From the NCBI RefSeq assembly GCF_041276405.1, contig NZ_JBGGGT010000002.1:2083001-2147000 (forward strand): a stretch of 64,000 nucleotides of DNA. Reading direction: 5' to 3'. This DNA comes from Microvirga sp. TS319. GTDB lineage: Bacteria; Pseudomonadota; Alphaproteobacteria; Rhizobiales; Beijerinckiaceae. Both the position numbers and the translations under genes were made by a program. The notes beneath the pieces were generated by a model that saw only the letters and a program-made list of their open reading frames with translations, was not told where the DNA came from and ran no database searches. Shown here in pieces: positions 1 through 64,000 of the stretch (its first letter is position 1; the number at the start of each line of letters is the position of its first letter).

Positions 1-78
1 ATCCTGCGGCTGCGCACGAAGCGCGAGGGCCTGATGCTGGCAGCCGGGGCGGACGCCGTCCGGATCCAGTTCCGCTGA
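1..78 (+). CDS. 3' end of an unknown gene (partial)
   Basis: Frame 1 is open from the window edge to a TGA at 76-78 and gives about 25 residues ending in DAVRIQFR. The product cannot be named from this tail. It is called coding because it has the biased third positions of its neighbours and stops just before an intergenic repeat, as other genes here do. Its start lies outside the window. Confidence 0.5.
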   Translation: MLRLRTKREGLMLAAGADAVRIQFR

Positions 79-81
79 GGC

Positions 82-365
82 GCTGGAGCATCGGACGCGG
101 GAAGTAGATTCCACTTTCGGGATTGCATCCGATGCTCCCTTCTTAGATCGCGTTAGATCGCGCATCGTTTGAGCGGACCCGGAGGGCCGCGTCAGCGAAA
201 GCCGGGTCCACTTTTCGCTAGCACGGCCCGCTGGGTCCGCACGATGGGCTGGACCATCGAACGCGGGAAGTGGGAACCGGGCTTGCGTGAAGAGACGCTC
301 AAGACCATAGACCTCCAGCATTGGACGTGGATTCGATTTCACGTTCGATGCTGGAGGCATTGTTG
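82..365. repeat. Dispersed palindromic intergenic repeat, copy A (composite)
   Basis: Two modules lie side by side. At 85-140 GAGCATCGGACGCGGGAAGT is matched by an inverted GCATCCGATGCTCC. At 168-362 there is a GGGTCCACTTTTCGCTAG module, a GAACGCGGGAAGTGGGAACC module and a closing TTCGATGCTGGAGG. The same modules recur near 8.1, 28.4, 37.7, 38.4, 62.0 and 63.3 kb. The stretch is open in some frames but shows no protein-like signal, so it is treated as noncoding repeat sequence. Confidence 0.75.
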
Positions 366-510
366 CCATGACGCTATAGGAAGTCTGCGATCATGTGGCC
401 GGTCGGCGGACGAGGGCAGGCAGTGCCGTCAGTCTGGCGCCCCCGGTCTTCAACACTCCTGGCCCTTATAGGTTTGATCGGGCCATATCCGTTTTGCACT
501 GAGGTTTGTC

Positions 511-1836
511 GTGGCAATGCATTTCCCTCGCCGCTTCCGCGCATGGCGCTCCCTGCCGCATTGGCGGAGCCGTTTGGTGTTCTGGAGCGGTGGCGCATTG
601 GTCGGGCTCATCGCGGCCCTGTTCGCCATGCTGGCAGACGAGGCGCAGGCGGGGTTCCGACAGGCGGTCGCGGCCTCGCCTTACTGGCCGCTCCTGCTCA
701 CTCCCGCCGGCTTCGCCCTTTCCGTCGCTCTGGCCCGGCGTTTCTTTCCGGGCTCGCAGGGCAGCGGCATTCCGCAGACCATCGCTGCCCGGCACCTCAC
801 GGACGATGCGGCTCGGCAGCGGCTCGTCTCCGTCCGCATCGCCTTCGGCAAGGTGCTCCTCACCCTGTTCGGCCTCGCCTGCGGGGCATCGGTCGGGCGC
901 GAAGGGCCGACGGTTCAGGTCGGGGCCTCCATTCTCCATGCGGCTGGCCGAGCGTCGGGCCGGCACTACCAGGGGGTGATCCTGGCCGGCAGCGCCGCCG
1001 GCGTGGCGGCCGCCTTCAACACGCCACTGGCCGGGATCGTGTTCGCGATCGAAGAGATGAGCCGCTCGTTCGAGCAGAAGACCAGCGGTCTCGTCCTGAC
1101 CACCGTGATCATCGCCGGTATGGCGTCCCTGGCCCTGCTCGGAAACTACACCTATTTCGGCCACAGCAGCGCGACGATCACCTCGTTCAAGGAGTGGCTG
1201 GCGGTTCCCCTCTGCGGTTTCGGCGGTGGGCTGCTGGGCGGCGTGTTCAGCCGCATCGTGGTCGCGGCCGCCCGCGGCAAGGGACGCTTCCAATCTCTCG
1301 CCAAGGGCTATCCGGTGGCGTTTGCCGCCTCCTGCGGGTTGGTCATCGCGCTTTTGGGCCTTTTCTCCGGCAACACCATCTACGGCACGGGTTATCATGA
1401 GGCGCGGCAGTTGCTGGCAGGAGCCTCCGATGTTCCGGCCAGCTTCGGGCTTCTCAAGATGGCCGCGACGATCCTGTCCTCGATCAGCGGCATTCCGGGC
1501 GGGATCTTTGCACCCTCGCTCGCGGTCGGGGCCGGCATCGGGGCGAACCTCTCGGCTCTGCTGCCCGGCGTGCCGGTGGGCACGCTGGTGCTGCTTGGCA
1601 TGGTCGGCTATTTCGCCGGTGTGGTGCAGGCTCCGATCACCTCTTTCGTGATCGTGATGGAGATGACCGACAATCACGCCATGGCGATCCCGCTGATGGC
1701 AACGGCGCTCCTTGGCTACGGCGCGTCGCGCTTCATCGGTACCGAGCCGATCTATCACGCGCTCTCCCAGGGCTTCCTGCCCGATCGTACGAAGGTGGGG
1801 CCGCCGTCTGCGGAATCAGGACGGACAAACCTTTAA
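511..1836 (+). CDS. ClC-family chloride/proton antiporter
   Basis: A 441-residue polytopic membrane protein that should exchange chloride for protons across the inner membrane. The ClC signatures are in order: GSGIPQ near residue 84, GREGPTVQ near 129 with the gating glutamate, an FAIEEM segment near 178 with a glutamate at the place of the internal proton glutamate, and GIPGGIFAPSL near 328. The gating glutamate and GREGP signature point to an antiporter and away from the fluoride-specific CLC-F branch. No CBS domains follow, so this is the short bacterial form. The start is GTG at 511; ATG at 517 is an alternative. It stands alone between repeat copy A and a transposase scrap. Confidence 0.93.
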   Translation: MAMHFPRRFRAWRSLPHWRSRLVFWSGGALVGLIAALFAMLADEAQAGFRQAVAASPYWPLLLTPAGFALSVALARRFFPGSQGSGIPQTIAARHLTDDAARQRLVSVRIAFGKVLLTLFGLACGASVGREGPTVQVGASILHAAGRASGRHYQGVILAGSAAGVAAAFNTPLAGIVFAIEEMSRSFEQKTSGLVLTTVIIAGMASLALLGNYTYFGHSSATITSFKEWLAVPLCGFGGGLLGGVFSRIVVAAARGKGRFQSLAKGYPVAFAASCGLVIALLGLFSGNTIYGTGYHEARQLLAGASDVPASFGLLKMAATILSSISGIPGGIFAPSLAVGAGIGANLSALLPGVPVGTLVLLGMVGYFAGVVQAPITSFVIVMEMTDNHAMAIPLMATALLGYGASRFIGTEPIYHALSQGFLPDRTKVGPPSAESGRTNL

Positions 1837-2022
1837 CATCCGCCGGCTCATGCCGAGGAATCGCGCGACCTCATCCACGCGAGCCCGCCCGTGCGGCAGC
1901 AATATCGCGGTCCGTCAGACGGCGGCAGATTCGAACCAGGGCCGTCATCCAGAATTCCATCTGGTGCCGGTCTCCATGCCGCGAAAGACCGGCATAGTTG
2001 ACGCGAATTCCCCACAGCTCTG

Positions 2023-2292
2023 CAGCGGCGCATCACGCGCTGGGAGCATGAGAATGTGCTGGAGGCGGTGCAGCGCAGGCTCGAGCTGAACCCGGGAGCG
2101 ATGCGCCAGTGGCGGGAGGTGGTCGAGCATCCGTTCGGCACGATCGAGCTGCGGATGGGCGCCACCCACTTCCTGCCGAAGCGGCCGCCGAAGGTGAGGG
2201 GCGAAATGGCCCTGCACGTGCCGGCCTACAATCTCACCCGGGTGCTGAACATCCTGGGGATCCAGCCGCTGATGGCCGCCCTCGGGACATAG
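2023..2292 (+). pseudogene. IS1182-type transposase C-terminal remnant
   Basis: The reading frame gives ITRWEHENVLEAVQRRLE, EVVEHPFGTIELRMGATHF and ALHVPAYNLTRVLNILG, the conserved C-terminal end of IS1182-family DDE transposases. Only about 85 residues remain; the catalytic core and terminal repeats are missing and nothing upstream is recognisable as the rest. It is a dead insertion-sequence fragment. The left limit is approximate. A GTG at 2056 opens the longest remaining reading frame but is not a meaningful start. Confidence 0.75.
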
Positions 2293-2442
2293 GGCAGGGG
2301 CTTTGCTCGTGTCATCACGCCCGTCGCCCGCCGGAACCTCGCTCAGATGCGATTGGAGCCTTAATCCGGCGAGGATCAGCCAACTCGCACTCACCGATCA
2401 TGTTGAAGGGCTTTGGAGCGTGACGAGCCGCTACCCGACTTC

Positions 2443-2460
2443 TGTCAAAGCGCTTTGACA
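2443..2460. promoter_or_regulatory. 18-bp perfect palindrome, LacI-family-like operator
   Basis: TGTCAAAGC followed directly by GCTTTGACA is a perfect palindrome with the central GC typical of LacI/GalR-family operators; rhizobial sugar regulators use closely similar TCAAAGCGCTTTGA boxes. It lies 140 bp upstream of the HWE kinase start at 2600. No LacI-family gene or sugar gene is in view, so the regulator is unknown. Apart from this site the gap from 2293 to 2599 shows nothing recognisable. Confidence 0.45.
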
Positions 2461-2599
2461 CAACCAAGACCCGAAGGCGACCTTCATCCGCCGATATTAG
2501 ATTTCGCATCGGACTAGCGGGCAGCGGACCAATGGCGTAGGACTCCTTCCTTGCAATCTTAGCAGAGGACTCTTTATTTCCGGAACACGGAGCCATCCC

Positions 2600-4456
2600 A
2601 TGGACGAGACCTTCACCGCGAGCCTCGCCTCCGCCCTCTCGGGGGATTGGCCCACCGGCACGGGCGAGATGGCCGAGCGCATCCGGACCCACGGCTGGGC
2701 GGCAACGCCGCTCGGACCGCTGGAGACGTGGCCGCAGAGCCTCAAGAGCGCGGTCGACCTGATCCTCCCGAACGGCTTCCCCATGATCATCCTCTGGGGG
2801 CCCCAGCTCATCCAGGTCTACAACGATGGCTATGCCCGGATCATGGGCCTCAAGCATCCGGCCGGACTGGGCCAGCCCACCCGCGACTGCTGGCCCGAGG
2901 TCTGGCACATCAACGAGCCGATCTACGAGCGTGTCCGGCTCGGCGAGACGGTCGCCTTCGACGACGCCCTTTATCCATTGGCCCGCAGCGGCGTTCTGGA
3001 AGACGTCTGGTTCACGCTATCGTACAGCCCGCTGCGGGATGAACACGGCGCCATTGCCGGCGTGCTCGTCACCCTGCTCGAGACCACGGCCCGGCACGTA
3101 GCCCAGCGCCAGCGCGATGAAGCAGCGGGGGCGCTGCACACGAGCGAGGAGCGGCTGCGGCGAGTGCTGGAGACCGATGCCGTGGGCGTGCTGTTCTTCA
3201 ACAACGAGGGCACGCTCATCGACGCAAATGAGGTGTTCCTCAAGATGACCGGCTGGTCGCGGGAGGAGGTCGAAAGCGGCCGTCTCGACTGGCGTCGGAT
3301 GACCCCGCCCGAGTGGATCGCTGCCAGCGAGGCGCAGATGGAGGGGCTGGCTGCGACGGGGCGCATCGGTCCGTATGAGAAGGAGTACCTGTGCAAGGAT
3401 GGTAGCCGCTCCTGGATGCTGTTCGCCGGCCGAGACCTGGGCGACGGCACCATCGTCGAGTTCGCCGTCGATATCAGCACCCGCAAGCAGGCGGAGGAGG
3501 CCGAGTGGCGGCTTGCCGCGATCATCGAGTCGTCGGACGATGCCATCATCAGCAAGAATCTCGACGGAATCATCACAAGCTGGAACCGGGGTGCGGAACG
3601 ATTGTTCGGCTACCGGGCCGAGGAGGTGATCGGACAGCCGATCACCATCCTGATCCCCGAGGACCGCCAGGACGAGGAGCCCGGAATTCTCGAGCGCATC
3701 CGCCGCGGGGAGCGCGTCGATCACTACGAGACCGTTCGCCGCCGCAAGGACGGCAGTCTGGTCGAGATCTCGCTGACGATCTCCCCCGTTCGGAACCAGC
3801 AGGGCCGGATCATCGGTGCCTCGAAGATCGCCCGCGACATCACCGAGCGAAGGCGGCTGGAGGAGCAACTGCTTCTGGTCAACCGCGAGCTCCATCACCG
3901 GGTCAAGAACGCCTTGGCGACGGTTCAGGCGGTGATCGCCTCGACGGCGCGGCGTGCTCAGACCATTACCGAGTTCCAGCAGGCTGTAACGGAACGCATC
4001 ACCTCGCTGGCGAAAACCCACACGCTGCTGATCGAAAAGGAGCGGGGCGGAGCCTCGATCCGGGACATCCTAAACGCCGAGCTGGTGCCTTACGACGACG
4101 GCACCGGGCATCGGGTGAGGCTCGGCGGGCCGGACGTTAGGCTGCGGGCCGAGTTTGCGGTGGCGTTCGGGATGGGCATCCATGAGCTGACCACCAATGC
4201 GGCCAAGTACGGTGCGTTCTCGCTGCCCAGCGGCCGCGTTGAGGTGACCTGGAGCCTCGAGGAGCGGACCGGCGGGCGCAGGCTGACCTTGGACTGGCAG
4301 GAGCAGGGCGGACCATCCGTCGACGAGCCGACGCGGCAGGGCTTTGGCACGGTGCTGTTGCAGCGGGCCCTCGGCCAGCAGTTGGGCGGCGAGGTCGAGA
4401 CGACCTTTGCGCCAGAGGGGCTTCACGTCCGGATCACCGCAACGCTGCCGCCATAG
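2600..4456 (+). CDS. PAS-domain HWE-family sensor histidine kinase
   Basis: A 618-residue soluble kinase. An N-terminal PAS-like sensor (about 35-165, with [14 protein letters not shown] and [13 protein letters not shown]) is followed by two PAS/PAC units (about 180-300 and 305-425) and an HWE kinase core (about 432-615). The phospho-accepting histidine sits in [15 protein letters not shown], the N box in [14 protein letters not shown], the diagnostic tryptophan in LDWQEQGG, and [11 protein letters not shown] closes the ATP lid. There is no transmembrane segment. In this order such kinases often feed PhyR-type general stress response regulators, but no regulator gene is adjacent, so the target is unknown. 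Confidence 0.92.
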
Positions 4457-4811
4457 TCGAAGCCAATAGCTATCTGCGATACCGGACATGCCTTCGGGAC
4501 CGTCTTCGCAAGGGCCGACGGAAATGACGGGATCGGGCACTCCTGAGTTCAAGGCTCCAGCCAGGCTAGGCAATGACTGACTATACCTCGGCCCCATTCC
4601 GGACTTTTCAACATGATCGTTCCGAAACGGACCTTCGCCATTCTGGTAGGCTGTGAATGTGCATTATGTGAGATGTGAACCAAAGTGTTGCACTTTTCAC
4701 GGCGGACGCAGCCATCTATATCAATAGCTCCCCAATCCATATGCTTATGCCGGATACTGGAGCGGATCCTTTCCTGCTCTTGGGCCAACCCGTGACCACT
4801 TTGGACTGCTG
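4457..4811. other. Intergenic gap, nothing recognised
   Basis: 355 bp between two co-oriented HWE kinase genes. No open frame with protein-like composition, repeat copy or clear terminator was seen. It is more A/T-rich between about 4650 and 4750, so a promoter for the downstream kinase is likely there, but no convincing -35/-10 pair can be assigned by eye. Confidence 0.5.
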
Positions 4812-6878
4812 ATGCTCCAACAGCCACGCCGCAGGCGAATGTTCATTCCTCTTGCGACCCTGCTCGGTGGGCTGACGGCGTCGGTGCTCGTGGCGGCGAG
4901 CCTGTGGACCATCGTCGACGCACGCGATCGCCTCAGCTTCGAGCGCCGGGTGGATCAGGCCCAGGATGCGATCCGGGACCGTCTCGATACTTACGTTACT
5001 CTGCTGCGAGCGGGCGTGGGTCTGTTCAACGCCAACCATCTCGACGTTGACAGGGAAGCGTTCCAGGCCTTTGCGGCTGGGCTGCGCCTGAGCAATGATT
5101 ACCCGGGCATCCAGGGCATCGGGTACACCGCTCGCGTGAAGCCTGATGAGCACGAGGCCTTTGTTGCGGCACAACGCCAGCAGGGCAGTCCGTCGTTCAG
5201 GATCTGGCCCGATCATCCCCGCCCGGAGTTCCATGGCATCATCTACCTGGAGCCCCAGGATCGCCGCAACGAGGCAGCCCTCGGCTACGACATGTTCTCC
5301 GAGCCGGTTCGCAGGGAAGCCATGGAGCGCGCCCGGGACACGGGTCAGCCGGCCGCAAGCGGAAGGGTCGAGCTGGTCCAGGAGATCGATGAGGCGAAGC
5401 AGGCCGGGTTCCTGATCTATGTGCCGGTGTATCGCGGAGGCGCCACGCCCAAGACGTCGTCGGAGCGACAGGACGGGCTGACCGGGTTCGTCTACAGCCC
5501 CTTCCGGGCGGACGACCTCTTCACGGCGCTCCTCCACGGCGGGCGCAATCCCGGATTGGAACTGCGGGTCTACGACGGGCCGCCGACTCCCCAGAACCTT
5601 CTGCACCGGTCGGGCTCACGCCAAGCCGATGATGGTCAAGGCGAACGGTCTGCCCGTTACACCGACACCCGCACGCTCGACGTCGCGGGTCGCCCGTGGA
5701 CGATCGCGTACCTCAGCAGTCCGCAACTGGAACAGAGCTCGACCCGGACCCTCATTCCGCTCTATTTCGCGGGCGGCTTGATCGCGACCTTCGTGGTTTC
5801 CGGCGTGCTCCAGGCTCAGATCAAGGCGCGCTTGGCCGCTGACCAGAAGAGCCGGGAGGCTCAGCACGAGCTGGAGGTGCGGCGCCGGGCGCAAGAGGAG
5901 TTGCGGGAGAGCGAGGAGAGGCTTCTTCTCGCCCTGGAAGCCGGCAGACTCGGCAGTTGGGAGCTGGATATCGGCTCCAAGCGCCGCCTGCTATCGCCCC
6001 GCTCGGCCGAGATTTTCGGGGTGCCCGCCGACGAACTTCTCGAGCGCGAGGCGTGGCAGGCCGTGATTCATCCTGAGGACAGCGGCCGGGTCAATGCAGT
6101 GTTTCGGGAGGCGCTGGAGGGCAGGGCGCTCTATCGGGCGGAGTTCCGGGTTCTGGGAAAGGATGGCCGGGAACGCTGGGTCAGCTCACAGGCAGTCGTG
6201 CATCGTGACAGGTCCGGCACCCCACAACGAGTGGTCGGCATTCATCAGGACATTACCGATCGCAAGCGCTGGGAGGAGCATCAGGTGCTTCTGATCAACG
6301 AGCTGAATCACCGGGTGAAGAACACGCTCGCGACGGTGCAGTCGATTGCCTCCCAGACGCTGCGCAATGCCGGCACCATGGAGGACGCACGTTTCGCCTT
6401 GGAGGCACGCCTCTTCGCCCTGTCCCGGGCTCACGACGTGCTCACCCGTGAGAACTGGGAGAGCGCGAACCTGCGGGACATCGTCCGCGAGGCGATGGCG
6501 CCCTACCGCCACGAGCAGGAGAATCGAGTGAATATGCAAGGGCCGCATGTCAGGGTCGCCCCGCGCATGGCGCTGGCCATCGCCATGGCGTTGCAGGAAC
6601 TGGCGACCAATGCGGTCAAGTACGGAGCCCTCTCCAACGCCACCGGGACAGTCCACATCACGTGGAAGGTCACTGGGAATGGCTCCCCGCGCCTACACTT
6701 GGTCTGGCGGGAGGAGGGCGGGCCGCCGGTTCAGGCGCCCCGTCGCCGTGGCTTCGGCACGCGCCTGATCGAGCGCAGCTTGGCGAGCGAGTTGAATGGC
6801 ACGGCTGAGATCACGTTCACTCCGACAGGGGTTGTCTGCACGGTCGATGCTCCCCTCGTAACGGCAGCGGACATTTGA
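4812..6878 (+). CDS. CHASE-PAS-HWE membrane histidine kinase
   Basis: A 688-residue inner-membrane sensor. A membrane helix (about 11-31) precedes a periplasmic CHASE domain (about 75-215; FNANHLDVDREAFQAF, YPGIQGIGYTARV, GLTGFVYSPFRADDLF) and a second helix (about 312-335), then a short coiled coil, one PAS unit (about 372-490) and the HWE core. The histidine is in ELNHRVKNTLATVQS, the N box in QELATNAVKYGALS, and the HWE tryptophan in LVWREEGG. CHASE domains bind small extracellular ligands such as cytokinin-like compounds; the ligand here is unknown. The kinase core is closely similar to that of the RHH-fused kinase at 11802-13742, so the two are recent paralogues. Confidence 0.92.
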   Translation: MLQQPRRRRMFIPLATLLGGLTASVLVAASLWTIVDARDRLSFERRVDQAQDAIRDRLDTYVTLLRAGVGLFNANHLDVDREAFQAFAAGLRLSNDYPGIQGIGYTARVKPDEHEAFVAAQRQQGSPSFRIWPDHPRPEFHGIIYLEPQDRRNEAALGYDMFSEPVRREAMERARDTGQPAASGRVELVQEIDEAKQAGFLIYVPVYRGGATPKTSSERQDGLTGFVYSPFRADDLFTALLHGGRNPGLELRVYDGPPTPQNLLHRSGSRQADDGQGERSARYTDTRTLDVAGRPWTIAYLSSPQLEQSSTRTLIPLYFAGGLIATFVVSGVLQAQIKARLAADQKSREAQHELEVRRRAQEELRESEERLLLALEAGRLGSWELDIGSKRRLLSPRSAEIFGVPADELLEREAWQAVIHPEDSGRVNAVFREALEGRALYRAEFRVLGKDGRERWVSSQAVVHRDRSGTPQRVVGIHQDITDRKRWEEHQVLLINELNHRVKNTLATVQSIASQTLRNAGTMEDARFALEARLFALSRAHDVLTRENWESANLRDIVREAMAPYRHEQENRVNMQGPHVRVAPRMALAIAMALQELATNAVKYGALSNATGTVHITWKVTGNGSPRLHLVWREEGGPPVQAPRRRGFGTRLIERSLASELNGTAEITFTPTGVVCTVDAPLVTAADI

Positions 6879-7000
6879 CGAAAACCCTTGTCGTTGAAAC
6901 GGGAGCAGGGGTGCTTGGATAGATCGCCTGAACTGCAACGCTCGTACGCTCACCAACGCGAGCGGCTCTACCCATCAGTGCTCGATTGCACGGAGCGCCC

Positions 7001-7347
7001 ATGTCTGCCGTTCTTACACGCCATCATGTCAAGGTCATCGGCCGCGGGAAGAAGCCTATGCTCCTCGCCCATGGCTATGGCTGCGACCAGAACGTGTGGC
7101 GGTTCATCACCCCTGCCTTCGAGGACCGCTACAAGATCATTCTCTTCGATCATGTCGGCCACGGGCAGTCCGATGCGGCTGCCTTCGATTCCGTCAGGTA
7201 CGGCTCGTTGAACGGATATTCCGAAGACGTGCCGGCGATCTGCCGCGAGCTGGACCTGAAGAATGTGATCTTCGTGGGCCATTCGGTCAGCGCCATGATT
7301 GGGGCTCTGGCCGCCATCCACGAGCCGGAACGGTTTGACCGACTGGT
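7001..7347 (+). pseudogene. RsbQ/KAI2-like alpha/beta hydrolase, 3' half deleted
   Basis: The N-terminal half of an RsbQ-type alpha/beta hydrolase is clear: LLAHGYGCDQNVWRFI, IILFDHVGHGQSD and the nucleophile elbow GHSVSAMIG. Homology stops abruptly after ERFDRLV at about 7347. The frame then runs out of frame through kinase DNA to a stop at 7423. The catalytic aspartate and histidine, which lie in the second half of the family, are missing, so the product cannot be an active hydrolase. A TTG at 6986 could extend the start. RsbQ-like hydrolases usually pair with a PAS sensor gene, which fits the kinase tail fused behind it. Confidence 0.8.
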
Positions 7348-8315
7348 CCGGCCAGTATGTGCAGGTGTTGCTCTCCGACACCGGCACCGGGATGGACAAG
7401 GCCACCATGGAGAGGGTGTTTGAGCCGTTCTTCACCACCAAGGAGGCGGGCAAGGGCACGGGCCTCGGCTTGAGCCAGGTCTACGGCTTTGTCCGGCAGT
7501 CCAATGGCCATGTGAGGATCTACAGCGAGCTGGGCGAGGGCACGACGATCAAGATTGACCTGCCTCGCCTGACCGGTGCGGAGGACAGACCGGTCGAGAT
7601 GCCCGTCAACAGGCCTAAGATGGTGCGGGGCTCCGGGGAGACCATTCTGGTCGTGGAGGACGGGTCGGCCTTGCGGGCGTATGCGGTCGAGGCGCTGCGC
7701 GACCTCGGGTATCGTGTGCTTGAGGCTGCTGACGGGAAGGAAGCACTGGCTGCCGTGGATCAGCATCCTGAGATCGCGTTGCTGTTCACCGATGTCGTTC
7801 TGACCGGCGGGGTGAACGGACGTGTGCTCGCGGACGAAGTCACTCGACGCAAGCCTGGTCTCCCGGTTCTCTACACGACCGGCTACACGGCCAATGCCAT
7901 TGTCCACCATGGCCGACTCGACCCGGGGACGAACCTGATCGGAAAGCCCTTCACCTATGCCGAACTAGCCACCAAAGTGCGCCGGATGCTCGATGAGGGC
8001 TCCTCCCTGTCGATCCAACGAGAGGTACAGACGATTCCGCGGCCATGGCCGTCCGGGAACGGCCGGCTCGAGCATCGTGCGGACCCAGCGGGCCGCGCGA
8101 GCGAAAAGTGGATCCGGTATTCACTGACGCGGCCCTTCGGGTCCGCCCGAACGATGCTCTCATTCAAGGAGGAAGCATCGGACACGGGAAGTGCAAATCC
8201 ACTTCCCGTGTCCGATGCTGTAGGCCGATCGATTGCTGCGGATCACTCCGCCGCATCCAGCTTCGATCGCGCGACGGCGGAAGCCAGGGCCTGCGCCAAT
8301 TCCTCCTCGGCGTAG
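7348..8315 (+). pseudogene. Hybrid histidine kinase, C-terminal remnant (HATPase end plus receiver)
   Basis: Directly after the hydrolase break, in another frame, comes the end of an HATPase domain (LLSDTGTGMDKATMERVFEP, GKGTGLGLSQVYGF) and a complete receiver domain (ILVVEDGSALRAYAVEALRD, phospho-aspartate in LLFTDVVLTGG, YTTGYTANAI, lysine in LIGKPF). The PAS and dimerisation domains that carry the histidine are gone. Homology ends near MLDEG at about 8010; the frame then reads through repeat copy B to a stop at 8315 inside the opposite gene. It has no credible start of its own. A deletion between this gene and the hydrolase is the simplest cause. Confidence 0.8.
8064..8222. repeat. Dispersed palindromic intergenic repeat, copy B
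   Basis: It contains GAGCATCGTGCGGACCC, GCGAAAAGTGGATCC and a near-perfect hairpin of GCATCGGACACGGGAAGT against ACTTCCCGTGTCCGATGC around 8180-8219. The modules match copies A, C and E. It lies between the kinase relic and the convergent kinase gene, where the second hairpin could also end transcription. Confidence 0.75.
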
Positions 8316-11200
8316 GGCTTGACCAAGAGAACCGCGCTCGCCAGATCCGGCTCGGTCGATACGGACTCGTCCCCGGTCGCGAAGACGATGCCCAGGCCAG
8401 GCCGGATCCTCATGGCGCGCCGCGCCAGTTCGGCGCCGGAGAGATCGGGAAGGCCGACATCGGCAACCAGGAGGTTGATGGACCTGGCTTCGAGGAGCGT
8501 GAGGGCCGATGCCGCATCCTCGGCCTCCAGAACCGTATGGCCGAGTCCTGCCAGCATCTCGGCCGTGCTGCTCCGGATCAGCTCGTCGTCCTCGACCAGC
8601 AGGACCGTCCAATGCGCGACGTTCGAGACCTTCATCGCTGCCGCCTCTGTGTGGGCGGCAGGCGCAGATGCGGCGCGGTTGCGCTGCTGCTGGTTGGCCA
8701 GGACATGCCGGATCTTGCGGGCGAGATCCTCCCGCGAATACGGCTTCGGCAGGAGTTCCACGCCGGGATCGAGGCGGCCGCCGTGCACGATCGCGTTCTC
8801 GGTGTACCCTGAGGTGAACAGCACCGCGATGTGCGGCAGGCGCAGCCGTGCCTTGCGGGCCAGCTCCGGGCTGCGCAACGGTCCCGGCATGACCACGTCC
8901 GTGAACAGGAGATCGATGTCGAGCCCGCTCTCGATCACGTTCAGGGCGCTTGTCGCGTCGCGCGCCTTGAGCACGCGGTAGCCGAGATCCGACAGGAGCG
9001 CGACGGCGGTCTCGCGGACCTCGTCGTCGTCTTCCACCACGAGAATGGTCTCGGTTCCGCCCTGGACCGGCACGGTGCGAAGATCGGTGAGCACATCCTC
9101 CTGGCCATGCACCCTTGGCAGATAGATCTTCACGGTCGTGCCCTGGCCGACCTCGCTGTAGAGCTTGATGTGCCCGCCGGACTGCTTGACGAAGCCGTAG
9201 ACCATCGACAGGCCCAGGCCGGTGCCTTTTCCTTCCGGCTTGGTGCTGAAGAAGGGATCGAACACCCGGTCCAGGATTTCGGGCGCAATGCCGCTGCCGG
9301 TATCGGTCACCGCCAGCAGCACGTACTGGCCGGCCCCCACGTCGTGCTGCAGGGCATAGCGATCGTCGAGCAGGGCGTTGCCGGCCTCGATGGTCAGGCG
9401 TCCGCGGCCGCCCATGGCGTCCCGGGCATTGATCGCCAGGTTCAGGATGGCATTCTCGATCTGCCCCGGATCGACCTGGGTGTTCCACAATCCCCCTGAG
9501 ACCACCGTCTCGATGTCGATCTCCTCGCCCAGCGCCCGGCGCAGCATGTCGTCCATGCCCTTGATGAAGCGACCGACATTGACGACCTTGGGCTCCAGCG
9601 GCTGGCGCCGGCCGAAGGCCAGGAGTTGGGCGGCGAGCTTGGAGCCGCGCGACACGCCGGCGAGCGCGTTCTGGACCCGCGCTTCGGCGCGGGCGTTGCC
9701 TGCGAGATCCTTGGTCAGGAGCTGCAGATTGCCGCTGATCACCTGGAGCAGGTTGTTGAAGTCGTGCGCCACGCCGCCGGTGAGCTGGCCCAGCGCCTCC
9801 ATCTTCTGTGAGTTGCGCAGCAGGGATTCGACCTTTTCCCGTTCGGCGATGGCATCCGTCACGCGCTGTTCCAGGGTGGCGTTGAACGCCTCGAGCGCCG
9901 CCCTGGCCCGCAGCTCCTCCTCAATGTTACGTGCCTCGATCACAGTCCCGATGGGCCGCCCCGCTTCGTCCCGGATGGGGCTGGCGGTGAAGGCCACAGG
10001 GTAGAAGCTCCCATCCTTGTGGACGAAAACCTCTTCGCCTTGCTCCTGGTTGTTTTTGGGGAGAGCTCGGTCGATGGGGCAGTCACACTGGGGATAGGGC
10101 GTGCCGTCGGGACGGGTGTGATGGATGACGTCGTGAAGAGGGCGTCTGCGAGTTTCAGCGAATGTGTAACCGGTCAGGTCCTCGGCTGCCTTGTTCATGT
10201 AGACGCATTGCTGGCGGTCATCCATCATGAACACCGCCATCTGGGTGTTGTTCAGGATCGCGTCGAGCCGGCGCGAGGTTTCGGCAAGCTGCTCCTCAAT
10301 ACGTTTGCGCTCAGTGATGTCAACCACGGTGCCGATAAAGCGCCACGGCTTACCGTCATCATCGTACAGGCACTCGCCACGCGCATCGATCCAGCGGATG
10401 GTGCCATCCGGCTGAAGCAGGCGGTACTCCTGCGCGTACTTGCTGCCGGTTGCGATCGTCTGGTTGACCGCCTCCCCGATCCGCCCCCGATCGTCGGGGT
10501 GGATCCCCCCGAAGTACTCGGCAATCGGAGCACCTATCTCACCCTTGTCAGGATCGACCGAAAACATCGCCGCGAAGCGTGCGTCCGAGTAGAAGGTGTC
10601 GGTCTGGATATGCCAGTCGTAGATGCCCACCATGCCCGCCGCATTCAGCGCATAGGACAGGCGCTCCTCGGTTTTCGCAAGCGCCCGCTCGGCGAGGATA
10701 CGTTCGGTGGTCTCCACCACGACGGCGAGCACGCCCGCCGGTCGACCGCTCTCGTCCAGAACTGGGCTGTAATCCAGGTTCATCCAGACCTGTTCGGGAG
10801 CACCCTTGCGGTAGAGCGTGAGTTCCTGGTCCCGGTACGACAGGGTGCCACCGCCGAGGCCGACCTTCATCACGTTGTCGTTGAAGTCGGCGACCTCGGG
10901 CCAGCCCTCACGCACTTTCGAGCCGAACAGGAGCGGGTGACGACCGCCTGCAAAGCCCGAATAGGCATCATTGTAGATCATGACACCGTCGGATCCCCAG
11001 AGCAGTACAATGGGCACCGGCGAGCGTAGGAGGATCCCGACCGTGGTCTTCAGGCTCTGCGGCCAAGCCGAGATCGGCCCGAGCGACGTGCGCGACCAAT
11101 CATAGCTTCGGGTGAGCTGGCCCATCTCGCTGTCGCCTAGAAAGCCGAGATCGGTCGCGGCCAGCATTTCGCTGGAGGGGATGGTTCGCATCGACGACAT
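8243..11200 (-). CDS. Hybrid sensor histidine kinase with three PAS units and two receivers
   Basis: A 985-residue soluble hybrid kinase. PAS-like units lie at about 40-165, 185-300 and 310-430, followed by a coiled coil. The HisKA histidine is near residue 479 (GGVAHDFNNLLQVISGNLQL). The HATPase domain runs from about 580 to 700 (LNLAINARDAMGG, DTGSGIAPEIL, GKGTGLGLSMVYGF). A first receiver (about 715-830) has its aspartate in LLFTDVVMPG and a second (about 863-980) in LLVADVGLPD. The N-terminal PAS resembles that of the kinase at 2600. ATG at 11200 is the first start in frame; a second ATG lies three codons in. It faces the kinase relic tail to tail. Confidence 0.93.
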   Translation of the reverse strand: MSSMRTIPSSEMLAATDLGFLGDSEMGQLTRSYDWSRTSLGPISAWPQSLKTTVGILLRSPVPIVLLWGSDGVMIYNDAYSGFAGGRHPLLFGSKVREGWPEVADFNDNVMKVGLGGGTLSYRDQELTLYRKGAPEQVWMNLDYSPVLDESGRPAGVLAVVVETTERILAERALAKTEERLSYALNAAGMVGIYDWHIQTDTFYSDARFAAMFSVDPDKGEIGAPIAEYFGGIHPDDRGRIGEAVNQTIATGSKYAQEYRLLQPDGTIRWIDARGECLYDDDGKPWRFIGTVVDITERKRIEEQLAETSRRLDAILNNTQMAVFMMDDRQQCVYMNKAAEDLTGYTFAETRRRPLHDVIHHTRPDGTPYPQCDCPIDRALPKNNQEQGEEVFVHKDGSFYPVAFTASPIRDEAGRPIGTVIEARNIEEELRARAALEAFNATLEQRVTDAIAEREKVESLLRNSQKMEALGQLTGGVAHDFNNLLQVISGNLQLLTKDLAGNARAEARVQNALAGVSRGSKLAAQLLAFGRRQPLEPKVVNVGRFIKGMDDMLRRALGEEIDIETVVSGGLWNTQVDPGQIENAILNLAINARDAMGGRGRLTIEAGNALLDDRYALQHDVGAGQYVLLAVTDTGSGIAPEILDRVFDPFFSTKPEGKGTGLGLSMVYGFVKQSGGHIKLYSEVGQGTTVKIYLPRVHGQEDVLTDLRTVPVQGGTETILVVEDDDEVRETAVALLSDLGYRVLKARDATSALNVIESGLDIDLLFTDVVMPGPLRSPELARKARLRLPHIAVLFTSGYTENAIVHGGRLDPGVELLPKPYSREDLARKIRHVLANQQQRNRAASAPAAHTEAAAMKVSNVAHWTVLLVEDDELIRSSTAEMLAGLGHTVLEAEDAASALTLLEARSINLLVADVGLPDLSGAELARRAMRIRPGLGIVFATGDESVSTEPDLASAVLLVKPYAEEELAQALASAVARSKLDAAE

Positions 11201-11801
11201 GGAGGCGGGTACTCGATGACCAAATTCGGCGCATAACTATGGTTCAGCCTCGGCCTTGACAAGAGCTTGGCAACACCTCCGGTCGCGCCAGGAATTGCGC
11301 AGGGTTGAGTTATCTCAGGAGGGGCACAGGACGGGGGACGCGCCTTCAATGCGTCTCATTCACCTTCCTGGCCATCCAAACTGGTTCCCCAGCCTTACGG
11401 CAAATACCTGATCCTCGACCACGGCTGCCCGGTGGCGCTGCGCCTTGAAACTCTATTCGGGGGCCTTGATCAACAGGCGCCTAGTTGCCTAGGCGACATG
11501 CTCCTGCTCCACCTTCCGAGAAGGGGCCGAGGTCATGCATTTCAAGGCTGTTCAGGCCCTTGATGCTAACCAACCCAGGAGGGCCGCGTTGAGATCACCC
11601 GACATGATCCTCAGTTTTTCTTGGCTAGCCTTGCGATCTCGCTCACCAGATCAGGCTCGATCAACCGCGCTCTGCCAAAGCTGCCAGCATGCCATCAGCA
11701 ACGGCGAGCGCTGCACCTTTGCTTCCTTTGTCGGCCTGCCGTAGTGACATTCTTTGCCACAGCCTTATATGAGTGCTCCTGTTCTCCCGCTGCTTCCGTC
11801 T
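11201..11801. other. Divergent intergenic region between two kinase genes
   Basis: About 600 bp separating the minus-strand hybrid kinase from the plus-strand RHH-kinase, so it must hold both promoters. A small perfect hairpin, CGCCTAG-TTGC-CTAGGCG, lies at 11478-11495. Short open frames here look random. No repeat-family copy or RNA gene was recognised. If the RHH domain of the downstream kinase binds DNA, its operator would be expected here. Confidence 0.45.
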
Positions 11802-13742
11802 ATGCCCCCCCGATCCACCCTGAACGTTTCCCTGACCCCTGAGCTCCTGCGCCTCATCGGCGAAGATGTGGCTTCTGGCCAATACCAGAGTGCCAGCGAG
11901 GTCGTGCGCGCAGCCCTGCGGGGCTTCTACGGCGGTCGGCCCAGACCTCAGCACTCCGGCACGACCGATTCGGCCCTGACCGGGAGTGCGCAGCAGGTGG
12001 AGGCCCTCATCGCCCAGGCGGCGGCAGGGATGGCCCAGACCGACTTGGCGGGCCGCATCGTGCGCGTGAACGACCAATACTGTGCCATCCTGGGCCGTTG
12101 CCGCGATGAGCTGCTCCAGTGCCGCATGCAGGACCTCACCCACCCGGACGACCTTCCGCACAACATGGACCTGTTCCATCGCGCCCTGGAAACGGGTGAA
12201 GCATTCGAGATCGAGAAACGCTATCTGCGTCCCGACGGCTCGGTGGTTTGGGTGCGCAATGCCGTCAGTCCCATTCGCGATGGCTCCGGCGAGGTCGCCA
12301 GCATCCTGGCCGTGTCCGTTGACGTCACCGGCTACAGGAATGCCCAGGAGGAGCTGCGTGAGAGCGAGGCCCTCAAGGGCTCCATCCTCGACGCGGCTCT
12401 CGACTGCATTGTCTCCATCGATGAGGAAGGCCGGGTCATCGAATGGAACTCTGCCGCGGAGCGGACCTTCGGCTTTACCCGCAAGGCGGTCCTTGGCCGG
12501 GACTTGGCCGACCTGATCATTCCGCCGGAGTACCGGGAGAGGCACCGTCGGGGCATGGCGCATTACCTTGCCACGGGCGAGGGGCCTGTGCTGAACCGGC
12601 GCATCGAGCTGGAGGCCCTCCGTGCTGATAGTTCCGCATTCCCGGTCGAGCTGGCGATCAGCCCAATCAGCAGTGGGAATAAACCCCGGTTTACGGCCTA
12701 CCTGCGCGACATCACCCTCCGCAAGCGGGCGGAAGCGGCCCAGCGGGAGAGTGAGCAGCGCCTGCGCTCAACCTATGAGCATGCCTTCACCAGCATTGCC
12801 GAGGTGGATACCAGCGGGCGCTTTCTGCGCGTGAACGAGCAGTTGAGCACTATTACCGGCTATAGCCGGAACGAGTTGCTGGAGCGCACCTTCACCGACA
12901 TCACCCATCCCGAGGACAGGGAGCCTGATCGCGATCAGTTCCGCCGGCAGATGGCAGGCGAGATCGACGCCTACACGCTGGAGAAGCGCTATGTCCACAA
13001 GGATGGACACTACATCTGGATCGAGCTGTCCGCCTCCCGGGTGGACGATGTGAATGGCCAGCCACTCTATGGCATCCGTGTGGCACGCGATATCACCGAA
13101 CGCAAGCGCGCCGAGGAGCACCAGCGGCTCCTGATCAACGAGCTGAATCACCGGGTGAAGAACACCCTCGCGACCGTGCAGTCGATCATCTTCCAGACCT
13201 TGCGTAATGCGCCGTCCCCGGAGGAGGCGCAAACCGCTCTTTCCAGCCGGTTGATCGCTCTTTCAAGGGCGCATGACGTGCTAACCCGGGAGAACTGGGA
13301 GGCGGCGAGCCTGCACCAGATCGTGTCGGAGGCCATGGAGCCGTTTCGGGCCCATAGCCAGTGCCGGATCAAGTTTGCCGGGCCTCAGCTCCGCCTGCCG
13401 CCCTCGATGGCGCTGGCGGTTGCCATGGCGCTCCAGGAGCTGGCGACGAATGCGGTGAAGTATGGGGCGCTCTCCAACGAGGCCGGGACGGTGGAGATCC
13501 ACTGGAGCTTGGATACGACGAACAGTCCGGCTCAGCTCCATCTGCGCTGGCAGGAGAGTGGTGGGCCGCTTGTGCGTCCTCCGGCCCGTAGGGGCTTTGG
13601 CACACGGCTGATCGAGCGGAGTCTTGCCGGGGATCTCCATGGCGAGGCAAAGATTGAATTTGCCTCAACCGGGCTGGTTTGCTCGATCAAAGCGCCAGTG
13701 CCTGACGTGATCTCAAAAGGGAATAATTCTGCTGGATTTTGA
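11802..13742 (+). CDS. ParD-like RHH domain fused to PAS-PAS-PAS-HWE histidine kinase
   Basis: The first 45 residues (STLNVSLTPELLRLIGED, SGQYQSASEVVRAALRGF) are a ParD/CopG-type ribbon-helix-helix domain, the DNA-binding and dimerising part of type II antitoxins. Three PAS/PAC units follow (about 65-185, 190-315 and 325-445), then an HWE core with ELNHRVKNTLATVQS, the N box QELATNAVKYGALS, and LRWQESGG. The RHH unit is in the same open frame as the kinase, with no stop between. The start is set at ATG 11802 because ParD homologues begin there; ATG 11769 and TTG 11754 are in frame upstream and no start has a strong ribosome site. There is no ParE toxin gene nearby. The kinase call is sure; the role of the RHH domain is inferred. 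Confidence 0.9.
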   Translation: MPPRSTLNVSLTPELLRLIGEDVASGQYQSASEVVRAALRGFYGGRPRPQHSGTTDSALTGSAQQVEALIAQAAAGMAQTDLAGRIVRVNDQYCAILGRCRDELLQCRMQDLTHPDDLPHNMDLFHRALETGEAFEIEKRYLRPDGSVVWVRNAVSPIRDGSGEVASILAVSVDVTGYRNAQEELRESEALKGSILDAALDCIVSIDEEGRVIEWNSAAERTFGFTRKAVLGRDLADLIIPPEYRERHRRGMAHYLATGEGPVLNRRIELEALRADSSAFPVELAISPISSGNKPRFTAYLRDITLRKRAEAAQRESEQRLRSTYEHAFTSIAEVDTSGRFLRVNEQLSTITGYSRNELLERTFTDITHPEDREPDRDQFRRQMAGEIDAYTLEKRYVHKDGHYIWIELSASRVDDVNGQPLYGIRVARDITERKRAEEHQRLLINELNHRVKNTLATVQSIIFQTLRNAPSPEEAQTALSSRLIALSRAHDVLTRENWEAASLHQIVSEAMEPFRAHSQCRIKFAGPQLRLPPSMALAVAMALQELATNAVKYGALSNEAGTVEIHWSLDTTNSPAQLHLRWQESGGPLVRPPARRGFGTRLIERSLAGDLHGEAKIEFASTGLVCSIKAPVPDVISKGNNSAGF

Positions 13743-14315
13743 GGAAGGCTCGTCCAGTTCCTGGGGCTGCGCCGACAGAGACGAGGCAGGGTCTATGAAC
13801 AGGCTTTTGGAGAAATTCCACCTGTGAACCCGGAGTGTCTCGTAATGGCACGCAGCGGACTAAAATCCAACGTCAGCTCACGTAACATGAGCGGAAGTTC
13901 AGAAGGAAAAAGAAGGCTCGTCGAGGTTCGACCATCGAGGAGCCTAGGCTTCTCCGCCTATGAGGGCTAGCTCCTGAGCAAAGAGACAGCACTTTGCAAA
14001 ATGGATGAGGACCGCGACTTGCGCGGACGCAGACCTCAGCCGCGTTTCCAGCTCCTGTCGCTTACCTGACGCAGGCGTCCTTCTGTTTCGCTTCCAACGC
14101 GAGACCGCTTGCCTCTGTTTTCAGGACTCGAACAAAAACACCTAGGGAAGGCTCGATTCGGAATGAGAAATGGTCGAGCCCAGCTCTGCATGTGGACTTC
14201 GCTGCGCTCCGCAGTTTGTGCCAGATCAAACGCAAAAAGAACATGGGCTGGAATGTGGCGTAAGCCCGCCAATGGAGCGGATTCGCTTCTATTTACAATA
14301 AAGCTAGAGGGCAAA
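13743..14315. other. Intergenic gap left of the island
   Basis: About 570 bp with no convincing gene. An interrupted hairpin at 13915-13944 (GGCTC-G-TCGA against TCGA-G-GAGCC) may help end transcription of the kinase gene but lacks a T run. Short open frames on both strands (for example 14036-14314, minus) have no recognisable domain or ribosome site. Confidence 0.45.
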
Positions 14316-14328
14316 GTGGCGGAGGGGG
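14316..14328. repeat. Left attachment-site core (attL)
   Basis: GTGGCGGAGGGGG is identical to 28169-28181 at the 3' end of tRNA-Ser. In the uninterrupted chromosome the sequence left of this point would have followed the tRNA directly. Identity stops after 13 bases. The core is G-rich, so a chance match cannot be excluded, but its place beside the integrase and opposite the tRNA supports it. Confidence 0.6.
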
Positions 14329-14462
14329 TGTCCGTAGAACTATCGTCCGAGCGTGTTCATTAATGTTCGCCATTGCTAGCTTTAATCCTTTATATAGAGC
14401 GCTTTAGCCGCAAACACGGTTGAGCGCGTTCATTGTAGTTCACCTCAAGCCATGATAAAAGA

Positions 14463-14483
14463 TAGGACCGAAACTAGGACCAA
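14463..14483. promoter_or_regulatory. Left arm-type integrase site (candidate)
   Basis: A 21-bp sequence made of two TAGGACC units separated by GAAAC and followed by AA. It matches 28096-28116 at the other end of the island at 20 of 21 positions in the same orientation. It lies 17 bp before the integrase start and about 135 bp inside the left att core. Paired short direct repeats near both ends are what arm-type binding sites of tyrosine integrases look like; binding here could also let the integrase control its own gene. Confidence 0.55.
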
Positions 14484-14500
14484 TTGGCGAAGGGGCGGCA

Positions 14501-15739
14501 ATGGCGAGGCAACTGCACAAGCTGACCGCGCGGACGGTCGAAGCGCTGACAAAGCCGGGGCGGCATAGCGACGGAGGCGGTCTCTACTTGAAGGTGCGCC
14601 CGAATGGCTCTCGGGCATGGGTGTTTTTCTACAAGTTCGGTGGCCGACAGAAGGAAATGGGTCTTGGTCCATTCCTGCCAACCAAACCCGAGCGGGGCCG
14701 AACCTATAACTACGTCACGCTGGCTGATGCACGTGCCAAGGCGGCTTCTGCTCGTGAAGCCCTCGCTGCTGGTCGCGATCCGATGTCCATGCGGGAACCG
14801 GAGGAAATTCCGACATTCGGGAAATTCGCAGACGATCTGGTTGATGAAATCCAGGATGGCTTCCGTAATGAGAAGCATAGGGCACAGTGGAAAACCACAC
14901 TAGGCGACACGTACTGCCGAGCGATGCGCAAAAAGCCGATCAACGAAGTTTGCACTGACGATGTTTTGGAGGTTCTGAAGCCACTCTGGCAAACAAGGCA
15001 GGAGACTGCCTCTCGTATCCGTGGGCGCATCGAGCGTGTTCTTGATGCCGCCAAAGCTAAGGGACACAGGGCAGGGGAAAACCCGGCGCGCTGGCGCGGC
15101 CATCTCGACACTCTGCTGGCAAAACGCCAGAAGCTCCAGCGCGGCCATCATTCTGCTATGCCATACGATAAAGTGCAGGCGTTCATGTCCGATCTCGCAA
15201 GTCGTAACGCAGTTGCAGCTCTGGGCCTTCGCTTCTTAATCCTAACTGCAGCGCGCTCTGGCGAGGTGCTCTATGCCAGATGGGACGAATTTGATCTTGA
15301 TGCTGCTCTATGGACAGTACCCGCCGAGCGGATGAAGGCAGGAAGGGCGCATCGTGTTCCGCTCTCTGAAGAAGCGCTCGCCATAGTGAGAACGTTAGCA
15401 GAGAACCGCGTCTCCGATTACGTGTTTCCGGGGCACAAGCGCGAACGCCCGTTAAGCAATATGGCCTTCGCCATGCTTCTGCGCCGTATGAAGCTCGGAC
15501 AATTCACAGCTCACGGCTTTCGCTCTGCTTTTAGAGACTGGGCCGCCGAGGAAACCCACTATCCTCGCGAGATTGCCGAAGCGGCTCTGGCCCACGTCGT
15601 TGGGGACGCAACTGAGCGCGCTTACCGGCGTGGCGATGCACTAGAGAAGAGGCGTTCGCTTATGCGGGATTGGGCCGCGTATATCGTGTCCAAGTCCACC
15701 GATAGCGTTACAAAATTCGCGGATCATGTTCACGCTTAG
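14501..15739 (+). CDS. P4-type tyrosine integrase
   Basis: A 412-residue site-specific recombinase that should insert and excise the island at tRNA-Ser. It has the DUF4102 N-terminal domain (LTARTVEALTKPGRHSDGGG, LYLKVRPNGSRAWVFFYKFG), a central SAM-like core-binding part and a C-terminal catalytic domain with arginine in LTAARSGEVLYARWDEFD, HGFRSAFRDWAAE for the His-x-x-Arg box, and the tyrosine in ATERAYRRGDALEKR. Length and domain order are normal for the family. A ribosome site, AGGGGCGG, lies just before ATG 14501. It is the first gene inside the left end. Confidence 0.95.
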   Translation: MARQLHKLTARTVEALTKPGRHSDGGGLYLKVRPNGSRAWVFFYKFGGRQKEMGLGPFLPTKPERGRTYNYVTLADARAKAASAREALAAGRDPMSMREPEEIPTFGKFADDLVDEIQDGFRNEKHRAQWKTTLGDTYCRAMRKKPINEVCTDDVLEVLKPLWQTRQETASRIRGRIERVLDAAKAKGHRAGENPARWRGHLDTLLAKRQKLQRGHHSAMPYDKVQAFMSDLASRNAVAALGLRFLILTAARSGEVLYARWDEFDLDAALWTVPAERMKAGRAHRVPLSEEALAIVRTLAENRVSDYVFPGHKRERPLSNMAFAMLLRRMKLGQFTAHGFRSAFRDWAAEETHYPREIAEAALAHVVGDATERAYRRGDALEKRRSLMRDWAAYIVSKSTDSVTKFADHVHA

Positions 15740-15844
15740 ACTGCCACGAACTCCCTCGAAACCGTGCATTTTCAGGCGAGTGGTGAAAACAACCATTCGG
15801 TCCCTAGCGTGGCTCAGCTTCCTCCAAGACGAAAGGCTGAGCAA

Positions 15845-16030
15845 ATGGAAAACAAGTTTCTTCTGAGCGTCGATGAAGTCATGGCCGCCACTGGCCTCGG
15901 CAGAACAACAATCTTCTCACTGTTCAAGTCGGGAAAGCTCAAGGCGGTCAAGATCGGCGCGCGGACATTCGTGCGACCTGAAGACCTCCGCACCTTCATT
16001 GATGCTGCGGCCGAGCGCTCCGCTGCTTGA
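15845..16030 (+). CDS. AlpA-like helix-turn-helix regulator / excisionase
   Basis: A 61-residue protein with an AlpA/MerR-type winged helix: LLSVDEVMAATGLGRTTIFS, then LKAVKIGARTFVRPEDL. In phage islands such proteins switch on excision or the operon beside the integrase. The start is ATG 15845, preceded by AAAGGCTGAG; the longer frame from 15764 has no ribosome site. It follows the integrase by about 100 bp on the same strand. Confidence 0.8.
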   Translation: MENKFLLSVDEVMAATGLGRTTIFSLFKSGKLKAVKIGARTFVRPEDLRTFIDAAAERSAA

Positions 16031-16054
16031 GCCTTAAGAGAGCAAGTCGAAAGA

Positions 16055-16573
16055 ATGACGAAATTCCCCCCGATCCGCACCATCACCAACAATATCGAGC
16101 GTGTGACCTTCGCACTTTGCTGTACCAATGAAATCCAGCCGGAAGGTTCGATGCTAACGGCTATAGCAATAGCAACATCGAACTGCCCAATCTTCGCTAT
16201 GACCGACGATGATGGTCCGATCTCAATCGCCATTTGCAGCCTTCCGTTGCCGGGACTTGCGCGCCGCCTACGGTTCATCTGGACCGTGCCGGGATATCGC
16301 GGCAAAGGGCATAGTCTCGCGCTTGCCCGTCACGTGGCCCGAAGTGCTCCGCATGTGGGCGTCGCGGTAAGGAGCAAGGCCGAGCGGCGACTTGCCAAAA
16401 GGGCAGGCTTCACGCATTGGCGGCGTGTGCCCGGCGAAAAGGGGCATTGGGCAGGCGCGACAACAATCGAAGCATTTGAACTGAAGTTCGCGCATCCGGA
16501 GCCCACGCCAGCCCTGATTGCAGATGCGCTACGCGCCTTCTCGGCGGCGCAGCTCCAGGTATGGCGTGGATAG
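16055..16573 (+). CDS. GNAT-like acyltransferase fold protein (tentative)
   Basis: A 172-residue protein. The segment FIWTVPGYRGKGHSLALARH resembles the acetyl-CoA loop of GNAT enzymes (R/Q-x-x-G-x-G) with the following helix, and VGVAVRSKAERRLAKRAGFT fits the strand/helix with the late GF. The first 60 residues are not recognised. Phage GNAT-fold proteins include base modifiers such as Mu Mom, but nothing here proves that role. It follows the AlpA-like gene by 24 bp and probably shares its transcript. Confidence 0.6.
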   Translation: MTKFPPIRTITNNIERVTFALCCTNEIQPEGSMLTAIAIATSNCPIFAMTDDDGPISIAICSLPLPGLARRLRFIWTVPGYRGKGHSLALARHVARSAPHVGVAVRSKAERRLAKRAGFTHWRRVPGEKGHWAGATTIEAFELKFAHPEPTPALIADALRAFSAAQLQVWRG

Positions 16574-16614
16574 TAGAGGTCGCGTTTAAACGGCTGATGC
16601 CGAGTACACCATGA

Positions 16615-16694
16615 CAACAAAAAGCCCCGTTGAGGGACGGGGCTCTCTGAAACTTCAACCGTGGAGGCAGTCGAAGCTATGATTTATCTGGAAT
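16615..16694 (-). ncRNA. Candidate small RNA with its own promoter and terminator
   Basis: Read on the minus strand, TTGACG (16729-16724), a 17-bp spacer and AATGAT (16706-16701) form a good promoter. About 80 nt later a strong hairpin followed by TTTTT ends the unit at about 16615. No open frame of note lies between. The transcript would be antisense to the leader of the zinc-ribbon gene that starts at 16743. This is a sequence-pattern call only. Confidence 0.35.
16623..16644 (-). terminator. Intrinsic terminator hairpin (minus strand)
   Basis: AGCCCCGT-TGAGGG-ACGGGGCT is a perfect 8-bp stem. On the minus strand it is followed by TTTTTGTTGT, the U tract of a rho-independent terminator. On the plus strand no T run follows, so it points left, although no minus-strand protein gene lies to its right; see the small RNA candidate. 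Confidence 0.6.
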
Positions 16695-16723
16695 GTTGTG
16701 ATCATTGCAACAAACACTGCCTC
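16663..16723. repeat. Nested inverted repeats in the leader of the zinc-ribbon gene
   Basis: GGAGGCAGT at 16663-16671 pairs with ACTGCCTCC at 16715-16723. Inside lies a second pair, TGTTG / CAACA, around 16694-16712. Together they could form a long hairpin just before the gene at 16743, or act as protein-binding half-sites. Confidence 0.45.
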
Positions 16724-16742
16724 CGTCAAGACATGAGGCAGC

Positions 16743-17183
16743 ATGTACGTCGTCTATTTCTACAAGACTGGCGAAAAGGTCATTCGCACTATCTCGGACA
16801 TCGGCGCTATCCCGACGCTCGCCGAACCGCATAAAGGCGCGCTGGGTTGCTGGAACTGTGGTGCCCCGGCGTCCTGGTCGTTCGAGACCCAGGATAAGAT
16901 CGATATCGAGTGTAGCGACTGTGGCTCGCAGATGATCGTTGCGCAGGGGTGTGTAAGAACGATCTCGCAGACACCAGAGGGCACGTTGGTCGCACGTCGC
17001 TCACAGATTGTCCCGGACCATTATCAGAACTGTGAAGTGCTACCGAATGGCGACTTGGTGCTCCTCCCAAGTTCTGGAGATCCCGATTTCCACCCAGCTA
17101 CGCACGATCCAATTGGTTGTACGCCTATGGAGCTATTGCGAGAAACGGCAGCGCTGCGCTCTAAGACGAGGGCGCGGACATGA
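16743..17183 (+). CDS. Small zinc-ribbon protein, unknown role
   Basis: A 146-residue soluble protein with one likely zinc ribbon: CWNCG near residue 37 and ECSDCG near 58. The rest matches nothing recognised. Its stop overlaps the start of the helicase-like gene by 4 bp (ATGA), so the two are translationally coupled and probably act together, perhaps in island replication. It begins right after a structured leader. Confidence 0.65.
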   Translation: MYVVYFYKTGEKVIRTISDIGAIPTLAEPHKGALGCWNCGAPASWSFETQDKIDIECSDCGSQMIVAQGCVRTISQTPEGTLVARRSQIVPDHYQNCEVLPNGDLVLLPSSGDPDFHPATHDPIGCTPMELLRETAALRSKTRART

Positions 17184-18967
17184 GGCCGTACACATTTGAA
17201 GATTGGAGGTTGGGAAAGCCGCTTCCGAGATCATGGGACGCTGCCGACGCGGTTGACGACGGCTGGAGCAAGGACGATCTCGACAACTTCATGCGCGCCA
17301 CGGTGCGGCCTTGGTCGCCGGACCTGGAGCAGACGCCTCCTCCTACGTCGAAGGAGGAGCCATTAGAGCGGTCCCTGCCGTCTGCCAGTCACCCCGGTCC
17401 CATCGCGGGCCCTGTAAGCGACAGTTCACTCCTCACCCACCAGCCTAAGCCAGTGATCCAGTATGTTGACTGCGAGTTGCCTCGCATCGTGAACATGGCT
17501 TGCGAGGAGGCGGTGAAAGCTGATGCCCAGCTATACGCCCGTGGTACATCGCTAGTCCGCCCTGTCACCATCTACGGCACGACCACCAGCCGAGGCGTGA
17601 AGCGAGCGGAAGGCGCGACGGTCCTCGTTCCGGTCGAAAAGCCCGCCTTGGTCGAGGTCCTGACGAGCTTGATTGACTGGCAGCGGTTTGACGGCCGTAA
17701 GACCGATTGGAAGCCTGTTGCTTGCCCGCCGGTCGTCGCAGATACGATCCTCGCCCGCCGTGGCGATTGGCCGTTCCACCAGTTGAATGCGGTTGTCTCC
17801 GCGCCAACGATGCGGCCTGACGGTACGATCCTGAATGTGCCGGGCTTCGATTACGAAACAGGAATCCTATTCGCCTCTGAGCTGACATGGCCGCAAGTGC
17901 CGGATCGCCCTACGATGGAAGAGGCGTCAGATGCCCTCGGGCATCTCGAGGATCTGGTCGAGGACTTTCCGTTCGTAGACGCGTCAGATCGCGCAGCGGC
18001 CCTTGCGATGATCCTTACCGCTCTCGCCCGTCCTTGCCTGCCGTCCGCCCCGATGTTCTGTGTGAATGCTCCGACGCCCGGGACGGGGAAGAGCAAGCTG
18101 GTTGATATCGCCGCGATCCTCGCGACCGGCCAAACGGCCTCCGTCCTATCTGCGCCCCGTGAGGAGGCCGAGATGCAGAAGCAACTCGGGGCCACCCTGA
18201 TGGCAGGAGATGCCTTCATTACCCTCGATAATATCGAGTATCCGCTTCGCTCAGAATTCCTCTGTCAGGTGCTCACGCAAGGCTCTGTAGCGGTGCGGGT
18301 GCTGGGGGAGAGCCGCACGTTGAAACTACCAACCTGTGCGACGTTCTGCGCAACGGGCAACAGCTTGCGCATTGCCGGGGATCTGACCCGGCGCGTGGTG
18401 ATGATCAACCTGGACGCGGGCATGGAGCGGCCTGAGGAGCGCGTGTTCGACGTGGATGTCCTTGAGACGGCGAGGAGGCAGCGCGTTCGCCTCGTGACGG
18501 CGGCTCTGACCATCCTTCGCGCCTTCGTGGCGCACAGAGCCCCCAAGATCGTTCCGGCCTTGGGCTCGTTTGAAGGCTGGTCAAACCTCGTACGCTCGGC
18601 TCTGATGTGGCTGGGCAAGGCCGATCCTCTCGGCAATACCGAGAAGGTGCGTGAGAACGATCCGGAGCGAGAGAGGACAGCCTCAATCCTCTCCGCCCTG
18701 CCTGCTGGCAAGGATTGGACCGCCGCCGAGATCGGAAAGAAGATCCAGCAGAGGCCCGGACTGGACGCAGAGGACGCAGAGGTCCGAGAGCATGAGGCGC
18801 TTGCTGAAGCGCTCGGGGAGTTCATGGAACGCAACGGGCAGTTCAATGCGGTCCGGTTCGGTCACTTTCTCAGAAAGCACATGGGGCGGATCATCGACGG
18901 CAAGCGGATCGTGAGCCGAGGGAAAGACCGTAACAAAATTGCTATGTGGGCTGTTGAAGACATCTAA
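17180..18967 (+). CDS. Replication-type ATPase/helicase-like protein of the island
   Basis: A 595-residue protein. The C-terminal half has a P-loop, NAPTPGTGKSKLVDIAA (near residue 300), a Walker-B-like AFITLDNIEYP, and TCATFCATGNSLRIAGDL with an arginine-rich RRVVMINLD, as in primase-linked or superfamily-3-like helicases of phages and islands. The end (WTAAEIGKKIQQ, VRFGHFLRKHMGRIIDGKRI) looks like a winged-helix DNA-binding part. No prim-pol catalytic residues were recognised in the first 200 residues, which include a proline-rich linker. It probably unwinds the island origin. A 4-bp overlap links it to the zinc-ribbon gene. Confidence 0.7.
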   Translation: MRPYTFEDWRLGKPLPRSWDAADAVDDGWSKDDLDNFMRATVRPWSPDLEQTPPPTSKEEPLERSLPSASHPGPIAGPVSDSSLLTHQPKPVIQYVDCELPRIVNMACEEAVKADAQLYARGTSLVRPVTIYGTTTSRGVKRAEGATVLVPVEKPALVEVLTSLIDWQRFDGRKTDWKPVACPPVVADTILARRGDWPFHQLNAVVSAPTMRPDGTILNVPGFDYETGILFASELTWPQVPDRPTMEEASDALGHLEDLVEDFPFVDASDRAAALAMILTALARPCLPSAPMFCVNAPTPGTGKSKLVDIAAILATGQTASVLSAPREEAEMQKQLGATLMAGDAFITLDNIEYPLRSEFLCQVLTQGSVAVRVLGESRTLKLPTCATFCATGNSLRIAGDLTRRVVMINLDAGMERPEERVFDVDVLETARRQRVRLVTAALTILRAFVAHRAPKIVPALGSFEGWSNLVRSALMWLGKADPLGNTEKVRENDPERERTASILSALPAGKDWTAAEIGKKIQQRPGLDAEDAEVREHEALAEALGEFMERNGQFNAVRFGHFLRKHMGRIIDGKRIVSRGKDRNKIAMWAVEDI

Positions 18968-19036
18968 GAGGTAAGTATGCCTCAAGCTGGAATCTTCTAT
19001 ATTGCATCTAGGCTATCATTCCCGGCGGATCCTTGA

Positions 19037-20143
19037 ATGCAGTATGACGCTATTACCCTGGATACGAACATCTTTGTCGCCGATGGGCTGAGGCTGGAAA
19101 GCGGTATCCTCGCGCAGATGTCACAGTTCAAGTCACGCTCGGAAAAGATCATCCTCTCTGAGGTAGTTCTGCGTGAGGTGACGCAAAAGCTGCAGGAGCG
19201 CGCTGGTGAAGCGAGGAGGGATCTCAAGAAAGCTCTCCGAGCGGCCTCAACAAGTGGAATAATCGACAGCGGCAAAGCCGATGATCTTCAGAAGCTTTAT
19301 GATTTGGCCCTGCCGGAAGGCGATGCCGCTGAGGCGAGGATCAAGCAGTTCCAGCAGGCAACCGGTTTTGAGACCATAACATCTAGAGATGTGGAGGTGT
19401 CTGACCTGGTAGATATGTATTTCGGACTTAAGCCTCCATTCGAAAAGTCCGAAGCGAAGAAGGCAGAGTTCCCCGACGCTATTGCTCTGATCTCTATCAA
19501 CGAATGGGCTAAGGCGCATGGCTTGAAAGTTTTGGCCATCTCGCTTGATGAGGGATGGAAGCGGTACGCTGAAGGATCCGAGTTCCTTGATGTTGAAGGT
19601 GATCTCTCTAGAGCTTTAGCGACCTTCCAGGAGCATACTGAGCGAGCTCAGAAATTCCTTGAGGAACTGCTACAGGCCCTGGCTAGAAACGAACAGCCGG
19701 AGATGATGGGCCAGATTGTAGATGAGCTTGCTGACGATGTGGGCGCATTAAGTCCCTATCCCGAGGCCGTTACCCCGTTTGAATGTGATATCGACCAAGT
19801 AGACTTGGCTTTCACAGATTTCACCTTCAACTCGGATGAGGTGATACTCGTGAACGTCGGCAGAGAGGAGATTGTTGCGAAGGTTGGGATTGAGGTCGAG
19901 GCAAGAGCTGAGGCAAGCTATTCGCTTTCGATCCGGGACTCGATCGACAATGATTATGTCTCCATCGGAGGCGGGTCGGTCGACGTTCCAGTAAAATTCA
20001 AGGCTTCTGCTCTTCTCACCCTCATAGGGCCATTTGGTGAGAGGCCCGAGGAAGTTGAGATTGACCGGATCGAGCTGGTAGATGCGCCGAGGTATATCAA
20101 CCTAGGAGTAATCGACATCTTTGAGGCGGAATATGAAGAGTGA
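19037..20143 (+). CDS. PIN-domain putative ribonuclease (DUF4935-like)
   Basis: A 368-residue protein. The first 190 residues form a PIN nuclease domain: first acidic residue in ITLDTNIFVADG, then LSEVVLREVTQKL, FPDAIALISINEW and VLAISLDEGWKRYA give the expected metal-binding acidic residues. The remaining 170 residues, with many short beta strands (YVSIGGGSVDVPVKF), are unknown. PIN proteins of this size occur as lone genes in mobile islands and may cut RNA or tRNA on infection; there is no small antitoxin beside it, so a simple VapBC pair is unlikely. The start ATG 19037 follows GGCGGA. Confidence 0.7.
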   Translation: MQYDAITLDTNIFVADGLRLESGILAQMSQFKSRSEKIILSEVVLREVTQKLQERAGEARRDLKKALRAASTSGIIDSGKADDLQKLYDLALPEGDAAEARIKQFQQATGFETITSRDVEVSDLVDMYFGLKPPFEKSEAKKAEFPDAIALISINEWAKAHGLKVLAISLDEGWKRYAEGSEFLDVEGDLSRALATFQEHTERAQKFLEELLQALARNEQPEMMGQIVDELADDVGALSPYPEAVTPFECDIDQVDLAFTDFTFNSDEVILVNVGREEIVAKVGIEVEARAEASYSLSIRDSIDNDYVSIGGGSVDVPVKFKASALLTLIGPFGERPEEVEIDRIELVDAPRYINLGVIDIFEAEYEE

Positions 20144-20254
20144 TAATTCCGATTGCGGAGGTGCACGCCCTGAAGACAATTGTGACGCTGGTTAGGCCTC
20201 GCCGAAGCCACACTTCGGGGCTGGGTATGACGCCCACGGAGCACTTGTTCCAAT

Positions 20255-20395
20255 CTGCGGGTGATGCGGGTGATTGCGGGTGTTGTTGTCTACTAAGCGC
20301 GAAAATTCGTATAGGGGGTTCTATAAGAGGGTATAAGAGCGAATATTCATGGGAAGCCGGAAACATCACCCGCACCCCCCGCATCACCCGCAACC
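20255..20395. repeat. Long imperfect inverted repeat built of GGGTGAT-type units
   Basis: Three GCGGGTG units at about 20257-20283 (TGCGGGTGATGCGGGTGATT) face three CACCCGC units at 20367-20393 on the other side of an A/T-rich 80-bp loop. The arms are about 30 nt and pair almost fully. The stretch lies between the PIN gene and a convergent membrane-protein gene. It could be a large hairpin terminator or an iteron-like origin element; the frame that crosses it (20140-20508) does not look like a protein. Confidence 0.55.
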
Positions 20396-20415
20396 GCTCT
20401 GGGTCTAGGCACCCT

Positions 20416-20844
20416 TCATTTTATATCGGGCTCATCAGTCTCAGGTTTCGGTTGCCATTGCGCTTTGACCTTCAGGCGGCAGTAATCCATCACGAGACAG
20501 TGAAATAAGATTGCGGCAATTGCAGACCCGCTGAAGCTAAGCGCCTCCCTGGTTGATACCCATTCTCCGTCATTTATGCTGCCCCAGCTCTTGGGCATCC
20601 ATGAAAGGCCAGTATAGAAACCGCTATAGGCGAACACGCCGTAGCCGATGAACGCTGCGGCGACGACCGCGTAGTCGCGTTTACGCGGATAAAGTCCCCT
20701 GAGCCCTTCGGGCGGGGCAATCTCATTGCACATAACAAGGAGCCTTTGCGGATTGCTCCAGGATATCCATAGGGCCCAGACGGCAGCGATGACCGGAACG
20801 GCGTAAACCAAACCCAGCACGATGGCAGCGATCTTAGGTGACAT
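20416..20844 (-). CDS. Small membrane protein, unknown
   Basis: A 142-residue protein with three likely membrane helices: IAAIVLGLVYAVPVIAAVWA, YAVVAAAFIGYGVFAYSGFY and ALSFSGSAIAAILFHCLVMD. No family is recognised. It is the first of two minus-strand genes in the island, opposite to the phage-structural run, as lysogeny or exclusion genes often are; that role is only a guess. ATG 20844 is preceded by GAGAG; GTG at 20850 is an alternative start. Confidence 0.55.
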   Translation of the reverse strand: MSPKIAAIVLGLVYAVPVIAAVWALWISWSNPQRLLVMCNEIAPPEGLRGLYPRKRDYAVVAAAFIGYGVFAYSGFYTGLSWMPKSWGSINDGEWVSTREALSFSGSAIAAILFHCLVMDYCRLKVKAQWQPKPETDEPDIK

Positions 20845-20882
20845 GCGCACTCTCTCAGTCAGCGGCGGAGGGAGCGTATGCT

Positions 20883-21023
20883 ATGCCCGAGAAGCCATCA
20901 AGGCGTGGCCCAATGTCAGTGAGTGGTGGCCTCAACCTTTCGCGTGGGAAACCAGAGGGCAACGTAGTAAAACGTAGGCTGGCCCAACTGGATGACCCCG
21001 AAACAGGCGCGTTTCGTAGATGA
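20883..21023 (+). CDS. Possible 46-residue protein ahead of the small terminase
   Basis: ATG at 20883 follows a strong ribosome site, GGAGGGAGC, and opens a 46-residue frame (MPEKPSRRGPMSVSGGLN...) that ends 32 bp inside the terminase gene in another frame. The product is basic and glycine-rich with no known domain. Its main role may be to load ribosomes for the terminase gene. The overlap and short length make it uncertain. Confidence 0.35.
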   Translation: MPEKPSRRGPMSVSGGLNLSRGKPEGNVVKRRLAQLDDPETGAFRR

Positions 21024-21807
21024 ATACCTTGTGGATCTGAACGGCGCTCAGGCCGTGATCCGCGCCGGGTACTCTCCAAAGAACCCTGATGTGCAGGCGG
21101 CTCAGCTCTTTGCGCGGCCAGAGATCGTCGCCGCAATCCAAGACGCGATGAGCAAGCGCGCGGACAGGCTGGAGATCACCTCTGAACGCGTCCTGGAAGA
21201 GATCGCAGCCATGGCGTTCTACGACCCAGCTGATCTCATGGTCGATGTCGAACCAGAAGAGGGGGAGGAGAATAGCCCACTCGTCGTTAATGGCCGCACG
21301 GTCCTCGGTCTGCGCGGTCCTCATGACATTCAGCGCCTGCCGGAAAACGTTCGCCGCGCAATCGTCGGCTGGGGCTATGACCGCAACCAGAACTTCACGG
21401 TGAAGCTGGCGGACAAATCGAAGGCGCTCGATCAGCTCGCGCGTCACCTGTCCCTCTACAACGACAAGCTGGCAATTGACGGGCTCGATAGTTTGGCTGA
21501 GCGCCTGGCGCGAGCGTCCAAACGGGGAGAGCGGGAACCTGCCCCTGTCTCGCCCGCGTCTATACCGGACTCTACACCGCATCCGCTGCATGAGCGCCTG
21601 CGTCGTGTCACGGCGCACGAAAGCCGTGTGCCCGCACCCAAAGGCGATTGGGAGCCCCCGAAGGCGCAGAGGCCTAACCCGGAGCAACCCAAGCCCCCTC
21701 AGTATCAACCCATCCTGCCGGTCTCGTGGCTAACACAGAGCGGTCAGGTCGATGTTGAGTACGACCCAAGCGCTGGCTTCCCCGACTACACCCGAAAGCA
21801 CAAGTGA
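20992..21807 (+). CDS. Phage terminase small subunit
   Basis: A 271-residue DNA-recognition subunit of a phage packaging enzyme. The N-terminal helix-turn-helix unit is typical of the Terminase_2 family: MTPKQARFVDEYLVDL, GAQAVIRAGYSPKNPDVQA, and RPEIVAAIQDAMSKRAD. The middle (VLEEIAAMAFYDPADLM, KLADKSKALDQLARHLSLY) also follows the family. The last 90 residues are proline-rich and end in FPDYTRKHK. It should bind pac or cos DNA and hand it to a large subunit, but no large-subunit gene is present in the island. An in-frame stop at 20968-20970 rules out a longer start. Confidence 0.9.
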   Translation: MTPKQARFVDEYLVDLNGAQAVIRAGYSPKNPDVQAAQLFARPEIVAAIQDAMSKRADRLEITSERVLEEIAAMAFYDPADLMVDVEPEEGEENSPLVVNGRTVLGLRGPHDIQRLPENVRRAIVGWGYDRNQNFTVKLADKSKALDQLARHLSLYNDKLAIDGLDSLAERLARASKRGEREPAPVSPASIPDSTPHPLHERLRRVTAHESRVPAPKGDWEPPKAQRPNPEQPKPPQYQPILPVSWLTQSGQVDVEYDPSAGFPDYTRKHK

Positions 21808-21818
21808 AAGGCTCTCCA

Positions 21819-22112
21819 ATGGCAACAGTCTCTCAGCATGCGGCCGCCATCGTGGCCCTGGCACAACAGGCGGATGGCCTCGTCAGCCAGTTCCGCCAGT
21901 TAATGGCTAACATCGAAGCCGAGGAAGCTGCTCTCGTAAAAGAGGCACGGATGGGCGGAGTTGATATGGCGTCCGACGCTATCGCCGGACGTCGCAGGCT
22001 CGGCCACTACGCCCACTTGCTGGCTGGGTATCCTGCCGGGGCAGCGCTTCCGCGAGAACATTCAAAAACTGTGACTGAACTTGCGACCTACGTTTGGTCG
22101 GAATTCCTTTGA
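21819..22112 (+). CDS. Short helical phage protein, unknown
   Basis: A 97-residue mostly helical protein (ATVSQHAAAIVALAQQADGL...). No family is recognised. ATG 21819 has AAAGG upstream; a GTG at 21804 would overlap the terminase stop. It lies 11 bp after the terminase gene and is followed 9 bp later by the next gene, in a compact structural-gene run. Confidence 0.6.
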   Translation: MATVSQHAAAIVALAQQADGLVSQFRQLMANIEAEEAALVKEARMGGVDMASDAIAGRRRLGHYAHLLAGYPAGAALPREHSKTVTELATYVWSEFL

Positions 22113-22121
22113 GGTGCAGCC

Positions 22122-22721
22122 GTGACCGATACCAAAGCAACTTACACGCCCGCTAGCTCTGCCCACATCAGCGGGCAGCTTTCCGCTCTTGCGTCCGTTC
22201 TGAGGGGCCTTGAGCATGAGGCGGCAACGCTCTCACTTTCAGCCGTCAGCGGCGACCAAGAGGCTGCACGGCGGCTGGCGGAGATCCGCGCGAAACTCGA
22301 TGGCGCTCGGGCTGATCGTGTCGTCTTGGAAACTGCCCGCAAGCAAGCGCTCCAAGCTGAAGCAGATGCCTTTGTCGCTGCGGCGACTAATGGCAAAGCC
22401 CGGCGCTTGGCTGAAGCACGGGAGAACGCCGAACGCCTGCTTGTCACTGCCAGTACGGCCGATGCCTTGATTTCGGATCTGAAGGCAGTCCTTGCGGATC
22501 TGAACAGGACCGAAGCGGACGTGTGGACCTCGTTGCGTCTTGCCCATGTGATGCCTCCCGGTGAACTCATTGGCCGCAAGGGAATCTCCAGGCACGTTGT
22601 GGACACCCTCAAGGCCTTTGCGGACGGGCGGGACAACTTCCGCAACGACAAACGTACGACCTCAGAGGTTGCCGAAATCGGCTGGAATTTCCTGCTTGAA
22701 GACGAAGAGGAGGCCGCGTGA
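22122..22721 (+). CDS. Coiled-coil phage protein, unknown
   Basis: A 199-residue protein dominated by alanine-, leucine- and arginine-rich helices (residues 10-130, for example EAARRLAEIRAKLDGARADR), likely a coiled coil. No enzyme motif is seen. The GTG start follows GAGGTG. Its stop overlaps the next start (TGATG). In this position of a podovirus-like run such proteins are often virion or assembly factors; that is an inference. Confidence 0.6.
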   Translation: MTDTKATYTPASSAHISGQLSALASVLRGLEHEAATLSLSAVSGDQEAARRLAEIRAKLDGARADRVVLETARKQALQAEADAFVAAATNGKARRLAEARENAERLLVTASTADALISDLKAVLADLNRTEADVWTSLRLAHVMPPGELIGRKGISRHVVDTLKAFADGRDNFRNDKRTTSEVAEIGWNFLLEDEEEAA

Positions 22722-23323
22722 TGCCTGAGTTTGATGCGGCCTCCGTTCTCTTCCCCAACGACACTCCGTCGAAGCCAATCGAGGTGCCGGACGGTCCGGT
22801 ACAGGTCCATCGGGCCGAGCAGCGGCTTGCGACCGATCCCGCCCGCGACAATGCAGGAGACACTGCCAGTCAGCTTTTCAGCACGGAAGGAAAGCCTTTC
22901 GAGGGCGGCGCTGTGACGGACTTCTTTGACGGGTTTGCCCTTTCCGCTGCCGGAGACGGCGACACGGATAGAGCCAGCGCATTGCAATCTGCCAGTGAGG
23001 CCCTGGTGTCCGACTTCAAATCTGCTGGAACTGACAGCGCCGATCTGGCGGAAGCGTTTGCCATCGTTAAGGAACGGCAAGCCGACACGATGGCCGGTCC
23101 CGTCTCGGCTGAAAAGCTGCAAGAGGATTTCGCCTCAGCCATGGCATCACTTGAAACAGATGGCGTCACTATCGCCGATATCGACCTTGCCCGGCGTTTC
23201 GTGGCCGATCTCGAAAGAAAGGCACCTGGCACCATGGCTAGCCTTGAGGCAACGGGGGCAGGCAACGACCCCCGACTGATCCGCAAGGCGATTTCTGAGG
23301 CGAAGCGCAGAGGCTATCGATGA
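22721..23323 (+). CDS. Possible scaffold-like phage protein
   Basis: A 200-residue acidic protein. The end, TGAGNDPRLIRKAISEAKRR, resembles the GxGNxPxxIR tail common in phage head scaffolding and capsid-linked proteins; the rest is low in recognisable motifs. ATG 22721 is coupled to the upstream stop and preceded by GAGGAGG. If it is a scaffold, its capsid partner is missing from the island. Confidence 0.4.
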   Translation: MPEFDAASVLFPNDTPSKPIEVPDGPVQVHRAEQRLATDPARDNAGDTASQLFSTEGKPFEGGAVTDFFDGFALSAAGDGDTDRASALQSASEALVSDFKSAGTDSADLAEAFAIVKERQADTMAGPVSAEKLQEDFASAMASLETDGVTIADIDLARRFVADLERKAPGTMASLEATGAGNDPRLIRKAISEAKRRGYR

Positions 23324-23391
23324 CCGCATGGTTGTGCACCTTCGCGTCCTTCGCTCTCATCATCGTCGTGATCCTAGGATTGCTGCCATGA
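23320..23391 (+). CDS. 23-residue membrane microprotein coupled at both ends
   Basis: The frame MTAWLCTFASFALIIVVI... ends in LGLLP and is a single hydrophobic helix. Its ATG overlaps the previous stop (ATGA at 23320-23323) and its stop overlaps the next start (ATGA at 23388-23391). Such exact double coupling is unlikely by chance and argues that it is translated. Function unknown. Confidence 0.5.
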   Translation: MTAWLCTFASFALIIVVILGLLP

Positions 23392-23726
23392 CCGATCATC
23401 TCGTCAGCGTTCCGTGCCCGTGCTGCAAGCAGCCGGTGAACGCTCCATCGCTGGATATTGTGATCGACCATTACGGGTTGCGACCATTAGAGGGGCGCGT
23501 TCTCTCCGCGATCTGGCGCGGCAAGGGCATGCCCGTCATGGCGGAAAGAGTTTTCGACATAATGTATGCGGATGCCCCGGACGGCGGCCCAGAACCGTCG
23601 CGTATGTATGCGGCCTTCAAGGTCTCCCTGTGCCACGTTCGGCAGAAGCTCAAGGGGTCCGGTATCTCTATCGAGAGCGTGGGATACCGTAGAGGCTTCC
23701 GCCTTCAGATTTCCACGAAAGGTTAG
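23388..23726 (+). CDS. Zinc-finger plus winged-helix DNA-binding protein
   Basis: A 112-residue protein. CPCCKQPV near residue 10 is half of a zinc site. The rest looks like an OmpR/PhoB-type winged helix: LEGRVLSAIWRGKGMPVMAE, RMYAAFKVSLCHVRQKLKGS and IESVGYRRGFRLQI end in the usual wing. There is no receiver domain, so it is a stand-alone DNA binder, possibly a late-gene regulator. The start is ATG 23388, in a 4-bp overlap with the microprotein. Confidence 0.65.
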   Translation: MTDHLVSVPCPCCKQPVNAPSLDIVIDHYGLRPLEGRVLSAIWRGKGMPVMAERVFDIMYADAPDGGPEPSRMYAAFKVSLCHVRQKLKGSGISIESVGYRRGFRLQISTKG

Positions 23727-23729
23727 CCC

Positions 23730-24200
23730 ATGGCCGGTCCTGACATCCAGATCGTTCTAGCCCGCGCCTGCCATATCCGAACCATCGCCCGACGCATGCG
23801 CAAGGCGGATCGTGAGGAGGTGTTTGCGGCCTCGGGTAAATCACCTGCCGGGGCCCTGATCTATTCCCTGCGCAAGTCGGCACATGCCTGGACGGCGTTA
23901 GTAGACGGCAGGCCCGAAGTTATGTTTGGCGTCGGGGATATCTCGGTCATCGGCGGCGTCGGTGCGCCCTGGCTTCTCGGGACGGATGCCGTCGAAACTC
24001 ACTATGTCGCCTTCCTGCGCCGGTCGGTCGATTTCAGAGATCAACTATTCCGACGCTATCCAATCATGAGGAATTTCGTGGATGACCGGAACAAGGCGTC
24101 CAAGCGGTGGCTGCAATGGCTCGGCGCTCGGATGACTGATCCAGTCGAAATGGGCGGGCATCCATTCCGCCTCTTTGAATTGAGGTCTGCCAATGTGTGA
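23730..24200 (+). CDS. Internal virion protein A-like (DUF2833-type)
   Basis: A 156-residue protein of the type found before internal core proteins in podoviruses. Recognisable parts are HIRTIARRMRKADREEVFAA, the hydrophobic MFGVGDISVIGGVGAPWLLG, VAFLRRSVDFRDQLFRRYP and NKASKRWLQWLGARM, which follow a GNAT-like fold. In T7-like phages the matching protein (gp13) helps build the internal core. Here it overlaps the next gene by 8 bp, in the usual phage order. Confidence 0.7.
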   Translation: MAGPDIQIVLARACHIRTIARRMRKADREEVFAASGKSPAGALIYSLRKSAHAWTALVDGRPEVMFGVGDISVIGGVGAPWLLGTDAVETHYVAFLRRSVDFRDQLFRRYPIMRNFVDDRNKASKRWLQWLGARMTDPVEMGGHPFRLFELRSANV

Positions 24201-24735
24201 ACTGACTGCTATCCTGACGCTCGGCTCTACCCTCTTAGGAGCAGCCGGCCAAATTCAGCAGGCCAACGCGACCGCTGCAGCAAGCAAGTACAACGCCCAG
24301 GTCGCCGAGATGAACTCCCAGATTGCGGAGAACCGCGCCAAGTCCACCATCGAGGCGGGCGCTCGGGACGAGCAAATGAAGCGCCAACAGGTTCAGCAGG
24401 TCCTGGGCCAACAACAGGCAGGCATGGCAGCCAATGGCGTAGATCTGACGTTTGGTTCTCCGCTCGATACCATTACGGACACGGCAGTCCTTGGCGAGCT
24501 GGACGCCCTGACGATCCGCACGAACACCTACCGCGAGGCATACAATGCCCGCGTCGATGCGGCCAACCAGCGGGCGGGCGCGGAACTCTATCGCGGACAG
24601 GCAAAGTCGGCCCAGTCAGGCGGATACATTGGTGCGTTCGGAACGATCCTAGGCGGGGCTGGCAAGGCTTACGGACAATACAAGAAACCCGGCTCCGCTC
24701 CGTATGGATCTGGCGGCGTCGGCACATACTATTGA
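24193..24735 (+). CDS. Internal virion protein B-like
   Basis: A 180-residue protein with a short hydrophobic start (LTAILTLGSTLLGAAGQIQQ), a long glutamine/alanine-rich helix and a glycine-rich end (GAFGTILGGAGKAYGQYKK). This pattern and the place after the protein A-like gene match the gp14-type internal virion proteins of podoviruses, which enter the cell envelope during DNA ejection. It is followed by a broken third internal-protein gene. Confidence 0.6.
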   Translation: MCELTAILTLGSTLLGAAGQIQQANATAAASKYNAQVAEMNSQIAENRAKSTIEAGARDEQMKRQQVQQVLGQQQAGMAANGVDLTFGSPLDTITDTAVLGELDALTIRTNTYREAYNARVDAANQRAGAELYRGQAKSAQSGGYIGAFGTILGGAGKAYGQYKKPGSAPYGSGGVGTYY

Positions 24736-24745
24736 GGATAAAAAC

Positions 24746-24851
24746 TTGGTCACAGTCCCTACCTATCAGCGGAACGTCTCGCTTCGTCTACAGGCCAGGG
24801 GATTGACGTGCGAGCCTCGCCGGAAGCCTTTGGCGCGGATGTCGGATGCGC
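24746..24851 (+). pseudogene. Broken 5' end of a third internal virion protein gene
   Basis: GAGGATAAAAAC lies before a TTG at 24746, which opens VTVPTYQRNVSLR. Near 24790 the sense moves to another frame, where GQGIDVRASPEAFGADVG continues. Both pieces together look like the start of a gp15-type internal protein. After about 35 codons the homology ends where the convergent gene at 24851 begins. So the large third core gene was frameshifted and cut away. Confidence 0.5.
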
Positions 24852-25369
24852 TACTCCTCAGACGGCATCCATGGCTTCAGCGGGCTCCTTGAATAAAATA
24901 CCTTAACCGTCCCTTTGCAGTTGTCGCAGGCGTAAGTCGAGTATTCACCTCTTCCCCCTCTTGGTGTCGTGTCCTGCCCCTTGAACTGAAGGAACGACTT
25001 TTGTCGCCTACTGAAACAATTGGCGCATAGCCAATGAGGAGGCTCGCCGCTCTCCATTCCTGGCTTGAGCATATAAGCGAATGATCCACGGTCGATAGGC
25101 TTTAGCTCGTAGCGCTGCTTCTCACTTTCCCAGTCTTTAAGCTGCATAACCTCTTGTTCAAGGTCGCGGATTCGCTGCAGGGCCACCGTTTGCGCGTCTT
25201 GTGCTGCCGCAAGTGCCTCGCGGGCTTCGAAGATCCGTTCCTGGAGGTCGAGCTTAACTTCATTGATGGCCGCCAGCGTGTTGGCGGCATTTAGGCCCTT
25301 CACGATGTCCGTCGCCGCCTTGAGGCTGCTAAGGCCTGCGGTGATCTCTGCAAGCATACTGTTCCCCAT
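24851..25369 (-). CDS. Coiled-coil / zinc-ribbon protein, unknown
   Basis: A 172-residue protein of a type seen repeatedly in proteobacterial genomes and islands. A helical first half (LNAANTLAAINEVKLDLQER, then QRIRDLEQEVMQLKDWESEK) is followed by a treble-clef-like zinc ribbon with CANC and CDNC about 35 residues apart. The start is ATG 25369 because the family begins with the short MGNSMLAEI-type segment; an ATG at 25477 gives an unlikely extension. Its direction is opposite to the phage run, and it shares a divergent promoter region with the gene at 25682. Confidence 0.6.
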   Translation of the reverse strand: MGNSMLAEITAGLSSLKAATDIVKGLNAANTLAAINEVKLDLQERIFEAREALAAAQDAQTVALQRIRDLEQEVMQLKDWESEKQRYELKPIDRGSFAYMLKPGMESGEPPHWLCANCFSRRQKSFLQFKGQDTTPRGGRGEYSTYACDNCKGTVKVFYSRSPLKPWMPSEE

Positions 25370-25681
25370 ATGAATTATCAGCGCGTTCAGCGTAGGACAC
25401 TTTTCTAAGCCTGTCTCCCTCGTCCTCCTGAGTAGCAGAAGTATGAAGCGGCCTATTTCAAGCATCCGCACCGGCACTGAGCATGCGCCATAGCGCTAAT
25501 GTGCGTTACGACAGAACATTCCGTAGGTGTGGTGTTGTTAAGATTGCAGTACCATTGTTAAAAGCTCAACATGTTGCGATTAACGCTTCTCATGTTGCGT
25601 TTTTACTGTCTATTAAGAGAGTGTATATTTGCTATTATTCTAGGGTATTGGCGGTTTTATCAGAAATACGCGAGGCAAGAC
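25370..25681. promoter_or_regulatory. A/T-rich divergent promoter region with paired direct repeats
   Basis: This is the most A/T-rich part of the island. CATGTTGCG occurs at 25570-25578 and again at 25591-25599, starts 21 bp apart (two helical turns), and the first copy sits in the palindrome AACATGTT. A possible -10, TATTAT, lies at 25633-25638 for the plus-strand genes. It looks like a two-site operator controlling both directions, but no repressor is identified. Confidence 0.45.
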
Positions 25682-25927
25682 ATGAAAGTGCTTGATATTG
25701 TCCCTCTGGGGCGCTCTCTTGATCGGGAAGCAATGAAGGCGAAGGCTGCAATCGAGGCCATTCCAGAAGACATCAGCGTCGATGATGAGTTTTGGATGAT
25801 CCAAGCGGCGAGCACCGCTGCTGCCGACATTGCCCAGCGGATCGCTGCTATGTCGCCCAGGAACAAGCGGGAGGCCGCCGTTCACGCGAGAGCGGCAGCT
25901 TGGCTCGAAGGCACGTACTGGGGGTGA
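25682..25927 (+). CDS. 81-residue protein ahead of the PrtN-like gene, unknown
   Basis: A helical protein (VLDIVPLGRSLDREAMKAKA..., ending AAAWLEGTYWG) without a known domain. ATG 25682 follows GAGGCAAGAC. Three bases separate its stop from the PrtN-like start at 25931, so they form one unit behind the divergent promoter. Confidence 0.55.
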   Translation: MKVLDIVPLGRSLDREAMKAKAAIEAIPEDISVDDEFWMIQAASTAAADIAQRIAAMSPRNKREAAVHARAAAWLEGTYWG

Positions 25928-25930
25928 GCA

Positions 25931-26203
25931 ATGAACACGAACACTACATTTCTTCTAATGGCACAGTATAACGGCAAGGCTGTGATTTCTGTGGAAGAAG
26001 TCTGTCGCGACTATTTCAGCCACCTGACGCCGGTCCAGTTCGTCCGCAAGGCGACTGAGGGGAAAATCGACCTGCCCGTCATCATGATCGAGGGGAGCCA
26101 GAAGGCCGCGCGAGGTGTCTACCTCGCCGACCTCGCGGCCTGGATCGATAAGCGGCGAGAGGCGGCAAAGAAAGAAAACGACCAGCTCCAGGGGCGGCGT
26201 TAA
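25931..26203 (+). CDS. PrtN-like pyocin/phage gene activator
   Basis: A 90-residue DNA-binding protein of the PrtN family: FLLMAQYNGKAVISVEEVCR, DYFSHLTPVQFVRKATEGKI, and VIMIEGSQKAARGVYLADLA are conserved in order. In Pseudomonas PrtN turns on pyocin genes after DNA damage. Here it may activate the phage-structural run of the island. Length is normal. It lies in the same unit as the 81-residue gene upstream. Confidence 0.85.
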   Translation: MNTNTTFLLMAQYNGKAVISVEEVCRDYFSHLTPVQFVRKATEGKIDLPVIMIEGSQKAARGVYLADLAAWIDKRREAAKKENDQLQGRR

Positions 26204-26576
26204 GGCTCGTTCGCTGCGCCGCCGTTGGCCTCCCCACCTGACCCGTCGATTTGTCTAGTGAGGTCGCCGGTGGAGCCTCTCTGAACAGGTTGTGGCTGAC
26301 AACCTGTGTTACTTTGCAACTTGCGCGTTCGCGAAGTGTTTGAGCGGGCAGTAGAATCTTGTTACGTCTTTGATATTGTCCAGCTGTCGCGGACGTGCAG
26401 ATCGAGGCCCATCGGTACGTATTCGACACTCGGGCGCTGCCGGTTTAGCCCTCATGTGTATGCCCGTACGTGCAACGGATGGGGATCATCGGGGATCGAA
26501 AGACCGGCAGAAATCCAAGAACAACAAAATGGGGGGCGGCCGCATAGGTCTCGGACGAGACCCGGCTGAATAATGA
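26204..26576. other. Noncoding gap with two hairpins
   Basis: ACAGGTTGT-GGCTG-ACAACCTGT at 26285-26307 is a perfect 9-bp stem about 80 bp after the PrtN-like gene and may slow or end transcription. GGTCTCG-GA-CGAGACC at 26547-26562 lies 14 bp before the next start. The rest shows no gene. The gap probably holds the promoter of the two-gene module downstream. Confidence 0.5.
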
Positions 26577-27419
26577 ATGCGCTTTGACTTGATCCGGCTA
26601 ATGCTTCTCGTGCGGCAGCAAGGCCACTTTTGGGAAGCTCGGAATCCGGACGGGAGCCTGCCGACGCGCGAAGAATGGCTCCGCATGGTTTTTTCTCGAC
26701 GCATCGATTTTGATCATCGTGGAGCGAGATACTCCTTCGTTCCTGCTCAGCCGAGCCTCGCGGCAGCTGTATCTGGCATGGTCACTGGCAAAGTCGGTCG
26801 CCAACGGGTCGTGAAAGAAAACGAGCCACCAGACCAAGGTCTCGAAGAGACCGAGCGGGAGCAATGGAAGGCTGTAGAGATTGTGGTTGACCCCCGAGCC
26901 CACGACGATGGTCAGAAGGCTGCGCTTGCTTTCGACAAGGACGTGGGACAACCGCTCGCCCTCATGCGAGCCTTGGCCGACGCATTAAACAGCCGCCTCC
27001 CGCCAGCGCCTTATGTGATCGAGGCAAATGGTATCGTTGACCCAAACACGTTCTGGCATTTCGTTCAGGAAAACGAAGGGGAGATTACTTCAGTAACATT
27101 CGAGCTCGTTGCACCGAATATGTTCGGCATTCGGAACGATCTCGATAGAGAAATGAGGGAATTGAGAGAGAATGAAAAGGCGAGGAAGGCTAAATTTACC
27201 TTGCAGAATGAGGACGGTCTTCATCTAACGACCGATCGCGTTAGAGAAACAGCCAACTACACCGCTGAAGGCGGCGGCAACATTGCCGCTCGGACCAAAA
27301 AGGGGAAACGTTTTAATTCTAAGAACAAGACAAAATCCGCCATAATTTCGGATGCGGAAATGGACGGCGAAGATCAACCCTCACGCTTCAGACGTATTAT
27401 TCAGGCAATATTTGACTGA
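26577..27419 (+). CDS. Soluble partner of an unknown two-gene module
   Basis: A 280-residue protein of no family I can name with confidence. Residues 1-60 (FDLIRLMLLVRQQGHFWEAR, RIDFDHRGARYSFVPAQPSL) look like a compact alpha/beta start. The middle holds IEANGIVDPNTFWHFVQENE and ITSVTFELVAPNMFGIRNDL. After a charged helix the end is rich in glycine and lysine (AEGGGNIAARTKKGKRF). The pattern faintly recalls DUF4747-type proteins of mobile elements, but this is not secure. Its stop overlaps the next start (TGATG), so it works with the membrane protein that follows. Confidence 0.6.
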   Translation: MRFDLIRLMLLVRQQGHFWEARNPDGSLPTREEWLRMVFSRRIDFDHRGARYSFVPAQPSLAAAVSGMVTGKVGRQRVVKENEPPDQGLEETEREQWKAVEIVVDPRAHDDGQKAALAFDKDVGQPLALMRALADALNSRLPPAPYVIEANGIVDPNTFWHFVQENEGEITSVTFELVAPNMFGIRNDLDREMRELRENEKARKAKFTLQNEDGLHLTTDRVRETANYTAEGGGNIAARTKKGKRFNSKNKTKSAIISDAEMDGEDQPSRFRRIIQAIFD

Positions 27420-27892
27420 TGAGCACAAGCATCGCATATTGCATTCTGATCTGCTTTGCCGCGATAATAGTGGTTCTTTCTATCGGTGCGCCGAACGTGC
27501 TAGCCGATAGCAATAGCTTCCTCAGCAGCTTCGTAGGTGCAGAACTGCTTAATATCCTCGGAGTGATCGTTGCGATCACTCTGGCATCCGCAGCACAGAT
27601 GCACCTCGCCCTCAATGGCATTGAGGAGCGCTTTAATAGGCGCAACTCCTTTGTTGCTACACGCGCCGGGATTAGGGCTGGCTCCTATACGCTTATTATT
27701 TTGTTCGCTGCTGCGTTTCTTCTTGTTGTTGCCAAGCCCCACGTTGCAACAACGGCATGGTCCCAATCGCTCGTGAATGGAGCGGCGATATTTATAGTCC
27801 TTTGGAATGTTTTGGTCCTGGTGGCGCTCACACAAGGTGTTTTCGCGCTTGGGCCAACATTGAAAGACGAAGGCGGCCCTCACGAAGGCTAA
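27419..27892 (+). CDS. Four-helix membrane partner of the two-gene module
   Basis: A 157-residue membrane protein with four likely helices: AYCILICFAAIIVVLSIGAP, LLNILGVIVAITLASAAQMH, GSYTLIILFAAAFLLVVAKP and NGAAIFIVLWNVLVLVALTQ. No family is recognised. It is coupled by one base to the soluble partner and is the last gene before the right end of the island. A soluble sensor-like protein plus a small multi-helix membrane protein at an island edge is a layout shared by several phage-defence systems; nothing here proves that role. Confidence 0.6.
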   Translation: MSTSIAYCILICFAAIIVVLSIGAPNVLADSNSFLSSFVGAELLNILGVIVAITLASAAQMHLALNGIEERFNRRNSFVATRAGIRAGSYTLIILFAAAFLLVVAKPHVATTAWSQSLVNGAAIFIVLWNVLVLVALTQGVFALGPTLKDEGGPHEG

Positions 27893-28095
27893 CTTGGCAG
27901 AGATCCGGCCTCCGCTCCGCATCGACCCTGCACAAAGGTCCTAGGCCGAATGCCTTCTAGGCCTAGCCTTCGAATCGGGAAATCCCATTCAACTGCCCGG
28001 CAGTGACCGGCAAGAAGGTCCCTAGTCTCAGCTTTCTCAAGTGCAACTATGTAGCCCTGACGGATGTTGTGAAGGTCACAACAGATCCCATTCAC

Positions 28096-28116
28096 TAGGA
28101 CCTAAACTAGGACCAA
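28096..28116. promoter_or_regulatory. Right arm-type integrase site (candidate)
   Basis: Two TAGGACC units separated by TAAAC and followed by AA. It is the same 21-bp sequence as at 14463-14483 with one change, in the same orientation. It lies 52 bp inside the right att core. The paired occurrence at both island ends is the main support. Confidence 0.55.
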
Positions 28117-28168
28117 AACGCCGACACGAGAACATCTGTCTTTAAATTCAATTACTTCCGTGCGAGCC

Positions 28169-28181
28169 GTGGCGGAGGGGG
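28169..28181. repeat. Right attachment-site core (attR) in the tRNA-Ser 3' end
   Basis: GTGGCGGAGGGGG covers the discriminator, the 3' strand of the acceptor stem and four bases beyond the tRNA. It is identical to 14316-14328. The island lies on the 3' side of the tRNA, so the tRNA gene stays whole. Confidence 0.6.
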
Positions 28182-28259
28182 GGGGATTCGAACCCACGGT
28201 GGGCTTGCACCCACGGCGGTTTTCAAGACCGCTGCCTTAAACCACTCGGCCACCCCTCC
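28173..28259 (-). tRNA. tRNA-Ser (anticodon UGA)
   Basis: Read on the minus strand the gene begins GGAGGGGTGGCCGAGTGG, has a TTGA-containing anticodon loop (CGGTCTTGAAAACCG, anticodon TGA), a long class II variable arm (GTGGGTGCAAGCCCAC) and the T-loop TTCGAAT. The 7-bp acceptor stem GGAGGGG pairs with 28174-28180 and the discriminator is G, as in serine tRNAs. CCA is not encoded. One T-stem position looks mismatched. It is the integration target of the island. Confidence 0.93.
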
Positions 28260-28351
28260 GGCTATGGGTCAACGAAGGCTGGACCCAACCGTTCTCTAAG
28301 GCGCTAGACCCGTTGCCGTCAACGTCATTGGGACAACGAAATTCATGGGCA

Positions 28352-28500
28352 GAGCATCGGACGCGGGAAGTGGCTTCGCACTTTTGGGATTCCCTCGGAT
28401 GTATCCTTCTTGCGAAAGGCCGGGTCGCCTTGTCGCTGGCGGGGCCCTTCGGGTCCGCACGATGCGCTCGCCGGGCCCCCTCCGGACGTGAGCGGACCGG
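28352..28500. repeat. Dispersed palindromic intergenic repeat, copy C
   Basis: It contains GAGCATCGGACGCGGGAAGT, CTCGGATGTATCCTTCTTGC, then GCGAAAGGCCGGGTC and CTTCGGGTCCGCACGATGCG, the same modules in the same order as copies A and B. The whole gap 28260-28832 is otherwise without a gene; its right part is A/T-richer and probably holds the rlpA promoter. Confidence 0.75.
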
Positions 28501-28832
28501 CCGCATGCACAGTCATGAGCGCGCCCCAGAATATGGCAAAATTAAGTCATTCGGATGCTCCGGAGCGATTTGGGCGAGCTCACCTCATCGAAGTTCCGAC
28601 CGTATTCGAAGTTTAGAATCCGGCAATCTTCTTTCCGTTACCATGCGGCAATGAGGTTCTTGCCGGCTGTTCTATGCCGATCGCAGGCTTTGCGCGGCCG
28701 GCAATGTTGTTAACAATCCGGCAGCTTTGCGATTGACAAGCGGGGCCATTTAACTTCCTTTTAAGGCGACAAAAGCACTTTGGTTGGCTTTCGAGCAGAG
28801 TCGGGCGCCGCCATGCGCAGTGCGAAAAGGGG

Positions 28833-29852
28833 ATGCGGAACAACATGCATTGTGATCGCGCTGAAGCGAAAGGCGGCTTGACGGGCATTGTGGCCCTCGA
28901 CTGCCAAGCTCTCATCCGTGTGGCAGGCGTTGCAGCCATTGCTCTGACCGTCGCCAACTGCTCCTCGAATGTCCGGGGCGGGATCGATCCGAAATATGGC
29001 GTTGCCCCGAGCCCGAAGGTCGTCGCGGACGGCCAGCCGGTCCCGAAGGGCGGCGGACGCAACATGGTCGGCAAGCCCTATACCATTGCCGGCCAGACCT
29101 ATGTGCCGACCGAGACGCCCCGTCCGGCCGAGGGCCTCGCCTCCTGGTACGGCCCCAGCTTCCATGGCCGCATGACCGCCAACGGCGAGGTCTTCGACCG
29201 GGATTCCGTTGCCGCGGCCCATACCACGATGCCGCTTCCCAGCTATGCGCGCGTCACCAACCTTCAGAACGGTCATTCGATGATCGTGCGCGTCAACGAC
29301 CGGGGTCCGTACCATGGCAACCGCGTCATCGACGTCTCGGAGCGGGCAGCGGATGCCCTCGGCTTCCGTCGGCAGGGGACCGCGCGGGTCCGTGTCGAAT
29401 ATGTCGGTCGCGCATCGACCAACGGGAGCGACGATCGGATTCTCCTCGCGAGCCTTCGCACGGACGGCCGGCCGGCCTCTCTGACGAATACCCCGCCGAC
29501 CATGATCGCTCAGGCGACCCCGCGTCCCGCGTCTGCACCGCGTCAGGCCATCGGAATCGGCGGCGACGAGCCGGACGACGGTATCGATGCCGTGCCTGCC
29601 ATGCCTCAACGGGTTGCGTTCTCCGCCCACGGCAATGTTCCGCTGCCGCCGGAGCGTCCCTTCGATCTGGGCACGATCCCGGGCGCGAGCGGCCCCCGTA
29701 TAACCATGAGCTCCGCCGGCTCGACGGCCTTGCCGCCGTCACGTCCCGTGGTTGCGGGCCTGTATTATGCGTCTCCTGAAGTCCCGCGCGCTGGCTTCCA
29801 GAAGAGCAGCAGCTTCAGCAATCTGAATCAGTCGGCTTTCGTCCTTCGCTGA
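28833..29852 (+). CDS. rlpA: RlpA-type lytic transglycosylase lipoprotein
   Basis: A 339-residue envelope lipoprotein that cuts naked glycan strands at the septum. A long N-terminal part leads to a lipobox-like VANCSSN near residue 40. The double-psi beta-barrel follows (about 98-190): LASWYGPSFHGRMTANGEVF, VTNLQNGHSMIVRVNDRGPY, and NRVIDVSERAADALGF, with the conserved histidine and aspartate. The C-terminal third is proline-rich and has no SPOR domain. ATG 28833 is taken; the lipobox is far from this start, so a later start is possible. It heads a conserved cell-wall/replication gene block. Confidence 0.88.
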   Translation: MRNNMHCDRAEAKGGLTGIVALDCQALIRVAGVAAIALTVANCSSNVRGGIDPKYGVAPSPKVVADGQPVPKGGGRNMVGKPYTIAGQTYVPTETPRPAEGLASWYGPSFHGRMTANGEVFDRDSVAAAHTTMPLPSYARVTNLQNGHSMIVRVNDRGPYHGNRVIDVSERAADALGFRRQGTARVRVEYVGRASTNGSDDRILLASLRTDGRPASLTNTPPTMIAQATPRPASAPRQAIGIGGDEPDDGIDAVPAMPQRVAFSAHGNVPLPPERPFDLGTIPGASGPRITMSSAGSTALPPSRPVVAGLYYASPEVPRAGFQKSSSFSNLNQSAFVLR

Positions 29853-29994
29853 AAAATCAAGGGGGCGGACCAGCGCTTCCGTCCCGCCATTGCGGCCGTG
29901 CGACCGCGCACAGCTTATCCTGACGCAACGTTGATTTGCCATTGACGCGCTACAGATTCAGGCTCTCCTACCGGAAGAGTCTGGATCCCTTACA

Positions 29995-31206
29995 ATGCGT
30001 CAAATACTGTCTGCCCGCTCCCTCGCGACCGCGTTTCTTGTTCTCGGTGCCCTGGCATTGACCGGGCTCGCGCCTGATGGGGCACAGGCACAGACATTCC
30101 AGTCCAACGCTCCCACGGCCATTCTGATGGATGCCGACAGTCACGGCGTTCTTTACGAGAAAAACGCCGATGAGCTGACGGCACCGGCCAGCATGGCAAA
30201 GACCATGACGGCGGAAATCGTCTTCAACGAGATCAAGAGCGGGCGCCTTTCCTTCGACAGCACCTTCACGATTTCCGAGAATGCGTGGCGCAAGGGCGGA
30301 GCGGGCTCCGGCGGTTCCTCGATGTTCGCCCAGGTCCACAGCACCATCCGCCTCGAAGATCTGCTGCGAGGGCTCGTGGTCCAGTCCGGGAACGACGCCG
30401 CGATCGCTCTCGCGGAGGGAATCGCCGGGACGGAGGAGAACTTCGCCAAGATGATGAACGAGCGCGCGCGCGTCATCGGCCTGACGCATTCGACATTCCG
30501 GAACGCGACCGGATACGGGCACCCGGACCAGAAGGTGACGGTGCGCGACCTCGCGAAGCTCGCCCTCCACATCATCGAGACTTATCCGGATCTCTACAAG
30601 CTCTTCGGAGAGCGGGAGTTCACCTGGAACAAGATCCGGCAGCTCAATCGGAACCCGTTGCTGGCCATGGATATCGGCGCGGACGGCCTGAAGACCGGCA
30701 ATATCGACGAGTCCGGCTTCGGCCTGATCGGATCCGCCGTCCAGAACGGCCAACGCCTGATCGTGGTGGTCAACGGCCTGAAGACGGCCCGGGACAGGGC
30801 AAACGAATCTCGAAAGCTCCTGGACTGGGGCTTCAGGGCCTTCGAATCCCGGGAACTCTTCACGGAAGGGCAGGTCGTCGGCGAGGCTCAGGTGTTCGGC
30901 GGCAGCAAGCGTTCCCTGCCGCTTGTCTCCTTGAAGCCTATTCGTGTACTTGTGCCGCGGGGAGACAGCGAGCGGGTGACGGCTCGCATCCTCTATACCG
31001 GTCCTCTCAAGGCCCCCATCCAGAAGGGGGACGAGGTGGCCCGGCTTCAGGTCAACCGGGGTGAGATGCAGGCGCTCGAATTGCCGCTTTACGCCAATGA
31101 AGACATTCGGGAGGGCACCCTGAGCCAGCGCGCTCTGGATGGCCTGCTGGAATTCGGCACGGGCTGGGTGCGGCGCGCCTTTTCGAGCGTCATCGAAAGA
31201 ATTTGA
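29995..31206 (+). CDS. D-alanyl-D-alanine carboxypeptidase (penicillin-binding protein 5/6 type)
   Basis: A 403-residue periplasmic serine peptidase that trims the terminal D-alanine of peptidoglycan stem peptides. A signal peptide ends at AQAQ. The SxxK motif is SMAK near residue 66, SxN is QSGND near 131, and KTG is in GLKTGNIDESGFG near 230. The PBP5_C domain follows (RSLPLVSLKPIRVLVP...), and the end WVRRAFSSVIER is a possible amphipathic anchor. Its stop overlaps the tmk start (TGATG). Confidence 0.93.
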   Translation: MRQILSARSLATAFLVLGALALTGLAPDGAQAQTFQSNAPTAILMDADSHGVLYEKNADELTAPASMAKTMTAEIVFNEIKSGRLSFDSTFTISENAWRKGGAGSGGSSMFAQVHSTIRLEDLLRGLVVQSGNDAAIALAEGIAGTEENFAKMMNERARVIGLTHSTFRNATGYGHPDQKVTVRDLAKLALHIIETYPDLYKLFGEREFTWNKIRQLNRNPLLAMDIGADGLKTGNIDESGFGLIGSAVQNGQRLIVVVNGLKTARDRANESRKLLDWGFRAFESRELFTEGQVVGEAQVFGGSKRSLPLVSLKPIRVLVPRGDSERVTARILYTGPLKAPIQKGDEVARLQVNRGEMQALELPLYANEDIREGTLSQRALDGLLEFGTGWVRRAFSSVIERI

Positions 31207-31880
31207 TGGCGGGTCGGTTCATTACGTTCGAAGGCGGGGAGGGCGCAGGCAAGTCGACCCAGATCGCAAGGCTGAAGGAGCGCCTGGAGGCCCTCGGGCA
31301 CCCGACGCTCGTCACCCGCGAGCCCGGCGGGTCGCCCCTGGGCGAGACCATCCGGACCTTCATTCTGGCCGGCCGCGCCAAGCCTTTGGGGCCCTTCGCG
31401 GAGGCCCTCATGTTCGCGGCCGCCCGGATCGACCACCTGGACCGGGTGATCGTCCCGGCGCTGCGGAACGGCACCCACGTCCTGTGCGACCGCTTTGCGG
31501 ATTCCACTCGGGCCTACCAGGGCTCCTCCGGCGCAATCCCTGCGTCCCTGATCGACGACCTCGAGCGCGTGACCCTGGCCGGGACCAGGCCCGACCTGAC
31601 CTTCATTCTCGACATGCCGGCGGAGGCCGGCCTCGCCCGCGCCGGAGAGCGCCGGGCGCGAAAAGGCGAGGGGGTGGATCGCTTCGAGGACGAGGATCTC
31701 TCGTTTCACCGGGCTCTGCGCCAGGCCTTCCTGGCCATTGCCAAGGCCGCCCCGCAGCGCTGCGCCGTCATCGATGCCGACCAAACGCCGGACGAGGTCG
31801 AGGCCGCGATCTGGGCGACTCTGCGGGAGCGGCTCCCGGCACTGACCGAACATGCCGAGAGGCCACTCGATGTCGCGTGA
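31206..31880 (+). CDS. tmk: Thymidylate kinase
   Basis: A 224-residue cytosolic kinase that turns dTMP into dTDP. The P-loop is FEGGEGAGKSTQ, the dTMP-binding DRF/Y motif is LCDRFADSTRAYQG, and TREPGGSPLGE is also conserved. The lid region has ERRARKGEGVDRFE. The start is ATG 31206, overlapping the carboxypeptidase stop; a TTG one codon earlier is less likely. The end overlaps holB by 11 bp. Confidence 0.96.
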   Translation: MAGRFITFEGGEGAGKSTQIARLKERLEALGHPTLVTREPGGSPLGETIRTFILAGRAKPLGPFAEALMFAAARIDHLDRVIVPALRNGTHVLCDRFADSTRAYQGSSGAIPASLIDDLERVTLAGTRPDLTFILDMPAEAGLARAGERRARKGEGVDRFEDEDLSFHRALRQAFLAIAKAAPQRCAVIDADQTPDEVEAAIWATLRERLPALTEHAERPLDVA

Positions 31881-32934
31881 CGCGCAAGGGGCCGTTGAGC
31901 CCGACCAGTTCGACGGGGCTCCGCACCCGCGGGACCAGTTCGCCTTTTTCGGCCACCGGGAAGGCGAGGGGGCCTTCATCGAGGGACTTCGCAGCGGCAG
32001 GCTCCACCATGCCTGGCTGATCGGCGGGCCGCAGGGGATCGGCAAGGCGACTCTCGCCTATCGCCTGGCCCGAACCGTCCTCGATCCGCGCCGGACGCAG
32101 GATCCGGCGCTCGACAGCCTGGACATGCCGCCGGACGCGGGCGTGGCGCGGCAGGTCTCCGCGCTCTCGCATCCGAACCTGTCCGTCCTCCGGCGGGCTC
32201 CCGCCACCGACAAGAAGGCCGCGTCGACGACCATTCCCGTTGATGCCGTCCGCAAGGCCCTGAACATGTTCGGCTCCACGGCCGCCGACGGAGGCTATCG
32301 GGTCTGCATCGTCGACAGCGCCGAGGATCTGACGATCTCCAGCGCCAACGCGCTCCTCAAGGTCATCGAGGAACCACCGCCGCGCTCCCTGTTCCTGATC
32401 GTCAGCCATGCGCCCCAGCGGGTCCTGCCGACCATCCGCTCCCGCTGCCGGCGTCTTCTTCTGCGCTCTCTCGACGCCGACCAGATCAAGGCCGCCATCC
32501 GCTCCCTGGGAGAGCCCTGGGCCGACATGCCGGGCGGGCTGATCGAACAGGCGCTGCCTTTCGGCGAAGGATCCGTGCGGCGGACCCTGGAACTGCTCGA
32601 CGCGGACAAGGTTGCGTTCATCGAGCAGGTGACGAGGCATCTCGACGGCCTGCCACGGGTGGACACGAGGCAGATCCACGCCCTTGCCGAAGCGCTCGCG
32701 AGGCGGGACGCCGACGACAGCTATGAGCTTGCCCTGGAGACCATCGAGCGGTGGATTTCCGGCAAGCTGCGCGAACAGGCCGGCATCGGTCCCGCACGCC
32801 TTGCGCCTTTGGTGGAGGTGTGTGAGAAGATGACCCGGACGGCTCGCGAGATCGACGTGTTCAACCTCGACCGCCGGCCCTTCATCCTGACGCTGTTCGA
32901 CGATCTTGCTCACGCGGTTCGGCGGGCAACCTGA
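31870..32934 (+). CDS. holB: DNA polymerase III subunit delta prime
   Basis: A 354-residue clamp-loader subunit. [20 protein letters not shown] gives the P-loop-like start, [20 protein letters not shown] and [13 protein letters not shown] (arginine finger region) are typical. As in other delta prime proteins it is expected to have little ATPase activity. ATG 31870 lies inside the end of tmk; ATG 31852 is a less likely longer start. The metG gene follows after 49 bp. Confidence 0.94.
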
Positions 32935-32983
32935 GCGCGCGTCGGGACCGTCGACGAGATTTCAGGATTTTCAAGGTTCCGCC

Positions 32984-34534
32984 ATGGCCGACAAGCAAAA
33001 GTTCTATATCACCACGGCTATCTCCTATCCGAATGGCGCCCCCCATATCGGCCATGCCTACGAGGTCGTCGCAACGGACGCGATCGCACGGTTCAAGCGC
33101 ATCGACGGCTACGACGTGTTCTTCATGACCGGCACGGACGAGCACGGACTCAAGATTCAGCAGACGGCCGACCGGAACGGAACGACGCCGAAGGCCTTCG
33201 TGGACGAGATGGCGACGAAGTTCCGCGCGATGGCCGATCGCCTGGATTGCTCCTACGACCGTTTCATCCGCACCACGGATTCGGATCACCTGCCCTCCAC
33301 GCAGGAACTGTGGCGGCGGATGCAGGAGAAGGGCGACATCTATCTCTCCAAGTATTCCGGCTGGTACTCGGTGCGCGACGAGGCCTATTACGACGAGAGC
33401 GACCTGACGAAGCAGCCCGACGGCAGCTGGCGCGCGCCCACGGGGGCTCCTGTCGAATGGATCGAGGAGGAAAGCTATTTCTTCCGTCTCTCCGCCTATC
33501 AGGACCGCCTGCTCGAGCATTATGCGGAAAAACCGGACTTCATCAGCCCGGAAACCCGCCGCAACGAGATCACGAGCTTCGTCCGCTCGGGCCTCCAGGA
33601 TCTCTCGATCAGCCGCACCACCTTCAACTGGGGCCTGCCGGTGCCCGGCGATCCGAAACACGTGATGTATGTCTGGATCGACGCGCTCAACAATTACCTG
33701 ACGGGCTGCGGCTTCCCGGATGAAAACGATCCGCGCTGGCATTACTGGCCCGCGGACGTTCACATCATCGGCAAGGACATCGTGCGCTTCCACACGGTCT
33801 ACTGGCCGGCCTTCCTCATGTCGGCGGAACTGCCGCTGCCCAAGCGCGTGTTCGGCCACGGCTTCCTGCTCAACAAGGGCGAGAAGATGTCGAAGTCGGT
33901 CGGCAACGTGGTCGATCCGTTCGATCTCGCCGAGACCTATGGCGTCGACCAGATCCGCTATTTCTTCATGCGCGAAGTGCCTTTCGGACAGGATGGCAAC
34001 TACTCGCACGAGGCGATCGTCAACCGCATCAACGCGGACCTGGCGAACGACCTCGGCAACCTGGCCCAGCGCTCGCTCTCGATGATCGCCAAGAACTGCG
34101 AAGGCGCGGTTCCCGGGCGCGGCGAACTCACGCAGGCCGACCAGGACATCCTCTGGCTCGCGGATGCGCTGCCCGAGAAGGCGAGGGCGGCCATGAAGGA
34201 TTTTTCCGTCCACACCGCCTTGGCCGAAATCTGGGCCGTGGTCGCCGAAGCGAACCGCTATTTCGCATCCCAGGAGCCTTGGGTCCTGCGCAAGAGCGAT
34301 CCGGAACGCATGGGCACCGTCCTGTACGTCACGGCGGAGGTTCTGAGGGCCGTCGCGATCCTGGCCCAGCCCTTCGTGCCGACCGCTGCGGCCAAGCTCC
34401 TGGATCTGCTGTCGGTCGCCCCCGAGGACAGGGTCCTTTCGGCAGTCGGGCCGGACCACCGCCTGTCGGCGGGAACGCCGCTCCCGCAACCGGCTCCGAT
34501 TTTCCCGCGTTATGTGGAGGCGGAAGCATCCTGA
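32984..34534 (+). CDS. metG: Methionyl-tRNA synthetase
   Basis: A 516-residue class I synthetase that charges tRNA-Met. The HIGH motif is in [20 protein letters not shown], the KMSKS motif in [14 protein letters not shown]. It lacks the four-cysteine zinc knuckle and the C-terminal dimerisation domain, as in the shorter alphaproteobacterial MetG form. ATG 32984 follows AAGGTTCC; an upstream frame to 32906 overlaps holB and is not needed. Confidence 0.96.
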
Positions 34535-34581
34535 CGCTTCCGCTTTGACAGGCCCGGACGGGCCTTCAGCGGAAGTGGGAC

Positions 34582-35913
34582 ATGTACACCACCTTCATGT
34601 TTGCGACCGGGATCGAGAACAGCATCCCGACCATCAATAACGGCCGCACCCGCATCGACGAGATGGAGAAGTGCGGCCATTACGAAAACTGGCTCACCGA
34701 TTTCGAGCTCCTGGCCGAGCTCGACATCCAGGTCCTGCGCTACGGCCCCCCGCTGCACAAGACCTTCCTGGGGCCCGGGCGTTACGACTGGTCCTTCGCC
34801 GACATGACCTTCGGCGAACTCGAGCGCCGCAACATCATTCCCATCGTCGATTTGTGCCATTTCGGCGTTCCGGACTGGATCGGAAATTTCCAGAACCCGG
34901 ATTTTCCAATGTTGTTCGCCAGTTACGCCGAGGCCTTCGCGCAACGCTTTTACTGGGTGCAGCTCTATACCCCCATCAACGAAATGTTCATCTGCGCCAC
35001 CTTCTCGGCGGCCTATGGCTGGTGGAACGAGCAGATGCGGAGCGACGAGGCCTTCGTCACGGCGCTCAAGCACATCGTGAAGGCGAACGTGCTCGCCATG
35101 GAGCGCATCCTCAAGGTGCGCCCGGACGTTCTCTTCATCCAGAGCGAATCCTCGGAATATTTCCATGCGGAGAACCCGGCAGCGATCAAGCCCGCCGAGA
35201 TCATGAATGCCCGCCGTTTCCTCTCCCTCGACCTGAATTACGGCCGCCGCGTCGACTCGGAGATGTACGAGTTTCTCATGGACAACGGGATGACGCGGAA
35301 GGAATACCATTTCTTCCTCAATCGTTCGTCCCTGCGCCATCATTGCATCATGGGCAACGATTACTACCTCACCAACGAACACCGGGTGAGGGCGGACGGC
35401 TCCTCGACAGCCGCCGGAGACGTATTCGGCTACGACGAGATCACGCGTCAGTACTACGACCGCTATCGGCTGCCCGTGATGCACACAGAAACTAACCTGA
35501 TGGAGGGGCCGACCGGCGAAGAGGCCGTCGACTGGCTGTGGAAGCAATGGGCCAACGTTCTCAGGGTGCGCAACAACGGCGTGCCGATCGTCGGCTTTAC
35601 CTGGTATTCCCTGACCGATCAGGTGGATTGGGACGTGGCTCTGCGCGTGGAGAACAACCGGGTCACGCCCGTGGGCCTCTATGATCTGGACCGCAACATC
35701 AGACCTGTCGGTCGACGCTACAAGCAACTGATCAAGGATTGGTGCGACGTCCTGCCGGCCCAGAGCGTGTGCCTTACGGTTCCCGTGACATGGCCCCACG
35801 AGATGGAGGAACTCATCGTCCGCAGGCATCAGGATAGGCTCCGCAAGATGCGGAGCAAGGAAGCCCGCGAGGACGACGAGCCAGCCGCCACGACCCAGGA
35901 GGTTCGTCGCTAG
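34582..35913 (+). CDS. GH1-like (beta-glucosidase superfamily) glycosyl hydrolase
   Basis: A 443-residue (beta/alpha)8-type protein. LYTPINEMFI has the acid/base glutamate in a TxNE motif, and VMHTETNLMEG holds the likely nucleophile, replacing the usual TENG. IIPIVDLCHFGVPDWIGNF matches the strand-3 HxDxPxWL region of family GH1. Substrate unknown. The end is charged and probably disordered. It sits between metG and tatD, where it breaks an otherwise housekeeping run, so it may have been inserted there; no signal peptide is present. Confidence 0.75.
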   Translation: MYTTFMFATGIENSIPTINNGRTRIDEMEKCGHYENWLTDFELLAELDIQVLRYGPPLHKTFLGPGRYDWSFADMTFGELERRNIIPIVDLCHFGVPDWIGNFQNPDFPMLFASYAEAFAQRFYWVQLYTPINEMFICATFSAAYGWWNEQMRSDEAFVTALKHIVKANVLAMERILKVRPDVLFIQSESSEYFHAENPAAIKPAEIMNARRFLSLDLNYGRRVDSEMYEFLMDNGMTRKEYHFFLNRSSLRHHCIMGNDYYLTNEHRVRADGSSTAAGDVFGYDEITRQYYDRYRLPVMHTETNLMEGPTGEEAVDWLWKQWANVLRVRNNGVPIVGFTWYSLTDQVDWDVALRVENNRVTPVGLYDLDRNIRPVGRRYKQLIKDWCDVLPAQSVCLTVPVTWPHEMEELIVRRHQDRLRKMRSKEAREDDEPAATTQEVRR

Positions 35914-35979
35914 ACGAACCCGCCGATCCGATCTATGCAACCCGCATGGTTAACGGCCCGGAGGAGGGCGCCTTCACCG

Positions 35980-36783
35980 ATGCTGGTCGACAGTCATTGC
36001 CATTTGGATTTTCCCGACCTTCAGACCCGCCTGCCCGCGGTTCTGGAAGCGGCCCGGGCCGCCGGCGTGGACCGGCTCGTGACGATCTCCACGCATGTGG
36101 CGCGCTACGAGATCTACCGGGCGCTGGCCGAGGCGCATGACAGCATCTTCTTCACGATCGGCACCCATCCGCACAATGCCGCCGAGGAGCCTGACGTGCC
36201 CGCAGGCCGCCTGGTGGAGCTTTCCGGTCATCCGCGCTGCATCGCCATCGGGGAAGCGGGCCTCGACTACCATTACGACACGAGTCCCCGCGACGTGCAG
36301 AGGACAGTGTTTCGCACCCATATCGAAGCCGCGCGCGAGACCGGTCTGCCACTGGTGATCCATGCGCGCAACGCCGACGAAGACATGATCGAGATCCTTT
36401 CGGACGAGATGAGGCGAGGGCGGTTCGGCGCGGTCCTGCATTGCTTCTCGTCGGGCGCGAAGCTGGCCCAGGTCGGCGTCGAACTCGGACTGTACGTTTC
36501 GTTTTCCGGCATTCTGACCTTCAAGAACTCCGAAGAGATCCGCCGGATTGCGGCTGGCGTTCCACGAGAGAGACTGCTCGTCGAGACGGATGCGCCCTAT
36601 CTCGCTCCCGTGCCGTACAGAGGCAAGACCAATGAGCCCGCTTATGTGGCGCACACGGCGCAGGTTCTGGCGGAGGCCGTCGGCGTGTCCGCAGACGAGA
36701 TCGCCAGGATCACGACGGACAATTTCTACCGCTTGTTTTCCAAGGCTGCCTTGGCCGACACGATCTCCGAGCTGGCGCAATGA
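35980..36783 (+). CDS. TatD-family metal-dependent deoxyribonuclease
   Basis: A 267-residue TIM-barrel hydrolase. The metal ligands are in LVDSHCHLDF, IGEAGLDYHY, VIHARNADED, LHCFSSG and LLVETDAPYLAP, all in order. Family members are Mg-dependent DNases with a role in repair or cell-death DNA degradation. ATG 35980 follows GGAGGAGGGCG. Its stop overlaps the next gene by 4 bp, as in many Hyphomicrobiales. Confidence 0.94.
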   Translation: MLVDSHCHLDFPDLQTRLPAVLEAARAAGVDRLVTISTHVARYEIYRALAEAHDSIFFTIGTHPHNAAEEPDVPAGRLVELSGHPRCIAIGEAGLDYHYDTSPRDVQRTVFRTHIEAARETGLPLVIHARNADEDMIEILSDEMRRGRFGAVLHCFSSGAKLAQVGVELGLYVSFSGILTFKNSEEIRRIAAGVPRERLLVETDAPYLAPVPYRGKTNEPAYVAHTAQVLAEAVGVSADEIARITTDNFYRLFSKAALADTISELAQ

Positions 36784-37580
36784 CCTTGAACTTGACCATC
36801 CTGGGATGCGGTTCCTCGGCCGGTGTGCCACGCGTGGGCGTCGGCTGGGGCGCATGCGACCCGGCGAACCCGAAGAATCGCCGCAGGCGCTGCTCCATCC
36901 TCGTCGAGCGGACGGAACCGGGCCACGCCTCGACCAGCGTCCTGGTCGACACCACGCCGGACCTCCGGGATCAGCTGCTCGGGGCCGATGTGAGGCGTCT
37001 CGACGCCGTTCTCTATACGCACGAGCACGCCGATCACATTCACGGTATCGACGATCTGCGTCCCTTGGCGCTCGTCATGCACAAGCGCATCCCGGTCTAT
37101 GCCGACCGCATGACCGCCGAGCTGCTCCAGATGCGCTTCGGCTATTGCTTCAAGACGCCGGCCGGCAGCAGCTATCCGCCGATCCTGGAAATGCGCCCGT
37201 TGATCCCCGGCGTCACGACCGGGCTCCTGGGGCCGAGCGGTCCGGTGGAAGCCGTTCCGTTCCGGATGATCCACGGCGACATCGATGCCCTCGGTTTCAG
37301 GTTCGGCAGCGTGGCCTATGCGCCGGACGTGAGCCGGATGCCGGAGGAGAGCCTGGGCTATCTTGAGGACCTCGACGTCCTGATCATCGACGCCCTGCGC
37401 CATACGCCGCACCCGACGCATTTCTCGGTCTCCGAGGCGCTGGAGCTGATCAGGAAGGTCCGGCCCAGACGCGCCGTCCTGACGAACCTGCACACCGATC
37501 TCGATTACGAGACGCTGCGCCGGGAACTGCCGGCCGGCATCGTGCCGGCCTACGACGGCTTGCGGATCGAAGTGCCATAA
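36780..37580 (+). CDS. Metallo-beta-lactamase-fold hydrolase (PhnP-like)
   Basis: A 266-residue metal hydrolase. LTILGCGSSAGVPRVGVGWG and the zinc box YTHEHADHIHGIDDLRPL are typical of PhnP/RNase-Z-like phosphodiesterases; further ligands lie in RMIHGD, LIIDALRH and LTNLHTDLDYETL. It is coupled to the TatD gene by ATGA and ends the block. The real substrate is unknown; a cyclic-phosphate diesterase is a fair guess. Confidence 0.88.
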   Translation: MTLNLTILGCGSSAGVPRVGVGWGACDPANPKNRRRRCSILVERTEPGHASTSVLVDTTPDLRDQLLGADVRRLDAVLYTHEHADHIHGIDDLRPLALVMHKRIPVYADRMTAELLQMRFGYCFKTPAGSSYPPILEMRPLIPGVTTGLLGPSGPVEAVPFRMIHGDIDALGFRFGSVAYAPDVSRMPEESLGYLEDLDVLIIDALRHTPHPTHFSVSEALELIRKVRPRRAVLTNLHTDLDYETLRRELPAGIVPAYDGLRIEVP

Positions 37581-37627
37581 TGCGCGGAATTGAGGCCCCG
37601 CCGAGCGTCGTTTGGCGCGATACGGCG

Positions 37628-37735
37628 CTTGGGCATGGAACGCTGGAAGTGGGAACCGGTTTTCCGTGAAAAGATGCTCAGAAAAGAGACTTATAGCATC
37701 GGATGCGGGTTCGATTTCGCGTCCGACGCTGTAAG
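37628..37735. repeat. Dispersed palindromic intergenic repeat, copy D
   Basis: GGAACGCTGGAAGTGGGAAC, CGGTTTTCCGTGAAAAGATG, then GCATCGGATGCGGGTTCG and an inverted CGTCCGACGCTG. The same GTGGGAACCGGTTTT module is in copies F and G. It fills most of the 307-bp gap 37581-37887 and has no coding signal; the remainder shows nothing recognisable. Confidence 0.75.
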
Positions 37736-37887
37736 GCAGAGGTGAACGGCCTCACCTGCTGGCCTTGAACGGGGCGGTGGGGCAGGGCCATTGGCCGTGG
37801 TGTCGGCGACGTGCGCTCGTGCCACCTCGCCAACTCGCCCTATCGGCGCTACGCTTGCATTCCGGTCGAATGCCATAGGGGGCGACC

Positions 37888-38409
37888 ATGCCCGCAGGCC
37901 TGCTGAACGCTCTTATACCCACGCGCCATCTGCTTCTCGGCGCATTGGTGTTCCCGTTGTGCGGAGCGTCGGCCGATGCGCAGTCCCAGTCGGCCTCGAC
38001 GAGCCCATTTTCCGGCTATGCCGGATCGTGGTCCGGGGCCGGCACGATCGCATTGTCGAACGGGACCATCGAACGCCTTCGCTGCGAGGCCACGTACGCG
38101 GTGGCGGCCGCCGGCACCAACCTGCGGCAGAACCTGCAGTGCAGGAGCGATAGCTACACCTTCGAACTCAGGACCGACATCAACGCCCAAGGGGGGCGCG
38201 TCACCGGCTTGTGGATGGAAACCACGCGCAACATGCAAGGGAGCATCTCCGGCCGGATCTCGGCCGGCCGGATCGATGCGGTCGCCCAGGGGCCCGGCTT
38301 CACGGCCGGCATTGCCATGGCCCCGCAAGGCGCGCGGCAGGCCGTGAGCATCCGATCCCAGGGCACCGATCTGTCGCAGGTCTCGGTCACCATGAGCCGA
38401 GGGCGCTAG
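37888..38409 (+). CDS. Small secreted protein, unknown
   Basis: A 173-residue protein with a signal peptide (HLLLGALVFPLCGASADAQS) and a mature part that looks like a small beta barrel: AGSWSGAGTIALSNGTIERL, RCEATYAV, LRQNLQCRSDSYTFELR. Two cysteines may form a disulfide. Similar secreted proteins of unknown role are common in Methylobacteriaceae. It is flanked by repeat copies on both sides and so is probably transcribed alone. Confidence 0.65.
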   Translation: MPAGLLNALIPTRHLLLGALVFPLCGASADAQSQSASTSPFSGYAGSWSGAGTIALSNGTIERLRCEATYAVAAAGTNLRQNLQCRSDSYTFELRTDINAQGGRVTGLWMETTRNMQGSISGRISAGRIDAVAQGPGFTAGIAMAPQGARQAVSIRSQGTDLSQVSVTMSRGR

Positions 38410-38523
38410 CGCATCGTGCGAAAAAGTGGACCCGGTTTTCGCAAGGACGATGCGCTCGCTCCAACAAGGGAGCATCGGATCTGTCCCAAAAGTGCAGGTC
38501 CACTTTTGGGTCCGATGCTCTAG
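38410..38523. repeat. Dispersed palindromic intergenic repeat, copy E
   Basis: GCATCGTGCGAAAAAGTGGA, CCCGGTTTTCGCAAGGACGA and a hairpin of GAGCATCGGATCTGTCCC against GGTCCGATGCTC. It starts directly after the stop of the secreted-protein gene and may act as its terminator. Confidence 0.75.
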
Positions 38524-38564
38524 GCGACATTCGATAGCCTTCCGGGGGCTGCGAAGGCGGGATC

Positions 38565-39686
38565 ATGGAGACGACGGCGCGATATTCTCTCATCGGGCTC
38601 TTCACACTCTGCGTGATCGCGGCGGCATTCGCTTTCGCGTACTGGCTTCGCGCCGCCGGCGGGTTCGGCGAGCGGGATACCTATCGGATCGTCTTCGAGA
38701 GCCCCGTCACGGGAGTGCTGCCCGGCTCACAGGTTTTGTTCAACGGAATTACGGCCGGGGCGGTTACCGGGCTTCGGCTCAATCCAGACGATCCGCACCA
38801 GGTGATCGCTACGATCTCCCTCGATCCCAAAACGCCCGTCAGGGCAGATACTCAAGTCGGTCTCGCGTCTCAGGGGCTCATGAGCCCGCCGTCCATCGCT
38901 TTGCAGGGTGGTACGCCCACAGCGCCGCGCCCCACCGCCACGGACGGCGCGCCGGTGCTCAAGGCGGACCCTGCCGCGAGCCAGGACCTGAGCCAGTCGG
39001 CGCGGGAGGCCCTGCATCGCATCGACGCCCTCATCGCCGACAATGCGGAGCCGCTGCACGGCACGCTTGCCAATCTCCAGACGTTCTCGGAGGTGCTCGC
39101 GCGCAACTCGGACCGCATCGACCGGATCCTGGAGTCCCTGGAGCGCCTGGGCGGCGGAGGCCAGCCGAAGGCGCCTTCCGTGCTTTATGACCTGACCGCC
39201 CCGGTTGCCATCTCGCCACCGGACAAGGCTCCACGCGGGCAGCTCGTCGTTCCGGAGCCGACCGCGCTCGCCCTGTTCGAGACCCAGAAAATCCTCACGC
39301 GGCCGCAGACCGATGAAAGCGTTGCGCTGGACGCGCAGTGGGGCGACAGCCTGCCGAAGCTCCTGCAGGCGAAGATCATCCAGAGCTTCGAGAACGCGAA
39401 TTATCCGCAGTCAGTATCTTACCCAACGGAAGGATTGACCGCCGACTATCAGCTGCTGATCGACATACGCGGCTTCCAGCTCGATCTGCTCCCGGAGCCG
39501 ACCGCCGATGTGGAGTTCTCGGCCAAGATCCTGGCCACGGACGGACGGATCGTCGGCGCGCGCATTGTGCATGCCAGCGTTCCGGTCAAGGGGACCGATG
39601 CCCCGGCTGCGGCGGCGGGCCTGAACGACGCCTTCGGCAAGGCCGCATCCGACTTGGTGCTCTGGGTGACGAACCTCCTTGGATAA
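38565..39686 (+). CDS. MCE (MlaD-like) protein fused to an ABC-auxiliary domain
   Basis: A 373-residue inner-membrane-anchored protein. A helix (LIGLFTLCVIAAAFAFAYWL) precedes an MCE domain (about 35-115: FESPVTGVLPGSQVLFNGI, GLASQGLMSPPSIALQG), a helical linker and a C-terminal domain like the ABC_trans_aux lipoproteins (QLVVPEPTALALFETQKILT, QWGDSLPKLLQAKIIQSFEN). MCE proteins carry lipids between the membranes with an MlaE permease and MlaF ATPase. Neither is adjacent, so it depends on partners elsewhere or is an orphan. Confidence 0.8.
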   Translation: METTARYSLIGLFTLCVIAAAFAFAYWLRAAGGFGERDTYRIVFESPVTGVLPGSQVLFNGITAGAVTGLRLNPDDPHQVIATISLDPKTPVRADTQVGLASQGLMSPPSIALQGGTPTAPRPTATDGAPVLKADPAASQDLSQSAREALHRIDALIADNAEPLHGTLANLQTFSEVLARNSDRIDRILESLERLGGGGQPKAPSVLYDLTAPVAISPPDKAPRGQLVVPEPTALALFETQKILTRPQTDESVALDAQWGDSLPKLLQAKIIQSFENANYPQSVSYPTEGLTADYQLLIDIRGFQLDLLPEPTADVEFSAKILATDGRIVGARIVHASVPVKGTDAPAAAAGLNDAFGKAASDLVLWVTNLLG

Positions 39687-39923
39687 GCCAGCTTGACCGC
39701 AGGGCGATGTGTCCCGGCTCCAGCAATGCCTTTTAGTTCCATTTAGCTCCAGCCCTGGACAAGAATATTCATAGGGCCAACGACTTAGCTGTCGTGGACA
39801 TGTCAAGCAGGAGGATGGAAGTGCCTTCGGCATGCTCGCCGTCAAGAACGGGCCTTCGGCCCGCCGCCTCTGGCGGTGCTGCGCATTCTTGACCGCTGCG
39901 CGTGCCTCCGGCCTTGAGGCTCG

Positions 39924-39959
39924 CATGGCCGATGACGGATCTCTCCGTCATCGGCCATG
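39924..39959. terminator. 15-bp-stem hairpin at the tnpC end of the transposon
   Basis: CATGGCCGATGACGG, a 6-nt loop and CCGTCATCGGCCATG form a perfect stem. It lies 12 bp after the tnpC stop. There is no T run, so it may be a transposon end structure, a transcription block or both. A smaller GGGCC/GGCCC hairpin lies at about 39850. Confidence 0.5.
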
Positions 39960-39971
39960 ACGATCTCACAC

Positions 39972-40430
39972 TCAACCCTTCGAACGGCTGCGCGTCTCCA
40001 GCAACTCCGTGACGGCAGCCTGGTGCCGGCTGCGCCATTCCTCCGCCTCGCCAAGAGCCTTTTCGTAGCGCCGCTCAAGCGCCGTGTTCTCTTTGCGAAG
40101 CTCCGTCAATTCCTCTTCCAGGCGGCTGATCTTGTTGCGCAGCGCCAGCTCGATCGTGGCCGCCCGGCCGGCGGAGCGGGCAGGGACCGTCTCGCCTTCC
40201 ACCACGACAGCCTGATGCTGCCCATCCGTGCGGAGCTGCTCGATGGTGTCCTTGAAGTGCGTGTAGAGATATTGGCGGCTCACCCTCGCCTGCTCGGCCA
40301 CCGTCTTGAAGGTGATCACCTCACCGCGGTGGCGCATTGCCGTGATGGTCTCCTCGACCAGGCGCCGCTTTCCCACACTGCGCTGTTCCGCTGCCGCAAG
40401 CAGCCCCCCGATACTTCCGATCGCTCCCAC
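39972..40430 (-). CDS. tnpC: Tn554-type TnpC-like protein (DUF6262)
   Basis: A 152-residue protein with an N-terminal helix-turn-helix (ITFKTVAEQARVSRQYLYTH) and a long coiled coil (IELALRNKISRLEEELTELR...). In Tn554, TnpC steers orientation and efficiency of transposition. The GTG start at 40430 lies about 110 bp inside tnpB; the domain needs most of this length, so the overlap seems real. Confidence 0.8.
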   Translation of the reverse strand: MGAIGSIGGLLAAAEQRSVGKRRLVEETITAMRHRGEVITFKTVAEQARVSRQYLYTHFKDTIEQLRTDGQHQAVVVEGETVPARSAGRAATIELALRNKISRLEEELTELRKENTALERRYEKALGEAEEWRSRHQAAVTELLETRSRSKG

Positions 40431-42567
40431 CGTACACCCCTTCCGTTTTGATCGTGCTGATGATCGTGGCGAGGTTCGCCATGCCGTCCTCAGTGCGCCC
40501 GATCCGCCTGCGGCCGATCTCGGCCATGCGCAGCTGCCCCTTCTGCTCGAAGTCGGTCACCTCCGCCTGCAGGCGTTTCAAGCCTGACGCCATTGAACGC
40601 TTCTCCCGCTCAAAAAAGGGTAACTGCTCCACATCCGCCCGGAAGTAGACGCAGGTGAAGCAGGCTCCATTGTGCTCGCACCATTCGCCAATCTGGCCGG
40701 GGAGGGAGCACAGACCGCCAGGAATATCCACCGCCAAGGCCGCATCCTTCCGGATCGCCAGTTCGGCGATCTTGTCGTCCACCTCGCCCTTGATGGTGAC
40801 GAACTTGCCGCCGCCCTTCTCCAGAAGAGCCTTCTTGCGCAACTTGAGGCGGCGGTTGACATACACGAGGCTCATGTCAGCCGAGGCATGGCCCAGTTCC
40901 ATCTGGATCAGGTGGATGTCGTAGCCGGCCAACGCCATTTCGGTGCCGTAGAAGTGCCGGAAGTCATGCCAGCCGAAGTCGTACAGCTTTCCCGTTGTGT
41001 CGCGGATGCCGTTGTCGATGCACCATCGACCGATGACCTCGCGGGTCCGGTTGCTGTCGAGAGCGACTTCCTTATCGCCGAGCCGGTGCGGGAACAGATA
41101 CTCAGTGGCCCGGCCCCATTGCCGGCGACCTTCTGCGCGCTGCTCCTCGATTGCCTGGATGACCAAGGCATGGGCCGCGTCGTCCTTGTGCAGCGGCTTG
41201 GTGTTCCACTGCTTCACCTTCGACTGGTAGAATGTCAGCAGCATGAAGCGGTCATCGTCCGGATCGGGCTTCAGGCAACCGAAGCCAAGATGGTGAAGAT
41301 CATGGCAGCGCATGCCGGTGTAGCGGACGATGATCAGCAGCCGCTTGCAGACCGGGGGCAGGGTGTCGAACCGGGCAAACATCTGCTCCACCACCTCCTC
41401 CGGAACCAACGCTTCTTCGAACTTGCGCTCGTAGTGGCGGCCCTTCGGATGGTAGCTGTGCACCCGGCGAATGTTGCGTGGATCGAAGGTCAGACGTGAC
41501 CAGCCCAAAGCGGGCAGGTGGGCTGACGCCCATTTGAGCAGGTTGATCGGATCGGCGTACCAGTTCTGCCCGACGAAGTCCCTCTCCTTGCCCCAGGCCA
41601 GGAAGGTGTGATCGACAAACTCCTGCGTCACATGCTTTGGCTTCGGCGCAGAGTGCAGCTCATGCAAGCACTCGTCGAGTTGCGACAACCTTTTGACATA
41701 GCTCACCAGGGTCGTGGCAGAGAGTTCTTTGTACGCGATCTTGCTCAAAATATAGCGCCGCGCGGCATCGCGCAGCCAGAGAGAGCGAAGCTTGTAGAAG
41801 TGGAAGTAGGGCTCCGTCCGTTTGCTCTCCGGAACCTCGTCGGCCGGATACACATCTTCGAACAGGATGAGATCCCTGGTCTCGAGGGGCTTGGCCTTCT
41901 CCCGCAGGATCAGGAGCGTCCGCACCAGGGAGTTTGCTGGCGTGAAGTTGCGATAGACGTTCTTAGCCAACGTGCCCTCGCCGCCCCGGAGGCGCCATTC
42001 CCCGATGTACTCTCGTGTGCTGTATCCTTGAGACTGGAACCACTCCCGCATCACCTGCGCCAGCCGCGTGCTGCCGTTGCCGTCACCATCCTCAAGCGGA
42101 TCCCCGAAGTCGATCAGGCACGGGCGCACATTCACTGTTGCGGGCCGTCGGGTTGGATCGGCCAGATCGGCACAGAACGGGATGAGGCGCACGGCCCGGG
42201 CGTACCAGTCGTAGTGCCGGCTCTGCGAGCGGGCCAGCCGCCATGTAAAATAAGCCTTGAGCTCAGTCCGATACGGTTCGGGAACCCTGGTGAAGTCGAA
42301 GCCGACGCCGCCCAGGAAGCGATCGTCCGAGCGCGGATCGGCGGCCAGCGCCAGAGCCTCCTGACGCAGTCTCTGCCGCGTCCGTGGCGGGAACTTGGGT
42401 GGCGTGTAGAGCGCTGAGACGCCGTCAATGCCGAAGCACTTTTCCAGGGTGTGATAGCCCCAGCGATCGCGCTTGAGGAGGAGGGGGCTGACGCTGGCAA
42501 TGAAGGCCTGAAGGCCGCCGAGGTAAGCGTCCTGCGGCTCGTTCGTGACGACGATCTTCATAGCCAT
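40321..42567 (-). CDS. tnpB: Tn554-type TnpB tyrosine recombinase
   Basis: A 748-residue recombinase. The catalytic domain has arginine in RYTGMRCHDLHHLGFGCL, the His-x-x-Arg box in WHDFRHFYGTEMALAG and the tyrosine in LGHASADMSLVYVNRRLKL. A cysteine cluster (CEHNGACFTCVYF) follows near residue 650, as in large TnpB proteins. It overlaps tnpA by 10 bp and tnpC by 110 bp. Its last 40 residues, read over tnpC, are probably unimportant. Confidence 0.9.
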   Translation of the reverse strand: MAMKIVVTNEPQDAYLGGLQAFIASVSPLLLKRDRWGYHTLEKCFGIDGVSALYTPPKFPPRTRQRLRQEALALAADPRSDDRFLGGVGFDFTRVPEPYRTELKAYFTWRLARSQSRHYDWYARAVRLIPFCADLADPTRRPATVNVRPCLIDFGDPLEDGDGNGSTRLAQVMREWFQSQGYSTREYIGEWRLRGGEGTLAKNVYRNFTPANSLVRTLLILREKAKPLETRDLILFEDVYPADEVPESKRTEPYFHFYKLRSLWLRDAARRYILSKIAYKELSATTLVSYVKRLSQLDECLHELHSAPKPKHVTQEFVDHTFLAWGKERDFVGQNWYADPINLLKWASAHLPALGWSRLTFDPRNIRRVHSYHPKGRHYERKFEEALVPEEVVEQMFARFDTLPPVCKRLLIIVRYTGMRCHDLHHLGFGCLKPDPDDDRFMLLTFYQSKVKQWNTKPLHKDDAAHALVIQAIEEQRAEGRRQWGRATEYLFPHRLGDKEVALDSNRTREVIGRWCIDNGIRDTTGKLYDFGWHDFRHFYGTEMALAGYDIHLIQMELGHASADMSLVYVNRRLKLRKKALLEKGGGKFVTIKGEVDDKIAELAIRKDAALAVDIPGGLCSLPGQIGEWCEHNGACFTCVYFRADVEQLPFFEREKRSMASGLKRLQAEVTDFEQKGQLRMAEIGRRRIGRTEDGMANLATIISTIKTEGVYGGSDRKYRGAACGSGTAQCGKAAPGRGDHHGNAPPR

Positions 42568-43745
42568 TTGACCTGCTCCTGCGTCAGCGTTCGACGCCGC
42601 AGATCGCTGAGCCGTCCCTCGAGTTCCTCATGGCTCCTGAGGCGCATCTTGCGGTACTCGGCGTTGAACAGGTGCTTGTAGATCGCGTTCGTGGTCTGCG
42701 GACTGGCATGGCCGAGCCGGTCGGCGACATCGAGCAGGCTGTAGCCTTGGGCGATGGCTTCGCTGGCATGGGAATGCCGGAACATGTGCCAAGTGAATGC
42801 AACGCCCGAGGCCTTCGCCAGCCGCCCCTGAATGTCGTAGACATTGCTCTCGGACAGCCCACGCCCGATCAACCCGCCGGCCAGATTGCAGAACACGTAG
42901 TCCGTTCCGGCCTCAAAAGCGGGCAGGTACTCGTCGCTGGCGATGTAGTCCTCGTACATCCGCATGAGGAAGTCCGGCACCGGGATCGGCCGCGGATGGC
43001 CGCTCTTGACCCTGGCACCATTTTCCAGAGCGCGCGGCGTGACCCAGATCAGGCTCTCATCGAGGCGGATATCCTCATGCAGCAAACCCCGCGCCTCGCC
43101 GATCCGCATGCCGGTTGTGTAAAGGACGACTACGAGGAACGCATCGCGCATCAACGCAGCCGCCTGGATAATCCGCACGACCTGCTCCGGCTTTAGACGG
43201 TGGTCGGCAGCCCGCTTGGCGGCAGCCGCCATAGCGTCGGCATCCGAGCGGCTCTCGGCCTTCCGGCGGGCCTTGCGGGCGGCCACATGCGCCAGAAACG
43301 GCTGATAAGCCTCGGGAGCATAGGCACGTGGCTTCGCGATCGTGTCGAAGAGCACCGTTGCATCCCGGAGCTTCAGAAAGGCGTAGAAGGCCTTGATGCC
43401 AAACAGGATCTGATTGTGCAGGCTGGCCGAGACCTCCACATGCTCTGGCCGCAGTGGAATGATCGTCATGGCGGTTCGGGCATCGAGCTTCCGGCCAGCC
43501 TTGGCGACGGCGGGAATGAAGCGGTCGAGATCCGTGGCCGTGATCTCGCGGAAGCTCTTGCCGAGGGCCGCGAGATAGTTGCCGAGCCTGACAGCGTGCC
43601 GGGCGTAATGGCTGACGGAGCGAGGCGCGTAGTGCCGGGCTTCGAGATAGATGACGAAGTCGCGGATCTCGGCGACAACCGCGTCGCCGTCATAGGCGGT
43701 CCAGGTGATCCGGCCACTGGGCAGAACGATGCGCTGGAGATGCAT
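42558..43745 (-). CDS. tnpA: Tn554-type TnpA tyrosine recombinase
   Basis: A 395-residue recombinase. An N-terminal SAM-like binding domain (FVIYLEARHYAPRSVSHYAR) is followed by a catalytic domain with arginine in YTTGMRIGEARGLLHEDI, FTWHMFRHSHASEAIA and the tyrosine in TTNAIYKHLFNAEYR. ATG 43745 fits the family start; an upstream GTG at 43796 would cross the inverted repeat at 43762-43798. Confidence 0.9.
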   Translation of the reverse strand: MHLQRIVLPSGRITWTAYDGDAVVAEIRDFVIYLEARHYAPRSVSHYARHAVRLGNYLAALGKSFREITATDLDRFIPAVAKAGRKLDARTAMTIIPLRPEHVEVSASLHNQILFGIKAFYAFLKLRDATVLFDTIAKPRAYAPEAYQPFLAHVAARKARRKAESRSDADAMAAAAKRAADHRLKPEQVVRIIQAAALMRDAFLVVVLYTTGMRIGEARGLLHEDIRLDESLIWVTPRALENGARVKSGHPRPIPVPDFLMRMYEDYIASDEYLPAFEAGTDYVFCNLAGGLIGRGLSESNVYDIQGRLAKASGVAFTWHMFRHSHASEAIAQGYSLLDVADRLGHASPQTTNAIYKHLFNAEYRKMRLRSHEELEGRLSDLRRRTLTQEQVKWL

Positions 43746-43761
43746 GAGCGCGCTCCAACCA

Positions 43762-43798
43762 CGTTGTGGACAGCCTGAAGCTAATCCCGTCCACAACG
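43762..43798. repeat. Inverted repeat upstream of tnpA
   Basis: CGTTGTGGAC at 43762-43771 and GTCCACAACG at 43789-43798, 17-bp spacing, perfect. It lies 17 bp before the tnpA start and could be a recombinase-binding site at the transposon end or an operator for tnpA. Confidence 0.6.
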
Positions 43799-43979
43799 AG
43801 CGGCAAATGCTCTAAGGTGGTACGTGGATTACGTCGTTGACATGAAGAAAGATCCTAGAGCTAATTCCATAATATATCTTATGCGAATTCGTGTTGTAGC
43901 TGCAATATAGAGATGACACCCCCTTGCAAAGTTCAAATGGCACTCTCCTGCTTTTCGGGGTTGCAGGAGGACGTGGCCG

Positions 43980-44140
43980 ATGGCGGTGGTGTCGATGAGC
44001 GAACGGGAGCTTCGCCACGCTGACGTGCTGGCATCGGTTTGTGCAGGCCGCCTGACGATGACCGCGGCGGCTGGTCTCATGGGCATCACCCGGCGCCAGG
44101 CGCATCGGCTGGCCCGGCGGTTTGGCGCTCACGATGCGGC
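43980..44140 (+). pseudogene. ISNCY-type transposase N-terminal fragment
   Basis: MAVVSMSERELRHADVLASV, RLTMTAAAGLMGITRRQAHR and LARRFGAHDAAG are the N-terminal helix-turn-helix of ISNCY-like transposases. Homology ends near 44140 and the catalytic part is missing. It lies directly beside the Tn554-like element. Confidence 0.6.
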
Positions 44141-44665
44141 CGGAGCCAGCGGCGGACCCGCTACCTGCGCAAGCCGCGCGGTCTCAACATCCCGGTGAGC
44201 AACGCCATCGAGACGGCGCCAACCCGCAAGTCGGGACAGCAACTCGGCGGGCGTCATGAGCGCGTGATCGAGACGCCTATGCCCTGCCCGCTCCGGCCCG
44301 GCAGTCGATTGCCTTCGATCCGGGTACGGAGTTCGCCTCCTCCCGGCTGCTCAAGCAAAAGCTCGGCATAGGCAGACGCTTCTGCCAACGGCAAACAAAG
44401 CCTGATCGACGACAGAGCAACGGGAGCCAAGGTCACGGGCGACATCGCTGCGCCATATTTCCTTATGCTCGCCTGTGTGCGCCACAACAAAACCCTGATG
44501 TCGGCTCAGTCTCAAGCTGTCGATCTCGCCCCTGTCGCCTCGGTCGAGGGCGCGGCAGATTCCGGATCGCTCCTCCGCGATGAGCCGCCGCCAGTCCATA
44601 TTGCGTCCGCCTCGCGTGCTGCCTTGAAGCCGGGATCCATCGTTCCCGTGCAGCAGGAGACACCT
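44141..44665 (+). other. Insertion-sequence debris, including an IS30-like scrap
   Basis: No intact gene. Around 44300-44370 one frame reads SIAFDPGTEFASSRLLKQKL, which resembles the D-x-GTEF catalytic segment of IS30-type transposases, without the rest. The remainder is open in several frames but has no recognised domain. The catalase gene frame stays open back to 44465, but the clear signal peptide begins at 44666. Confidence 0.4.
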
Positions 44666-45646
44666 ATGAGGATCAGCTGGATTCTAATCAGGTTGCTTGT
44701 CCTGACCTTCGCCGGATCCGGCCCCGGTTGGGCACAAGAGCAGACCGTCGAAACCCAGGTTGTGGACGCGATGAACCAGGTGTTCGGCAGCCATCCTGGG
44801 TTTCGCACCAACCACGCCAAGGGAATTGTGGTTGAGGGTCGCTTCAAAGGGTCTCCAGAAGCCGCCGCGCTGAGCCGCGCGGTTCTGTTCGACGGCCGCT
44901 CGATCCCAGTAACGGTACGGTTCTCAAATGCAGGCGGGCTCCCGACGATCCCGGATGGCTCGAATGGAGCCAATCCGCACGGCATGGCGCTCAAGTTCCA
45001 TCTGCCGGACGGCAGCGAGACCGACATGGTGACCAACTCGTTCAAGGTCTTCCTGGTGCCCACTGCGGCCGACCTGCGCGACTTCTTTCTTGCCATCGCG
45101 GCCAGCCCGCCCGAGGCTCCCAAGCCGACGAGGCTCGACCGGTTCGTCGCCGCCCATCCCACGATACCGGCGGCTTTGGCCACCATCGCCACGCCGGACA
45201 GCTTCGCCCATGAGGAATATCGTGGTCTCAACGCCTTCGTGCTCGTCGACAAGGCGGGCGAGCGCCAGCCCGTGCGCTACGTGGTGACGCCGGAAGAGGT
45301 GGTGCATCTGAATGCGGCAGATGCAGCCAAACGACCGCCGGACTTTCTCATGACGGAGCTGCCGGAGCGCCTGAGCCGCGGGCCGGTCATCTTCCATCTC
45401 AAGGCGCAGCTTGCGGCGGCCGGCGATCCCACAAACGATCCCTCCCGGCCTTGGCCCGACGACCGCAAGGTCGTGGAGCTCGGCATCCTGACGGTCGACA
45501 AGGCCGTGCCGGACAGCGCGGAGGCCGAGAAGAAGCTGCTGTTCCTGCCGGGCCAGCTTACCGACGGGATCGAGGCTTCGGACGATCCGATGATCGCCGT
45601 GCGGGACGGCGCTTATGCCGTGTCGTTCTCGCGCCGCAACCCCTGA
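44666..45646 (+). CDS. Catalase-related heme peroxidase, exported
   Basis: A 326-residue protein with a signal peptide (LVLTFAGSGPGWAQEQ). It keeps the short catalase fold: HPGFRTNHAKGIVVEGRF with the distal histidine, VRFSNAGGLPTIPDGSNG, NPHGMALKFHLPDG, then TNSFKVFLVPTAADLRDFF. It lacks the C-terminal parts of full catalases, as do SrpA-type periplasmic peroxidases. The role would be to remove peroxides outside the cytoplasm. ATG 44666 follows CAGGAGA. An RND pump pair follows on the same strand after 66 bp. Confidence 0.88.
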   Translation: MRISWILIRLLVLTFAGSGPGWAQEQTVETQVVDAMNQVFGSHPGFRTNHAKGIVVEGRFKGSPEAAALSRAVLFDGRSIPVTVRFSNAGGLPTIPDGSNGANPHGMALKFHLPDGSETDMVTNSFKVFLVPTAADLRDFFLAIAASPPEAPKPTRLDRFVAAHPTIPAALATIATPDSFAHEEYRGLNAFVLVDKAGERQPVRYVVTPEEVVHLNAADAAKRPPDFLMTELPERLSRGPVIFHLKAQLAAAGDPTNDPSRPWPDDRKVVELGILTVDKAVPDSAEAEKKLLFLPGQLTDGIEASDDPMIAVRDGAYAVSFSRRNP

Positions 45647-45712
45647 CCATGCGCTCGCCGTCCGTGGGCGCGCGGTCGCTTGCGCTCCTGCAATGGGAGC
45701 GGAGACGGCACA

Positions 45713-46858
45713 ATGACTTCGTATCGGTGTAAGCCTCCCTGCTGGAGGCGGGCCATTCTTCTCGGTCTCCTGCTGCCGGCGGCGTGCAATCCTCAGCAGC
45801 AGGCCGCCGCTCCGCCACCGCAGCCGGCGGTTGGCGTCCGACCCGCGGAGTTTCGCGGAGTGAACCAGTCCTTCCAGTTCGTCGGCCACGCCAAAGCCGT
45901 GAGCAAAGTCGATCTGCGCGCACGCGTCGAGGGCTTTCTCGAGCAGGTCGCTTTCCGCGAGGGCCAAACCGTCAAGGCCGGGGACCTTCTGTACCAGATC
46001 GAGAAGGTTCAGTTTCAAGCGCAGGTCGACCAGGCAAAAGCGAATCTGGCCTCGGCTGGAGCGGTCGTGACCAACGCCCAGCTTCAATATGAGCGGCAGC
46101 TGTCTCTCGCGCAGCGTCAATTCAGCCCCCAATCAACCGTCGATCAGGACAAGGCCAACCTCGACAGCGCCACGGCCAATGTCCTGCAGATGAAGGCTGC
46201 GCTCACACAGGCCGAGGAAAATCTCGGCTACACCGAGATCCGGTCGCCGATCGACGGCGTGATCGGCCGCACCGCCTACACGATGGGGAATCTCGTCAAT
46301 CCAGCGAGCGGCGTCTTGGCGACGATCGTGAGTCAGGATCCGATCTATGTGCTCTTTCCGGTCAGTGTGCGCGACCTCGAACTCATTCGCGAAGCACGTC
46401 GCGAGGAAAACGGCAGCCTCGCCAAGATCGAGATCCTCATCCGCCTGTCGAGCGGTGCCGAGTACCCGCACCGCGGTGTCTGGAACCTGACCGATCCGCA
46501 AGTGGATCAGCAAACGGATACGCTCATCATGCGCGCGACGGTTCCCAACCCCGACGGGCAGTTGCTCGACGGGCAGTTCGTGACCGTGGAAATTCGCCGA
46601 CGTCAGGAGGAGCCGCGCCTCGTCATCCCGCAGGCAGCCCTGCAGTTCGACCAGAGCGGCTATTATGCCCTGGTGGTCAACGATCAGCACAAGGTGGAGC
46701 GGCGGCCGGTCAAAACCGGTCCGAACCGGGATGCCGATGTCGTCGTCCTCGCAGGCCTTCAGGAAGGCGACAACGTGATCGTAGACGGGGTCCAGAAGGT
46801 CCAGCCCGGGCAGGTCGTGCAGGCGAACGTGCTGCCGCCGGAGGCCACGCGCCCATGA
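45713..46858 (+). CDS. RND efflux periplasmic adaptor (HlyD/MexE-type lipoprotein)
   Basis: A 381-residue membrane-fusion protein linking the pump to an outer-membrane channel. A lipobox-like LLPAACNP lies near residue 22. Lipoyl half-motifs are [20 protein letters not shown] and [20 protein letters not shown], separated by a coiled-coil hairpin ([20 protein letters not shown]). A beta barrel and membrane-proximal part follow. It overlaps the pump gene by 4 bp. ATG 45713 has GGGAGCGGAG upstream. No outer-membrane channel gene is present. Confidence 0.94.
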
Positions 46859-49800
46859 TCTCGGATATCTTCATCGACCGGCCCCGCCTCGCCTTCGTGA
46901 TCTCGATCGTCATTACCTTGGCGGGACTGATCGCCATGCGGTCAATCCCGGTCGCACAGTTTCCCGATATCGTGCCGCCGCAGGTTTCGCTCACCACTCT
47001 CTATCCCGGGGCCGATGCAGAGGTCGTGGAAACGACCGTCGCCCAGCCGATCGAACAGCAGATCAACGGCGTCGACAATGCCCTCTACTACCAGTCGACG
47101 AGCGGGGCCGACGGCAGCTACACACTGACCGTCACCTTCGCGCTCGGCACCGACGCCGATATCAATACGGTCAACGTCCAGAACCGGGCCCAGCTCGCGA
47201 CGCCGCTCCTGCCGCAGGAAGTGCAACGCCAGGGATTGGTCATCCGCAAGAGATCGGCTGCGCTTTTGCAGGTCATCACCCTCTCGGCGCCCAAGGGCAC
47301 GCATGATGCGCTGTTTCTCAACAATTACGCCACGATCAACGTCATCGATCCGCTGGCACGCATACCCGGCGTCGGCCAGGCCACCCTCTTCGGCCCCCTC
47401 GATTATTCGCTGCGCCTATGGCTCGATCCCGACCGTCTGACGGCCTTCAACCTGACGCCGGCCGATGTGATCGCCGCGATTCAGGGCCAGAACCTGCAGG
47501 CTGCGGTGGGCCGCATCGGCGCGGAACCCGCACCCGGCAACCAGCAACTGCAGCTCACCATCAAGACCAAGGGACGGCTGACCCGGACAGAGGACTTCGA
47601 GAACATTGTCCTGCGGGCGAACCCCAATGGCTCTCTCGTCCGGGTCAAGGATGTGGCCCGCACCGATCTCGGCGCCAAGACGCAGGACCGCCATACCCGG
47701 TTCAACGGCGCACCCTCGGCGGCAATCGGCATCTACCAGGCGCCGGGCGCCAATGCGGTCGAGGTGGCGCGGCGCGTGCGGGAGGTGATGGACGACCTCG
47801 GCAAGCGCTTTCCGGACGATGTCCGCAGCGATCTCTTCTGGGATGCGACCACCTTCGTCACCGCAACCGTCAACGAGGTCATTCGCACCCTCGCCTTCGC
47901 GTTCCTGTTGGTGGCGCTCGTCGTGTTCCTGTTTCTCGGCAAGGTCCGCACGATGATAATCCCGCTGGTGGCCGTGCCGGTCTCGATCATCGGGACCTTC
48001 GCGGTCATGCTCATCATCGGCTATTCCGCCAACACGGTATCGCTCCTTGCCCTGGTGCTCGCGATCGGGATTGTCGTCGACGATGCGATCGTCGTCACCG
48101 AGAATGTCGAACGGGTGATCGAAGAGGAGCCGACCCTCTCGATTCCCGACGCCACCAAGAAGGCCATGGCGGAAATCACGGGGCCGATCATCGCCATCAC
48201 TCTCGTACTCCTGTCGGTCTTCATTCCGGTGGCCTTCATCCCCGGCATCAGCGGCCAGCTCTTCCGCCAGTTCGCCGTCGCGGTCTCGACCGCGATGATC
48301 ATCTCCGCGGTCAACGCCCTGACATTGAGCCCAGCCCTATGCTCGGTCCTCCTGAAGCGCGCCGGGCCACCGCGTGGACCCATGCGCTACGTGCTTGGCG
48401 CGATTGATCACGTACGCGACGGATTTGCCGCGCTGGTGCGCCGCCTCGTTCGCGTGGCGGTCGTCAGCCTGGTGGTCGTCGCCGGAGTCGCCGCGGCTTC
48501 GTACGGGCTGTTCAGGGTGACTCCCCAAGGTTTCCTGCCGTCGGAGGATCAGGGGGCGATCTTCGCCGCCCTGCGGCTGCCCGAGGGCGCCTCCACCGAG
48601 CGCACCGAGAAGCTGGTCGCTCAAGTGGAAGACATCGTCCGATCGGCCCCTGGGGTCGGGGGCGTCCTGTCGGTGGTCGGGCTGAACTTCATCGACTACG
48701 TGGCCTCGTCGAACAACGCCTTCTTCGTGATCCGCATGAAGCCCTATGAGGACCGTACCGATCCGGCCGAGAGCGTCGATGCGGTCCTCGCTCGCCTGCG
48801 GCCACAGCTCGCTGCCATCCAGGGAGCCGTCGTCTTCCCGTTCAACCTGCCGCCCATTCTGGGCCTCGGCAATACCGGCGGCTTCCAGTACGCCCTCGAG
48901 GCGTTGCAGGGCCAGAGCCCCACGGACCTCGCGGCCGTCATGCGCGGAGTTCTCGTCGCTGCCAATCAGCAACCTGAACTTGCCGGCGTCTTCAGCACCT
49001 TCGCGGCGGATACACCGCAGGTCTACCTCGACATCGATCGTGACAAGGCGCAGGTGCTCGGCATTCCCATCAGCAGCATATTCAACGCGCTGCAGGCATC
49101 TCTCGGGGGATTCTACGTCAATGATTTCAATCTTTTCGGTCGGACATGGCAGGTCAACGTCGAGTCGGAACCCGGATTCCGCAACGAGATCGATGACATT
49201 TACCGGGTCTATGTCCGCAATGCCGCGGGGATGATGGTGCCGATCCGTGCCCTGGCGCAGGCACGGCTCGTACAGGGCCCGCAGGCGATCGTGCGCTACA
49301 ACGGCTTCCGGGCCACGATCATCAACGGCGCGCCCAAGCCGGGCTACAGCTCGGGCCAGGCGCTCACCGCCATGGAGCGAATCTCGGCCGCGACACTCCC
49401 GCCCGGCTACGGCTTTGAATGGACCGGAACCGCGCTGCAGGAAAAAACGGCGAGCGGCCAAGCCGGGATCGTTCTCGGCCTTGCCGTGCTGTTCGCCTAT
49501 TTGTTCCTGGTCGCGCTCTACGAGAGCTGGAACATCCCGATCCCTGTCCTTCTGTCTGTCAGCGTCGGCGGGCTTGGCGCGATCGGTGCCGTGAAGCTGT
49601 CGGGCCTGGCCTTCGACGTCTACGCACAGATCGGGCTCGTGGTGCTGGTGGCGCTTGCCGCCAAAAACGGAATCCTGATCGTCGAATTCGCGCTCCAGCA
49701 GCGGCTCCAGGGGGCAGCAATCGGCGACGCAGCAATCGCTGGCGCGCGCTTGCGCTTCCGGCCCGTGATGATGACGAGCCTTGCGTTCATCTTCGGCCTC

Positions 49801-50019
49801 CTTCCGCTGGTGATCGCGGAAGGCGCCGGAGCGCTCAGCCGGCGTGCCGTCGGCACCCCGGTCTTCGGCGGGATGATCGCAGCTGCGTTCGGCGGCATCT
49901 TCCTGATCCCGATGCTCTATGTGGTCTTCCAGAACCTGCGGGAACTCAGCTCACGCCGCAAGGTCGGTGTCAAAAGTCCGCCTGACCCCGGCGCAAAGGG
50001 TGGCGTCGCAGCGGAATGA
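46855..50019 (+). CDS. RND (HAE1/AcrB-type) efflux pump
   Basis: A 1054-residue proton-driven inner-membrane transporter for hydrophobic compounds. It has 12 helices and two large periplasmic loops. The proton relay aspartates are in [38 protein letters not shown] starts the protein and [20 protein letters not shown] holds the second-half motif with lysine. Full length for the family. It should work with the upstream adaptor and a TolC-like channel encoded elsewhere. Confidence 0.96.
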
Positions 50020-50149
50020 GAGACGGTCTGGCCTTTGCGTGTGACTTTCCGAGGTGTTCCGGTCGTGATCCTGGCGGGCGATGTGGCCCTGCGGCCAGCC
50101 CCGCCCGGAACGTCTCCCCGAGACCGGGCTTCCTCCCCCCTTCCCCATC

Positions 50150-50375
50150 GTGCGGTCGGGCGAGCGAGAAATCGACGCGCTCGCCTCATTGCTCAATGGA
50201 GCCCGGCGCGTGCCCCTCTTCTGCGGCCGCGGCTGTGCCGGGGCCACGCAGAGCTGATGCAGGTGGCGGAGGCTCTGAAAAGTCCCATCCTCCATGCGCT
50301 CGGCGGCAAGGAATGGCAAGGAATGGGTGGAGTTCGACAATCCCTACGATATCAGGCGGACCGGAGACGATCGTT
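50150..50375 (+). pseudogene. PoxB-like thiamine-diphosphate enzyme fragment, frameshifted
   Basis: Pieces in successive frames fit the start of the central domain of pyruvate-oxidase-like enzymes: EIDALASLLNGARRVPLFCG, then HAELMQVAEALKSPILHALG and VEFDNPYDI. A base is lost near 50242 and a 10-bp tandem duplication (GGCAAGGAAT at 50305-50314 and 50315-50324) shifts the frame again. The rest of the gene is missing. It is a relic between the RND pump and DoxX. Confidence 0.6.
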
Positions 50376-50789
50376 CGCGGCAGGCGCCGCGCCGGATCTG
50401 CGTCGGGCCGTGTCGATGCTCCACGCCCCGGCTCCCACCACGGCGAAGTAGAGGAAGACAAAGCAGTAGAGAATGGCTGCATCGCCGCCATTCAGGGCCG
50501 GATAGAAGCTCTGAGGCGCGTGGACCATCCAGTAGGCCACGGCCATCTCGCCCGCGAGCACGAACGCCACTGGACGCGTGAGAAAGCCGACGAGGAGGAG
50601 CAGGCCCCCGATCATTTCGAGGATGCCGCCGAACCAGAGCAAGGAGAATATCGGCGGCATAGGACCGGTCGGCGGCGGGAAGCCGAGGATCTTTTGGGTC
50701 CCGTGCTCCAGGAAGATGAGAGCGGTGACGATCCGAAGAACCGCGAGCATGCGTGGTCCCCAAGTGGCCGCAAAGGAATCGTTGTTCAT
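50352..50789 (-). CDS. DoxX-family membrane protein
   Basis: A 145-residue protein with four helices: MLAVLRIVTALIFLEHGTQK, PIFSLLWFGGILEMIGGLLL, RPVAFVLAGEMAVAYWMVHA and ILYCFVFLYFAVVGAGAWSI. The EHGTQK and GG-x-LEM-x-GG patterns are typical of DoxX. Role in redox or quinone-linked chemistry is suspected for the family but not known. ATG 50789 is preceded by TTTGGAGGATTG. The 3' end runs over the PoxB-like relic. Confidence 0.85.
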   Translation of the reverse strand: MNNDSFAATWGPRMLAVLRIVTALIFLEHGTQKILGFPPPTGPMPPIFSLLWFGGILEMIGGLLLLVGFLTRPVAFVLAGEMAVAYWMVHAPQSFYPALNGGDAAILYCFVFLYFAVVGAGAWSIDTARRRSGAAPAANDRLRSA

Positions 50790-51152
50790 GAACAATCCTC
50801 CAAATATCGCAGGCGTGTCCCGCAAGCGGGATCCGATCGAGGCGACGACAGGACGCGCGATAGAGTGTGCACCGGCACCGTGGCCGTAGCTCGTCAGCAC
50901 GTCGGCCGTTCGCCCGCAAACAGTGGACAGGACCTATTGTTCCGGCCGGATGTTGTCCCGGGGGCGAGGCCGGTCGGGCCGCGCGTCGCTCATGAGCCAG
51001 CAGGGCCCCTGCCCGTTTCCTGGGCATGGATCCGGCGGAGGACCGGGAGCGCTGCTTCCCATTTGTCAGACATGGCCAGAACCATACGGAAGCTTGGGCA
51101 TTGTCTCCTGGCGGACGCTTCTCCGGCCTTCGACGCACCAGGGAGATCTGCC
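50790..51152. other. Divergent intergenic gap
   Basis: 363 bp between the minus-strand DoxX gene and the plus-strand FAD/Rieske gene; it must contain both promoters. A small CCCGC-AA-GCGGG hairpin lies at about 50820. The frame of the downstream gene stays open across it, but composition and the strong start at 51153 argue that it is noncoding. Confidence 0.45.
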
Positions 51153-52628
51153 ATGACGGAACTGTCAGGAAAGCCCGATTGCTGCTGGGTGGCGAGCGCA
51201 CCTGAGACCGCTTTCCCGCAGCTTGCGGGCACCCAGGAATGCGGCGTGGTGATCGTGGGCGCCGGTATCGTCGGCCTGACGACCGCGCTATCTCTTCTGG
51301 AGGCGGGCAGGTCGGTCGTGGTGCTCGAAGCCCGTCAGGTCGGACGGCAGGTCACGGGACGCTCGTCGGCCAAGATCACGGCCCAGCACAGCCTCATCTA
51401 CCGCGACTTGATCGACACGGCTGGACCGGACATCGCAAAGGCCTACGCGGACGCGAACCGGACCGGCATCGCACACATTCGGGAACGGGTCGAGACGCTT
51501 CGCATCGACTGTGATTGCGAGCCGAAATCAGCCTTTACCTACATCTGCGATCCTGGCCGCCGGGACGACATCCGGGCCGAGGCGGAGGCGGCGACGGCGC
51601 TCGGCTTCGACGTCCGCGTGCTCGACCAAGCTCCCCTGCCCTTCGCGACGGCCGGGGCGTTGGAATTCCGCGATCAGGCACAGTTCAACCCGGCCCGATA
51701 CCTCGTGGGATTGGCGACGGCCGTGCAGACCCGTGGCGGACGGATCTATGAGCACAGCCCGGCCATCGATTTCGATCGCTCCGGCCGCTGGTCGATCGGG
51801 ACCGCACAGGGCCAGGTCATGGCCGATCATGTCGTGGTCGCAACCAATATCACGGTGCAAAGCCCGGTGGGCTATGCGAACCGCACTCAGCCTCGCTGCC
51901 ATGTGGTCATGGCCTTTCGCACCGACCGTCCGGAAGCGGTCGACGGCATGTTCATCAGCATCGACGATCCCACCCATTCCATCCGGACGGGCAGAGACGC
52001 CGACGGCCCTCTGATCCTGACCCTCGGGCCCCGCTTCAACACGGGCCAGGATGGCGATGTCGCCCGCCGGTTCCGCGAGCTTGAGGACTGGACCCGCGCC
52101 CACCTGCCTGTCGGCGAAGCCGCCTGGCGCTGGTGCAACGAGGATTACGACACCCCGGATCGCATGCCCTATGTGGGCCAGCCGGATGCCGGGGAGTCGC
52201 CTGGATTTCACGTGGCCACGGGCTTCAATGGCTGGGGGATCAGCAACGGAACCGCAGCGGGTCTGACGATTGCCCAGGAGATCGCTACGGGCTCCCGCCC
52301 CTGGGGCCGGCTCTACCAGCCGGATCGTCCGGCGCCGAAGGACTTCCATCAGAACGGCGATTCGCAATCGCTCGTCGATGACGTCGCGCAGATCGCCCCG
52401 GGCGAAGGCGGGGTCATCGTGAGGGGAGATGAAAAAATCGCGGTCTGGCGTGACGAGGGCGGCGGGCTCCATGCCGTCTCGGCAAGCTGCACGCACAAAG
52501 GCTGCACCGTGACCTGGAACAATGCCGATCGCACCTGGGATTGCCCCTGCCATGGCTCCATGTTCGAGCGGGATGGGAACGTGATCCACGGCCCCGCCCG
52601 CAAGCCGCTGCCGCCCCGGGAGATTTGA
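51153..52628 (+). CDS. FAD-dependent oxidoreductase with C-terminal Rieske domain
   Basis: A 491-residue enzyme. A DAO-type FAD fold begins with GVVIVGAGIVGLTTALSLLE and continues with the GRSSAKITAQHSLIYRDL segment typical of this subfamily. FHVATGFNGWGISNGTAAGL closes the FAD part. A Rieske [2Fe-2S] domain follows (about 410-491) with CTHKGC and CPCHGS ligands. It is cytosolic by sequence. It likely oxidises an amine or passes electrons from FAD to the cluster; substrate unknown. ATG 51153 follows AGGGAGATC. Confidence 0.9.
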   Translation: MTELSGKPDCCWVASAPETAFPQLAGTQECGVVIVGAGIVGLTTALSLLEAGRSVVVLEARQVGRQVTGRSSAKITAQHSLIYRDLIDTAGPDIAKAYADANRTGIAHIRERVETLRIDCDCEPKSAFTYICDPGRRDDIRAEAEAATALGFDVRVLDQAPLPFATAGALEFRDQAQFNPARYLVGLATAVQTRGGRIYEHSPAIDFDRSGRWSIGTAQGQVMADHVVVATNITVQSPVGYANRTQPRCHVVMAFRTDRPEAVDGMFISIDDPTHSIRTGRDADGPLILTLGPRFNTGQDGDVARRFRELEDWTRAHLPVGEAAWRWCNEDYDTPDRMPYVGQPDAGESPGFHVATGFNGWGISNGTAAGLTIAQEIATGSRPWGRLYQPDRPAPKDFHQNGDSQSLVDDVAQIAPGEGGVIVRGDEKIAVWRDEGGGLHAVSASCTHKGCTVTWNNADRTWDCPCHGSMFERDGNVIHGPARKPLPPREI

Positions 52629-52686
52629 CGGCGGCTCCTTGCCCTTGTCAGGGCTGCCGATCCCGTCAGGACCGAGACTCTCCGCG

Positions 52687-53628
52687 CTACTCCGGAATCT
52701 CGTTCTCGAAGCGGATCCTGGTGCAGTTCCGGCCGTCCGCCTTGGCGGCATAGAGGGCGCGGTCCGCCCGGTAGAGAATGGAGCTCCGGTCGTCGTGCGG
52801 AAGGGCTTCCGTCACGCCCACGCTGAAGGTGAACCGCACTCCCCGCGGGTGGCCGGGGAGGCTGTCGGAAGGAAAACCTGCCCTGACCCGATCGATGATG
52901 CCGACGGCGTCATTGAGCCTGACGCCCGGCAGCAGCAGCAGAAATTCCTCGCCTCCTATCCGGCCAAGGAGGTCCTGGTCGCGCAGCCTCTCGCGGCAAC
53001 CCCGGGCGAAGTGCCAGAGCACGGCGTCACCGGCGTCGTGCCCGTAAGTGTCGTTGACGGCCTTGAAGTGATCGATGTCGATAATGGCCACGCACAGACC
53101 CGAGGCCGCCCGCTTGTGCGCCACGAGGGCTTCGTCCAGGTGTTCCAGGATATGGCGCCGGTTCGGCAGGTCGGTCAGAAGATCGGTGCGCGCAGCCACG
53201 AGGGCCGCCTCATGGGCCTGGCGCAAGGACTTCTCGTTATGCTTCAGGGTCGAAATATCGGCCCCGACCGAGAGGAGCCAGCCGTTCGGCAGGATCGTGT
53301 GCTCGATCCAGAACCACCGGCCGTTGACCAGGTCCGTCTCGAATGATTTCCGGCGCATGCTGCGACGCCGCGGCAGGGTTCGGGCGATGAAGGTCTCGAC
53401 GTCGTCGTCGATCCGCACCCCGAGCCTGTTCTGACTTGCATGGCGCAGGATGTCCGTGAACGTCAGAGGGCCGTCATAGTCTCCCATGAACAGGTCCCGA
53501 TACGTCTTGTTGGCGTAGCGCAGCCGATCCTCGGCATCATAGAGGGAGATGGCTTGGCCACTCTCCGTGAGCGCGTCCACCAGGCCTCGGAGGGCCTCGC
53601 TATCGGGATCTGAGGGAAACACGTTCAT
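52687..53628 (-). CDS. PAS-GGDEF diguanylate cyclase
   Basis: A 313-residue soluble protein. A PAS unit (about 12-130: ISLYDAEDRLRYANKTYRDL) is followed by a GGDEF domain (about 150-310): DLLTDLPNRRHILEHLDEAL, VAIIDIDHFKAVNDTYGHDA and the active loop RIGGEEFLLLLPG. GGEEF is a functional variant, so c-di-GMP synthesis is expected. No RxxD inhibitory site was noticed four residues ahead of the loop. ATG 53628 marks the PAS start; a longer open frame upstream to 53982 is not protein-like. Confidence 0.9.
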   Translation of the reverse strand: MNVFPSDPDSEALRGLVDALTESGQAISLYDAEDRLRYANKTYRDLFMGDYDGPLTFTDILRHASQNRLGVRIDDDVETFIARTLPRRRSMRRKSFETDLVNGRWFWIEHTILPNGWLLSVGADISTLKHNEKSLRQAHEAALVAARTDLLTDLPNRRHILEHLDEALVAHKRAASGLCVAIIDIDHFKAVNDTYGHDAGDAVLWHFARGCRERLRDQDLLGRIGGEEFLLLLPGVRLNDAVGIIDRVRAGFPSDSLPGHPRGVRFTFSVGVTEALPHDDRSSILYRADRALYAAKADGRNCTRIRFENEIPE

Positions 53629-53991
53629 CGGAGCTGCGGGCGAGGACCAGGAACATCTAGCTATTGTGGATCTGGAAGCGGGTCCAGTGCTGAATTGTCC
53701 GCCCGCCTGTTTGTTCCGGGCTCTCCTCGCGTATTTGTTCCAGGTTCCCCTCGGCCGCTTGCACGTTTGCAAAGAAAGGTCTGCAGCCTTGGCCGTCGTC
53801 TCACACGATTGTGTCTCCCTCAATGCCACAGGGCCGGGATAGAGCCGTTTCCAGTGAGGTGGAATCAGCTCTTGTCTTCGGCCCGCCCGCATCTTCGACG
53901 GCGAACCGGATCCCCTTCGCCGAAAAATGCCCTTGCCGCGAAGCGCGGTGCCATACCGCCTGCCCGACGGATCATCCGTCACGGAGAATTC
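53629..53991. other. Divergent intergenic gap
   Basis: 363 bp between the GGDEF gene (minus) and a DoxX gene (plus). TTTGTTCC occurs twice, at 53710-53717 and 53734-53741, which may be regulator half-sites. No gene, hairpin terminator or repeat-family copy was recognised. Confidence 0.4.
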
Positions 53992-54441
53992 ATGACCACC
54001 CGCACGAACGATGTGGCCCTCCTGGTCGCCCGCTTGGCCGTCGCAGCCCTTTTCCTTCCCGCCGGGATCGGCAAGCTGTTCGGCCTGTCCGGCTTGACGG
54101 CGATGCTGGCCGGCAAGGGACTGCCCTACCCCGACCTCCTCGCCATGCTCGGGGGCGTGGCCGAGATCCTCGGCCCCCTTGCGCTGATCTTAGGCGTCGC
54201 GCCACGGCTCACCGCCATTCTCCTGATCGGCTTTACCCTCGTCGCAAGCCTGATCAGCCACAGCTTCTGGACCTTCGCCGATGCGGCTCAGGCGGCGCAG
54301 CAACAGACCCATTTCTTCAAGAATCTCGCCATCGTCGGCGGTCTCCTGTTCTACTTCGTCAGCGGGGCAGGCGCATTCAGCCTTCCGAATTATCTCGGAT
54401 CCCGCAAGGGTTTGCGCAAAATCATGGCGCCGGCTGAGTAG
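53992..54441 (+). CDS. DoxX-family membrane protein (second copy)
   Basis: A 149-residue four-helix protein: LLVARLAVAALFLPAGIGKL, MLGGVAEILGPLALILGVAP, RLTAILLIGFTLVASLISHS and KNLAIVGGLLFYFVSGAGAF. It differs clearly from the DoxX protein at 50352-50789, so it is not a local duplication. ATG 53992 follows CGGAGAAT. A strong hairpin follows the gene. Confidence 0.88.
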   Translation: MTTRTNDVALLVARLAVAALFLPAGIGKLFGLSGLTAMLAGKGLPYPDLLAMLGGVAEILGPLALILGVAPRLTAILLIGFTLVASLISHSFWTFADAAQAAQQQTHFFKNLAIVGGLLFYFVSGAGAFSLPNYLGSRKGLRKIMAPAE

Positions 54442-54454
54442 GTCGGCATGAACC

Positions 54455-54507
54455 GCGAAAGGGCAGAGGATCAGCAGGGTCCCTGCCCTTTTCCTCTGCC
54501 CTTTCGC
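54455..54507. terminator. Large double hairpin after the DoxX gene
   Basis: GCGAAAGGGCAGAGG at 54455-54469 pairs fully with CCTCTGCCCTTTCGC at 54493-54507. Inside, GCAGGG pairs with CCCTGC. The stem is strong enough to end or stabilise the DoxX transcript although no T run follows. Confidence 0.6.
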
Positions 54508-54620
54508 TCCTCCCATGATCCATGCCACGCTGAACTGTCCTGTGCAGTCGAGGTGCATCGCCGCCCTGCTCAGGCCACAGCATTGGGCTTTGTCTTCCTT
54601 TTCCGCACGTGGCTATCCCG

Positions 54621-56336
54621 ATGAGTACGCCCGCGACACGCCAAGGCTTCGGTCCGCCCCCTTTCGAGAGCCCCGTGCGGTTGCGTGAGGTGCGTCTGGC
54701 TTCGGGCCTGGTGCTCGGGGCCTTCCTCGTCACCCACTTCGGCAACCACGCGCTCGGGCTGGTCTCGATCGGAGCCATGGAGGAAGCTCGCGGCTGGTTC
54801 AACGTGGTGTGGCGCAACCCGGTCGGCACGGTTCTGCTCTATGGCGCGCTTCTCCTGCATTTTCTGTTGGCGCTCCAGGCGCTTTACCGCCGCCGGACGT
54901 TGCGGATGCCGGTGCGGGAGGCAGCCCAACTGACGCTCGGCCTGGTGCTGCCGTTCCTCCTTGTGGCGCACGTCGCCGGGACCCGGATAGAACTCGCGCT
55001 CACCGGACGGGAGGTCGGCTACCCTGAAGTCATTCGGAATTTATGGATCCGTGCGCCGGAAATCGGCATCCGGCAGGGCATCGCCCTCGTGATTGCCTGG
55101 CTGCATGGATGCCTGGGAGTCTATTTCTGGCTCCGTCCCAAGCCGTGGTTCTCCCGCTATGCTCTTGGCCTCTACACCGGAGCGATCATCGTTCCGCTCC
55201 TGGCCCTGCTAGGCTTCGCCGAAGCCGGCAAGGCCATCGCGGACAATCCGGACTTGCTGAACGCGCCGGAGCCGGCCTCCGCCCCCGCTATCCTGTCCGA
55301 TATCCGCAACGGCCTTTATCTCGCGTTCGCAACCCTGATCGGGACAGCCCTTGCGGCGCGGGCAATCCGCGTGTCACGAAACTGGTCCCGCCGCATCCGC
55401 ATCACCTATCCGGGAGGGCGGACCGTCAGCGTCCCGCGCGGCTTCAGCGTCCTCGAAGCAAGCCGCTTGGCGGGAATCCCGCACCCGTCCGTCTGTGGCG
55501 GACGGGGCCGATGCTCGACCTGCCGGGTGCGTGTCCTTGATGGACTCGAGGGCCAACCCGGTCCGACAGCTCCGGAACGGACGACCCTGACCCGGATCAA
55601 GGCCGGTCCGAATGTGCGGCTTGCCTGTCAGTTCCGGCCCGATCGCGACCTCTCCGTCGTACCGGTGCTGTCGGCGGCGCGGACCAGGCTGACCGTGCCT
55701 GCCGGAAACAGCCGGGCGGCACGCGGACAGGAGCGCGAGATTGCCGTCCTGTTCTGCGACCTGCGCGGCTTCACCAGCCTGACCGAGCGACGCCTGCCGT
55801 TCGATACGGTGTTCATCCTCAACCGCTACTTCGAGGTCGTCGGCCACGCGGTCGAGGAGACCGGCGGGTATCTCGACAAGTTCGTCGGTGATGGTGCCCT
55901 CGCCCTGTTCGGCTTGGCGACGGATCCGGAAGAGGCTTCGCGGCAGGCCGTCGGGGCGGCCCTTCGGATCAGCCAAGGCGTGGCGGACCTGAACGCAGCC
56001 TATGGCAGCGAGTTCGATCAGCCCCTCAGAATTGTCATCAGCCTTCACGTCGGGCCGGCCATCGTGGGCGAGATGGGCTATGGCAGGGCCACGAACCTGA
56101 CGGCCGTCGGAGACACGCTCAACGCCGCCAGCCGTCTGGAGGCGCTCGCCAAGGAACTTGACGCCGAACTCGTGGTTTCCGACGAGCTGGCGAGGCAGGC
56201 TCAGCTCGACCTCGCCGGATGCCGACGACAGACCCTCGCCATGCGGGGACGCACGGCCCCCCTCGACGTCTGGGTCATCCCCGATGCGCGGGCCCTCGCT
56301 CCTCGCAACTCGGCCTCGGGCGGGCCGGAGCGGTAG
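54621..56336 (+). CDS. Membrane / [2Fe-2S] ferredoxin / class III nucleotide cyclase fusion
   Basis: A 571-residue signalling enzyme. About six membrane helices (residues 25-250) resemble a cytochrome-b-like heme-binding bundle with histidines such as THFGNHALG and IAWLHGCLG. A ferredoxin-type [2Fe-2S] domain follows (about 260-345) with cysteines in SVCGGRGRCSTCRVRV and LACQF. The C-terminal class III cyclase has metal aspartates in LFCDLRGFTSLTE and DKFVGDGALALFG and the NLTAVGDTLNAASRLEAL segment. It should make cAMP (or cGMP) in response to redox state or quinone. ATG 54621 is chosen; GTG 54609 is possible. Confidence 0.9.
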   Translation: MSTPATRQGFGPPPFESPVRLREVRLASGLVLGAFLVTHFGNHALGLVSIGAMEEARGWFNVVWRNPVGTVLLYGALLLHFLLALQALYRRRTLRMPVREAAQLTLGLVLPFLLVAHVAGTRIELALTGREVGYPEVIRNLWIRAPEIGIRQGIALVIAWLHGCLGVYFWLRPKPWFSRYALGLYTGAIIVPLLALLGFAEAGKAIADNPDLLNAPEPASAPAILSDIRNGLYLAFATLIGTALAARAIRVSRNWSRRIRITYPGGRTVSVPRGFSVLEASRLAGIPHPSVCGGRGRCSTCRVRVLDGLEGQPGPTAPERTTLTRIKAGPNVRLACQFRPDRDLSVVPVLSAARTRLTVPAGNSRAARGQEREIAVLFCDLRGFTSLTERRLPFDTVFILNRYFEVVGHAVEETGGYLDKFVGDGALALFGLATDPEEASRQAVGAALRISQGVADLNAAYGSEFDQPLRIVISLHVGPAIVGEMGYGRATNLTAVGDTLNAASRLEALAKELDAELVVSDELARQAQLDLAGCRRQTLAMRGRTAPLDVWVIPDARALAPRNSASGGPER

Positions 56337-56462
56337 GTGCCATCGGCTTGGGCAGTGGCCCGGACGGATCACACGGACGTGAGGGTCTTTTCTTCTACAG
56401 GCCGAATTTTTCGAGGACGACCGGTGTTCTCATTCGACCCCGGAATAGTGCTCAGGTGTGAC

Positions 56463-57545
56463 ATGACAGTGGCCTACATCAATCGGATCGGTACGGCGGT
56501 TCCCGAATACGACGTGCACGGAACCTTCATCCACTTCGCCGATCAAATTCTGCCGGACCGAAGGACCCGCCTCCTCTTCCAGAGGATGGTGCAGCGGGCG
56601 GACATCGAACATCGCTACTCGACCCTGGAGCCCAGCGACAATCCGGAAGCCGAGGTCGACCGGAAGGGTCTCTACCAGATGTGTCGGTTCGCCGGCACCG
56701 GTGCCCGCATGGCCCATTTCGAGGCTCACGCGGTGGAGCTCGCTCAGCGCGGTGTCGAATCCCTCGGCCTCAGCGAGGCCCTGTCCTCCATCACGCATCT
56801 GGTCGTCGCGTCCTGCACGGGCTTTACGGCGCCGGGGCTCGATCAGCAGCTCGTCGATCGTCTTGGGCTCAGCCCGTCCATCGAGCGGACGCTGGTCGGA
56901 TTCATGGGATGCGCGGCGGCCGTCAATGCCCTGAAGGTTGCGCATCACATCGTGCGGTCCGAGCCTTCGGCGAAGGTGCTGGTGGTCAATCTCGAATTGT
57001 GCACCTTGCACCTCCAGGAAACGCCCGAACTCGAAGTGCTTCTCAGCGCGCTCCTGTTCGGAGACGGCTGTGCGGCAAGTCTCGTTACGGCCCGGCCGGA
57101 GGGAATTGCGCTCAAGGACTTTCGGGTTGTGACGATCCCGGACACGAGCGACCTGATCACGTGGAGGATCGGGGATTCGGGCTTCAAGATGAGTCTCTCC
57201 GGCGAGGTCCCTCCCCAGATCGCGCGCGCTCTGCGGCAGGAGACCATGCGCAACGACGACCAGGGCATCCTGCGCGGACACAGCAAGGAGGAGTACGATC
57301 TGTGGGCCGTCCATGCGGGGGGGCGCACGATCCTGGATGCGGTCGAGCAAGGTCTCGGCCTTGGCCCCGATGCATTGCGCTGGTCGCGAGATGTGCTCCG
57401 GGAGTTCGGCAACATGTCGTCGGCCACGCTGATGTTCGTTCTCAAGCGCATGATGCAGCACGCGCCGTCACCGTCACGGGGGCTTGCCATGGCATTCGGG
57501 CCGGGCCTCGTGGCGGAAACCTTCAGGTTCGCTCTCAACGGGTAG
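56463..57545 (+). CDS. Type III polyketide synthase
   Basis: A 360-residue chalcone-synthase-like enzyme that condenses an acyl-CoA starter with malonyl-CoA units. The Cys-His-Asn triad is present: Cys150 in VGFMGCAAAVNALK, His284 in LWAVHAGGRTILDA and Asn317 in EFGNMSSATLMFVL; the GLAMAFGPGLVAETF loop near the C-terminus is also typical. It heads a five-gene operon with two methyltransferases, a flavoprotein and an exporter. Long-chain alkylresorcinol or alkylpyrone products are likely by analogy with SrsA/BpsA; the starter is not known. ATG 56463 starts the fold. Confidence 0.94.
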   Translation: MTVAYINRIGTAVPEYDVHGTFIHFADQILPDRRTRLLFQRMVQRADIEHRYSTLEPSDNPEAEVDRKGLYQMCRFAGTGARMAHFEAHAVELAQRGVESLGLSEALSSITHLVVASCTGFTAPGLDQQLVDRLGLSPSIERTLVGFMGCAAAVNALKVAHHIVRSEPSAKVLVVNLELCTLHLQETPELEVLLSALLFGDGCAASLVTARPEGIALKDFRVVTIPDTSDLITWRIGDSGFKMSLSGEVPPQIARALRQETMRNDDQGILRGHSKEEYDLWAVHAGGRTILDAVEQGLGLGPDALRWSRDVLREFGNMSSATLMFVLKRMMQHAPSPSRGLAMAFGPGLVAETFRFALNG

Positions 57546-57588
57546 GGCGTCATCAACGGGTAGGACGTCATCAACGGGCGGGGTGTCA
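57535..57588 (+). repeat. Three 18-bp tandem repeats between PKS and methyltransferase genes
   Basis: Units TCAACGGGTAGGGCGTCA (57535-57552), TCAACGGGTAGGACGTCA (57553-57570) and TCAACGGGCGGGGTGTCA (57571-57588). The first contains the PKS stop, and the third ends in the A of the methyltransferase ATG and supplies a G-rich ribosome site. The unit length is divisible by three, so copy changes would alter only the gap between the genes. Confidence 0.85.
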
Positions 57589-58301
57589 TGGACATCGGGT
57601 TCGGCCGGCGCAGCGACGAGACGGAATTCATGGATACCGAGAACGTCTCGCTCGAGGACTACAGGGCGTGCCTCGAGGATCTCGCCCGCGTCAACGTTCT
57701 GACATCGACCCATCGCCCGATCCTCGCGTGGCTAGATCGCGCCACGCGCAATCTGCGTCCCACCGACAGTGTGACCGTTCTCGACGTGGGTTACGGCTAT
57801 GGAGACCTCCTGCGGCGGATTCATCAATGGAGTCGCCGCAGAAAACGGAATGTGGCGCTGATCGGCGTCGATCTGAATCCGTACAGCGAGACGATCGCGC
57901 GGGCGGCAACGCCCGAGGAGGCCCGGATCGATTTCCGCGTGGGCGACGTCTTCCAGTTCACCTCCGATCGGCCCGTCGACTTCATCGTCAGTTCCCAGAC
58001 CACGCATCACATGACTCACGACGAGCTCGTGCGCTTCGTCCGATGGATGGAGCGCGCGGCTGTCCGCGGCTGGTTCATCGCCGATCTGCACCGGCATGGC
58101 ATTCCGTTTCATGCTTTCCGCCTTCTCTCCCGGCTCGCGGGATGGCACCGCTTCGTCCGGCATGACGGTCCGGTGTCGATCGCGCGCAGCTTCCGCCGCT
58201 CAGACTGGGAGCAGATCCTGCGTGAAGCGGGCCTCGACCTCTCGGCCGTGACGATCCGGTGGCATATGCCGTTCCGGTTGTGCGTGAGCCGGCTGAAATG
58301 A
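57588..58301 (+). CDS. SAM-dependent methyltransferase (polyketide operon)
   Basis: A 237-residue class I methyltransferase. VTVLDVGYGYGDLLRRIHQW is the SAM-binding motif I, VALIGVDLNPYSETIARAA holds the acidic ribose-binding residue, and VDFIVSSQTTHHMTHDELV is the post-motif region. In related operons (SrsB, BpsB) such enzymes methylate the resorcinol or pyrone hydroxyl. It is coupled by ATGA to the flavoprotein gene. Confidence 0.88.
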   Translation: MDIGFGRRSDETEFMDTENVSLEDYRACLEDLARVNVLTSTHRPILAWLDRATRNLRPTDSVTVLDVGYGYGDLLRRIHQWSRRRKRNVALIGVDLNPYSETIARAATPEEARIDFRVGDVFQFTSDRPVDFIVSSQTTHHMTHDELVRFVRWMERAAVRGWFIADLHRHGIPFHAFRLLSRLAGWHRFVRHDGPVSIARSFRRSDWEQILREAGLDLSAVTIRWHMPFRLCVSRLK

Positions 58302-59455
58302 CACCGGGTAAGCCCATGGAGGAGGTCGCGATTGTCGGCGGGGGCCCGGCCGGATCGTCGGCAGCCTGCCTGCTCGCCCGGGCGGGCCGTCCGGTCCTGC
58401 TGATGGAGCGGAGTGCGGAATCGCACCACAAGGTCTGCGGCGAGTTCCTCAGCGTCGAGGCGCAGGACTACCTCGCTCACCTCGGAATCGATCTCGATCG
58501 ACTGGGAGCCAGCGCGATCTCATCCGTGCGGATCATCTGCAACCGGACGATCGCCGAGGCCGCCTTGCCCTTCAGGGCGCGAGGGCTCTCGCGCAAGAGC
58601 CTGGACGAAGCCCTCCTGAACGCAGCGGCATCGAGCGGGGCCCGAATCGAACGTGGTGCAACGGTCCGCAGCATCGCGCCCGATCGGGCGGGCTGGAGCG
58701 TCGACCGCTCCTCCGGCGATCAGTTGCAGGCACATGCGCTCTTCCTGGCGACAGGCAAGCACGATCTCCGCGGAGGCAAGCGTGTGACCGCCCGGACCAG
58801 GGACGACATGATCGGCTTCAAGACACACCTTGCTCTCGCCCCGGCTCAACGATCGGCTCTCGACGGGGCGGTGGAGATCGTGCTCTTCCCGGGAGGTTAC
58901 GCCGGATTGCAGATCGTCGAGGGCGGCATCGCAAACCTGTGTCTTCTGGTCAGCCGGGAGTGTTTCGACGGCGTCGGCAAGCGCTGGGACAAGCTCCTCG
59001 AATTCATCTGCGATAGCAGTTCTCCCATGGCGTCCCGCCTCGATGGAGCAGCGCCCGTGACGCCTCGTCCCTTGGCGATCTTCGGCATTCCTTATGGCTT
59101 CATCCATACCCCCCTGCCCTCTGAGCCGGAGGGTCTGTTCCGGCTCGGGGATCAATTGGCCGTCACCCCGTCCTTCACCGGCGACGGCATGTCGATCGCG
59201 CTGCATAGCGGCTTCATATCAGCCTCCGCCTTCCTGCGGCACGGCCGGGAAAGCTCGATCTATCATCGTGAGATTCGCAGCCATGTGCGCGCGCAGATCC
59301 GGATCGCGTCCCTGATTCACGATGCGGGCCGCTGGCCCAGAGGACAGCAGAAACTCGTCACGATCTTTCAGACCTGGCCCGGCGTGCTGAGGTCCGTCGC
59401 GGCACTCACCCGTTTGCGCTCGGGCGCCATTCATCGGGCATTGGTCGCGCCATGA
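58298..59455 (+). CDS. FAD-dependent hydroxylase / geranylgeranyl-reductase-like protein
   Basis: A 385-residue flavoprotein. VAIVGGGPAGSSAACLLARA is the Rossmann GxGxxG, MERSAESHHKVCGEFLS the next conserved part, and FRLGDQLAVTPSFTGDGMSI the GD box that contacts FAD. It belongs to the group of PHBH-like hydroxylases and geranylgeranyl reductases. In the type III PKS setting it could oxidise the aromatic ring to a quinone, as SrsC does. ATG 58298 is coupled to the methyltransferase stop; ATG 58316 is an alternative. Confidence 0.88.
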   Translation: MTPGKPMEEVAIVGGGPAGSSAACLLARAGRPVLLMERSAESHHKVCGEFLSVEAQDYLAHLGIDLDRLGASAISSVRIICNRTIAEAALPFRARGLSRKSLDEALLNAAASSGARIERGATVRSIAPDRAGWSVDRSSGDQLQAHALFLATGKHDLRGGKRVTARTRDDMIGFKTHLALAPAQRSALDGAVEIVLFPGGYAGLQIVEGGIANLCLLVSRECFDGVGKRWDKLLEFICDSSSPMASRLDGAAPVTPRPLAIFGIPYGFIHTPLPSEPEGLFRLGDQLAVTPSFTGDGMSIALHSGFISASAFLRHGRESSIYHREIRSHVRAQIRIASLIHDAGRWPRGQQKLVTIFQTWPGVLRSVAALTRLRSGAIHRALVAP

Positions 59456-60321
59456 TCACCCCACGAGTGCCCCAGACGGTTCAGGCGGTCGCCGATCACT
59501 ATGACGAGCTCGACCCGTTTTACCGCGAGGTCTGGGGCGACCATGTCCATCATGGGCTCTGGCTCACGGGCCGGGAGAGCCCGGCCGACGCCGTCGAGGC
59601 CCTGATCGCCTGTCTGGCGCAGGAACTGGCTCTGCGACCGGGACAAAATCTTTGCGATGTCGGATGCGGTTACGGCGCCACGGCGGAGTATCTGGCGAAA
59701 CGTTTCGGCGTTCATGTCACGGGCGTGACCCTCTCGGCGGAGCAGCTGAAGCAGGCTCGGCTCCGGAGCGGCGGTGCCCCCCTTCTCACCTTCCTGCGTC
59801 AGGACTGGCTGGAGAACGGCTTTGCCGGGAACGCCTTCGACTGCGTCATCGCCATCGAAAGCTCCGAGCATATGGCAGACAAGCAGGGCTTCTTCGACGA
59901 GGCGTTTCGGACGCTACGGGACGGCGGCAGGCTTGGCGTCTGCGCCTGGCTGGCGAAAACCGGGGCCACGTCGTGGGAGGAACGCCACCTGCTCGAGCCG
60001 ATCTGCCGCGAAGGGCGGCTCGCCAGCATGGGGACAGAGGCCGAGTATCGCGGATGGGCCATCAAGGCAGGGTTCGAGATCGACACGTTTCATGATCTCA
60101 CCGGCCGCGTGCAGCGGACATGGACCATCTGCGCCGGACGTGTCGCCAGGCTGCTTCTCACCGATCGGCGCTACCGCCGCTATCTGATGGATGCCCGTGC
60201 GAAGAACCGCGTCTTTGCCTTGAGCCTCTTACGCATCCGGGTGGCGTACGCGACGGGCTCCATGCGCTATGGCCTGCTGGTTGCGCATAAACCACGGGAC
60301 GCGAGGCCACCGGTCCAATGA
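59452..60321 (+). CDS. SAM-dependent methyltransferase, second of the polyketide operon
   Basis: A 289-residue methyltransferase like those acting on tocopherols, quinones or small lipids. VADHYDELDPFYREVWGDHV starts it, and LCDVGCGYGATAEYLAKRFG is motif I; VTGVTLSAEQLKQARLRSG and DCVIAIESSEHMADKQGFFD follow as in the cyclopropane-synthase / gamma-tocopherol methyltransferase group. A C- or O-methylation of the polyketide product is likely. ATGA overlaps on both sides. Confidence 0.88.
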   Translation: MITPRVPQTVQAVADHYDELDPFYREVWGDHVHHGLWLTGRESPADAVEALIACLAQELALRPGQNLCDVGCGYGATAEYLAKRFGVHVTGVTLSAEQLKQARLRSGGAPLLTFLRQDWLENGFAGNAFDCVIAIESSEHMADKQGFFDEAFRTLRDGGRLGVCAWLAKTGATSWEERHLLEPICREGRLASMGTEAEYRGWAIKAGFEIDTFHDLTGRVQRTWTICAGRVARLLLTDRRYRRYLMDARAKNRVFALSLLRIRVAYATGSMRYGLLVAHKPRDARPPVQ

Positions 60322-62009
60322 CGATGTCCCGCCGCACGTCATCGCTTCCGGCCGCATGCGGGGCTCACCCCATGTCTCACGCCATGTCTCTCCGTCACCC
60401 GGCGGACCATGCCTCCATCGCGGCCTGGGTGGGCTTCTCGGCCATGGCCCTCGGCATGTTCATGGCGATCCTCGACGTCCAGATCGTCGCCACGTCCCTG
60501 CCGGCCATCAGCTCCGCCCTGGATATCTCCCCCGACCGGATGAGCTGGATCCAGACGGCCTACCTGATCGCGGAGGTCATCTCGATCCCGCTGACGGGCT
60601 GGCTCATCCGTGCCCTGACGTTCCGCCGGCTCTTCATGCTGGCCATCGGCGGATTCACGCTCGCCTCGGTCGGATGCGCCGCGAGTTCCGGCTTTGCGTC
60701 ATTGACGGCATGGCGCATCGTGCAGGGTTTCAGCGGCGGAACGCTCATTCCGATGGTGTTTTCCGCCGTTTTCCTCCTGCTACCCCGCAGAGCCGAGGGG
60801 CTGGCGACGACCATCGCAGGTGTCCTGGCCGTCCTGGCCCCGACGCTCGGTCCCGTGGTCGGCGGGTGGACCACCGCCCGCTTTTCCTGGCACTGGCTGT
60901 TCCTGATCAATGTCGTTCCGGGATCGGTTGCGCTTCTCGTCGGTGCGATCTGCCTTCCCCGGCAGAGGTCCGAAGCATCTCTGTTTCGGGCCCTCGACTG
61001 GATCTCGGTCGGATGTGTCGCGATGACGCTGGCGGCCCTGGAGATCGGCCTGAAGGAGGCCCCGAAGCGGGGATGGACGTCTGTTTTCGTTCTTCTGGCC
61101 TTAGCCCTCTGTCTCACGCTCGGCGCCGCTTTCACGGTGCGAACGCTCCGCAGCCCGAGGCCGCTCGTCAATCTCGCGCTCTTCTCCGACGATCGGTTCA
61201 CGGTCGGGTGCATCCTGAGTTTTCTGCTCGGCATCGGGCTCTACGGATCGGTCTATCTCATGCCGGTCTTCCTCGCTCTCGTCAGAGGGCACGGCCCGCT
61301 CCGGATCGGCATCGTCATGCTGGTCACCGGGAGCGCCCAGCTGGTGGCCGCGCCGCTGACGGTCTGGATCGAGCGGCGCGGGTTTGCGGCCCTTCTCGCC
61401 ACCGTTGGCTTCGCGTTGTTCAGCGCCGGTCTGTGGCTGAGTGCCGACCAGACGCCGCAAACGGACTTCGCCGGCATGTTCTGGCCCCAGGTGATCCGCG
61501 GCTCGGCCATCATGCTGTGCATTCTGCCTCCGACCCGGCTGGCGCTGGGGCATCTGGGTCCTGAGCAGGTGGCAGACGCGAGCAGCCTGTTCAATCTGAT
61601 GCGCAATCTTGGAGGTGCGATCGGGATCGCGCTGATCGACACGGTCATCTGGTCCCGCGTGGCAGGGCACGGACAGAATCTCATCGACCGCCTCGCGGCC
61701 GGCGACCGATCGGCTGCCGCCTTCATGGGCTTATCGCCGGATCTGCTGTCGGGTCCTCACCCTCCCCCGGACAGTCCCCTCGCGCAGGCTTTCCTGAAGC
61801 CGCTCGTGGAGAAAGCGGCGCTGACGCTCGCCATCGACGAGGCCTGGCTCCTGGCGGCGACCTTCGCGATGGCAGGAGCGCTTCTGGCCGGAGCGACGGC
61901 ATTCCGGCAGCGGCGTAAAGCCAGGTCTCGCATCCCGCGTGAAAGCGTGGTCGAGACCGCCCGTCCTCGAGCATCGGACGTGCCTTCGAACTCACCTCCG
62001 ATGCTGTAA
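60318..62009 (+). CDS. DHA2-type (EmrB-like) MFS exporter
   Basis: A 563-residue transporter with about 14 helices. MFMAILDVQIVATSLPAI carries the DHA2 helix-1 motif (LDxxIVxxSLP), WIQTAYLIAEVISIPLTGWL and GVLAVLAPTLGPVVGGW (motif C) also fit. It should export the product of the operon. ATG 60318 overlaps the upstream stop; later ATGs at 60372 and 60384 are possible. The last 15 codons and the stop lie in repeat copy F. Confidence 0.92.
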   Translation: MTMSRRTSSLPAACGAHPMSHAMSLRHPADHASIAAWVGFSAMALGMFMAILDVQIVATSLPAISSALDISPDRMSWIQTAYLIAEVISIPLTGWLIRALTFRRLFMLAIGGFTLASVGCAASSGFASLTAWRIVQGFSGGTLIPMVFSAVFLLLPRRAEGLATTIAGVLAVLAPTLGPVVGGWTTARFSWHWLFLINVVPGSVALLVGAICLPRQRSEASLFRALDWISVGCVAMTLAALEIGLKEAPKRGWTSVFVLLALALCLTLGAAFTVRTLRSPRPLVNLALFSDDRFTVGCILSFLLGIGLYGSVYLMPVFLALVRGHGPLRIGIVMLVTGSAQLVAAPLTVWIERRGFAALLATVGFALFSAGLWLSADQTPQTDFAGMFWPQVIRGSAIMLCILPPTRLALGHLGPEQVADASSLFNLMRNLGGAIGIALIDTVIWSRVAGHGQNLIDRLAAGDRSAAAFMGLSPDLLSGPHPPPDSPLAQAFLKPLVEKAALTLAIDEAWLLAATFAMAGALLAGATAFRQRRKARSRIPRESVVETARPRASDVPSNSPPML

Positions 62010-62075
62010 GCCTGCGGTCTTCAGCATCTTTTCACGCAAAACCGGTTCCCACTTCCTGCGTTCGATGCCTCAAGT
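61968..62075. repeat. Dispersed palindromic intergenic repeat, copy F
   Basis: GAGCATCGGACGTGCC with inverted CCTCCGATGCTGTAAG gives the end of the exporter gene; AGCATCTTTTCACGCAAAAC and CGGTTCCCACTTCC are the complement of the GGAAGTGGGAACCGG module of copies D and G. It therefore lies in the reverse orientation and between convergent genes. Confidence 0.75.
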
Positions 62076-62519
62076 CGTCTTTCGACGATAGGTCTCGTGG
62101 CAGCCGCCACAGTTCCGGCCGATCCGCTGCAGCGCGGGTTGCAAACTGGCCTGATCCGTAATCTCCGCCTGGACCGCTCCGGCATCCTGTACGAGCTTTT
62201 CCGCCCGGGCGTCGAAATCTGCTTTTCGTTCCCAGATCACGGGAAGGGCGTCGGTCTTTCCCTGCCGCGAGTTCGGTGGGAACAAGGCGTGGATCTGCCG
62301 GGCATTCTGCTCCACCTGACGCAGGGCGGCCTGGGCGCGCGCCGCGTCGAAGGGGATCTGCCCGCGCGACATCCCGGTCAGCAATCGGACCTGCTCCTGG
62401 TTGTTCTTCATCAGGTCCTGGCGCTGTCGGATAGGATCGCCCTGCTGGGCCGATACCCCGAATCCGGCCGCGATCAGCAGGCTTGCCGCAGCAAGAACCA
62501 TCTTGCGCATGATCCCCAT
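62070..62519 (-). CDS. Cytochrome c prime
   Basis: A 149-residue periplasmic heme protein. A signal peptide (AAASLLIAAGFGVSAQQ) precedes a four-helix bundle; the heme-binding CGGCH is in IGRNCGGCHETYRRK at the very end, as usual. RQRQDLMKNNQEQVRLLTGM and WERKADFDARAEKLVQDA are typical helices. The family binds NO or CO and may protect against nitrosative stress. ATG 62519 or ATG 62510 may start it. Confidence 0.92.
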   Translation of the reverse strand: MGIMRKMVLAAASLLIAAGFGVSAQQGDPIRQRQDLMKNNQEQVRLLTGMSRGQIPFDAARAQAALRQVEQNARQIHALFPPNSRQGKTDALPVIWERKADFDARAEKLVQDAGAVQAEITDQASLQPALQRIGRNCGGCHETYRRKTT

Positions 62520-62685
62520 CCCTTGTTCGCAACTCCGGTGCTCCCGTCAGCGCCAAGATTACTACGGAGGTTCGGGATCCCGGATTGACGCATAGGTGGT
62601 AGGTGCATCGGATAGCGATCCGTGGGCGCTCCCGGCGGCACGCCTTTGGTCGTATGCTGAGGACAGACACGAGCCGGGTGCTGTC

Positions 62686-63237
62686 TTGTCCAAGGTCCGG
62701 AAGCGAGCGGTGGTCATCGCTTGGGGTTTGCTCTCAGCTTTGGGGTTGAAAGGACTTGCTCTGGCGGATCCCTTCACCAAGGCGCCGAGCGATTACGGCA
62801 CGGCCATCAACGACGTCCTGGCGAAAACCGGGTCCGAACTCCGGTTCCACTCGCAGCAATGCGGCGACACCCCTTCTGCGTGGTGCCGCTTCTCGTCCAC
62901 CCACGTCGAGATTCTCGTCATAGGCCGTGATCATCGGCCATCGGACGTGCAGATCGCAAAGATCGTCCTCGCAGCGGATATCCTGAAGGGACATCCCGCC
63001 ATTCAGCCTCATGTGATCGTCGCGGATGCCTTCATCGCTTTGACAGCCACGATGGTCGTCTTCGATCCCGATCTTCCGGCGGACCGGCGCAGCGCGATGG
63101 TGTCGCGGCTCGTTGCGGAGGTCCACAGGTCGGGCCATGGCGAGGACAGCGGCTGTGCCGCCGACTACGTGATCGACCTGCGCCAGGATGCGAGCACGCT
63201 GCTCGTCATGAACGTCGTCCCGAAGAGTGCTCCCTAG
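62686..63237 (+). CDS. Secreted protein, unknown
   Basis: A 183-residue protein with a signal peptide (AVVIAWGLLSALGLKGLALA) and a mature domain with three cysteines (QQCGDTPSAWCRFSSTHVEI, SGCAADYVIDL). It has a repeating alpha/beta look but no recognised family. The start is uncertain: TTG 62686 fits the signal peptide, GTG 62596 gives a longer form, GTG 62710 a shorter one. It ends directly before repeat copy G. Confidence 0.6.
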   Translation: MSKVRKRAVVIAWGLLSALGLKGLALADPFTKAPSDYGTAINDVLAKTGSELRFHSQQCGDTPSAWCRFSSTHVEILVIGRDHRPSDVQIAKIVLAADILKGHPAIQPHVIVADAFIALTATMVVFDPDLPADRRSAMVSRLVAEVHRSGHGEDSGCAADYVIDLRQDASTLLVMNVVPKSAP

Positions 63238-63412
63238 AGCATCGAATGCGGGAGGTGGGAACCGGTTTTGCGTGAGAAGAGGCTCGAGACCACAGGCTTT
63301 CAGCTTCGGATGCGGGTCCGATTTCACATACGATGCGCTCTTTCCAAGGAGGGAGCATCGTGTGTGAAATCCCAAAAGTGCAAATCCACTTTTCACGTCC
63401 GATGCCCTGGAA
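63235..63412. repeat. Dispersed palindromic intergenic repeat, copy G (composite)
   Basis: GAGCATCGAATGCGGGAGGT, GGGAACCGGTTTTGCGTGAG, TTCGGATGCGGGTCCGATTT, then GGGAGCATCGTGTGTG and CACTTTTCACGTCCGATGCC. It contains the module types of both copy D and copy E in tandem. Noncoding. Confidence 0.75.
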
Positions 63413-63480
63413 TGATGCTGGACCGGCACGATATCGCCCGATGCAAGGTTCAGTCTCAGTCGCGGGAGGAATGAGGCGCG

Positions 63481-64000
63481 ATGCGGCTCGGAGCTCATGC
63501 TGAAACCGTCATCGAGTGGCTGGCTCTCAGGCTGAATCTCGGCCCGAAGCCGCTGGCCGACACGCAGGCCGCGTTCCAGTTCGCCCGGATCATCATGGCG
63601 GCCTCCCGGGCCGGCCTGTTCGAAGCCTTGCAGGACGGCGGGCGCACGGCCCAGGAGATCGCCGCCGCGCGCGGTACGGATCCTCGCGCAACCGCCAAGG
63701 TGCTCGATGCCCTTCTGGCCCACGGCTACCTCCGGTATCGCAACGGGCTCTATGAGCTCAACCGGCTGTCCCGGAAATGGCTGCTTGCCGACAGCCCCCA
63801 CACGCTGGCGCACAAGCTCGACTTCCAGGAGATCGAATGGCGCTGGACGGAAGGTTTCGACCGGTGGCTTCTGGACGGGACGGCCCGGGACATGCACGGG
63901 ACCCTCAGCCCCAAGGAGTGGCACCGCTACCAGTGGGGCATGCGCGATTTCTCAACCGCGCCGGCAACCGAAGTGGCCTGGCGGTCCCGTCTGCCCAAAG
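63481..64000 (+). CDS. Winged-helix SAM methyltransferase, N-terminal part (cut by window end)
   Basis: The frame is open from ATG 63481 to the window edge (173 codons). It shows an N-terminal dimerisation/winged-helix domain of family-2 O-methyltransferases: AAFQFARIIMAASRAGLFEA, TAQEIAAARGTDPRATAKVL, GYLRYRNGLYELNRLSRKWL. The SAM domain would lie beyond the window. GGGAGGAATG upstream supplies the ribosome site. It might modify a small aromatic or lipid substrate; any tie to the nearby polyketide operon is unproven. Confidence 0.8.
   Translation, partial: MRLGAHAETVIEWLALRLNLGPKPLADTQAAFQFARIIMAASRAGLFEALQDGGRTAQEIAAARGTDPRATAKVLDALLAHGYLRYRNGLYELNRLSRKWLLADSPHTLAHKLDFQEIEWRWTEGFDRWLLDGTARDMHGTLSPKEWHRYQWGMRDFSTAPATEVAWRSRLPK

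Follow-up and report, generated by a model that had tools for sequence, protein, structure and literature searches.

Known phage satellites are reported to redirect packaging and capsid size, or to form capsids. Capsid-forming phage-inducible chromosomal islands (PICIs) make capsids of their own, and P4-like satellites are typified by Psu/Sid/Delta-type proteins. Firmicutes and Gammaproteobacteria are given as the hosts of PICIs in PMC10803314, which also describes the PICMI satellite as sitting at fis without capsid-remodelling genes. The abstract of PMC13376191 characterizes satellites as lacking structural-protein genes. According to PMC6893505, the SaPI protein CpmB and the scaffold of its helper have in common a short motif, RIIK, that binds the coat protein. 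EcCIMP1, a PICI of E. coli, is mobilized by vB_EcoP_Kapi1, and the relevant excerpt of PMC11773190 reports no identifiable terminase or capsid-morphogenesis genes in it. None of the matches listed from open-licence full texts concerned a satellite that brings its own DNA-ejection proteins.

The window analyzed here is a 64,000-nucleotide stretch of the genome of Microvirga sp. TS319. It contains a 13.9-kb island (14316-28181) that is flanked by a 13-nt direct repeat and inserted at the 3' end of a tRNA-Ser gene. Judged by its sequence, the island is probably an integrated satellite, belonging to a family that parasitizes epsilon15/BPP-1-like podoviruses of Alphaproteobacteria. Its features are as follows.

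14316..14328, unstranded: left copy of the attachment repeat, GTGGCGGAGGGGG, exact 13-nt repeat
14463..14483, plus: 21-nt end repeat, copy 1, with its partner at 28096
14501..15739, plus: P4-type tyrosine integrase (Pfam Phage_integrase, Arm-DNA-bind_3; PHROG)
15845..16030, plus: AlpA-like excisionase/regulator (HTH_17, 1e-9; AlpA, 20.4 bits, cut-off 21; phrog_66, 7e-8)
16055..16573, plus: GNAT-like protein (weak: Pfam, 0.027; phrog_1249, 0.001)
16743..17183, plus: small protein, possible zinc ribbon (weak)
17180..18967, plus: replication helicase/ATPase (phrog_29234, 2e-127)
19037..20143, plus: PIN-domain protein, cargo (PIN_12, 2e-25)
20416..20850, minus: small membrane-like protein (33% to a relative in satellite L117)
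20992..21807, plus: TerS, podovirus-like body and proline-rich C-terminal tail (Terminase_2, 5e-31)
21804..22112, plus: g102, cassette protein (in 8 of 10 satellite loci, tblastn)
22122..22721, plus: g199, cassette protein (in 9 of 10 satellite loci, tblastn)
22718..23323, plus: g201, scaffold-related, with an N-terminal LFPND peptide (hhalign to podovirus scaffold; motif)
23328..23726, plus: winged-helix-like regulator (57-70% to ORFs of four podovirus contigs)
23730..24200, plus: gp13-like internal virion protein (phrog_308, 1e-38; up to 74% to podoviruses)
24193..24735, plus: gp14-like ejection protein (T7_gp14, 6e-9; phrog_418, 2e-32; up to 71% to podoviruses)
about 24745..24865, plus: broken gp15 remnant, only its start recognizable (by eye; tblastn E 1e-4)
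24851..25477, minus: phrog_1244 protein of unknown function, cargo (4e-36)
25931..26203, plus: PrtN-like/excisionase protein, right-end marker (PyocinActivator, 4e-28; phrog_1300, 1e-30)
26577..27419, plus: unknown protein, cargo (ORF)
27419..27892, plus: small unknown protein, membrane-like by eye, cargo (ORF)
28096..28116, plus: 21-nt end repeat, copy 2 (95% match)
28169..28181, unstranded: right copy of the attachment repeat at the tRNA-Ser 3' end, GTGGCGGAGGGGG, exact 13-nt repeat

The right repeat copy (from 28169) overlaps the 3' end of tRNA-Ser(tga), located at 28170-28259 on the minus strand, and the G+C content per kb is 51-61% over 14-28 kb vs mostly 61-69% outside the island. The 13.9-kb unit in tRNA-Ser proposed in the initial annotation was thus confirmed. 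The 21-nt end repeats are possible integrase arm sites. tRNA-Ser(tga) lies near rlpA in 19 of 22 same-genus rlpA loci (flanks of about 1.5 kb), and island DNA was absent from these 22 loci except for an integrase-like stretch (~70%) in one. A near-mode search with the DNA of the whole island against plasmids and phages gave no match.

The initial annotation had also named a P4-type integrase, a replication ATPase, and an intact small terminase. The first was supported by its Phage_integrase and Arm-DNA-bind_3 matches, the second by phrog_29234, and the third by a Terminase_2 match in an open frame. The integrase is 70% identical to that of L110. The ATPase corresponds to the helicase part only: its match to phrog_29234 starts at position 354 of 887 and lacks the N-terminal region of the family. 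For the AlpA-like protein, the scanned sequence began at 15839, two codons before the ATG at 15845. The intact, overlapping frames claimed for 20992-24735 were all found open, with overlaps of 4 nt between terS and g102, 4 nt between g199 and g201, and 8 nt between gp13 and gp14. Of the few virion genes announced, the gp13-like and gp14-like genes are intact; the third, gp15, is a remnant only and is broken as had been claimed, its likeness being split between two reading frames and the remainder of the gene missing. tblastn with the proteins of related podoviruses detected no terL, portal, scaffold, capsid, tailA, or tailB in the island, in agreement with the lack of a large terminase, portal, capsid, or tail noted initially. 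In Pfam/PHROG scans of the island proteins, no head gene of another kind was found, and none of the 19 proteins matched Psu, Sid, or Delta.

A podovirus prophage reduced by deletion, happening to keep terS, gp13, and gp14, could leave a similar set of genes, and the broken gp15 had already raised this worry. The gp15 remnant lies directly 3' of gp14; the genes terS, gp13, and gp14 are podovirus-like; and podoviruses have gp13-gp14-gp15 in the same order downstream of terS-terL (terS-terL-portal-scaffold-capsid-tail-gp13-16). However, the interval between terS and gp13 is filled with open genes, and g102 and g199, for which the podovirus loci compared gave no match, recur in satellites of other genera. 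Nine loci in other Alphaproteobacteria share all or part of the cassette terS-g102-g199-g201-winged helix. In tblastn searches, all four of terS, g102, g199, and g201 were present in 8 of the 10 satellite loci (the island counted); L118 is without g102 and L113 starts at g201. The winged-helix gene is missing only from L111 (9 of 10), and the PrtN-like/excisionase gene is present in eight. By tblastn, none of the ten loci contained the podovirus genes for terL, portal, capsid, or tail tube, whereas the same queries did find head and tail genes in podovirus control loci. Relatives carrying the cassette together with a terL/portal/capsid set were sought and not found, which supports the satellite reading. 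The carriers, which include Xanthobacter oligotrophicus 29k (L111) and Hyphomicrobium sp. CS1BSMeth3 (L117), span several genera and differ in integrases, replication genes, and insertion sites, and independent deletions would not repeatedly yield one cassette beside different entry genes. Because the cassette recurs in this way without podovirus head and tail genes, a satellite is a stronger explanation than a deleted prophage, which we regard as very improbable; the worry held for gp15 and failed for the cassette. By their gene content, the carriers read as a satellite family rather than one deleted prophage, and this family is apparently undescribed.

Attachment repeats at tRNAs were located in three of the nine other loci, and the repeat sites across the elements, including the island, are tRNA-Ser, tRNA-Ser(cga), tRNA-Ala, and tRNA-Arg. 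Elements with located ends measure 7.8 to 17.2 kb; L112, L113, and L115 are cut by contig ends, and no attachment pair was located for L110, L114, and L116. L118, the smallest element at 7.8 kb, carries int together with AlpA-like and primase-type genes and has no entry (DNA-injection) gene. A large protein search with g199 gave three matches including itself. A search for further members among 101 relatives returned only the Microvirga sp. TS319 genome itself, and a search of 146 genomes of the genus of L114 returned only L114 and L115 themselves, first looks that may miss members. A g201 profile search of 397 genomes of the order returned only the island, with few candidates scored and hence no estimate of frequency. 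One further locus, L119, presumably from an actinobacterium, showed 32% over about 100 residues and was excluded from the counts as unrelated.

The helper-type phages are epsilon15/BPP-1-like podoviruses (loci L014, L151, and L164; portal ~41% to BPP-1) on phage contigs of ~46-49 kb. They share with the satellites the winged-helix gene, whose product had no Pfam or PHROG match and is read as winged-helix-like from its sequence. A helper-type portal was absent from 9 of 10 carrier genomes, whereas control genomes or records gave one in 5 of 5; the L114 genome has one distant (25%) portal. A resident helper in the Microvirga sp. TS319 genome was rejected, as neither a helper-type portal nor a second gp14 was found there; a search for a helper-type capsid, a query without a positive control, also gave none.

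A C-terminal tail is present in 8 of 9 satellite TerS proteins, where it is carried by two different TerS bodies. It was absent from helper-type TerS and from every other ORF compared, and thus appears to be satellite-specific. The cassette protein g201 seems to be distantly related to the scaffolding protein of the epsilon15/BPP-1-like podoviruses. hhalign gave E values of 6e-7 (probability 92%) and 1e-6 (91%) for a distant likeness of 24% over 93-112 columns, both proteins match PHROG 3742, and cross tblastn gave 3e-4 and 5e-4. In addition, the LFPND pattern, a motif derived from the same sequences in which it was counted, occurs in 30 of 8,895 distinct ORF products: 20 scaffolds, 8 g201 proteins, and 2 small podovirus proteins. 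It lies at the N-terminus of g201 and at the C-terminus of the scaffold. The predicted model of g201 has a mean pLDDT of 83.7, and a fold search with it returned nothing significant from BFVD or PDB. The general protein collection holds 75 members of the g201 group including itself, whereas the phage, plasmid, and IMG/VR collections (viral contigs; single-sequence and alignment queries) hold none. Virus catalogues may therefore overlook such elements, given the 74 relatives in the general collection.

We propose that helper infection induces excision and replication of the satellite, and that the satellite TerS would bring the helper TerL to satellite DNA. g201 might then bind the helper coat protein through the LFPND peptide that it shares with the helper scaffold and change shell assembly, probably toward a smaller shell. 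It is also conceivable, though unlikely, that g201 blocks helper assembly and that satellite DNA is packaged as concatemers in full-size heads, as in PICMI. A protein that mimics the scaffold peptide could serve as an inhibitor, and the 7.8 to 17.2 kb range is awkward for one small shell size. On the other hand, elements of 13.9-17.2 kb beside phage contigs of the length given above resemble the size ratios of size-redirecting satellites, a likeness that falls short of direct counter-evidence.

As the last step of the proposed satellite cycle, satellite-coded ejection proteins, and in two members tail fibres, would be taken into the particles and assist in the delivery of satellite DNA. One or more podovirus-type entry genes (gp13/gp14, gp15, and gp16-position proteins) follow the cassette in 9 of 10 members, with tail-fibre N-termini additionally in two; the subsets differ among members by tblastn. 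Since L118 has none, the entry module is not essential. Giant gp16-position proteins of 2,212-2,263 aa are open in 3 of 3 members; of six gp15-like genes, five encode open proteins of 793-1,064 aa and the other is the island remnant; these long proteins show 27-67% identity to those of phage L014. Satellite entry genes fall at three separate places in the gp15 tree, from which the island remnant was left out, and likewise in the gp16 tree, a pattern that one gain and two losses could also explain. An entry gene of L114 has 83-89% DNA identity to phage loci L137/L142.

The broken gp15 of the island, the variable subsets, and the lack of any such gene in L118 would suit recombination leftovers or phage-derived cargo without a role in satellite delivery. 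We consider this doubtful, as the long frames are kept open and one functional class recurs at one position from different phage lineages. Somewhat less likely still, entry proteins could be mainly injected anti-defence or size-control factors. The LPD22 polyvalent-protein domain is present in both giant proteins scanned (L114 and L117), and internal proteins, including P1 Dar, can affect capsid size according to part of PMC6893505. In contrast, Pfam found no LPD22-type domain in the island gp13 and gp14, and the CHAP, VanY, or lysozyme domains that Pfam scans gave for 3 of 4 gp15-like proteins point to envelope passage. A wider reading, which we put at slightly below even chances, is a satellite that rebuilds the helper particle for entry, through packaging (tailed TerS), the capsid (scaffold-peptide mimic), and ejection proteins of its own, in some members with tail fibres, which would have been acquired from podoviruses repeatedly; the ejectosome would be satellite-coded or mixed, and delivery could differ from that of the helper. 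Because gp15 is broken in the island, either its delivery would depend on gp15/gp16 from the helper or the element is beginning to decay. If the rebuilding proposal is true, helper and satellite compete over delivery as well, and the elements offer naturally exchanged ejection modules with which the construction of podovirus ejectosomes could be studied.

The island resembles PICIs in its size range, its integrase and helicase, its lack of head-assembly and tail-tube genes, and a TerS without TerL, and may do so in its AlpA-like protein, which matches HTH_17 and phrog_66 and scores just under the AlpA cut-off. The family differs from them in its podovirus-type helper, ejection and tail-fibre genes, TerS tail, and alphaproteobacterial hosts; the PICI criterion of no virion structural genes is contradicted by gp13 and gp14 in the island and by gp15, gp16-position, and tail-fibre genes in other members. 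Like capsid-forming PICIs, the family encodes virion proteins, but these are entry proteins, with no podovirus-type portal, capsid, or terL. The PICMI satellites of Vibrionaceae are alike in small size and in the integrase-AlpA-primase core seen in L118, whereas the island is integrated at tRNA-Ser and not at fis. EcCIMP1 has a helper that we take from its name to be a podovirus, as proposed here, but differs in having no identifiable terminase. The epsilon15/BPP-1-like podoviruses are the source type of the satellite terS body, gp13-gp16, tail fibre, and winged-helix gene, and differ in having a full head and tail and no match to g102 or g199. Compared with SaPI1 CpmA/CpmB, g201 belongs to a different protein family and has a different motif, placed at the opposite terminus from that of the scaffold; it appears alike in that the podovirus scaffold also contains LFPND and distantly resembles its C-terminal part, and would add to CpmB another example of scaffold-motif mimicry.

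The island was bounded by an exact 13-nt repeat, the right copy of which lay at the 3′ end of tRNA-Ser(tga), and its G+C content per kb was 51-61% compared with mostly 61-69% outside. It encoded an integrase, an AlpA-like protein, a helicase, a PIN protein, TerS, four small proteins, a PrtN-like excisionase, and unknowns, together with gp13-like and gp14-like internal virion proteins and a gp15 remnant.

14316-28181: island, bounded by the repeat at both ends

The end repeats, G+C content, and gene scans agree with the initial annotation, which had proposed a bounded island carrying int, an AlpA-like gene, a helicase gene, terS, and a few virion genes. Just inside each end was a near-identical 21-nt repeat (95%; 14463-14483 and 28096-28116) with two TAGGACC units in each copy, possibly candidate integrase arm sites. 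A PIN_12 protein (19037-20143) and a phrog_1244 protein (24851-25477) appeared to be cargo and are possible defence genes. At rlpA, the insertion locus, tRNA-Ser(tga) was located near 19 of 22 same-genus loci; island DNA was absent from the ~1.5-kb flanks of all 22 except for an integrase-like stretch (70%) in one. This stretch (L201:41-456, genome G316) was ~70% identical to the island int at the same rlpA locus, and the cassette (terS, g102, g199, g201, and a winged-helix gene) was not found in G316. The rlpA/tRNA-Ser site may be an insertion hotspot.

In a general protein collection, g201 (22718-23323) gave 75 matches and g199 three, each including itself. A search of GTDB genomes with an alignment of 18 g201 proteins (A1) yielded 10 loci; L119 was dropped as unrelated, leaving nine (L110-L118) from Hyphomicrobiaceae, Xanthobacter, Mesorhizobium (two), Bradyrhizobium, Hyphomicrobium, Roseinatronobacter, and Hyphomicrobiales (two). 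Gene presence in these and the window (n = 10) was scored by tblastn (E 1e-3). g201 was present in 10/10, g199 in 9/10 (not in L113, which starts at g201), TerS in 9/10 (not L113), the winged-helix gene in 9/10 (not L111), g102 and the PrtN-like gene each in 8/10 (neither in L113 or L118), and int in 7/10 (not in the analysed stretches of L113, L115, and L116). Podovirus-type terL, portal, capsid, tailA, and tailB were detected by the same search in none of the 10, while portal, capsid, scaffold, tailA, and tailB were found in all three podovirus control loci and terL in two, since the L151 stretch starts at portal. For the podovirus-type genes searched, the absence of terL, portal, and capsid noted from the window held at all ten loci, as did that of tailA and tailB, and the cassette genes, all or in part, recurred at nine other loci, a check that the annotation had suggested. 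End repeats were located in the window (13 nt, 13.9 kb), L111 (14 nt, tRNA-Ala, 17.2 kb; left copy falling within the start of int, as that frame was called mechanically), L117 (14 nt, tRNA-Ser cga, 17.2 kb), and L118 (45 nt, tRNA-Arg, 7.8 kb), and were sought and not found in L110 and L114; L112, L113, and L115 were cut by contig ends. For L111, 10 proteins and the gp16-type protein were scanned against PHROG; for L112, 9 proteins; and for L110 and L113-L118, a selection. Replication genes varied: phrog_29234 in the window, L110, and L112; the phrog_6088 primase type in L111, L117, and L118; phrog_906 in L114; and phrog_256 in L116. Judged from sequence, the satellite status of this family is well supported. 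We infer that its members would depend on a helper, excise, be packaged, and change the capsid.

In phage loci that share these virion genes with the satellites, the order was terL-portal-scaffold-capsid-tailA-tailB-gp13-gp14-gp15-gp16-tail fibre, with terS preceding terL in helper-type podoviruses. TerL was matched in 16 of 19 records; of all 19, 14 measured 45.7-48.8 kb and none was rated 90% complete. The portal was ~41% identical to those of Bordetella phage BPP-1 and of epsilon15-like phages. In L021, on the helper-type podovirus contig that also includes L144, 7808-8125 and 10001-10228 were related to the island winged-helix gene (63%) and helicase N-terminus (46%). Eight IMG/VR contigs (L002, L004-L007, L011, L012, and L016) all began at tailA and carried tailA-tailB-gp13-gp14-gp15 (whole or part)-tail fibre; no head gene was found in their analysed stretches, and they are possibly tail-only elements or clipped contigs. 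A tandem pair of gp14 relatives occurred in each of two genomes of one genus (G180:C12:78726-79865, L057; G292:C19:28868-30087, L054).

At least one podovirus-type entry gene was found in nine of the ten members, L118 having none.

Window: gp13 and gp14, with a gp15 remnant
L110, L115: gp15
L111, L112, L113: gp15 and a phrog_342-type internal virion protein
L114, L116, L117: giant gp16-position protein

The window copy is a family member with gp13 and gp14 intact and gp15 broken, consistent with the broken third internal virion gene noted initially. An LPD22 domain was present in both giant proteins scanned. Pfam scans of four gp15-like proteins found CHAP, VanY, or lysozyme domains in three. 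In L115 and L116, a podovirus tail-fibre N-terminus was joined to other C-termini; the L115 fibre is a less sure member, being located ahead of terS and close to the end of a contig. A 93-aa protein of L110 (13459-13740; PHROG 0.005) resembled by eye a podovirus virion-region protein preceding tailA (L024:11784-12062 and the start of L014:4935-6773). In T7, the pore through the outer membrane is made of gp14, and the tunnel across the periplasm of gp15/gp16 (PMC8954989). Among the matches listed in a literature search of open-licence full texts, none described a satellite that carries ejection proteins.

Satellite proteins fell in three separate places in both the gp16 tree (23 rows, 3 satellite; quick method, no bootstrap) and the gp15 tree (42 rows, 5 satellite), and three changes may, by the program's own note, also be one gain and two losses. 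Satellite labels were more clustered than chance for gp15 (5/500 shuffles as low) and not for gp16 (500/500). The DNA of L114 and L115 was 75% identical from terS to g201 and 82-85% identical at their right ends. Between these stretches the two differed: L114 had a giant protein whose DNA matched phage loci L137/L142 at 83-89% identity, and L115 a gp15 matching L137/L151 at 75-83%. Therefore, the entry slot was exchanged while the cassette stayed.

A proline-rich C-terminal tail, Y-x-P-[IL]-[ILM]-[PQ]...[DEG]-[YF]-[DEN], was found in eight of nine satellite TerS proteins (not L117). Over all loci compared, it matched 13 of 11,270 ORFs, all satellite TerS, duplicate loci included. The closest podovirus TerS proteins (L022, L024; 188-194 aa) end ahead of the tail, which was in none of 15 further podovirus TerS frames (175-260 aa). 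In L110 and L118, it was attached to another body (phrog_15261; in L110 also phrog_641). Retention of the tail while TerS bodies swap suggests a common partner, conceivably the helper TerL or another satellite protein.

When the four joined cassette proteins were compared with 101 relatives, only the window's genome matched, and L115's g201 matched only the L114 and L115 genomes among 146 of L114's genus. g201 had no match in phage records, plasmids, or IMG/VR. The helper-type portal was found in 1 of 10 carrier genomes (G458, that of L114; 25% identity) versus 5/5 controls; most carriers thus had no visible resident helper of this type. The helper may arrive from outside the carrier genome.

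Profile comparison by hhalign related g201 to podovirus scaffolds (18 versus 6 rows, probability 92%, E 6e-7; 61 and 28 rows, 91%, E 1e-6), the match being centred on GAGNDPRLIR/GGGNHPELIR. By tblastn, a podovirus scaffold query gave one weak satellite match (L116, 5e-4) and g201 one podovirus match (L164, 3e-4). PHROG 3742 was common to L118's g201 (9e-6) and the L014 scaffold (3e-17); phrog_458, the best PHROG of the latter, was weak and non-significant for the window g201 (0.067). The pattern A-x-[VIL]-[LI]-[FY]-P-[NSDKT]-[DE] occurred in 30 of 8,895 distinct ORF products (20 scaffolds, 8 g201, and 2 small podovirus proteins), a count that is descriptive because the pattern was derived from these very sequences. 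It is strict: 32 scaffolds were listed, and 12 of them do not match it, nor do the satellites L113 (cut) and L118; by eye, a form of the peptide ends 30 of the 32 (not L174 or L018). In the AlphaFold2 model of g201 (mean pLDDT 83.7), confidence was low at the N-terminus, where short helices lay at 8-11 (the peptide) and 50-53, and residues from about 61 onward formed a confidently modelled helical domain; fold searches with the model gave no significant match. According to PMC6893505, SaPI1 CpmB and the 80alpha scaffold have a common RIIK motif and bind the same coat site, and the capsid changes from T=7 to T=4. Just as CpmB shares RIIK with the 80alpha scaffold, g201 shares the peptide pattern with podovirus scaffolds; by analogy, g201 may follow a CpmB-like logic, in which a scaffold motif would engage the helper coat site and alter the capsid.
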